The notes beneath the pieces were generated by a model that saw nothing but the letters and a program-made list of their open reading frames with translations, was not told where the DNA came from and ran no database searches. A DNA stretch of 64,000 bases, taken from contig NC_049983.1 in NCBI RefSeq assembly GCF_000003815.2, positions 24,330,068 through 24,394,067 on the forward strand, in the 5' to 3' direction. Of the stretch, positions 1-64,000 are shown in pieces. The position numbers and the translations under genes were made by a program. How positions within the stretch are numbered: the stretch's first letter is position 1; each line of letters starts with the position of its first letter. Source of the DNA: Branchiostoma floridae. Lineage: Eukaryota; Chordata; Leptocardii; Amphioxiformes; Branchiostomatidae.

Positions 1-718
1 TTTTAATTGGGGCCTCCATTCCTTATAATAAAAGAATTAAAAAAAAGAATGACCTAAGAGTAAGACGCCTGACGCTATAAACACGTACGTGTAGAATGTA
101 GATGTCATGTGGATGAATCCTTATGCAGGTCGACGCCATGTTTAATTCTGACATAACGGAGTATTATAAAAAGTGATTGTCAACTTTTGCATGTATGTCA
201 ATCCTCCACAAATGTGGTAAATCTCAATAAATGAGGTTGATTCTGACTTCATCTTTTGCAGGAGGAAGCACGGATAGCGAAGACCTCAGAGGAAACGTAC
301 AAGGTGCGTTTTCGAACTTGAAGACTTTAGGTATTCAGTTAAGTGTGAGGGAAGCTTTACTAAATCCACTAGCGCACACTTCATTGTCGGCTCGCATTCA
401 TGTTAAGTTATAGTCCTTTTGGTGTATGGCGTTCGGTACTCATCTAAGGTTTCCTTCAAGTGCTGTACAAGTTCTACAGCACGGCGCTAGCCACTAGTTC
501 TCAGTAACAAGTAGCGTATGCAGTACTTGTATGTACCACAATTTGAAAAGTATTTTCAATACTTTGACTATTGCACTGGTACATTGGTACATAAGAACTT
601 TGGGGTTTTCGTTTATTCATTTTCTCCCCAAAAAACTTGCAGATGGTGGTAGAGCGGTTGGCAAAGCGGTACATTCTTCGCCGGGAAAGAGCGACCAACG
701 GAACTGGGTAGAAACCTA

Positions 719-890
719 CTCTCCAAGCAGAGGTTAGGCTCCGGCTGTTTTTAGTCGTTTTCTATCGGGATTTCTATTTTGCCATTTTGGGGTACTTCAA
801 GAGAAATGACAAAAGAGAAATCCCGATAAAAACGACTTTAAGTTAAAAAAACGTTAAAAAACAGCCGGAGCCTAACCTCTGTTTGGAGAG
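719..890. mobile_element. Foldback MITE with ~35-bp inverted termini
   Basis: CTCTCCAAGCAGAGGTTAGG at the left is mirrored by CCTAACCTCTGTTTGGAGAG at the right; inner blocks CCGGCTGTTTTT, AGTCGTTTT and ATCGGGATTTCT are also mirrored. GGGTAGAAACYTAC occurs on both flanks. Same family as 38794-38987. Confidence 0.85.
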
Positions 891-1380
891 GGTAGAAACT
901 TACCAGAACCGAGGCCAACCAGTTACAAGGCGTGAACATTTATTTCCGTTTGTACAAACAAAAAACGTAATGTTGTATTTACTTGTGGGTGTAGAGATGT
1001 AATACATGTATGATGTTCTGCATGTTCGCGGTGTTGAAAACAGCGCAAGCTGGTTTTATTTCGACAACGTAGACGTATTTTCCCGATAAGTTACACAAAA
1101 GCTCTGATCGTTGAACATCACATAAAAGGCCCCAGGTAACCTTACTGTTTCGAAATCACATGAATGATATGAGTCGGGCTCTGCACTGTACTACACAGAT
1201 CCTTCGAGTACAAATTAATGATGTAGCAGAATGTTCCAACTGCGCTTCTGTCTTGCTTGTAATCCTTTTCTTTACTAGCTTTAGCCTCCGTTGCAGACTT
1301 TCGAGCGGGGCTAGCTTTTAATTTAGGGCGGGGATGGGGGCGCCTCGAAGCGGGGCAAATTCCTTTCCACGGAAAATTCC

Positions 1381-1756
1381 CTTTTGCGGCATAAGAGAGC
1401 CTAGCCAATCCTTTTTTACGGCATAATAGAGCCTAGCCAATCCTTTTTGCGGCATAAGACAGCCTAGCCAATCCTTTTTGCGGCATAAGAGAGCCTAGCC
1501 AATCCTTTTTTGCGGCATAAGACAGCCTAGCCAATCCTTTTTGCGGCATAAGACAGCCTAGCCAATCCTTTTTGCGGCATAAGAGAGCCTAGCCAATCCT
1601 TTTTTGCGGCATAAGACAGCCTAGCCAATCCTTTTTGCGGCATAAGAGAGCCTAGCCAATCCTTTTTTTGCGGCATAAGACAGCCTAGCCAATCCTTTTT
1701 GCGGCATAAGAGAGCCTAACCAATCCTTTTTTGCGACATAAGAGAACCTAGCCAAC
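1381..1756. repeat. 31-33-bp minisatellite, about 12 copies
   Basis: Unit TTTTTGCGGCATAAGASAGC followed by CTAGCCAATCC. Copies alternate between AAGAGAGCC and AAGACAGCC, a possible sign of two-unit higher-order amplification; length varies by one or two T. The minus-strand ORF here comes from the repeat. Confidence 0.92.
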
Positions 1757-2058
1757 GTTAAAAATCGCGAACCAGCGGCCGTCTCCCACTCCCCTAAAAA
1801 ACGAGTCCCGCTCGAAGATAGTCTGTGTAACTCAAACTCCACTGTCAAGGGCTGTAACTGGCCCCTCCCTAGCGGGCCGGCGGATGTTTGGCGGGCTGCT
1901 ATAAGCGAGATTTAATCAGGCTAGCTCGAAGACTGCAACGGAGGTTAGCTAATCCTGCTCTAAAACAATATTGCCTTGTCAAAATTACTTGTAGTTCAAA
2001 TGCTAAAATGAAATTAAAATCTCCCATCGACACAGGTGCATGGAAAATATATTATGGC

Positions 2059-2487
2059 TTATGTCAAACCTGTGACGCGAAAACGTTCGATACGGGTGTT
2101 CCGGACCGGCTGATAACTTTCCGTACGGCCCGGGCTTATTACACGGGCTCCATTCGAATAAATCGACCTGTTTCGATTGGGCCGAGTACGGCGCCATCGA
2201 AAGTTCGAATACTTGATTCGGACGTTGGAACATTGCTGTTGCAACACTTACTGTTCGAGGGCACCAAATTTGTTCAACTTCTGGCGCATTTGGCATCAAA
2301 ACATGGGTTTTCTCAGGTGGGTATGACATAAATAAAATACAACACGGTGCATTCCGCATCACCCTCGGTCTCAGCCCTCCCGCGGGTCGGATCACCCTCC
2401 GGCCTTCGGGCGATCCGACCCGCGGTCGGGCTGATACCTTGGGCGATACGGAATACACCGTGTTGTATTCTATATTTACGTTTACCA
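2059..2487. mobile_element. Foldback repeat element
   Basis: From 2326 to 2487 the sequence is a large imperfect palindrome: AATACAACACGGTGCATTCC at one side and GGAATACACCGTGTTGTATT at the other, with CCCGCGGGTCGGAT / ATCCGACCCGCGG inside. The stretch before it (ACCTGTGACGCGAAAACGTT at about 2069) is shared with 53910-54122, so both belong to one family of which this copy is rearranged. Confidence 0.7.
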
Positions 2488-3176
2488 GAATTGGATGTGA
2501 TTACAGTCATGGATATCATCAAGCTCCATATGCATTTTAGCTCTTGGAATGTGCTCTGCACAATAACAGTTTATAGTACAGCACAATTCAGGTGTATGTA
2601 GTACATGTAACAGTCATGTTGTTCCAGCTGCTTAGATATTATGTTGTATCTTTGTACTTTACAAATTGTACTTGAATACTCCAGTACCACATTTACAATA
2701 GCATGTAGTACAATTTAAAAAAAAAAATATTTCAAGCATACAACAGAAGAGACACATAAATGCACAAAAAACTGCAGATTTCAACATCTTGATTAAACCT
2801 CTTCAATTCAGGACTGATAATACATGTACTTTGCCTCCTTAAAAATATACAAGCAACACAGCATCTTTCACAATAATTGGGTTGTGATTCTGTACAATAT
2901 ATTATGCAAATCAGGCAATTCTTTGGATTTCTTGAGTACGAGTACATTCTTGTTATTTTGCAAACAGTCTGTCAACATCTGCTGCAGCAGAATGCTCACA
3001 GAGTCACACACTGGCTATTTCCACATTCGACAAATAAAATATCTTATCTTTGACGAAATACTCATCAGTCTCACACTGACATGAAGACAAATAAGCTTCC
3101 TGAAGGTATCACATCAAGTACTATGAAGTAACACCTTACGTATATGATTACTTTTAATAAGAGCATCATAATACGT

Positions 3177-3513
3177 CAGGGTTGTAGCCAGCCTGAAATC
3201 ATTTTCAGTCCCCTCAAATTTGAATCCGAAAGTTGAGCCGAAGGCATAACGTTCCTAAGGGGATCCGGGGGCATACAACCCCTGACAAATTTTGAAATCT
3301 AGAACCTCTGAAACCCAATTTCCTGCATTTTGAGGTGTAGATTTTGTTGGTAGACTAAGCTGTTCATCTGTTTTGGTGAAAAATTACACAAGAGGACAGT
3401 TTTTTATATCTTTACTGACTTTAAATATAGATTTTTGTCCATTACAGAGGACGGAATGGGCAACATTTTTTTCTGTCCCCATCTTCAAAATTCGGGTGCT
3501 GGCTACAACCCTG
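3177..3513. mobile_element. hAT-type MITE with perfect 8-bp target duplication
   Basis: 337 bp with termini CAGGGTTGTAGCCAGC and GCTGGCTACAACCCTG, flanked on both sides by TAATACGT (3169-3176 and 3514-3521). CAGGG termini plus an 8-bp duplication are the hAT hallmark. No transposase is encoded. Confidence 0.88.
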
Positions 3514-4104
3514 TAATACGTACACAACATATGTCATACATATGTTAAGCTTATGGATCACACCGACAAAAACAAGGATCTTATGGAAAGTGTCTTTCAA
3601 CTTTCCTTGCTCAGATTTCCTGGGCAATTTTGTACCTTAAGACAATTTTTCCACTTTCCACAGCTCGGTATGTTTTTCATACAAGAAAATTGTAAACGTT
3701 CAACAATGTCTGGTCCAAGTAAGCTGATGCCATCTTTATATGACATCACACAATCTAATATTGTACCACAATTTTAAAGCTTTATCAGGGTCAAACACAC
3801 CTACACTTCTTGCAAAGCTTGATAACAAACAATCAACAGTTGCCATGGCCAGTTTGGTTCAGTTTAGTACATTGTACAGTGTATTGTAAGATATATATTT
3901 GAAAAGCTTTATTTGATGATTATAAGCTTTGTATCACTCCTGGCAAGAGCTGGTTGTCAATCATAATATAGTATTACATTGTAATGTAATATTGATTGTA
4001 CCAAAGTTGGTCCACTTAAATGTTACAAAATACTACAAAAAAAACTACTTGCCTATAGCTGAGGTTGGTGGGGGAATGATGTGACCTTCTTATATCTGTC
4101 CCTC

Positions 4105-4180
4105 AGATCGGACGTTAAATGGAGGTTAAGGAGAGCCACACTTTGAGCACGTTAAAAAACGTACTGGTGTGAGTGGTTCA
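4105..4180 (+). repeat. Fragment of the GGACGTTAAATGG dispersed repeat
   Basis: GATCGGACGTTAAATGGAGG and GAGAGCCACACTTTGAGCAC match the start of the element at 10130. Confidence 0.6.
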
Positions 4181-5484
4181 AAACCCACAGTTGTCAATTT
4201 GTCCGCACATGGAGCAATTACTGTTGTATTGAGGTCACCTGAGTTAGCGCTAAATGGCAGCTCGCTCCAGACACTTGCGATTTAAACTCGCCTGTTGTAA
4301 GCTCCTCAGAATTTAGCCCCTGGATATGAAGAGAGAGTAGTCGGCCCACCCAATAACAATGATAAGTAAACATATGCAGTTCCCCACCAACCTCTGCTTG
4401 GAGAGTAACAAAGTACAACTCAACAACACAATTCCTGACTAAAATACTTATTACCATTAAACCTAAAGATTGCACAATAGTTTCCTTAGTTTACACATAC
4501 ATGTATTCATGGCTTCATACAACTTTAAATATACACATCATCAAGTATAAAACTTTTCCAACTGTCTCCAGACCTAACGTGATGATGACAAATCCAGCTG
4601 TGTGCTTAGAGACTCAGGCCCAATCTATACACAGTTTTTACCAATATCTGTGGATGTGTTGGGAGGGATCTGGAACGTTGGCCGCGGGACACCTTGCAGT
4701 CATAAACAGCTATATAGCCTAATGAGCCCGCGTTGTATGCTAATGAGCCCTCCCAAAGTCGGGACACATCTACACATGAGCGGAAGCTGTCGGGAACCCC
4801 TGCTAAGCTATCGGGGACCCCTGCTAAGCTATCGTACGAATGGTCCGGACCTTTCGGGAGAAATTTTCCCAATATCTTTATGGCGATATTGCAGTTCCAT
4901 CTAGACGCTGAAAAAAAGCTGTGCGCGAGAGGTTGTTGGCTCGTCGATATCGGGAAAAACCGTGTCTAGATCGTGCCTTAGAGACATTTACTTGAGCATT
5001 TCACGGTGGCATTGGTGCAAGGATTAATTAGCCACTGCATGTACAAAATGATTTGAACAGTCTAATGGCTTAATTATGTAATCTAGCATCTGCCTTGAGG
5101 AGTAACAAGACAAAATGTAAACTCATCTTTTTAGAGGAATGTTACAATTGAATCATCTGTACCTCAGCATATGCTCACATTTTTGTCCTGATGTTAGGAT
5201 TCTTTTCAATTAATCACCATTGATGCTACCGTTAGTTTGCACTGGTGCCTGTTGGGGGCGTAGCTGGGTCCCAAGATGATTTTAACTCCGAGTAAAAAAA
5301 AATCAAGAATGATTTTGGGGTCGTGGCCCCAAAAAGTCCCGTAGCCCACAGACCACTTAGTTTCTATGCCTGAAAGTCAATATTGATTAAAAGAAAATAG
5401 CCCATCTAGTACCCAGTAGTTTTTCCAATTTCAACTGAAGTAATAATATATAATTTACAACTTTTGCCGATAAATCTCCATGTC

Positions 5485-8400
5485 TCAGCTGCTGATGTAC
5501 TGCCATCTCTCCAGGGTGCCCGTGTTGGTCTTGCTCACCACCACGTCGGGCGATCCCGATTGGTCGATTGGCGTGTCGTCGTAGGAGTAGTTGATGGAGG
5601 GGTTGATGGAGGATGGGTCGGACGGCTTCAGGGTGGAGTAGGACTGGGGCAGGTGGACGTCGTCTGGTTCGTCCTCCTGGGCCTTGTAGGAGAAGTTCAG
5701 GGTGGGGCGAAGATCCCTGGGGTGGAGGGAACGATGTGGTTAATAATAGTTTACTGTTGTATGCCCTGTTTTTTGGGATGTACGCCTTTGGTAAGCCTTA
5801 ATTTTCCGCCGGAAACTTTGCTCAAAGTTCAAAATTTGACAATTTTGGCCAACCTGGCTGAAAAAGTATTTTGAGGCCTGGATTAGTCTTATTAATAATT
5901 CACTTAGGAATGTCTAGTACATTCTATCTTATAACAGACTTACCCAAAGAACTCACTAAGGAATGTCCAATACACCAGAGGTGCAAAACAGGTGAAATAG
6001 GCAAGAGTGGTGGCATCCACAACACTGGGGAGGAAAACAACAACAACAACATCATGTAAGTAACAAGAACCTGTAGCATACTGTACCATCACAGTGACAT
6101 TGAGAGGACTTCTAATACTTATCTAAAAACACGCATGGGTCTGGTTTCTTCTCATCTCTTAGTGATGTTGAAGACTATAGCTTGTCAATGAGATATTTTA
6201 AACTTTGTATAATATAGAAAATGTATTATGCTATATATATATATAAGGACAAATGTATTCTTCAGTACCAGACATAAATTCAAAGTATTAAGTTTTCTAC
6301 AATGTGCTACAATGTTCATCTTGCATGTATAACACATAGAAGAAGGACAAGTTCTCACCAGAGGCCATTCCAGATGTCCTGATACAGCAGCATACTGCCG
6401 GTGGCCTGGGTAACGTTTAACACGGCCAGAGCCCCGCAATACAGGTAGAACGACTTCTTAGCTGAAAACAAAAACAAAAAACAAATAGTAAGGTATGCAA
6501 CTAAAAAGACAACCTTCAGTCAATACTTAAACATTCACCTTAAAGGCAAGAGAATTTAAGCAGCATTATGGCAGCATACCAGTCTACATTGTACATAGGA
6601 ACTGAATAGCATGCACTATAAGATTTGCCAAAGGTTTGGCCATGTGAGTTTCACCCTATCCAAATACACAATTGTTGAGTCTGGCCTTCTTCACGACAAA
6701 AAAAAGAAAAAAAAAGGAAAAAAAAAAAGATTCTTAAGTCTTGACCTTGTAAGTTTTAAAGCCTAGTAATTTCAGAGCAGAGACTTCTGGCATAATCACA
6801 CAATTTGGGGGTAGTTGATACATAGGCTAGGTGGTCTCTCATACTGGGAAGAACATCAATTTGGTACTGTTCTAAGATCACCATGAAAGTTTATGCACCT
6901 ACCTGGTAGCTGAAATCTTTCTTTCAAAGGAGTGAATGGCAAGATACAGATCCCCACATAAATCTGCGTGGGAAACAAGAATCTGTATTAAGTGATATCC
7001 TTCAAGTTCAAGTTGATTACATACTACATACTAGGATATTTACAAATCAGTAGTTCATGTCAGCAGAATTATAAATGTTTCTACGGATGAATTTGATCAA
7101 GCTAAGGGGCTACAGGTCACGATAATAACAATACATGAGGACAATGCAAAGTGACATGACATATTAACAGTACAGTGAATAAGATATGGTCTTTGAGGTT
7201 AGCTAAACCATTAATGTTTGACAAATGTGTGCAAATGCATATTGCCATTGATTAAATGTGGATCGCAGAAACAGTTTTTAAACATGTCTCCGCCATGTCC
7301 TTAATAGCACTGGTCTTTCTTCAGAATTGTCAGACTCAGTATATTACACACTGTAAATGCAGAAATTTATCCAATATGTATGAGCATCCATGACACAGTA
7401 GGAGACTGCAGTCCATGGAGCTACCACAAACTTAAAACCGCCGCGAACACTCCATTTTCCAGCTGCCATGAAAGTAAATCCCTGCAAACTTAAATGCATT
7501 TACAGTATTGAGCTCTACCTGCAATGAAAGGTCAATGCTTTAAAGAGTTAGAAGCCTCACCACAGAGAAGAGACATGAGCTGACGAACCAGAACACCATC
7601 CCTCCATGTCCAAACAGGCTGTAGTTTTCATCCTGCAGAACGAACCGGGAGTCGGGCAAGACAAACTCTAACACTCCCTGTACAGGACAGAACAGAACAG
7701 AAAATCCAAGGATGTTAGTAATTACATATATCATACTTTTTCTTTCAATGAAAATGAAGTTTATTGCATATTCATGCCACATTGGGGCTAATGCAGTAAG
7801 TTGTATACAAAGAAAATGACAAGACTATGCTATATATGCCTTACTTATATCTATCTATATTTTACATGCTTCTTTTGTCATCACTCTTTAAATATGTGTA
7901 GATGAACTTAAAGAGATCTTCAATTACATCAAAGTTACAAATGTAGCTGATGACATTAGATATTTGAACAAGTTTTCCTTTGTTAGGTGTGCATACCTCT
8001 GTTTTACAAGACAGTGTTAACAAAGGTTTAATCTTATGTCTTTGTATACATTGTATATATTTGCAACAAAATGTAAATTAGTCAGCTTAAAGTCATCAAC
8101 AAGGAAACAGATAAAAACGGATGCATGCAAGGTTATCATCCATATAATTGGATCAACATGGCCATATCTACGTGCTACATGTTCATGTTCATGTAATACT
8201 GTTACAGCAGTGAATTCTCTGTGCAACCCACTTTTGTACATACATGTACATTCACATCTAGTCTACAAGTTTTGCTAATTGATAGAATGACACCTCAAGT
8301 CCAGTTTGATAACATTGAAACAGAAATTGGAGTCAAGCATACATTAGAAGTGTATTACCTGTGTGACTGAATATACAAGTGCCAGGAAACTGGTAACAAG

Positions 8401-11400
8401 CAGGACTCTTTTGATACTGGATCTGCTGTCCAGGTGGCCTGGGTGGGTGGGAACACAACAGGATTTAGAACAGATCATGCCTGAGCCATTTCAGTTTGTA
8501 AAACTTAAGACACATGTCTAAGACTCAGTGGCTGAAGAAAGCAAGTGTCACTGAGTATTCATGTTTGACGCCATGTACCTTTATCACTATGAAAATGAAA
8601 AAAAGACATCATTCTGCTACATACAAAGTAACACATATAAAGAGAAGTAATGAATTTTCATTTTCAGATAATGTAAACTTAATCCGACACATGACAAGAA
8701 CAGATACAAAGTTCAGCATATAGAAAGGTACCAAACAAAATTTTCAAAATACTCTTGAAGTAAAGAATAGGCTACCACATCATGCTTTACATGACAACAA
8801 TTAGCATGGAAGGTACATGTACAATAGTGACATCAAGGCTGTAGGATTATTCCTTACCAAACATGAGACCGAACACCACCACACTCATCTCTGTTCTACT
8901 ACTTACCAAACATGAGACCGAACACCACCACACTCATCTCTGTTCTACTACTTACCAAACATGAGACCGAACACCACCACACTCATCTCTGTTCTACTAC
9001 TTACCAAACACGAGGCCGAACACCACCACACTCATCTCTGTTCTACTACTTACCAAACATGAGACAGAACACCACCACACTCATCTCTGTTCTACTACTT
9101 ACCAAACATGAGACCGAACACCACCACACTCATCTCTGTTCTACTACTTACCAAACATGAGGCCGAACACCACCACACTCATCTCTGTTCTACTACTTAC
9201 CAAACATGAGGCCGAACACCACCACACTCATCTCTGTTCTACTACTTACCAAACATGAGGCCGAACACCACCACACTCATCTCTGTTCTACTACTTACCA
9301 AACATGAGACCGAACACCACCACACTCATCTCTGTTCTACTACTTACCAAACATGAGGCCGAACACCACCACACTCATCTCTGTTCTACTTACCAAACAT
9401 GAGACCGAACACCACCACACTCATCTCTGTTCCACTTACCAAACATGAGACCGAACACCACCACACTCATCTCTGTTCTACTACTTAACGTTACCAAACA
9501 TGAGACCGAACACCACCACACTCATCTCTGTTCTACTACTTACCAAACATGAGGCCGAAAACCACCACACTCATCTCTGTTCTACTACTTACCAAACATG
9601 AGCCCGAACACCACCACACTCATCTCTGTTCTACTACTTAACGTTACCAAACATGAGACCGAACACCACCACACTCATCTCTGTTCTACTACTTACCAAA
9701 CATGAGGCCGAAAACCACCACACTCATCTCTGTTCCCAGCAGGAAAAATCTCAAAACAATCCACAGGATCTGCGGTGGACAGACAGGGAAGTGTTACACT
9801 TATTTCTGACAAAAAAGGGGTTACAGTGCAGTCAATCTGGTATCCAGCCGTATTATAGCTCCCGAGAGGAGAGATTGAAGAATATCAGGATCTATAATAC
9901 AGCTGGATACCAGGCTAGGGCCCAAGACCATCACTATACATCCAGAGATTGTAAACATATTCCACTGAGTACGCGAATGCTTACACAAAATGACCCTGCT
10001 GATCCACAGTGACTAGCTAGGAGCAGGTGAACAGAATACAATGAAAATGAAACGTAGGAAAACATGACTGTCAGACAGGATAGTTCATTACTAGTATTGA
10101 TCCTAAAGCAGACCACAGTGGTCATCGAATATTGGATCGGACGTTAAATGGAAGTCCCGTGTTTGGGGAGAGCAACACCCCAAGCACGTTAAAGAACCCG
10201 CCACATGTGCGAACAACCACCCGAGCGGATCAAACCATTCCGGCCAAAAATAGGGGTAGGGAATCCGGCCAAAAATAGGGGTAGGGAATCTCCCGAGCAG
10301 CCCTCGTAACCCCTGCTTCGCCTATTGGGTCAGTTAGTCCTCACTCATAGTGAGCAATTGAGCTTGTCTCAATCATGATGTTTCTGACCTAGGGTGAAGA
10401 GTTGCTGTTACAGTTCCAATCATGTAACCCGTAACCTTGAGTGGCCTTCAGGCCTTGTTACGTGGTGGCCATTGAGTAAAAAAAAAATATACCTTTGTAA
10501 TGGACAAAAGTTGTGCATTGTACCAGGATGGTTCACATTTGAAACTGAACTCTAATAACTATATAATTTTGCACAACCTTGTCAGTAAGGATCCCTAGTG
10601 TTGCAGTAGCGTTGACTGTCATGGACACCACACAGCGGCACACGCTGATCACTGCCACTATCACAACCTGCAGGGAGGGAAAAAGGTTAGGGTATCATCC
10701 ACACATCCTAATCAAAGAACGCACCACCGATTTTGCGGCAAGCCCGATACCAAAGTGTCCCGACTGAAAAATAAAATAGAAAACCACAATAAAGTATTCA
10801 CCCCCTCTCTGCCAATCTTGAATATATTTTGAACTTGATGAATTGGGATTTATGGTATTTTCTTCCTTCTCAGGGTATCTGTACTTAAATCAAAATTATC
10901 CAGGGAAAATAGAACAAGTATGCTCTACTGAGAAACATGTAGTTTCACTGTGCATGCAAAATTAATTCTCTGTTCGCGTGCCGCTGCATGACTTGCATTG
11001 ATCAGAAAAAGGACATTGGACAAAACTTAACTGTCTAAAATTGTTCCAATAATTTGTAATTAATCAATAATTTCATTCTTATCCAAAAGACTCTAAATTT
11101 TTTTGTTTACAGTATACTGACCAAGATATAGAAGGCCCTAAAGATGGGGCTGTTGGTGTTCTTCAGCTTGACCTTGGCCTTGGGAAATCTGACCATGAGG
11201 AAGAGCAGGAACAGAAGGTTGGGTACCAGGAGGACAACATCCCACACTCGGACCCTGTAGAATAAACAAACAAATAAACATCATGAGGTTGGGTATCAGA
11301 AGGACCATGTCCCACACTAGGACCCTGCAGAAAATGGCAGGCGATAACACATGGGGAACAACTGTTAGTACCGGTACAGAAAACTCATGTACTGGTCAAG

Positions 11401-13312
11401 TTCCCGTCCAGCAGATCAGGTCCAGGTGGGCACTTGACAGTGCTCCTTTTCTAACTGGACCAAAATCCGATTTGTTTATTCTTAAGGTCAACATTTTTTA
11501 CCTTTGTTACAGAACAACACAAATAATCCTATGCTGGTTGAAACCCGAATGACAGCACGGGGATCCAAATTGCAGCCCCCTATGCTCAGTTGCACTGTTA
11601 AAACCCTAGCTACTATTAATGAGGAAAATAATGATCTATAATATTGCGGTTTGACTTATTTCTGAATCACGGACAGTATATCATCCCTGGGGAGAGGGAG
11701 AATTGTCCAAAGGAATAGGGCTTGAAATACCACATGCATATGCAGGTTAGTGCAGGTAAAATTGGAGCTGTGCAGGTATTTCTGTGGTCTACCTGCACCT
11801 AACCTGCTCTGGTCCATATACTAAGGTTTTATACATAAATGTCATATGATGTAGTATAGGTGTATGTGAATTGCTATTAGCTGCATTGGCTGTTGCCACC
11901 TATTAGGTATAAAAGAAAACATAGCAATGGTTCCTCAACAATTTTAGTATGATCCATACTTCCTAAATTCAGAGTGATGCAGTAAATTTCAATGTTACCT
12001 GCACCAGAGCAGAAAAAGTATTTCTAACCCTGCATAAAACCTGAGAAGGCAGTACCAGAGCCTTACCCAGAGTTGTTGATCTCCATTATGAGAGGTGCGA
12101 AGCATTTGGCTGGTTCCACCGGGATGGATGTTGTGTTGGTGTTGTTACTGATCACCTCCGTTGGGGATACCGCTACTGTAGTGTTGTGGTACACTGGTAA
12201 TGCATGAGAGAGAGTAAAAAGGTATCATTATTTTTCTTCTTTCAGATCACATGTGGTCCTTTGTGCATTTTGCCTACGGGCATGACTATGCAATAAAAAT
12301 TATTATCATTATACGAGCTATGTTGGTGAAGATTAGACATCCAGGTAAACAATAATTCTAAGAGAAATCAACCTGGATAAGACATGGACATGACTTCTCA
12401 CTGCTTTGATAATGAGAATTGGTTTGTTTTGCAGTTCATTCTAGTGATGCTGAAGTAGAGTGATAGTGGTCAATTGAAATGTCCAGATGTAATCTACAAA
12501 TCTTATCCAGCGGTAGAGATCAAAAGTTGTTCGTCTTAATAAATGGCCAAGTTTGAAGAGAAGTACATGTAATTCCTAAGGTTAAAACCATAATAAGACA
12601 TACAGTCTGTACTGTGGTCTATTTTGAGACAAAAATCTATTCTGTGATAAAATTGTAGCAATACAAGGTAATGTTGGTGAAGATTACTCAGCAAGGAATT
12701 GAAGAATATACCACTAGCATAGATTGAAGTCAACTTTGTTTTATAAGACAAGGCAATGTACTATAACAACTGGTTCTCCCCAGAATTTTTTAGTATAGTG
12801 GAGGGGCTGGCAAAAATAACCCGCACCAACGCGCTGCGCTTTCATGAAAATGGGTTCATTTTGCAATGACAGAGGGTGTCAAATACTACAAGTATAATAT
12901 ATTGTTGTGATTCCTTTGTTGTAAAGTGGCAAAACGACTATTGTTTTGATCATTGCTCATTCACAAGTTTTTGCAGACAATGCTGACTGGAAAAGTGATG
13001 CCACTTGGCACAAAAATCTGTGAATTGTCATTAATTTTAGCAAAACTAACAAAGAAAATAGGGAAGAAACACACTAAATTTGAAAAATAGTATAGTGGAG
13101 CTGGCTGAGAGTATAGTGGAGCTGGAGGGCCTTCCTTATTCCACCCTCTGGGGAGAACCCTGCACTAGCATAGATTGAAGTCAACTTTGTTTTATAAGAC
13201 AAGGCAATGTACTATAACAACTGGTACACGTACATTAGCCCTGCTCATAACTTAAGAATCCAGGCTCACCTGGTACAGAGGGCACTGTGGCTGGAATGAG
13301 CACCATCGCCAT
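5485..13312 (-). CDS. TPRA1: TPRA1 (transmembrane protein adipocyte-associated 1, GPR175-like), complete, 11 coding exons
   Basis: Exons in gene order: 13312-13270, 12193-12067, 11254-11122, 10667-10578, 9769-9697, 8438-8359, 7677-7561, 6963-6903, 6461-6359, 6024-5944, 5716-5485. All junctions are GT/AG, and the phases join to 1140 nt (379 residues plus TGA), close to the 373 residues I recall for human TPRA1. The protein is a seven-pass membrane protein of the GPR175 family. The N-terminal exons carry several N-x-T/S sites ([16 protein letters not shown]). The first membrane segment is in [14 protein letters not shown]. Family motifs include [48 protein letters not shown], and a cytoplasmic tail with [18 protein letters not shown] ending LERWQYISS. 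The start codon follows AAAG and gives MAMVLIPA. A 5' UTR acceptor lies at 13350-13351, so this exon begins at 13349 and a noncoding first exon lies further upstream. Function in animals is poorly defined; homologues are linked to metabolic signalling. Exon 5 borders an 18-copy duplication of its own donor. Confidence 0.93.
8856..9743. repeat. 49-bp minisatellite, 18 copies, each holding the 3' end of TPRA1 exon 5 and its splice donor
   Basis: Units begin at 8856, 8905, 8954, 9003, 9052, 9101, 9150, 9199, 9248, 9297, 9346, 9392, 9438, 9493, 9542, 9591, 9646 and 9695. Most are 49 bp; two are 46 bp and two are 55 bp. On the minus strand each unit encodes [12 protein letters not shown] followed by a GTAAG donor. 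The unit at 9695 is joined to the intact exon 5 (9769-9697); the others lie downstream in the intron. If a distal donor were used, the reading frame would pass through the first donor as F-G-K-stop, so only the exon-proximal donor preserves the protein. Confidence 0.93.
10130..10490 (+). mobile_element. Dispersed retroelement remnant (GGACGTTAAATGG family)
   Basis: Begins ATTGGATCGGACGTTAAATG and ends CCTTGAGTGGC...GGCCTTGTTACG then an A-rich tail, which resembles the 3' end at about 19080-19158. Related blocks occur at 4105-4180 and, inverted, at 28031-28092. It contains a 28-bp CCGGCCAAAAATAGGGGTAG duplication. Confidence 0.6.
11716..12032. mobile_element. Possible hAT-like MITE in TPRA1 intron 2
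   Basis: AGGGCTTGAAATAC at the left and GTATTTCTAACCCTG at the right are roughly inverted; TGCAGGT repeats lie inside. The inverted match is short and imperfect. Confidence 0.4.
12712..13225. mobile_element. Inserted element flanked by a 63-bp direct duplication, TPRA1 intron 1
   Basis: A 63-bp sequence starting CACTAGCATAGATTGAAGTC is identical at 12712-12774 and 13163-13225. Between them is about 388 bp whose ends are inverted (TTCTCCCCAGA / TCTGGGGAGAACCCTG), resembling a CAGGG-type hAT MITE. The left terminal CAGG appears lost. Confidence 0.85.
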
Positions 13313-15787
13313 CTTTCAGCTGGCTGCTACCTGAACTTGGAACATTAACCTGTAAGGCAATCAAGACAAGACATCAGCATAGTGATTCAAACCCTGTGTC
13401 ATATAGCATATGCATGCACATACACATTTTGCACTTCAATGTCTTAAATTTTTTTCAAAACTGATTACGGATTTATTGAACTGTAAATTAGTGTGGAGGA
13501 AGGAAATCATACTGACAACTACAGTGACCAAAAATCTCTTAAATTCTGCATCTTAAAACAAAAGGTCAATAAAGTACCATATGCCCTTTCACTCTACTAG
13601 TAAGAATCAGGGCTTGAAATACGAAAATTCTCTTGCCCTCTAATATTTCTCTATCTCATCATGTCAAACTCAACTAAAGCAGCAGCAGCATCATGCCAAC
13701 ACATACCCAAAATAATTCTGAAATATGTGACTTCCAAGTATGTCCTATGGGTATACCTTTGTGTTTGGTGTTTCATTCAGTCCAAGAAACAAGTTAACCA
13801 GCTGAAATGGCCTGAACATAATTTCTGAGTCAAGAGCACATGACCCATTAAGCATTTAAGGGTAATGAAGGACCCTCTGCATTTCATCACATGACCATGT
13901 AACCATGGAAACTGAAAGTGAAAGCCCTAGGAGGTGATGATCTAATCAATCCAACAGCCACTTTCAGTTTCACTGCAAATGTGAAATTGCCCTTCAAACA
14001 ATGTTTAAGGTCAAGAGGGGCGTTTTAAAATGTATTGAGTCGGAAAAATCAGAAATTTGAACTGTACTTTGAAATTCAAGCATTTATATCCCTTGGCCAT
14101 CAGTATTCATGCTTTAAAATATGCAATGTAAAACTATAAAAGTTACATATTCAAAATTTCAAGACTCTCAAATTGGATATGTAACACTATACTCTAAAAT
14201 GAATAGTCATATTTTCCTAGCATTTCCTTGATTGTCTGAATCTAGAAAGTATACTTATATACATAATATAACGGCTGTTTGCAAAACACATTTCTACCAG
14301 TATATATGATACAACCATAATTGGGAGATGTATTTGTCAGTCTTGACAGGTCTGCGACAGACAAGCTTATACATAGGTGCCAGACAGTCTGTGGGTTTGA
14401 CATTTGAACTGACTCAATCCATTACAATTAGATTTTCTGTCCATAAAGGTATAATTGAAACTGAAACTAAGGTCCTCACAAGAATAGACAAGTCCCACAG
14501 ACAAAAATACACTGATACAGATACATGGGCCTTTTTAAAGTTTTTAGGACAGAATTTTTTTACCCCATCAGGCCCAAACATCCTATACCTATGATATAAA
14601 ACTGTTGAAAAATGTAATTTACGCAGAATTCAGAAGAACCCCCTACGTATTACACTAAATCAAGGAAGGCAATTACGCTAAATTTGGTCACCTCGCTACA
14701 AATTACGTAGATAAGATGATTTTTCCTACGAGTAACGGGAAATAAAAATAGGCTGCCTACACTTTACGAGCATGCAGACCCTCATCCAACGTTATAACTA
14801 TCTTATTTCATAAGCTTGAAATGACATATTGAACAACGAAAATCAACAACATTAGATCCCAAACAATGCGTGAGACAGAAAAAAATAAAACTGGAGACAG
14901 ACCTGTTGGCAGGGGTTTTCCCACACTAATATTGTTGCCAGACAGGTGTGTTTATAGTGAGTACATCTGAATCCTGGTCACAAGATCACCACCCCACGCA
15001 GTCTGTTATGTCTGCAAAATACAGTATGCATAATTGTGTATGTTTATAAACGACACAACAGAGCCTTTCGTGTTTCCTACACAGCTGACGAACTAGAGGT
15101 ATGTTTTCAACAATGTAGGCGAGGCTTCACACCCAAAATACCAATATTTATCGAACTGTCATATGACAAACTGACGGACAAACAACAACAACATGACGTG
15201 GGATCCGTATGGATGAACCGATCAGGTGAGTTCATGACTTGTGTACATCTCGGATTATCATGTGATTTTCTAGCATCTTACGAATACTGGATGCATCTTT
15301 AGGTTTTGTAGACAACTTAGAATGCATATAGTGCACAGAAAAGATCCAATAAGTGGACAAATCGGACTGACAAAGTGAGAAAATGTGACAAACCTGTGTT
15401 CTCACACGCTAGAGGCGGAGCTGTCTGTTGTCCCCGGAACTGGGTCATACCTTCGGCATGACGGGAAGTCTGCACCGGATATGCGGAGGGATATAAGTGG
15501 GGCGTGTCAAATTGTTTTCCTTTTCGGGTCAAACGATCCTTGCGCGTACTTAAAGACAAGTAAAAATGCATATTTTCTCATGGAAATACCCTAACATATA
15601 TCAAACGTTATCTTAAAATGCTTAATTATGATTTTAATAGAAAGTTGAGTTTCATTAAAGCTTACTATTCGAACACATACAATAGAATTATTTTCTTGAC
15701 CTTTGACTATGAATATTCATGAGCTCGATTTCCCGCGAAAAATGATCATGTGTGCACAAACCGCGGCAAAATCGTCGAGAAGACAAG
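13313..15787. other. Shared upstream region between divergent TPRA1 and MCM2
   Basis: The two genes are transcribed away from this 2.5-kb interval. The coding exon of TPRA1 nearest to it starts at 13349 with an acceptor, so at least one TPRA1 noncoding exon and its promoter should lie here, but I could not place them. Apart from the E2F-type site near MCM2 I see no gene; the short ORFs at 14328-14594, 15036-15302 and 15317-15571 show no family resemblance. Confidence 0.6.
15729..15740. promoter_or_regulatory. Palindromic E2F-type site upstream of MCM2
   Basis: The 12-mer TTTCCCGCGAAA lies 48 bp before the MCM2 start codon and matches the E2F consensus on both strands. MCM genes are established E2F targets at G1/S. 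Assignment to MCM2 rests on position and family knowledge; the same region also lies upstream of TPRA1. Confidence 0.7.
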
Positions 15788-33087
<17,300 letters not shown>

Positions 33088-33530
33088 CCTTCGCAGGGCC
33101 GGACTGTTTATATCCAATCCTAAGTTTCCTATCTTTAAGGTCACTAAGTCTTACAGAAAAACCAAAACAGAAAATCAGATAGTAGTCACTGGACTGCTTA
33201 TCCTAGTTTTCTATCTTCTTGGTCACTTCAGGAAAATTATGACTTGTCTCCCTGACAAAAAAACAACAGTAGCAACAGAGTGGTAGTCACTCTGGGACCT
33301 TCAGAGAGTAAGGGCTGTTTATATCACATCCTAGTTTTCTATCTTCTACTAGTTCTAGGTCACATCAGCAAAATTACTTGTCGCCCTGACAAACAAACAA
33401 AAAATGAGCGTTGTAGTTACTCTGGGACTTTAAAGGGGCTGGACTGTTCATATCACATCATAGTTTTCTGTCTTTAGGTCACTGCAGTGAAATTATAACT
33501 TGTCTTTTGGACAAGCAAAAAGAAAATAAG
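33088..33530. repeat. Diverged tandem repeats just 3' of the MCM2 stop
   Basis: Three to four units of roughly 110-130 bp share GGACTGTTTATATCACATCC-like and TAGTTTTCTATCTT-like blocks followed by AGGTCACTNCAG and CTTGTCxxCCTGACAA. They begin right after the stop codon and probably form the MCM2 3' UTR. Confidence 0.7.
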
Positions 33531-35780
33531 CCTATTACCATTTGTAAAACCATGTGACTTTGCTTGATAAGAAAGGTTATCTGTTTAATTATCTTGATAT
33601 TGAAAAATGTCAAGAATTTGAGCTTAACTCTTCTTCTAGGCTATCAGCAAGCTATTCATGTACACGTGTCACCACAGCTTGAGTTGTGTCAGATAAGGTT
33701 GTTTCTGTGCATGATGGAATGGTGCAAGATCTGCTAAAAAAACATCTGACATGGACCAACCATGTTTACTATATAATACATATTCTTATTTATGTGCAAC
33801 TTGTAGCATCTTCCTTCAGCGTCTTTCCATAGTCAATAAGGAATGGTAATTATGCTTTCCGTGTTACTTTCAAACAGTAGCTCTCAGAATTTAGTGATTT
33901 ATTTACAGCAAAAAATTTCAATGCTTTGATTGTTTTCTGTGTTTGTGTGTGTCTGCTAAGGACATATTGAAGTATATTATTACATTTTACATGTAGACAT
34001 TGAGATGTGATGGAGTTATGGAAACTGACTAACGAAAACAGAAGAATGTTAGATATTGCTTAAAATGTTAATGTGCTAATATTGCATTAGTAGGTTTACA
34101 GAATGCAGGTATTCAGGAGAAAACATGTTGGTTAGATTGTCTCTATTGTCAAAGTTTCTTGATGAAATGTTTACAACAAAATGTAAATCATTACTACTAT
34201 GTCTGCCTTTTGGGACAATAAAATTTGTGCACTTAAACATTTTCTGTCTGTTATCTTCTAAGTGTATAAATCAGTTTCTGAAGCTAACGCATTTGCCAAT
34301 TGGGCTGTAATGTTAACTTACCGGTACAAAGAATTTGGGTTAATGGCATCATAGAGTTGAACTGAACAGTTGACAAGTCCTCAGAATAGCATGTCAAGTT
34401 TTTACAATGTGGATTTCAGAGTCCATTTTGAAAGAGGTCTACAAATGCCGAAACATTACATTGAAAGATGAACTAAGAAATTGTTTCTTGTTACATTAAA
34501 TGTACCTAAGCTGCAGAGTCCGCTACACAGAAGAGAAGTCGAGTGTCATCATCTTAACATCATTCAGAAGCATGACTGGCTTCTCTGCCAAGCATAATAT
34601 AATAGTGCCGACTAGCGGAGTATGCCGAGACTGCATTAGTACAAATCGATTGACATTTCGCCATATCTAATACGATCTAGCACGTAAACACTGTTACATG
34701 TAATTTCGCTGTAACGCCCCTTGTCTCTATAACATAAGTCCTAGAGGTTCTGAGAACATTGTAGTCCCGTCCATATGATATTCTTCAATTGCCGCTGGCC
34801 AGCGGGCATAACAAAATTATACCAAATAGCCCGACAACGCCTGAAACACGTCAAAAACATTACTCTCCTTCAGAGAGAGCACAAGTAAACCAAGCAGAAA
34901 TGTAACGTGCAGCTATATACGGCGCCGGCTAGCTCCCCTGGCATATTATTCAGCATACTGGGCAAACCTGTACAGCTTTTTTTCCAGCTGGTAATCAAGT
35001 CTGGAAGAGGTACAACACTAACACTGGACTTTGGTCGTTAAACTAACCAAGAGGTCGTTTAACCAACGAATGACATGGTGCACGACCCCGTACACCAGCT
35101 GGGGTAAGCTGACCTTTGCAATGGGTTCAAAAGTCACTTTTCGTCGCACACCTGTTGGACGTATTGAGGCACTTGGTAAGTTGGTTGTCTATTAGATCGT
35201 CTTTGGAGGAGTTAGTCCAAGTCGAAATGTCGGTGAATTTTTATGTTAACTTAAGATGATGGTTATAATACGTTATATGTAAGTGCCCCCCTCCCTCATT
35301 TCAGCAATCTGAAATAGAGCATTTCAGTACATGGTGGGTCAAACGTAGCATGTCGGATTTGCTGCGGACGTGTGAATACAACATAATAGAACCCAATGGA
35401 ATTTTGAATGGGTCTTGATACTTTGTATGCTATATTTTCAGTGGTCAAGGCCAATTTTTTGCATGCAGATGTAATTTACCTTATAGTGTTAAGAAAAAAG
35501 AAATTACCAGTTATTATATTCGGCTGCCATTTGTATTTGTTTATCAATACAAACGTTAGAAACAGTATAAACATTTGAAGCAAAGAAAACCAACCTGTTT
35601 AGAAATAGCCAACACCAGTATCAGAGTAGAATATTGTTCATAACTGTCCATTGCCACTTGTATAACTCGAGACCGGAAGCATATCTACTATGTTTACATA
35701 TCACGCACTTGCAATCAGCCCTCGGGCACGAACTTGTAAATAAACTTCTATTATTTAGTCCCAGGTTGTTTTAGCCAGCC
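33531..35780. other. Intergenic stretch between MCM2 and the dioxygenase gene
   Basis: I see no coding exon or recognisable transposon here. It should hold the MCM2 3' end and the promoter of the gene starting at 35781. Confidence 0.6.
34217..34222 (+). terminator. Candidate polyadenylation signal AATAAA
   Basis: AATAAA in the plus strand, 1.1 kb after the MCM2 stop and before the next plus-strand gene. It could end MCM2 transcripts; nothing else in the sequence confirms it. Confidence 0.3.
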
Positions 35781-38327
35781 ATGTCGGAGTTTGACACCGT
35801 GACGCCGACAGAGTTCTCCCCGGGCGTGCCTGACTGGAGCACCGTGCACAGGCTGCTGGGAGAGCTGGGCGAGCCGCCACAGGTAGGCAGGGGGCGTTAG
35901 TCTGGTAATGTCCTTGTCAAATTTGGGTCGTTAGTCTGGTGACCTTCTTCTCCTTCTTCTTCTTGGGTTACCCCCAAATAGTCCAGCAAGGTAATCTCCA
36001 AGCAGATCCTACGGTGCCATAAGATAGTATCAAAGCTGGCCAGGGAGTATAGCCGGCTAAGGAAGTCAAACGGGCACTATACATTACGCACCGTGGATCT
36101 GGTTAGAGATTAACGCATGGGGCAACGTAGGGGGGTGGTGTGTGTGTGTTGCGGGCACCCATTGTTACTGGGTCCCGGGTGTATTTTAGAACAGCTCGTG
36201 AACTGGCCTACAGGGCCTCTTTCTTCGTACTCGAGTCACCTTCTCGAACACAAAACCCCATTAATATCACGTCCCTTCCGAAAGACGGTTGCAGTCCTAA
36301 CCGAAATACGTCCTGACCTAGGAGCCGGTGTCGCCCATTCAGCAACTGATTGAAACCGGGCTGTGAACCGGTCACCTGTACCGTGGGCCGACTCGTTTTC
36401 GAACAATGTCCAATAACCGCTCGATCGGTTTGTAAAGCCCTTATAGACACAAAACAAAACAAAGCAAAGTACATTCTCTGTTACAAAGTATAGTATATTT
36501 TCTGATTGAAAAATATTTTCTAATGCAGTGTAAAATATATTCTTTGGTACAAAGCAAAAGATATCTTATACAGAAGTTACATGTACTCTTTGATACAAAG
36601 CCAATGTATTTCCTGATACAAGTTGAATTATATTCTTTGATAGAAAGAAAGGAATATTCTCTGATGCAGAGCAAAATATACTCTGTGATACAAAGTAAAG
36701 TATGGTCATCACACGAGGATAATTTATGTATTCCGATACGGATTAAATGCCTAATATATTGTCTCTTAAAAAGAAAATTTTCCAATTCAAAATAAAGTTT
36801 GTTCCCCAATACACTCGTGATATATAACATCATCATCATCATGCATCCGAAAAAAACATACATGTACATAAAACATGTAGATTGCATAATCTAGCATCAG
36901 TTTGTGCCTGCTTTTTCTCTTATCTCCTCGTTTTGTCGTTGGAGTTGGAGCAACAGCTCCGAAATCCACTTCGTTGTAGTCCAGTCCAGTTCGTCACAGA
37001 AGGTCGAATCAATCACAAACTCCTGGTTCCACTTGCTGCTAGGAAAGACTCTTTTCTCCCCGGAGAGCTCACAGTGGTTGTTTACTTCCAGGTTCAGAGT
37101 CTTGAAATAAGCCACCTCGTTCCAAAAGTCGGCTCCTTCCTTCGCGGCGCGTTCCCAAAAGGTGCGGTTGAAGTGTTCGTACATTAGATAATCCATGGGA
37201 CTTATTTTCCTGTGGGTTTCCTTCTGTTTGTCTGTAAGTAGGACTGACTTTAGGGGATTGTTCAAACTGTGAACTCTCCTGGTGGTGTGCAGTATATCGT
37301 ACATGGTCCAGCAAAACGTCCTTCTCAGAAGCACCAGAGATTCCTCCCAGTACTCTGTGATGAGAACAATCGAGTACCAGCTTCCAACGGTCCTGTACGT
37401 ACAAAACAACATGTGGACGATCAGAGACGGCATGCTTTACTTCCTTGCAGCCTTAAAACTTCCTCTACTTTTCTGCGATGTTTTCAATCAACAGGATTGT
37501 TAAAAACTGTACTGAGCATGTGTTGCAACGTCGCTTTGTGGATATTAGAAAGTGCAGAACACAAAGAGAGAGGGGATAGAGAAACACAGAAACAGAGAGA
37601 GAAACATAAACACAGAGAAAGGGTAATAAGCGTCACACAATCACACGCAGAAACACAGAACTATTAGAGATAGTGAAAGAAAGAGAGAGACAGAGAGACA
37701 GAGACAGAGAGAGGGAGAGACGACAAGCAGAGATGCACATAGTCCCAAGGCTTAAGTTAATAGATCAAGACAACCTACCTGACAGTCTCATCTATCTCGC
37801 TTTTATTCCTGCTCCCGAACAGCTTTCTTGGAAAGCCCAAGGTGTAGGCCTGAAAGTTCTTCTGGAGAGAGACTGGCTTCCCCAGCTTGCCCATGCCGCT
37901 CCTGCCCGGGTTGTAGTTCACCTTGCCGTCCAGGTACTTCCCTAGCGGGTTCACCTTGTCACGATTGGGCTGATTCTCGTAGAAGAACATGGACCTGAAG
38001 TGTTCCAGTGGGTGCCGCACGATGCCGATGTACCTGGTACCCGGTGCCATGAGGCGGTCCATGGCGGTCTTGTTCATGATGGCGTGGTTGATGATAAGGG
38101 TGTAGTTTCTGAGCGCTTCCTCACAAACAGACTTGTCTAGGTTTGGGCTGAAAAGGGACAAGTGAATCAGTTAATTTTCTCTCTTTTTTTTACATTACCA
38201 TGTTTTTTCCTAATTTAATTTGATTTCTTTTATTTATCACTGACAGAGGGAGGAAAAGCGGAATGTAAATTTGTATCATGTTTGTTTCTACGGTTTGCGC
38301 GCGCGCGCGCGAGTGTGCGTGTGTGTA

Positions 38328-38379
<52 letters not shown>

Positions 38380-38380
38380 T

Positions 38381-38422
<42 letters not shown>

Positions 38423-41400
38423 GTGTGTGTGTGTGTGAAAATGAGAGAGAGATAGATGGAGAAAGATAGATAGATAGTGTGATAGAGAGAGGGGTCGGTA
38501 CAGCGTTAATTCAAGTTTTGGGAGTAGGGAGTACTAGTAGATTATAAGCTTTTTTCTACATTGTATTTTAGCAACAAAAATGAACTTCCATGCTATATTC
38601 ACTTGGCTTGTGGCTGTAAAAGTCTCTGTACCTTTGGTAGGACAGCCGTCTGTGCCTGTCACGACTCGGGTAACAGATGGTCATGTTGTGGTTCCGGCCG
38701 AACCTGGCCAGCACCAGAAACGTGGAGCCAGAACCGGTCTTATGCACCTGGATAGGGACAAAATGTCAACAATCAGTTATCACCTTTACATTACTCTTCA
38801 AGCAGAGGTTAGGCTCCGGATGTTTTTTAAATCGTTTTTTAGTCGGTTTTACTGGGCTTTCTATTTCGTATTGTATCTTACATTGTTAGGTTTTCGCAAT
38901 ACAAGATATCATACGAAATAGAAAGCCCGATAAAAACGACTAAAAAACGTTAAAAAAACAGCCGGGGCCTAACCTCTGCTTGGAGAGTACTTAACTGTTC
39001 AAATGGTGCGTGGGATTTGCGAAGGTGAAAGTAAAGCAAACCCATTTTTTGGGTAGCAAAAAATGTTCTTGAGAATGAAGCATATAGACACACACTTCTG
39101 TCAGACTTACCTGGGGCATGATCATTTAAATGCTGTTTTTAACGAATTTGCTCAGTGTAATGCCATTGACAACTTGGCACTGATAATGAACTGTAAGTGC
39201 TCCTGCTTCCATAACACATGAAGTTAGTTCCTTTAGAAAAAATATGATTTACCAATAGTAAAGCCACAGTAATAGATACGGTAAAATCTGTACTGGCTCG
39301 TGTACATCGAATGAAGCATTAAACAGCTAGGGTTCCCAAACCTATAACACTTACTCTCGGCATCAATAGCTGTCTACCACTCAAAAATCATAGCCGCAGC
39401 ATGTCCAGAACCCAAGACATCAAACCAGGAAGTTCCGCTGCAGTACCGTAACAGGCCGCAAGGTAGCCGAAAGTCTAATCGTTTTCAGGTCTCAACAAGA
39501 CCTGCCCACATGCCGAATATCAATACAATCCACCCAGGTGTTCTCGAGGTATGCTGGTATTATACAGACATACAAACATACAAACGCTTAACAAAACATA
39601 ACCTTCTTGGCGATGGTAATTACCTAGCATTCATCATTGTTCGTTAATCAAGCCTTTCGGATAGTCCTTGACCGTATAATTCTACATGTCCTGATCAGTC
39701 TTCGTGAAAGGTCTTCGTGTTTAATGATCCAAAAATTGTTTGTCAACCTTGAGTGACCCAGAATTTGGTTCGCATGAACGCACACGCATGTACACAAATG
39801 TGCACACCTGGCCGCGTGGAAAAGTTCAAAGATCCAGAATTTGTTTGTCAACCTTTAAGAATACAACCTGCCGTACGTGCAACTGCGTAGTGTCTACGTG
39901 CCAAAACGTGGGCAATCTTTTGGGATGTAAGCACGTACAACTTTAAGTTGTAAGCACGTACAACTCAATTACCACTTGCGCAACGAATGATGCACGCAAC
40001 CGGCTCACGGCCGGGTGTGGCTTGCAGACCACATACGGGTCACACCTGCGTATATATCTATGTCCGCATGAGGCGCGCATGGGAGTATTTGCCTCCACCA
40101 GGCTCCACAGGTCGTTGTAAAAATGATAGAAATTGGACAAACGTAAACGGGTAACATGTCAGACGAGATAGCTGTGTCGCTAACCATACTTCTCGGTCAG
40201 CTAACTCATCTGGCAGGTTATGTATCTATATTCGTACAATTTGTACTATTTTTCTCGCGTCCTGTGGAGCCTGGTAGAGACTAATAGCTTCATACGCAAC
40301 TCAAACGGACTTGAATATGTACGCATGTGTGACCCCACCTTTACGTATTACATCTTGCGTAACCGTACGAGTGATGTGTGTTGAGGCCTGCTACCTCCCT
40401 GCTTTTTTTTCAGAAAAAACGTGAAGGATGTGACGTCCCACAAAAACGTACGGACACATTAAAGAGCAAGTACGGTGGGTTGTGCCCCAGGCTTTAGTAA
40501 CCCATAATTCGGTACGCTTGAACGCACACACATGCACACACGTGTGCACCGTCCTAGCCGCGAGGAAAAGTTGTTTGTGTCAACCATTTATATGGGTCAT
40601 AGATCATAGACTGCTATGGCACATAGCTGGTTCCATTTTAGGCCTGGACCCCCGTTTTACGTCTCTTCCGAAAGTTGAAAACAATCCCTAATACCCCCTT
40701 TCCACTAGGGTGGCCCGCTCACCGCGCTCTGTCTGCGACCTAAAATTTGACATATCGCTCAACTAATTGTATATAGATAAACGTATCTTTTTACACTTTG
40801 TGTGTTTTGTTGTCCTTTCGGTCACGCTTTGAATTTTACAGTTTGTATGATATGTTCAGCGTTGGAGTGAATATACACATATCCTATTTAGGCCTATTTA
40901 GGTCGCAGTGAGAGCGCAGCGCGATCGCTGTCAAGTGGAAAGGGGGCCTTACAACATGTCCGAGTCCAGCCGACCCTGGCATGGACCTCAAGCCCACATA
41001 TCCAAGTATAACGTCTTGTATTTGCTGGACTTACGAAAGGCTTTTCTCTGTGTTTTGAACTTAAAGCAGTCGTGTTTACGTACTCTAGTGTGTGACCTTT
41101 ACCTTGATGAAGACGAAGTTGGTGACCGGACGATCGCAGCTGGCCTGGCTCGGGCGGCGCCCTGTAGTCACTGTAACCTTGCCCTCACCCCAACTGTTAA
41201 GAACCAACAACCTTAAGTGCGTCAAAGTTTAACCTTACATCATTCAATACCAGTACTGTAGTATTCAATATCGGCACGATGTAGCGGTCTCCAAGCAGAC
41301 ATTTGGAGGGAAAGTCGACGGGAAGACTTCCTGCCTGTTGGTCTGAAATGTTGGGTGGTTCCGTAGAAAATTTAGTACCTGTTAGCTCAGTGACCTTACC

Positions 41401-44307
41401 TGTTATCACCATGAGAATCACCATACGGTTGCTCCTCTGTAAACCTCGCGTTCTCCCAACTCCACAGCATGCCGACATACAACGCTCCAACCAGGCAGCT
41501 CAGGTATAGTGCCATGGACTTTAACTGCGCCATTTTGTGTTCATGTTTGACTGTCTAATGACAGGCGCGGCAAAAACAACCGAATGAGTCATGCTGGGTC
41601 TTAAACATAATTTGCCAAACCGGAAAAACTGCTCACACAAAGACCGTCTCAATGGTTAAGGCCGATAAAATCAAGGCGTAATAATGAGCCCACAGCTTTT
41701 CTAGTCACGAAGGCAAAAACACTGATTATAGGGAAGAACGATCTACAAGGGGTATGGGAGATCTACAACATGTAAATAGGGAAGTGGATTCAAAATAACA
41801 AACACGCACGCACACAATGGGCACACATGTGCGCGCGCGCGCACACATACATACAAGCTCGCAAACACGCGCGCACACACGCACGAACGCACACACACAT
41901 TCACGCACGCACGCACGCACATACACAGTGGAACAATCTTATATCTACATACAGACACACAGACACACACGCACCAACAGACACTATCTTGTAGCAAAAC
42001 AAAGTATTTGGTTATATAGTTGATTAATAGGAAAGTTTGACTATCTGCATTATAAACTTACTTTCATCTGGTACATTACCAAGGAAACTGTTTTTTCTTA
42101 AAATCGTTTTGTTTGCTATCTATATCCATTGATATAGAATAAATTTTCTTATTCAAAGTAAAGCATATTCTTTTAAACAAAGTAAAATATATTCTGTAAA
42201 GGATGAAGGGAAAGTATAATTTTGATACAAAACTATTTTGAACCAAATTTTGTTTTATTTGATACGATATGTATTAGATAATGAATTTTCTTATACAAAA
42301 AAATGCATATTTTTGACATGCGCTAAATATGTTTTCTGATACGAAGTAAAGCATGTTCTCCGATACAATTTGTGTTTTCTTTGATACAAAGTAAAAGATA
42401 TGTTCTCTTGTACAAAGCATAATAAACTCTGCAGTATAAATTGTATTCTTTAAGGCAAAGTAAATGCTGTATTCTCTGATACAAAGGAAACGAAACAATG
42501 TTATATATACTCCCAATGACAAAGTTTATCTTCTTGTTTACTATTAATTTGCCATTGCTACCTGTGCATTTCTGAGATGCATGGAACATGTACATATTTG
42601 CACTTTTGTGATTATCTTGCGCTAATGTGTAATTTGGGCTTGCTTTCTTCTGATCTCTTCGTTTTGTCTTTCGACTTGGAGCAACAGCGCCGAACCCCAC
42701 GCAGAAGTGTCCCAGTTCAATTCTTCACAGAAGGTCGAATCGACTACAAATTCCTGATTCCACTTGCTGCTAGGAAAGACTCTTTTCCTTTCGAAGACCT
42801 CACAGTGGTGGTTTACTTCCAGGTTCAGAGTCTTGAAATACGCCACCTCGTCCCAGAAGTCGGGCCCTTCCTTCGCGGCGCGTTCCCAAAATGTGCGATT
42901 GAAGTGTTCGTACATTAGATAATCCATGGGACTTATTTTCTTGTGAGTTTCTTTCTGTTCGTCTGTGAGTGGGACTGACTTTAGGGGATTGTCTAAACTG
43001 TGGATTCTTTCCGTGGTGTGCAGTATGTCGTACATGGCCCAGCAAAACGTCCTTCTCAGCAGCACCAGGGATTCCTCCCAGTACTCTGTGATGAGAACAA
43101 TGGAGTACCAGCCTCCAACGGTCCTGTACAAAATAACGACAACGCATTTGGATATGGTAAAGATACCCATACAGGTTTAGGATGGTTCTATTCGTATGGA
43201 CCTAAACGGTATGGATGCGTATATCAGAAATTCTACACGCACACACACGCACATAAACACAAAGCATTTGGATATGGTAAAGGAACCCATACAGCTTTAG
43301 GATGGTTCTATTTGTATGGACCTAGACGGTATGGATGTGTACATCAGAAATTCTACATGCACACACACGCACATAAACACAAACACATTTACAAACTTAT
43401 AAGTACACACACACATTCATGCATACACACAAATCCACTCACGCAAGCGGGCATAAAATTATAATATATGTGAAACAGATAGAAGCGTCTACCGAAAGAC
43501 ACTCAGAAAAGTCAAAAGCAGAAGTGTTGAGCATCTAAAACTCTGCACAAGAACAGTCCGTTTTTTCAGTATAAAACTCTTTCCTACCTGAGAGTTTCTT
43601 CTATCTGACTTCTATTTCTGCTCTCAAACAGCTTTCTTGGAAAGCCCAAGGTGTAAGCTTGGAAGTTCCCCTGGTGAGAAAAGGGCTTCTTCTTAAGGTC
43701 TCTCTTTCGCGGTTTGTAGTTCACGTTTCTATCCAGGTACTTCCCTAGCGGGTTTCCTTTATTGACGTTCTGCCGCTGGTAGAAGTACATGGACCTGAAG
43801 TGTTCCAGCGGGTGCCGCACGATGCCGATGTACCTGGTTCCGGGTGCCATGAGGCGGTCCATGGCGGTCTTGTTCATGATGGCGTGGTTGATAATGAGGG
43901 TGTAGTTTCTCAGTGCAGGTGTACACGCAGATCTGTCCAGACTTGGGCTGGAAAGTGTGACGAGATCTGCGTTATCTACAGGACTTAACCGAAACATTTA
44001 AACATGGCAAAAACGAAGGTATACGAATTATTTGTACACACACACAGGTACACACATCGCCATTAGCACATAAACACATATGACGAGAGAGAGAGAGAGA
44101 GAAATAGATAGATGGATAGAACAGATGGATAAAAAATAGATAGATAAATGGATAGAATGATTGATTGATTGATAGATATATGGATATATAAATACATAAA
44201 TGGATACTAGTAGATAGATAGATAGATAGATGGATGGATGGATAGATTAATGAATGGATAGATAGACAGGTAAAATAGATTTTTAGACAAATAGGTATAG
44301 AATATGC

Positions 44308-44338
<31 letters not shown>

Positions 44339-47300
44339 CTTGCGGTACGACAGTCGCATGTGCGCATTGTGACTCGGGTAACAGATGGTCATGTTGTAAT
44401 TCCGACCGAACCGGGCCAGCACCAGAAACGTCGAGCCAGAACCGGTCTTATGCACCTGGATGGAGACATTCAATTGTAGCCAGTGCGTAATCAGTTACCT
44501 CCTATTTAATATTTATTATAATGATCAGACAAAATGTAACATAGGCAAAGATTACAGGATTTGATTCTCTACAAATCTCTTAACATGCAAATGTCATATG
44601 GGAGAGTTGCAGTTGTCAAGATGAAGCTATTGCAGTTATTATACTCGTCTAACAAAATGATATCGTAGCAAGTTATTGTTATGATATTGTAGCGTCCCTA
44701 ACGCACCGTCGTACACATAGTTTCACTTGTTTGGGCACGCTTTTTGATGTTATTTTGACACGAAAATTGTAAAGTTGTATGAAAGGACATATGGGTATTG
44801 TTACAAAGGTCTTATTCAGTCCTACCGAAACGACGTTTTGTTCCAAATATCGTAGACGTATTTAGAAAAGATCTATGTTTATTTTATTTCATTTAAGGAA
44901 CCTTTTTGAATACGAACTTTTGACACAGAAATGATGCCATATAAACAGCTACCTTGATGAAGACGAAGTTGGTGACCGGACGACCACAGCTGGTCCGACT
45001 TGTTGTGCCGTTCGGGGATTCACCGCTGCCCAATGTAGGGCGGTGCCGTGTAGTCACTGTGACCTTGCCCTCACCTGACCTGTCAAATACCATCAACAAT
45101 CGTTGGCGTAACCTTTAAATATGAAACACTAGCACTCCTCTAACCCATGCCGTCATCCATGCAGAGTTTGTATTTTTGTTCTAAGCAGCATCGAAAAAGA
45201 TCAATGTGATGAGGATTATGATTTGTATTATTTGTATGAGCCACACATCATCTGCAATGGTGTCAATATTAAGAGTCCTTTTGAATCCGGTTTAAAAAAA
45301 AAACAGTTGTATCGATCGATCAGGTCTCAGGTGTTAACATCCATTATAAATACACGATGCATGCATTCTGTACTCTAACTGCTTGCAGAGCACCATGTAT
45401 GTTTACGTTTGCAGCTGTGTTGTTGCTGCCTATCGCGACTTGAAGGTCCATACTTACAGGTCGCTACCCTTAAGGCCTTTCACCATTAACGCATTAGTTG
45501 GCGACTTAAGCACATACATTTACTTACTAATAGACAAACCTAAACGCAGCGAACTCACGGGCCACTGAACTGTCCAAATGCAACAGTTACTAATTTATTA
45601 TTCTAGGGTATAAACTGGCCAGCTCCAAGCCGGAAGTTAGGAGGAGAAACTCGGGACGTCTTCCTGGCGGTTAGGTCTATAATGTGTGTAAGTAGCAAAG
45701 GTCAGTGACCTCACCTTTTGGTGCCATCAGAATCACCGAGTGGTCTCTTCAGGGCAAATCCCGCGTTTTCCCAATTCCATAGCATGGCCACATATAACGT
45801 TATAGCCAGGCTGATCAGGTAGAGTACCTTTAACCTTAACGAAGCCATTTTGTACACATTTTGCTGTCTAATGAGCGGAACAAAATCAGGGAGGGGGATC
45901 CCGCTGCAGCTGGGTCTGATCAATACGTGCTTTGCAAAACCGGAAAAACTACTTAGTAAACACAAAGACCTTCTGAATGGTCCGCGGGCCGACTAGATTA
46001 AACTTTAAGTTCTCGGTCCCATGTTCTTTGATAATGATGTGTTCCTTTTGCCATTTTTTTGTTGTTGAAAATTTGGTGAAACATGAGAAATTTACAGTAG
46101 GGTGAATCAGAGGCAATGAAGAACTAAAAGCCGCCACCCACCACCCCACCCTACCCCCAATCACACAAACAAACATATGTTCTTGCCATTGGAACTCCCA
46201 CATGACCGCTCAACTTCAAACCTCGTGCCTTCCCAGCTCTTCCATGCCCACATACAGATCAGGCTTCAGTCAGGCAGCTCAGATATGGCGCCGTATACAT
46301 AGTCCTCAGGGTGGCCAACGTAGGTGTGATAGCCTGTAGCCTATTATCTACTTAACGCGCGTGATCACGCGGAAACACGTGTCTGATTAGGCCCCCTTTC
46401 CACTAGACGGCGATCGCGATGCGTTCTCACTACGACCTGAATAGGATATGTGTAACCTTTTTTTCATACTGGGTATATAATGCAAAGCACGTATTGATCA
46501 GACCCAGCTGCAGCGGGATCCCCCTCCCTGATTTTGTTCCGCTCATTAGACAGCAAAATGTGTACATGGCTGTGTGATGCGTCTAGTGTGTAGGCGTAGC
46601 GGTAGTGTGCTTGCCACTTCTCGCTTTCAGCCCTCACCGCTGGCTAGCGGAGCTGCATGCAGCACTGCGAAAAGAGAGCCGAGTGCGTAAGTCTCTCCTG
46701 CCAGTACATAGCCTCTCCACAGCAAGTCCCCATTGCAGTGCCTCCTCGTGGCTACAGACGGAAACTGGGCACCGTAAGGCCCCAGGCTAAACTGCAGGGA
46801 GCTCGGAGGAGGTCTGGCCCCCAGACGCACGGCATGCATGGCCCACCGGCGTGTGGACACGCCCTGATGCCTGCGAACCAGACCCCCAGCTATGGGCAAA
46901 TAGCACGGGTAGACGGAGCTCGTCAGCCTTGGATGGCAGTTCGTCTAGGGGAAGGAAAACCCTGATTCAAAAACCTCCGCTGCCTTGCGGCTATACCCAG
47001 TCCTGGGAAAGGCTACGGGAGTTAACCCAGAGAGAAAATCCGGAGTGGAGTACGTGAGGCGGTTGGCTGTCAAACTCTGTCATCCTTCCGGCAACTCCTG
47101 CAGCCAAACCAACGCCAAGTGTCACGCCTCGCGTTCCCTTGGACCACGTCGGTGAGGTCGAGAGGGGGGTCCTGTTGTGTTTTTGGGCAGCGCAGGTCCT
47201 CCATAAACCTGCCCAGGCTAGCGCTCTGGAGAGGCCACTCCAGTCGCCCCCATCACTGGGGGTGAGAAACAAACCGGGAGACAGCAGTTTACGGGTTATA

Positions 47301-50300
47301 AGTCCTTGCTAAATTGACGTAAAGCGGGACGCCACGGGTTGCCTTCGACAGTGGGTAGGATCTTCGTAATCCTATTGGTCAGTCACCGCCCGCTTTAAGC
47401 CGGGCAGCCCCCGGCCAGTTGGGTACTGACCCGTCACGATCTGCCTGCTTCATCGGGTGCTTGGAGCTTAGAGTCTTACTCGACAAGTGGATCGTATGTC
47501 GCGCACCAGACAAACAAGAAAGTAAGGAAAAGAGAAGACAAAAGACCCAACCCATTCGCATCGGTAGTTGGAATGTTCGTACCATGCGTACCGGCCTGTC
47601 AGATGACTTAACGGTCATAGAGGATATCCGTAAGACTGCAGCGATTGATCGCGAGCTCTACAGACTGAACATAGATATAGTTGCCTTGCAAGAAACACGT
47701 CTCCCTGACAGTGGATCCCTTAAGGAGGACTCCTACACCTTCTTCTGGCAAGGGAAAGGTATGGAAGAAACTAGGGAACACGGAGTCGGCTTTGCCGTCA
47801 GGAATACCTTGCTGCACATGATAGAACCACCCACAGGGGGCACAGAAAGGATCATTACCCTACGTCTCTCCACGCACGAGGGTCCTGTCAACCTTCTATG
47901 TGTTTATGCTCCAACGTTACAGGCTACTTCTGAAGTCAAGGACCAGTTCTATGGGCAACTTGACAGTGCCATTAAGAAAATCCCAGTATCAGAGCACATT
48001 TTCATCCTAGGTGACTTTAATGCTAGGGTGGGCACGGACCAAGAGTCATGGCAGACTGTGCTAGGACATCATGGGATTGGAAAAATGAACGAAAATGGAC
48101 AAAGACTCCTTGAGCTATGCTGCTATCACAATCTCTGTGTAACAAATACCTTCTTCCAGAATAAAGCTATTCACAAAGCATCCTGGCGACACCCCAGGTC
48201 GCAACGCTGGCACCAGCTGGACCTTGTCATTACACGACGTACTTCCCTAAACAGTGTGTGCAATACAAGAGCATACCACAGCGCAGACTGTGATACTGAC
48301 CACTCTCTTATTGCCGCAAGGATAAAGCTAAGACCTAAAAAATTGCACCACATGAAGAAGAAAGGCCAGCCTAAAATTGACGTCAGTAAGACTATGCTAC
48401 CTGACAGAAACCAGAAATTTCTAGAATGCCTTGAAGGAACTTTGAACAACATCCAACCACAGGATGCAGAGCACAGGTGGGAAACACTGAGCAAAACCAT
48501 TTACAGTGCAGCAGCCCAGTCGTATGGAAAGAAGGAGCGAAAGAATACAGACTGGTTTGAAGCATACATATCAGAGTTGGAACCTGTCATGGATACAAAA
48601 CGCAAAGCCCTGGTTTCCTACAAGCAAAATCCCAGCAGTCAAAACTTACAAGCATTAAAAGCTGCCCGACAGGAAGCCCAGCGGGCCTCACGTCGTTGTG
48701 CAAACAACTACTGGCTCCTGTTGTCAGAGCGCATCCAGCTTGCTTCAGCAACTGGAGACATCAGGAGGATGTACGAGGGCATCAAACAAGCCACGGGCAA
48801 ACCAATTAAAAAGAGTGCACCCCTCAAAGCAAAGTCAGGAGAGATCATCACTGACAAAGACAAACAAATGGCACGTTGGGTAGAACATTACCTGGACATT
48901 TACTCAACAGAAAACTCAGTCTCACAAGATGCACTTGACAATATTGAAGACTTCTCTGTCCTCGCAGAGCTGGACGCTGACCCTACCATTGAGGAGTTGA
49001 GTAAAGCCATTGATTCCATGTCAAATGGGAAAGCGCCTGGTGAAGACAATATCCCAGCTGAGATCATAAAGAGTGGGAAATCTGTCTTGCTGGAACCACT
49101 ACATGAGCTACTACGTCTATGCTGGAAAGAGGGCAAAGTACCTCAGTCAATGCGAAACTCCAAGATAGTCACTCTGTATAAGAATAAGGGAGACCGTACG
49201 GATTGCAACAGCTATAGAGGCATCTCTCTGCTAAGCATTGTGGGAAAAGTCTTTGCCAAAGTGGTCCTTACCAGGCTCCAGGTTCTGGCAGACCGGGTCT
49301 ACCCGGAATCCCAGTGCGGCTTCCGAGCCGAGAGGTCCACAACTGACATGATATTCTCCGTACGTCAGCTTCAGGAGAAGTGCCGCGAACAGCAGAGGCC
49401 ACTATACATCGCCTTTATCGACTTGACGAAGGCGTTCGACCTTGTTAGCAGAAGAGGTTTATTCCAACTGCTGAGGAAGATTGGTTGTCCCCCACAGCTG
49501 CTAGACATCATCATCTCCTTCCATGAGGACATGAAGGGTGTGGTCAGTTTCGACGGGGAAACCTCTGAGCCCTTTGCAATTCGGTCAGGTGTGAAACAAG
49601 GGTGTGTGCTGGCCCCGACCCTGTTCGGGATTTTCTTTTCTCTGCTGTTGAAGTCTGCCTTCGGTCACTCAACTCAAGGTGTCCACCTACACACCCGCAG
49701 TGATGGGAAGCTGTTCAACCTGGCCCGACTGAGAGCCAAGACAAAGGTCCGCTCAGTACTGATCAGGGACATGTTGTTTGCCGACGATGCAGCACTGGTC
49801 GCACATGTTGAAGATGAGCTGCAACAGTTGCTCAACCAGTTTGCCCATGCGTGCAGTGAATTTGCGCTGACCATCAGCATAAAGAAAACAGTAGTCATGG
49901 GCCAGGATGTTCCACAGCCACCCGTCGTCACCATAGGCTCGGAAGTGCTTGAAGTGACAGATCACTTCACGTATCTTGGATCGACGGTTACTAGCAACCT
50001 GTCTTTAGACAAGGAAATTGACAGACGGATAGCTAGGGCGGCAGGCGTGATGACCAANNNNNNNNNNNNNNNNNNNNNNNNNNNNNNNNNNNNNNNNNNN
50101 NNNNNNNNNNNNNNNNNNNNNNNNNNNNNNNNNNNNNNNNNNNNNNNNNNNNNNNNNTCAGTACGCTTCTGTATGGTAGCGAGACCTGGACTACATATGC
50201 CAAACAGGAAAACGCCCTGGAAAGCTTCCATCTTCGTTGCTTAAGGCGCATTCTTGGGATTTCTTGGAGGGACAGAGTACCCAACACCACTGTTCTGGAA

Positions 50301-53300
50301 CGCTCCTGCTCCCTGAGCATCCATCTTCTCCTCTGTCAGCGACGTCTACGCTGGCTGGGACACGTATCCCGAATGAAAGATGGACGCATCCCGAAGGACA
50401 TCCTGTTTGGTGAACTAGCGACAGGAAAACGGCCAGTAGGACGACCGGCACTGCGCTTTAGAGATGTCTGTAAGCGTGATCTGAAGCTAACTGACATTGA
50501 CCCAGCTAGCTGGGAACAGATTGCAGCAGACCGCAACAGATGGCGTCACACGGTCAAGGATGGTCTTGCAAAGGGCCAGGAAAGACGTACAGAGCATCTT
50601 GAGTCAAGGAGACGCAAACGTAAAGAGAAACCGCAACAGGGGTACCCCTCTGCCTTCATATGTCCAAACTGTGGCCGCGACTGCCATGCCAGGATCGGTC
50701 TACAGAGCCACAGTAGACGCTGTCAACCACCGTGACCTGATACAGAGCGCTACCATCATCTGGAAAGATGGAAGGATGCCTACTATATAATACAGCATAT
50801 AAAAGTGTGACTGAGAGGACATCAAAACACACAAAGTGTAAAAGAAATTCATTTCTTTTCTATACAGTTTTTGAGCTATATGTCAAATTTTAGTTCGCAG
50901 AGAGAGCGTGGCGAGAGCGCCGTCCTAGTGGAAAGAGGGTATTAACTCGCGCGATCATGTGGAAACACCTGTTGCCTAATAAGATGACCCAGAATAACCT
51001 TATACATACAAACCACGATAATTCGGCTCGTGTCGTCTGTCATGTTGTATGATGGATAGGAATTTCAAACATTCAATGTAAAATCTGAACTTTTCTTTGA
51101 ATAACAGTGACAGGTAGTCTGTCAAAGACGAAGGGGGAAAATTATAAGTTATTGGACGTAATTAATCTTTGTTCTCAGAACTTGCTCATTGACTACCGAG
51201 TTAGATATAACAGTTAACAGATCGACACGATTTATTCTTTTAGTCTTTGCACAGCAACCAAAGATTTTATTCTCTTTTATCAACTACGAGTGACAATGAT
51301 AACATAACAATATTGACCAAGTACTAATGCATGTCTGTGCGAGCTTTTCTTTGTATGTATTTGTTTATCAGTGAGTAATTTTTCTACCTTTTAGCCAGCC
51401 TGCGACAAGGCAAAGAACTTCTTCATACCCCCCTCACATTAGGCGAAAATCGATCGGACGACGAGTCTGCGAGCTCTAGATTACGAGGAGGCATGACCCT
51501 GACGGGAAGGGGGGGGGGGGGACACTGTCATTTCTTCGTCGGCAGCAGGGTCATGCCTACTCGTAATTTCGAGCTGGCAGACTCGTCGTCCGATCGATTT
51601 TCGCCTAATGTGAGGGGGTATCAGCCAACCAACGTCTGTTTGGTGACCCCTGAATTAAGAATGTCAATAAACGGTTCTAGTGAGGTTCGCACTGCAGGCA
51701 GTGTCTTCGGACATTTTGCCAGCTATGGATAGCCTTACATACATACATGCATGCATACATACATGCATCATACAGAAAGTGGGGCAGTTCATTAACCACT
51801 GCCCTCGAAGAAAAAGCCAAACCCAATAATAGTATTCATTGTATCATTGATGATTAGACACTAGTTTTATGTACCACCCTGATTACTTCTCTTATTCCTT
51901 GTGCAATTAGCCTTCGGGCATGATTTTGCAAATAAACATAACATTATAAACCTTTTTATTTTAATTATTCCTAATCCTGTTCCCCTTTCCACACCCCAGT
52001 CAGCCGGAGACTGGGCGAAGAACTTCCTGAGTCAGGAGAAAGTTGCCGAGTTCTTCCAGCGCGGCTACGTCAGCAACATCCGGGTCCTTACGGAGGAGCA
52101 GTGCGACAGGATCCTGAAGGATTATGAATACTTCATTGTGAGTTTATTAATCTTTTATCATCTCATGTTTTTGTACGTGAGCCTACGACAAAGGAAGTGG
52201 AAACTAGGATGCAGTCCTAAGGTAAGAAGTAACAGGTAGCAGTGATTTATGTCACACGAAATGTCCGAAGTAAATTTCCATTTTATCTAGTTGTAGAGAG
52301 TGGATTGGATTTAAATGTTTGATACTCTAAATTTTAGACGAACTCCATCGACCTTGTTCGCAGAATGAATAACCCTTCTATTTCCAACAGTGACGTCAGG
52401 AACAAACCACTTTTGCATAAGTATCATAAAATCCATGTCGCCCCCCGTCTCCGCTGAGGTGGGCTCTGATGCACACTGCCTCCTTCACGCCTTGCGCAAA
52501 GAAATCGAGTTCTGAGTCTAGGATATTGACTTTGTGAAATGTGTGTCCGTTTGGCCTACAGGACCCCTCTAAACAGCACCCCGGGCACGCCATGCTGTAC
52601 GAACACCATAGTAACCAGAGTGGGGACAGCAACAACGTGCTGATGCACGGGCTCGGGCAGTAGCGGCTCTTTAATCTGTCTGTAGCATCAAATCCCTTCA
52701 AATCTGTATGTCCGTTTGCCCACAGGACCCGTCTAAACAGCACCCCGGGCACGCCATGCTGTACGAACACCACAGCAACCAGAGTGGGGACAGCAACAAC
52801 GTGCTGATGCACGGGCTCGGGCAGTGGCGACTCACACGGCTGTTCCACGACCTGGTCTTCCTGCCTGCAATTAGCGTAATTTACTGTTTGATTTTTTTCT
52901 GCCCCTGATAAGGAGGTCACGCTTCTTCTTATAGTTGGATGAAGGAGTAGTCTGGGTGCTTATAATTACTTGCTTACTTACTTACTTACACAACCAGTTA
53001 ATCAGGGTGGTTAATCTCACCTTAGCTGACGTTTCGATGCCTGTTAGACAGACATATTCCTCAGAGCTTCTAACTGGAGTTCTGTTTGATCGCAACGTTT
53101 TCAAAATATGAAATAGTTCATAAATCCATTTATCTTGAATATTATTCCTTTGAGAATCAAAACTATGAAAAAGTTTATATTTCTACAAGTTTGCAATACT
53201 ATACACGTTAATTCAATTTACGCGTTACGATATTATGAGTGAGTGAGTGAGTGATATTGTACATCTATCCCACGCACCTGGTGTTGCAGGTTCCGTCCTC

Positions 53301-53627
53301 ACAGTTGTTGGACCAGGAGAAGTTGCGGCCTGTCCGCCTCTGGCACGACCAGATGTTCGCTAAACCTGCCAGACATGGCGGCGTGGTGGCGTGGTAAGGG
53401 GGCAAGGGCTGGCCACGCATGCTTTAACACTCCACTGTATTATTCCCCAAATCTTTTAAACTAATGGCATCCGTATCAGCCACACGGTGATTTACATCAT
53501 TCACCCGGACGGGAGTCTTGTAATTAGCCAGCGAAAGGGTATATGTCACCCCGTAAGGGGCAGTATAACCCTGTATAACCCCGTCGTGTGTAAACATGTG
53601 CGAACATGTGTGTGATCACGTCGACCA

Positions 53628-53665
<38 letters not shown>

Positions 53666-56600
53666 TGGCATCATGCGATGAAGGTTAGACATTTAGGTAG
53701 TTAGATACACAAATTAGCAATTACTCAAGCAAATGAATATTATTTTTGTTTCAATTCTTTTGCATATAGAATCATAGTTAGGATTTAGAAAAATCTGCCC
53801 TTATACAAGATCTCATCAGTGTCACTGACAAAATATAACGGATGTTATCTGAAACATCTAGCCATTTCCAAAATCATATCCAGTGGCTTGAGTAATTGTG
53901 TAAATTGCATTATGTCATACCTGTGACGCGAAAACGTTCGCTACCGGTGTTCCGATCCGGACCGTGTGATAACTTTCCGTATTACACGGGTTCTAAAGTT
54001 GTATCACACAGGCTTCTTTCGAGTAAATCGAAGGCCTTCGGCCGTCGGGCGATCCTTCCCGCGGTCGGGCTGACACCTCGGGTGATACGGAATACACCGT
54101 GTTGTATTCTATATTTATGACACAGTAGTTCAAAAATATAAGAGACTGTTTGACGACTACTGTAATTTTCTGCAGGCATCAAGACTACTCGTACTGGACC
54201 AGGACAAAGCCCATGATGCACCTGACGGTATCTATTACATTTCTTCTTTCCACACAGAACCATACATAGATGATTACAAGTACATATACTTATAGAAACC
54301 GATTGTACAATTACTTACATCCTGGATAGATAGACACATGTGCATACGTGATATCGATGAAAACTAAGTGTAAGTGTCTGTACGTCGCTGCTGTGCAAAA
54401 TTTTCCCCCACCTCATTACGACTGGCTTTTGGGGTCAACTGTAGTCAAACTCAGCTCATAACCCTTTTGCATTTGCTATTCTTCGAAGAAACAAAGTTCG
54501 ACATTGAAATTTCTGTCTCTACCTAGTCTAAGCAGACTTGGTTTTGTATTTTACAGGTGCACATCGCGCTTGATGATCAGACGCTGGAAAATGGTGGCCT
54601 GCACTTCATCCCCGGATCGCACAGGTTGGGTGGCGTGACTAGATGAACAGGCCTGCCACGGTCCGCGTTTTGGCATTGTCGTGAATAGGTCACAGTTGTT
54701 GTAAAAGGAAGCCATCAGAACACTTACCAGCCAGACAAACGTATGTTGTCAACTGAAAAAAAAAGAACAGTCCCAAATCATCCTTCGCAGTAGATTTGTT
54801 TTTCTAAATCTGTTCTCGGACATTTTTGTTTCTTTCTCTTTAGCCGGCCATTTGAACTCGAAAAAAAGTGTACTAAAATAAAAATTAAAATAAGAAAGAT
54901 GTGAATCCAAAATTAATTGTGACGTCACATTTCTACAGGTGGCACCGGGACGGGAAGCCACTTCCGGTCACAGACTTCAACTTCAAGGACATGGAATCCA
55001 TCAAGGTCATACAATAACAATCAATTTCAGTAGATAGAATCCTTTGGTTTTGTAACAGCAGCCAATGGCCCAGCACATATTGACTAACCAAACTATTTAC
55101 GGATGAGTTAAGACACCTTCCTCTTTTGCATTCCAATTGCAGACCATACTAACAGAGGATGAAGTGGCTGACTTTAAACCGGTTCCATCGCTACTGAAGA
55201 AGGGCGAGGCCAGCTTCCACCATCCTCTGACCGTGCACGGGTCTTACAACAACAGGTATGCTATCATCCTCGTCATTAATCATTCCTATTGTTGGGTACC
55301 AAAATTTACATTTACATTTATATTTGCAATTTCATTTGTTTTAGGCCTTACAGTCTTCAGTACAGGTTTCCTTTCATTACGTTACTATGTTCTGTTCTTT
55401 TAGCATCAAGAAGTTTCTGTACGGTCTTTGCTTATCTCTTATATCATTTCTATTGTGACATGCTCTGGCCAATTTCTCAAATGTTACTTTTCATTCGGCA
55501 CCACGAAGTTGGTATAGAAATTAGGTTAGGATGGGTAAGAAATTACCAGATCCTACGCCCTACAAATCTTCATCCCACTGAAATTGATTGGCGGCTTGTG
55601 TAAACGAATGGATAAGGGAAGAGTTGGTGATCCCCAGACCCAGACTTAAAGTGGCGTTGAACGTGGCGCAATTAACTGGTAGCGCGTTCGGCTCGGAGTT
55701 CCAGAGTTCGATACCCGCCGTGCCCCGACGTAGTGCCCTTGGGAAAGGCACTTTACACGACCTTCCTCACTTCACCCAGGTGTAAAAATGGGTACCTGAC
55801 TTCGGTCGGGGAGGTAATGGATTGCCTTTACCTTCTGTCTATACTGTGTATGTGACATCGTTAATATAAGTTACAGTGCAGTGCAGTGCCACATTATCCT
55901 GGTCTGTCCAAAAGCAAATAGAAAAAAAAAGACTTTACCTTCTCCCACCCCAGGACTGACAACCCCCGCCGAGCCACAGTGGTAAACTACTTCGCGGACG
56001 GAATCCTTTCAAACACTGACGAGCCGCTACTGGAGGGGACTAACCTCATCAAGAGGGTAACTTTATATGTTACAAATTGAGACTTTATATCCATACACGA
56101 AAATAAAGCGCTTACCAACAAGCTTTCGGTCAGTCCTCTGATCCTTATCAAGTCTAAATGACCCAAAGCCTATATATGACACACATTCATACCGGAAGTG
56201 TGACGTCAGCAATGGGTCAAAGGTGGTTTGAGGTTGGTATCAGCCCCCGTCTCGGTTGAGAGAGGGTTGATGGGCCCTGATGTAAATGACATATTTCATG
56301 ATCAGTCTTTCACAATCCTGTTCAGAATCCAGTATCTTCACCTTGTCAAGTCCTATTCAATATTTTCCCACAGAACTCCTTACGGCATTTTACACTGAAA
56401 CTACAAATATCTAAAGTTACAAATTTGATTTGACAATAAAACACGTACTTCTCTAACTATAATCATAGACACGTACTTCTCTAACTATAATTATAGACAG
56501 TTACATGTCTACGTTGTGGCAGTATTTAGGTATATTATGGAGCACACTATAAACTATTGTGGCCTCAAGTAAACTTTACCGAACTCTCTTGGTTTCTGGT

Positions 56601-57614
56601 GAAAAAAAAAGTAAAAACAAAAGAAGACAAATTGGCTGAACATTTTGCCAGTGTAGTAAGTTGGCTCGCAGGTGTCGGCTAACCCCTTTGACAAATTCTC
56701 CAGCATATTTGGCCAATTTTATACTCTTTTTCAGTTACCCAAGGAATACGTCGGGAGGGACTAATAAGAGAAACTCAGCCAAATAAGTGGAAAAATTGAA
56801 AGAGGAGACACATTGGACCTCCTATTGTGCTCTACTGCAAATGTTTCAATCTATTTGACCACTTTCTGAAGTTTGCACAACCACAAGACGACTTAGATGG
56901 CGACCACAGTAAATGAAATGAGAGTAAACCGAAGACTTTTTCTATTCACCACTCTTTTGGGATTAACAGTCACATCTGCTGCTGATCGTGCGTACGTCAA
57001 ACATGGTCCCCACTTGGTCAATTAGGCATAGTTTATTAGCTTGAGCTGCACGGAGTGCCTGTGACAACAACTTAATGACGGTCTCAGGAGACGAACGACG
57101 GTCAGAATGGACGTACTCAGTCTGGCATCTTTGTAGTGATTTAATACTGTTGTCAAATCCAACGTCCTGGGATTCTTGCCAAATACGTTCATCTTTGACA
57201 GGCACGACGAGTTTTCCTTTCCCTTGAGCCATACAGATTTTGGCCAAACTTTGGCAGTGGAAGAAATATCCATCACTTTTGCAATGGGAATGTGTATAAG
57301 CATATCCCTGCCATTGTGGTGTCTTGGTCAAGTCAGACATTTTTGGAAGATGAGTTAAAGTTTTGTCCTATCTGCATTTTTAAAGCAATTTTCTAATGTA
57401 AGTTAAGGCTGCAATGATTTGATAACATCCATTACTATACTGGGCTCATATACAGCCATTGGGCTTGCATACTACCATTGGGTTTGACTCTAGATGACGT
57501 TGGCTTGTATCTTTAGCTATACTCTAATTTTTGTCTTTTTTTCCGAAGGACTGCAAAGTGGAGGGTCAGTTCTACCCTCTGGTGTTTGATCCTGAGTGGG
57601 CGAGAGAGAAGTAA
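35781..57614 (+). CDS. Phytanoyl-CoA dioxygenase (PhyH)-domain protein, complete, 10 exons
   Basis: Exons: 35781-35882, 52000-52137, 52726-52875, 53290-53393, 54176-54227, 54557-54624, 54939-55005, 55143-55255, 55954-56056, 57549-57614; phases join to 963 nt (320 residues). The fold is that of Fe(II)/2-oxoglutarate dioxygenases. The iron-binding H-x-D is in [18 protein letters not shown] (junction of exons 4 and 5). The typical [13 protein letters not shown] follows in exon 6. The distal histidine is in LTVHGSYNN (exon 8), and the likely 2-oxoglutarate arginine is in [14 protein letters not shown] (exon 9). The sequence is closer to the broad PhyH family than to human PHYH or PHYHD1, so I give no symbol; the substrate is unknown. 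Exon 1 ([12 protein letters not shown]...) is joined across a 16-kb intron; it is in phase, but this link is the weakest part of the model. Exon 3 has an upstream partial copy. The 16-kb intron contains two minus-strand genes and a retrotransposon. Confidence 0.87.
36465..36790. repeat. Degenerate ~21-bp minisatellite 3' of sulfotransferase copy 1
   Basis: Irregular units of the type GATACAAAGTAAAATATATTCT repeat about 15 times. The long minus-strand ORF across it (ILLCI(R/K)EY repeats) is a by-product of the periodicity. A related array follows copy 2. Confidence 0.85.
36897..41533 (-). CDS. Galactose-3-O-sulfotransferase-like protein, copy 1, 5 exons
   Basis: Exons in gene order: 41533-41400, 41193-41103, 38747-38632, 38147-37779, 37392-36897; phases join to 1206 nt (401 residues). 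It is built as a Golgi type II membrane enzyme: a short cytosolic start (MAQLKS), a hydrophobic anchor ([17 protein letters not shown]), then a stem and catalytic domain. VTNFVFIK followed by [10 protein letters not shown] forms the 5'-phosphosulfate loop for [22 protein letters not shown] is the 3'-phosphate-binding motif, and [20 protein letters not shown] is a Gal3ST family signature. The family transfers sulfate from PAPS to the 3-OH of galactose on glycolipids or glycoproteins; which acceptor is used here cannot be told. Length fits human GAL3ST1 (423). It lies inside intron 1 of the PhyH-domain gene on the opposite strand and has a close tandem copy upstream with identical exon phases. 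Confidence 0.9.
37560..37735. repeat. (GA)n-rich simple sequence
   Basis: ACACAGAGAGAGAAAC-type degenerate repeats in intron 4 of sulfotransferase copy 1. Confidence 0.85.
38295..38437. repeat. (GT)n microsatellite with (GC)n start
   Basis: Nearly uninterrupted TG/GC dinucleotides in intron 3 of sulfotransferase copy 1; the plus-strand Cys-Val ORF is an artefact. Confidence 0.95.
38794..38987. mobile_element. Foldback MITE, second copy of the 719-890 family
   Basis: CTCTTCAAGCAGAGGTTAGG at the left and CCTAACCTCTGCTTGGAGAG at the right; inner TTTTACTGGGCTTTCTATTTCGTA is mirrored as TACGAAATAGAAAGCCCG. It lies in intron 2 of sulfotransferase copy 1, just upstream of exon 3. Confidence 0.85.
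40692..40948. mobile_element. Inverted-repeat MITE, uninterrupted relative
   Basis: About 257 bp with termini TACCCCCTTTCCACTAGGG and CAAGTGGAAAGGGGGCC and sub-terminal GCTCACCGCGCTCTGTCTGC versus a matching inverted block. It is probably nonautonomous and encodes nothing. It lies in intron 2 of sulfotransferase copy 1. Confidence 0.75.
41805..41968. repeat. (CA)n/(CG)n microsatellite between the two sulfotransferase genes
   Basis: Imperfect ACGCACACAC repeats, upstream of sulfotransferase copy 1. Confidence 0.93.
42150..42500. repeat. Degenerate ~21-bp minisatellite 3' of sulfotransferase copy 2
   Basis: The same unit family as at 36465-36790 (GATACAAAGTAAA...TATTCTCT), in the same position and orientation relative to the final exon. 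This shows that the array existed before, and was carried by, the gene duplication. Confidence 0.85.
42622..45848 (-). CDS. Galactose-3-O-sulfotransferase-like protein, copy 2, 5 exons
   Basis: Exons in gene order: 45848-45715, 45079-44953, 44455-44340, 43947-43588, 43123-42622; phases join to 1239 nt (412 residues). The architecture is the same as copy 1: an anchor ([17 protein letters not shown]), VTNFVFIK then [10 protein letters not shown] (PAPS loop), [18 protein letters not shown], and [20 protein letters not shown]. Exon 1, 3 and 5 boundaries match copy 1 exactly. Exon 2 carries an extra 12 residues ([12 protein letters not shown]-type insert), exon 4 is shorter by 3, and exon 5 is longer by 2. 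The C-terminal exon is the most conserved between copies. Promoter and 5' UTR sequence just upstream (45851-45936) occurs again as a perfect inverted copy at 46481-46566. Confidence 0.9.
43144..43383. repeat. 120-bp tandem duplication in intron 4 of sulfotransferase copy 2
   Basis: Two copies start at 43144 and 43264 with GCATTTGGATATGGTAAA and end in a CACACACGCACATAAACAC tail. They differ at only a few positions. No counterpart was seen in copy 1. Confidence 0.88.
44085..44336. repeat. (GATA/GGAT)n and (AT)n simple sequence
   Basis: Tetranucleotide GATA/GATG repeats from 44085, ending in an (AT)n run at 44310-44333 that abuts the donor of sulfotransferase copy 2 exon 3 (44340). Secondary structure near the donor is possible. 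Confidence 0.93.
45851..45936. repeat. 86-bp left arm of a perfect inverted repeat (promoter of sulfotransferase copy 2)
   Basis: The 86 bp immediately upstream of the copy 2 start codon (minus-strand gene) are the exact reverse complement of 46481-46566. By eye no mismatch is seen; the arms are separated by 544 bp. Confidence 0.95.
46352..46389. repeat. Direct repeat flanking the split MITE, left
   Basis: TTAACGCGCGTGATCACGCG followed by GAAACACGTGTC, with an imperfect direct counterpart at 50942-50982 (TTAACTCGCGCGATCATGTG then GAAACACCTGTT) just outside the other MITE end. It is longer than a TTA target duplication would explain. Confidence 0.65.
46481..46566. repeat. 86-bp right arm of the perfect inverted repeat
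   Basis: Exact reverse complement of 45851-45936. It sits between the left half of an inverted-repeat transposon (ending about 46480) and the 5' end of the non-LTR retrotransposon (starting about 46567). The left junction shares TGCAAAG-like microhomology with the transposon sequence. Confidence 0.93.
47419..50735 (+). CDS. Endonuclease-reverse transcriptase polyprotein of the LINE (assembly gap inside)
   Basis: From the Met at 47419 the frame is open to the N-gap at 50058; after the gap a continuing frame runs to TGA at 50733-50735. Endonuclease motifs: [12 protein letters not shown] (residue ~50), [20 protein letters not shown], and CDTDHSLI near residue 295. RT motifs: [35 protein letters not shown] and FADDAALV (residue ~790). 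After the gap: [20 protein letters not shown], and a C-terminal [21 protein letters not shown]-like finger. The pre-gap and post-gap frames differ as written, but the gap is a 100-N placeholder of unknown true size, so this is not evidence of a frameshift. Translation directly past the gap in the upstream frame is artefactual. Confidence 0.9.
50058..50157. other. Assembly gap, 100 N
   Basis: Exactly 100 unknown bases inside the retrotransposon ORF; a standard placeholder length, so the real distance is unknown. Confidence 0.99.
51426..51620. mobile_element. Foldback MITE with ~75-bp inverted arms in PhyH intron 1
   Basis: TACCCCCCTCACATTAGGCG and GAAAATCGATCGGACGACGA at the left are mirrored at the right to CGCCTAATGTGAGGGGGTA; the arms extend through GAGTCTGC, ATTACGAG and AGGCATGACCCTG. 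The loop contains G12. Confidence 0.88.
52562..52663 (+). pseudogene. Upstream partial copy of PhyH-gene exon 3
   Basis: Starts after a CTACAG acceptor 164 bp before the real exon (52726). It encodes [20 protein letters not shown] and [13 protein letters not shown], then a TAG where the real exon has TGG (W). The upstream intron sequence (CAAATCTGTATGTCCGTTTG) is also repeated. Confidence 0.92.
53621..53662. repeat. (GAT)n microsatellite
   Basis: About 13 GAT/ATG triplets in PhyH intron 4. Confidence 0.9.
53910..54122. mobile_element. Foldback repeat element, second copy
   Basis: Starts with TGTCATACCTGTGACGCGAA and ends with TGTTGTATTCTATATTTATG then ACA; the termini TGTCATA/TATGACA are inverted. 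It lies in the PhyH-gene intron before exon 5. Confidence 0.7.
55648..55870 (+). mobile_element. tRNA-derived SINE in PhyH intron 8
   Basis: Head with AACTGGTAGCGCG and GAGTTCGATACCC (box A/B-like), then the widespread body CCTTGGGAAAGGCACTTTAC, CACCCAGGTGTAAAAATGGG and CTGACTTCGGTCGGGG. Confidence 0.8.
56963..57340 (-). CDS. Unrecognised 125-residue ORF in PhyH intron 9
   Basis: Minus-strand ORF starting [20 protein letters not shown] with [15 protein letters not shown] and a Cys/His-rich start; rich in K, Q and S afterwards. Normal-looking composition and longer than most chance ORFs here, but there is no family I recognise, no splice context, and it lies antisense inside a gene. It may be a transposon fragment, a retrocopy or chance. 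Confidence 0.25.
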   Translation of the reverse strand: MSDLTKTPQWQGYAYTHSHCKSDGYFFHCQSLAKICMAQGKGKLVVPVKDERIWQESQDVGFDNSIKSLQRCQTEYVHSDRRSSPETVIKLLSQALRAAQANKLCLIDQVGTMFDVRTISSRCDC

Positions 57615-58700
57615 ATTAAAGACCACCAGAGGGACTCTCCCTACCCAAGGAAGATCGCTACTGTCCCACGCAAAACTCAGCCTGCTCGATTCAGTCTGTT
57701 CAAGCAGGTTGGTCTGTTGTGGATTGCTATTCTTTTGGATTAAGTGCAAAAGCAAAGCTGCGAAATGTATGAAGTATACGCCAGGCAAGGGTTGCGAATA
57801 CATTTACCTTATCAAGTTAAATACACTGGTGTAATATATAATGCCTAGATTACTGAGCAGAAAATGTGCAATATGTAATACATACATACATGTAATGAGA
57901 AGTATAAAAAATGTGAGGAACGTTGCTAAGTCAACGAAAGCAAACCGTTAAACTAAGAGACACCATGAACGTTGATATAAAAAAATCTGTATTCTTAGAA
58001 GAAAATGAAATTTTACAAACAATTGGTTTGAAAGTAACAGATTCAATGTTTTATCGTAGAAAGTTTATTGCAAGTTCTTGCCAGAGGGCTAATTGCAAGT
58101 GACAAAAAGTGACAGACAAACAATGGTAAACAGTATACAGTAGTAAACTAATAAATCTAATGATAAATTCAAATAAACTACACAAATGAAAACAAACAAA
58201 CTTAACTATTGGGTTTGACTTCTTTTTCGGAGACAGTAAAAGACGAATGATACCACCTTCTCGATAATAAGTGGGTTTTGTGATGTTAAGAGGAGGGTAG
58301 TTTTCCTTTTGTCTGTAAACGTGGGGAGATAAGGATGGGCTTTGGGGACCTCTTTAAAAAAGCTCCTTTCTGTCTTTCTTGATCATAGAAAGGACAGTTC
58401 TAATGATGTCCGTAGCCGTATGTTTCGATTCAATTAGATTGCAATAATAGTACCCTGTACGACCTTGAGATACTCTCGGCAGGATCTCACGTTTCGTTTT
58501 CGTTATTCAAAGCCCCTGACACACATTCGGGACCTTCCCACGACTATACCGACCAAGGTTCACAATGGTTTGGGGTAGCATAGAATCATTCAAATGTAAC
58601 TTCAGTCAGCTCATATGATCACTATGATAAGTTTAGGCCTATAGTACTAGTATTCAGCCTATTCAGCTTCCAAACACTGCTGAAGGCCTAGTGTCCCAAC

Positions 58701-59150
58701 CATGGTCTGGAGAAGACAGGCAGGCTCACGCTGGATATGCGTGACTGGAGCTGACAAACAAGACAGTTTCTTTTACCACCAACGTTGACAGCCATGTCAC
58801 CCTTAACCCATTAAACGTGCCTTAGAACCGTTTTATCACCATGTCCACATCAGCTATTGACTTCTGTAAAACCTTTTGTTGACCTGCAGTTTTGGATCTG
58901 CATTGCACGCAGACCAACTCCCACTAGTCCTAACCATGGTCTGGAGAAGGCAGGGAGGCCCACATTGGCTATGTGTGACTTGAGCTGACAAACAAGACAG
59001 CTTATGTTACCGCCAACGTTGACAGTCACGTCACCCTTAACCCATTAGACGTGCCTCAGAACCGTTTTATCACCACGTATACATTAGCTATTGACTTCTG
59101 TAAAACTATTGTTGACCTGCAGATTTGGGACTGCATTGCGCTAGCCTGTC
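58701..59150. repeat. 234-bp direct tandem duplication
   Basis: Copies start at 58701 and 58935 with CATGGTCTGGAGAAGRCAGG and run through CAACGTTGACAG, CACCCTTAACCCATTA and TATTGACTTCTGTAAAAC to TTGACCTGCAG. They are about 85-90% alike. No coding function is seen. Confidence 0.85.
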
Positions 59151-60615
59151 CCAGCGGGTGACGGCCGGCTTTAGCTGCATGCAGCCTGTAATGTGGACTA
59201 TGTGGTGTCGTGTGGGAACAAGTCAGACCACCAGATATTTTCTGTCATGATGATTTATTTAGTAGGTGGTATGTGTCGATCGGTGCAAGCTCTATTTGTG
59301 AATACATTAACAGTTAAACATGCTAAGGCATAATTCATTGCATTTCCAGAGTCGTACTTGATCATCGAATTAGAACACTGACAATGTTTAATAAGCTCCA
59401 CAGACCGTTCGTTAACCATACAGACAAGTAAACAATATCATAACAGTCTTGACATGTAAATTTCATCCACGATATTCTGCATTTGAACTTGATATATGAC
59501 TATCATTAGAACATTCAAAGCTGTGTGTTTGGATAAAATGTCAACAACTGTACTTCTGTACTGGTTCGAAGTAAGAGGTATAAATAAAGATATTCAGATA
59601 GGCACATACACAGTTTCAAACACACTCTTTTTTAAAACAATAACAATACAGTAGCCACTGTTATCTTAGATAAGCGGAGATCAACACCCGACCCAAACTA
59701 CAACCTTGGACGTGACTTCAGCCGCAACATCCGAGCCGGCTGTCCCTATAACGAGATTTCGTTTTCAGTTGCAGCACCTATCTATAAATATATCTGAGGC
59801 CGCCATTTTGTGCTTCGGCGGCCGACGAGTGCCGAACCGGATCTCTCTCGTATCCATGCTCCGTTTTTTAGCGGCTCCGAGATGTGTGACAGAAGCAAGT
59901 GAACAAATATTGCGTTGACGATATTGGAAAGTTGGGGGCGTTTGCCCCAGGAATGCCGCTGCACATCCATTGCTGACGTGATTGACATATCTTTCGGGCG
60001 ATGTTGCCTGTACCCGGCAGTTTGATGTATCTCCCTCATCACTGTCAATTTAATGCTAAACTATGGGGCAAAATTGCTCTAGGAAGAGTAAAATTGTCAA
60101 GACATGCAAACCTTACTTTGTACTACAAGGACAAGAAAAGCTATACAAAATTAAGAATAGATGTAAGAAAATCCAGCCTTTCAAAATGGTCATTGTTATA
60201 GAATTTGTGTGCGGGCCTCCCTATCATCAGACAAGTTGTCAATAGTTGTGGCTGCTGAATGGATCTTCATCTACGTATTATGCCAGAAGCAAAAACCGCT
60301 ACACATCAAAGATTAAGCTATCTAATTTGACATGAAAGGATTTCATCTGACAACCTCATTTAGGCTAAGTTTTGTGTTTCATGATTAAAACACATTGCGT
60401 CATAGTTATATGACATAAAATGTATGTTGACATAAAATCTATGTTAAGCAACATGATCCTCATAGGAATGAGTAAGACTAATATGAAGGACTCCTCAGTT
60501 AGATGCCTTTACAAAGTAACATAATGCCAATGGGGGGGTCCACGTTCAGGCACAATAATTTTCTCTCTTGTGTTCGTAAATCGACATTGAATTCTTCTTT
60601 CGAAAATTTGTATTC

Positions 60616-60715
60616 NNNNNNNNNNNNNNNNNNNNNNNNNNNNNNNNNNNNNNNNNNNNNNNNNNNNNNNNNNNNNNNNNNNNNNNNNNNNNNNNNNNNN
60701 NNNNNNNNNNNNNNN
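60616..60715. other. Assembly gap, 100 N
   Basis: Exactly 100 unknown bases between the dioxygenase gene and the channel gene, 91 bp beyond the channel stop codon. Confidence 0.99.
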
Positions 60716-60806
60716 AGAGTAGGAAATAGCCCTTTCGTAAGTAATTCCTAAAATCGCTTGCAGGAATCTTGATCAAATGTTCAATTTCCAATTTTGAACT
60801 TACAAC

Positions 60807-63760
60807 TTACATTTTCAGCAAATAGATGGTCCAGTACAGGACAACACAAAACATAAAGGTGCTTGGAAAAATAAGCCTCGAGTATCTGTCTATGTTATCT
60901 ACGTCCTGTATGTCATGTAAGGAAACTCTCTGGATTCTGGCCACCTTTTCTCTGATCTTCGCCATCCTACGAGCCTTGGTCTCCTCCGATATCCCGCTGG
61001 AGCTTCCTTCCTCCTTCGTGCTCCAGGACTGCCGCTCTGGCTCGGGGCTGGGCATCTGCAGCTCCTGGAGAAGGCAGAAAAGCTAGCACGTGGTAAAACT
61101 GGCATGCAGGTTTGCGTTGTAGCGGGGGCATCGCGTGCTATATGGACGAGTATACCAAATGTACAAACTGTGCCCGGTAAAATATAAAGAAAGATATGGA
61201 CACAGAATGAAAAATAGATGGGTGTCAGCCACGACAGATATATGTTGAACATCGGCAAGGAAAAAACAATACTTTTATAACAACGGTTTACTACAGGAAG
61301 AGATCCGTTAGTGTGTTAAACAGCACAGTTATGTGAATATATAATACTTAAATGCAATATGAATTATGTTAGCCGAAGGCTGTATGCTTATTCACGATTG
61401 TGCATTTTCATTTTATTTCATTTCATTTTCATTACTATAACACATAATAACGTATCTCATGTGCATTTGGTAATGTGATCACCAAACCACATGTGATCGT
61501 CGAGTGTTCAATTGAACAGTATATAAACATATGAATATGGCATGCCATCATGCCATCATGCTACATGAAGTGGAGTACTATGTGCTATACCGATTGTCCA
61601 ATTCAAACACATGCATTTTGAGCGCAAAGACAATCAACAAGAGACGACGATTGCAATTGCAAGCGCATTTAGAGCAGTTATACCCGTTAGTACCACACGG
61701 TTAGTTAATGCCGGCAAATCAGGTGTAAAAACACAAAAGAAGCGAACTTGATTTGCGTAAGCGGAAGCCTGTTTGGTAAGCCAGGTGGATCTTGCCAGAA
61801 GTTCAACACTGACAGGCAACTTTCCGTCGGGATGAACTTGGAAAATTTGATCAACGAACGCGGCTCGTTGAGCTATCTCCCTTTCCCGCTGATTCTGTGG
61901 AGAGGAAAGTTGAACTTGACATCACATTACGTTCCAAATATGGAGTGGTGCCCAGGAGCGAGCATATCCAGCTGACCCGGTGACACCAAACACCATTGAC
62001 GAAGAACATCACTTGTTAGTACAGCCTGTATAGAGTTGTGAAGAAAATTGCCAGAAGCAGCACAAACTAGTCAGGACAACTGAGTGTAGAGTCACAAACT
62101 AAGACACCACAAGACAGTGTAGCCCATGCCAGACACAGTTCCAGTTTATAGTCTTATAAAGCTATAATAGACAATATGTAAAAGCAAACATACAATGGCT
62201 TGAATTGACATGCAGACTACAGTCATAAAACATGAAGAAGCGTGGGAATTTATAGAACATTCAATACCTGGCATGATAGGTGTGTCCTGATTAATTGCCC
62301 AAAATGATGCCCAGAAAGCCATCAGGAACTTGATCGGGCAAAAGAGTAATTGCACCAACGAAACTAATATGTATTATCATAGACAGAACACAAATTAGAT
62401 GATACCTGAATTTCCTTCTCTCGTTTCGCTGCTTTGCGTTTCCTTCGCGTGGACTCGAAGCTGACGACGGCGTACTCTCCCAGCGCGGCGAAGACGAAGA
62501 AGAAGCACATCAGGAGATAGACGTCCACGGCCTTGATGTACGAGATCTTCGGCAGGGAGGCGCGTGCTGACGTCACAAAGGTGGTCTGAGCAAGAACCGT
62601 GGTGATACCTGTAACAGCAACAGGAAATATGAAACTGTAGCAGATGCAACAAATAAAGTTTATGGCTACAATTTACAAAAACCCATTGCCTATTATTATA
62701 CGGGATTCATATTTTGGGCCATATAGAGTTTAAGGTATTGTAAAGAGTTGGCAAAGGGAATTGAAAAATGAAGATAGAATATATAGTTGCAAATTGTCTA
62801 ATCAAACTTTTGGGCACAAACTCATTAAGAATCTTGAACCTTTGTAGAAAAGCCTACAAAAATTATCTGAGCCAAAGGAGGCAATTAAGGTCTCAAAGTC
62901 TCAAATACACAAAGATTACTTTGGAATGAGAAAGCATTATTTTTACAATGCCCATTGACTAAGGACACTTATAGGGATCCAACGAAAGTTCAGACGAACT
63001 AACAAACTAACACACTGACCCAGTGAGACCCGGGCTGGCGGAGAGTCTTTGTTGATCCAGAAGCTGACCCATGAGATCATGACCAGCAGAGTGGAGGGGA
63101 CGTACATCTGCAGGAAGATGTAAGCTACTTCCCTCGTCAGGCGGAAACTGAAGGCCACGTGTGGGTACGCTCCTGGACGGACACACAGATTCACACGTGC
63201 GATTAGGATTCATACCAGTGAAAGCGGTAGGAAACACAAAAAGAATATCTGATTTCAAATCTTCTAACCTTATTCTACTTGGAAATGTGGTCGTGATGTG
63301 CAAGCCAGCATTCCTATGTTGAAGGGAAACATGTAGTTTGCACAATTTTATAGTCCCATTTTGTGTCCCAAGCTGTGTAAATGTAAAGCTGAACGTGCTT
63401 TTATGAAAATTCATATAATAAAGTTCTTTTTATGGAAATGCTTGGAGGCTGAAGGACATAGTAAAAGTGACAATTATTGCCCAAAACATTCCCTACATAA
63501 ATTTCTTGATGACATGTCGACAGTTGATTTACTGTTACTCATCTCAGAAGTTATCAAATGTGTCTTTTGAAGTACTGTGCATTCTATGATATCTTCACTG
63601 CCTGCTGCCATTGGCATTGTACCTGTCTCGTAGGTTGCTATCATTTCTTTTGTTTGGTGATTCTTCACGGTGAACTGTGCCACCTGGAGGTTCTGCAATC
63701 CTCGCACAGACTCGTCTCCCTTCAGCCACTTGTAAATCATGTCTTCAGTAGTGTAGCCAT
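60807..63760 (-). CDS. Cys-loop anion channel subunit (glycine receptor-like), 3' four exons only
   Basis: Exons in gene order: 63760-63623, 63172-63020, 62608-62406, 61064-60807; the 5' part lies beyond the window. Phases join and the frame ends at TAA 60807-60809. The first exon holds extracellular sequence [18 protein letters not shown]. The second holds M1 ([20 protein letters not shown], then VSFWINKD) and the Pro-Ala-Arg of anion-selective channels before M2. The third holds M2 ([16 protein letters not shown]), [19 protein letters not shown] (M3) and a basic loop. The last holds the rest of a short M3-M4 loop and M4 ([20 protein letters not shown]). ASLPKxSYxKAxD is closest in memory to vertebrate glycine receptors; GABA-A rho or an invertebrate GluCl-like subunit is possible. 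It would be a plasma-membrane pentameric chloride channel. Confidence 0.88.
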
Positions 63761-63923
63761 CTGAGATTTGTGCAATAAATATGTTTACGAAGAGCAAATT
63801 CAATATAATTTAGAAGAAATGAGATAAAAGTTCTTAGATTCAGTAACAGATGGACAATTACCATTGGCATCATGAATAAATGATGTCGAATAGCAGAACA
63901 CTCGTATTCAACTGAAATGAAGT

Positions 63924-64000
63924 AGTGTAGCCATCTGGGGTATGTGTAATAAATATGTTTACTAATAACAATTTCAATACAATATAGAAGAAACGTGGTA
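63924..64000 (-). pseudogene. Partial upstream copy of the channel exon acceptor (cut by window end)
   Basis: Plus-strand 63924-64000 repeats 63746-63822: GTAGTGTAGCCATCTG, then the intron block AATAAATATGTTTAC and TTTCAATA. In gene sense it is an acceptor (CCCCAG) plus ATGGCTACACTACTT, about 178 bp upstream of the real exon start at 63760. Confidence 0.85.

Follow-up and report, generated by a model that had tools for sequence, protein, structure and literature searches.

The window, that is, the whole 64-kb stretch of Branchiostoma floridae DNA analysed here, carries the MCM2 gene together with TPRA1, a PhyH gene, a sulfotransferase gene and a Cys-loop channel gene. Edges were located by self-alignment and TRF and then inspected base by base, and tandem partial copies are present at eight edges of MCM2 and in TPRA1, the PhyH gene and the channel gene. 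All of the edges at which the initial annotation had noticed partial copies do bear them, by self-alignment, TRF and base-level reading alike. The unit of repeat spans the exon-intron boundary in direct orientation, and the extra copies are referred to below as decoys. The arrays are as follows:

1378-1755: array without gene assignment
8853..9736, minus strand: TPRA1, donor-side array, 49-bp unit x 18
11216..11332, minus strand: partial copy on the acceptor side of a TPRA1 exon, with 47 bp matching at 70-bp spacing
19912..20260, plus strand: array on the acceptor side of MCM2 exon 5 (E5), with units of ~87-90 bp and 3 decoys; functional acceptor 20213
21881..22493, plus strand: array on the acceptor side of MCM2 E7, with units of 155-185 bp and 3 decoys; functional acceptor 22387
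23232..23298, plus strand: MCM2 E8, short repeats of 19-23 bp over the donor after 23248
25547..25862, plus strand: copy on the donor side of MCM2 E12, with a 159-bp unit; functional donor after 25627
25921..26886, plus strand: array on the acceptor side of MCM2 E13, with units of ~136-152 bp and 4 or 6 decoys, depending on the pick; functional acceptor 26839
29391..29909, plus strand: array on the donor side of MCM2 E16, with a 134-bp unit and 3 decoys; functional donor after 29498
31312..31609, plus strand: copy on the acceptor side of MCM2 E17, at 174-bp spacing; functional acceptor 31508
31640..31880, plus strand: copy on the donor side of MCM2 E17, with a 128-bp unit; functional donor after 31690
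32095..32498, plus strand: array on the acceptor side of MCM2 E18, with a 142-bp unit and 2 decoys; functional acceptor 32438
33200-33531: array downstream of the MCM2 stop, no edge
36459-36699: degenerate 24-bp repeat, no edge
43133..43383, minus strand: sulfotransferase gene, intron-only array that stops ~10 bp short of the acceptor, a counter-example
44094-44325: tetranucleotide tract, no edge
52540..52833, plus strand: partial copy on the acceptor side of an exon of the PhyH gene; functional acceptor 52726
58693-59139: array without gene assignment
63747..63993, minus strand: Cys-loop channel gene, acceptor-side copy, exon part only ~15 bp

Under a fixed rule the window holds 16 arrays, 10 of which span an exon edge while six are edge-less. 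Three features fall below the rule and outside the 16: the acceptor-side copy of TPRA1, the copy in the channel gene and the short repeats at MCM2 E8. The TPRA1 acceptor (11216-11332) and the MCM2 E8 donor (23232-23298) were absent from the initial list of edges.

Five acceptor and three donor edges are duplicated in MCM2, so that both boundary types are affected, and short repeats lie at a ninth edge, among 35 internal edges mapped. An 18-exon model built from the body-joined copies only gives 890 codons with no internal stop, and its affected junctions align gap-free with PDB mcm2 (8q6o_A). Since the duplicate copies are confined to the introns of this model, with no insertion at the affected junctions, the birth of a new intron through tandem duplication was rejected for MCM2. 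MCM2, which is conserved and bears eight duplicated edges, lends itself well to the study of edge copies.

In the TPRA1 donor array, the exon body joins the right-hand (gene-upstream) end, where the exon reads through 20 protein letters into gtaag; the TPRA1 exon at 11216..11332 matches Pfam PF10160. The duplicated exon of the PhyH gene (52540..52833) has no Pfam match, and the PhyH match lies on a different exon of the gene, just below the cut-off. Similarly, the PF02932 matches of the channel gene fall on its other exons.

Does this pattern have a name? The initial annotation knew of none, but in amphioxus a tandem repeat across an exon-intron boundary has been called a "mirage" (PMC3087553). 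There, mirages are described in Adh3 and globins, at both boundaries, with units of 10-72 and 150-160 bp. PMC3902484 mentions mirages in Adh and troponin C, and likens to them the 60- and 108-bp repeats of PGBD5. The edge copies of the window are very probably mirages: the DNA was duplicated locally and in tandem, with the exon-intron boundary inside the repeated unit. The phenomenon itself is already known from amphioxus, and MCM2 is dense in it. The earlier proposal of a local tandem duplication that affects many genes and leaves one complete exon is well supported. The rule of layout drawn alongside it (acceptor copies upstream, donor copies downstream, the joined copy functional) is empty, because tandem duplication across any edge, given an intact exon, forces such an order by mere geometry.

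In some arrays the first duplication may have arisen with little homology, and copy number would have changed afterwards. Copy numbers are near-whole in three of eight arrays (18.04, 14.00 and 6.03) and not clearly whole in the other five (4.34, 3.87, 1.79, 4.10 and 1.78). Splicing by exon definition would probably pass over the decoys, since they would have no partner splice site.

Do the decoys themselves matter? AG or GT is retained in all 69 alignable decoys from 17 arrays (70 were picked; one MCM4 decoy is gapped, and another decoy was seen that lies outside the picked set), and 0 of 34 dinucleotide columns vary, whereas AG/GT columns elsewhere vary in 23 of 168 cases (Fisher P 0.017). 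Both observations favour selection that keeps decoys because their splice sites act, in splicing regulation or in preparing new introns, and the globin paper proposes mirages as a route of intron gain (PMC3087553). Such selection is nevertheless improbable. The comparison against exonic AG/GT alone gives P 0.12, picking decoys by similarity misses decayed copies, and RT-PCR, as reported in the same paper, suggests that regular splicing is apparently undisturbed by mirages (PMC3087553). Most likely, the extra copies have no function.

Are exon edges preferred sites of duplication? Counts were compared with a null model in which the repeat unit is placed at random. A coverage test (array fraction of exon edges versus intron bases) was set aside because a long edge array fills the intron too, and the fractions cannot differ much. 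A nucleosome-length period was unsupported: the lengths of edge units extend over 45-174 bp, a range into which intron-only units also fall. Outside the window, genes chosen by family provided 18 arrays (12 from the first loci, three from globins, and those of L012, L057 and L058, the L036 array being that of L057 and counted once), while six of 14 loci in the first set, plus L056, had no array at all. Two arrays were dropped in advance of counting: one (L043 134-666) lies upstream of its gene, and the other (L012 1862-2733) has a period of 513 bp within a locus of 3 kb. L047 4399-4817, whose exon overlap is only ~6 bp, and 43133-43383 in the window, which ends ~10 bp before an acceptor, were scored as misses. 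Myosin, proteasome and kinase matches were excluded from counting, the last because most of them are long intronless frames. Exons were partly recognised via human MCM, CCT and TPRA1 sequences; for the L058 exon the coding look was the sole criterion, a Pfam search giving no domain, and its expected value was interpolated from neighbouring lengths. The MCM2 exon map stands in throughout for the MCM4, MCM6, MCM7-like, L057, globin and SNF2 arrays. In the first counts the CCT exon maps rested on Pfam hits that were incomplete, so that the expectation is underestimated and the excess overstated.

In MCM2, a gene picked for the pattern by the initial annotation, eight of eight arrays span an edge versus 2.0 expected (P 1.6e-5). 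Among the family-chosen genes outside the window the count is 8 of 16, two of the eight being globin mirages previously published, versus 2.7 expected (P 0.002), or 3.4 with the denser MCM2 map throughout (P 0.008). Counting the two dropped arrays as misses gives 8/18 (P 0.006, or 0.023 when every array takes the MCM2 map), and L058 as an additional miss gives 7/18 (P 0.024). With the MCM2 map for all, the count is 6/13 when globins are left out (P 0.029) and 5/12 when L058 is left out too (P 0.068). On these counts, tandem arrays in genes appear enriched at exon edges.

What lies behind the excess? Slower decay of exonic halves could be the source of much of it. When the odds are doubled to allow for this, the outside-window P rises to between 0.047 and 0.26; thus the edge-versus-background comparison put forward at the outset yields an excess in a small sample that becomes unclear once slower exonic decay is allowed. 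Within arrays such decay is not obvious, as decoy divergence is 0.072 in exonic and 0.071 in intronic parts (0.071 and 0.082 with corrected edges). It is possible, though less likely than not, that all of this is general background duplication in which exon landmarks are incidental and edges unpreferred. The values at doubled odds agree with this, as do the loci without arrays, the eight of 16 outside arrays and the sulfotransferase array that miss edges, and the arrays below 90% identity, which fit random placement (4/11 edge-spanning, P 0.11). The MCM2 count speaks against mere background, although the gene was picked, and so do the family-chosen set (P 0.002 to 0.023) and the arrays of at least 90% identity, of which four of five span an edge (P 0.002 to 0.003; 4/6 and P 0.008 when L043 is scored as missing an edge). 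The excess is strongest among these highest-identity arrays, in which unequal decay matters least, also at doubled odds (P 0.013; 0.024 with the MCM2 map for all). Together with the greater internal likeness of edge arrays (median identity 88.4 versus 78.9 for intron-only arrays, P 0.02), this argues for an edge-specific mutational process, for example through transcription, R-loops, nucleosomes or base-composition steps, that makes the duplications. Such a process is rather unlikely, however: the sample is small, the identity difference has P 0.08 with the two dropped arrays added and mixes two slightly different read-outs (shortest-offset match and best match), homogenisation instead of youth could give high identity, 43133-43383 and L047 4399-4817 are near-edge misses, and no motif or mechanism is shown. 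An edge-directed process is thus suggested, not shown. The likeliest cause of the excess is that arrays anchored at conserved edges persist longer, in addition to chance and possibly an edge mutational bias.

Assembly error is very improbable as the origin of the copies. Tandem repeats are hard to assemble, the window holds 200 N, the array of the globin locus L007 runs into N, and one mirage was aberrantly assembled in a draft, as PMC3087553 reports. However, the copies differ from each other and many genes are affected; in addition, the globin paper used trace data and RT-PCR (PMC3087553), and re-sequencing is cited in the PGBD5 paper (PMC3902484).

It is a doubtful idea that exon-intron boundaries in amphioxus are preferred sites of new tandem duplication via edge-directed mutation, with most recent genic arrays falling on splice sites and spare splice sites being supplied continually. 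If true, these sites would be a source from which introns and exons could arise. If the edge excess held genome-wide, amphioxus would be a natural system for the origin of spare splice sites, their disregard by splicing, and intron gain. No published count of mirages against background was found in the open-licence literature, as far as its texts were available.

The edge copies in the window resemble published mirages in being boundary-spanning direct repeats, on acceptor and donor sides, with AG or GT in many copies; they differ in the dense set held by a single gene, MCM2. In the 513-Mb genome, the globin array of L007 lies on the donor side with a period of 157, and that of L011 on the acceptor side with 4.2 copies of ~150-158 bp; in side and period they match the published BflGb9 and BflGb6 mirages, respectively. 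Tandem duplication with splice signals is shared with the Rogers model of intron gain through duplicated AG/GT proto-splice sites (as cited in PMC3087553), but no new intron is formed here and the extra copies remain within the old intron. Ordinary intronic minisatellites are the same type of array, and some intron-only arrays lie within the same gene families; by contrast, the unit described here carries exon sequence and a splice site.

Every exon edge that the initial annotation listed as duplicated, in four genes of the window (G000:C5:24330068-24394067, in a genome of 513 Mb in 431 contigs, taken to be that of Branchiostoma floridae from two globin arrays described below), carries direct tandem copies by self-alignment and TRF. 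A fixed rule gives 16 arrays in the window, 10 of them across an exon edge; each of the remaining six either stays clear of edges or sits outside any identified gene. The copies are distributed as follows:

PF10160 gene, which we take to be TPRA1: donor-side array, 49-bp x 18, and an acceptor-side copy absent from the original list.
MCM2, by base-level reading: acceptor-side copies at exons E5, E7, E13, E17 and E18; donor-side copies at E12, E16 and E17; short repeats at the E8 donor.
PhyH gene (Pfam match slightly under cut-off): one acceptor-side copy, on an exon with no Pfam match of its own.
Cys-loop channel gene (PF02932, matched in exons other than the copy-bearing one): one acceptor-side copy, with an exon part of only about 15 bp.
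Sulfotransferase (PF06990): a near miss, the array at window 43133-43383 stopping about 10 bp short of the acceptor.

Other features of the window are:

47359-50241, + strand: one 961-aa open frame with endonuclease (PF03372) and reverse transcriptase (PF00078) domains, LINE-like.
719-890, 2332-2473, 24162-24287, 38792-38989, 40037-40335 and 51429-51618: self-complementary elements of about 125-300 bp, MITE-like by look.
1378-1755: minisatellite, 31-bp x 12, outside identified genes.
45851-45936 and 46481-46566: perfect inverted repeat with 86-bp arms, separated by about 550 bp, close to the sulfotransferase genes.

Can a normal protein be made from such a gene? The MCM2 model lacks the first exon, which was not found, and joins 18 others, using in each case the copy contiguous with the body of the exon. 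It has 890 residues and no internal stop, and residues 11-888 align with PDB chain 8q6o_A, named mcm2, with no gaps at the affected junctions and small gaps elsewhere. Judged from this open frame and these gap-free junctions, the joined copies can make normal protein, and we infer that they are the ones used.

The order of the copies is as first described, with acceptor-side copies upstream, lacking a donor, and the joined copy last. Selection beyond that for an intact exon is unnecessary, as the rule is a consequence of geometry. If the duplicated segment consists of the end of an intron and the start of the next exon, the resulting order is intron-exon-intron-exon, followed by the remaining exon. 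A tandem duplication across an acceptor edge therefore leaves the extra copy upstream and without a donor, while the last copy joins the exon body; donor-side duplication would give the mirror image.

Elsewhere in the genome, loci were chosen by gene family and edge arrays were called by reading array sequences. We take loci to be CCT or MCM genes on the basis of Pfam hits and of human sequences. Edge arrays occur in two of nine CCT genes (L050 and L051; L047 and L048 counted as one gene), two of six MCM genes read at 10 kb, MCM2 not counted (L053, which is MCM6 and has two arrays; L055, MCM4), two of nine globin loci and the single SNF2-family locus read (L058, its exon judged by coding look). 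MCM6 has a 126-bp acceptor-side array and, about 500 bp further, a ~45-bp donor-side array (L053 2039-2585 and 3091-3442). Two MCM places were covered as 3-kb loci: L012 has one array, of 513-bp period, and L038 none. At the SNF2-family place G000:C14:1916791-1920600, SNF2-domain matches repeat one profile segment (about 17-50) several times; by this pattern of profile matches, the place looks like another exon-edge array.

Do arrays prefer edges? The expectation was the chance that a unit as long as the array's own, put down anywhere in the gene but not wholly exonic, crosses one edge and no more, by 8 bp or more; under this rule the CCT array L047 4399-4817, with an exon overlap of only about 6 bp, is a miss. 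All eight MCM2 arrays lie at edges against 2.0 expected (P 1.6e-5), a count that is not independent, the gene having been picked for the pattern. Outside the window, 8/16 are edge arrays against 2.7 expected (P 0.0018), an expectation too low because the CCT exon maps are incomplete. Applying the denser MCM2 map to all arrays raises the expectation to 3.4 (P 0.008). On that map, P is 0.023 when two dropped arrays count as misses (8/18), 0.029 without the globins (6/13), two of whose edge arrays were already published as mirages, and 0.068 without globins and L058 (5/12).

Conservation of one copy may slow decay of the exonic half of an array to about half the rate. When the odds are doubled to allow for this, P outside the window is 0.047 in the first count (2.7 expected) and 0.11 in a later recount, and on the MCM2 map 0.14 (16 arrays), 0.26 (18) and 0.23 (13); tripled odds in the first count give 0.18. 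The proposed comparison with background thus yields an excess in a small sample, but a weak one under doubled odds (P 0.047 to 0.26). Among arrays of at least 90% identity, four of five lie at edges (P 0.0016, or 0.0032 with the MCM2 map for all; doubled odds 0.013 or 0.024); counting L043 among the misses makes this 4/6 (P 0.008; doubled odds 0.053, MCM2 map for all). Older arrays show no edge excess (4/11, P 0.11). Edge arrays also have higher identity than intron-only arrays (median 88.4 vs 78.9, P 0.02; 0.08 with the two dropped arrays included). Decay alone would favour older arrays, whereas the excess is in high-identity ones; there is therefore either a preference of new duplications for edges or stronger homogenisation of edge arrays, in a small sample with largely borrowed exon maps.

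Decoys, the extra partial copies apart from the exon body, were picked by similarity (70 in 17 arrays, 69 alignable at the splice site), a procedure that missed at least one more copy in MCM4. AG or GT is kept in 69/69, with 0/34 varying columns (P 0.017 against other AG/GT columns of the same units; 0.12 against exonic ones only). Divergence from the functional copy is alike in exonic and intronic parts (161/2233 vs 135/1902; on recount 169/2368 and 174/2118), and selection on decoys is not claimed.

Three of eight arrays examined come close to a whole multiple of their unit (18.04, 14.00 and 6.03 copies); the other five have 4.34, 3.87, 1.79, 4.10 and 1.78 copies. With near-whole copy numbers, any homology used in the first duplication can hardly have been long. 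The likely first step would be duplication with little homology, after which copy number would probably change by exchange or slippage, exon definition meanwhile presumably keeping splicing on the site pair that flanks the complete exon.

The exon-edge duplications are real and striking, yet known and named, and the edge excess is a lead deserving a genome-wide count. Although the initial annotation knew of no named description, one source calls the pattern a mirage, a term derived from earlier Adh3 work, with further loci known; both boundaries can be affected, regular splicing is seemingly undisturbed and the mechanism is described as unclear (PMC3087553). In another, Adh and troponin C are named as mirage genes and PGBD5 repeats of 60 and 108 bp are likened to mirages (PMC3902484). 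No count of mirages at edges against background was found in the open-licence literature searched. Two globin mirages of Branchiostoma floridae have been described, one of 157 bp at the 3' boundary of exon 2 in BflGb9 and one of 150-160 bp in the 5' part of exon 2 in BflGb6 (PMC3087553). Of our globin loci, L007 has a 157-bp donor-side duplication and L011 an acceptor-side array with a ~150-158-bp unit in 4.2 copies; L007 matches BflGb9, and L011 BflGb6, in side and period, a likeness by description rather than by sequence.
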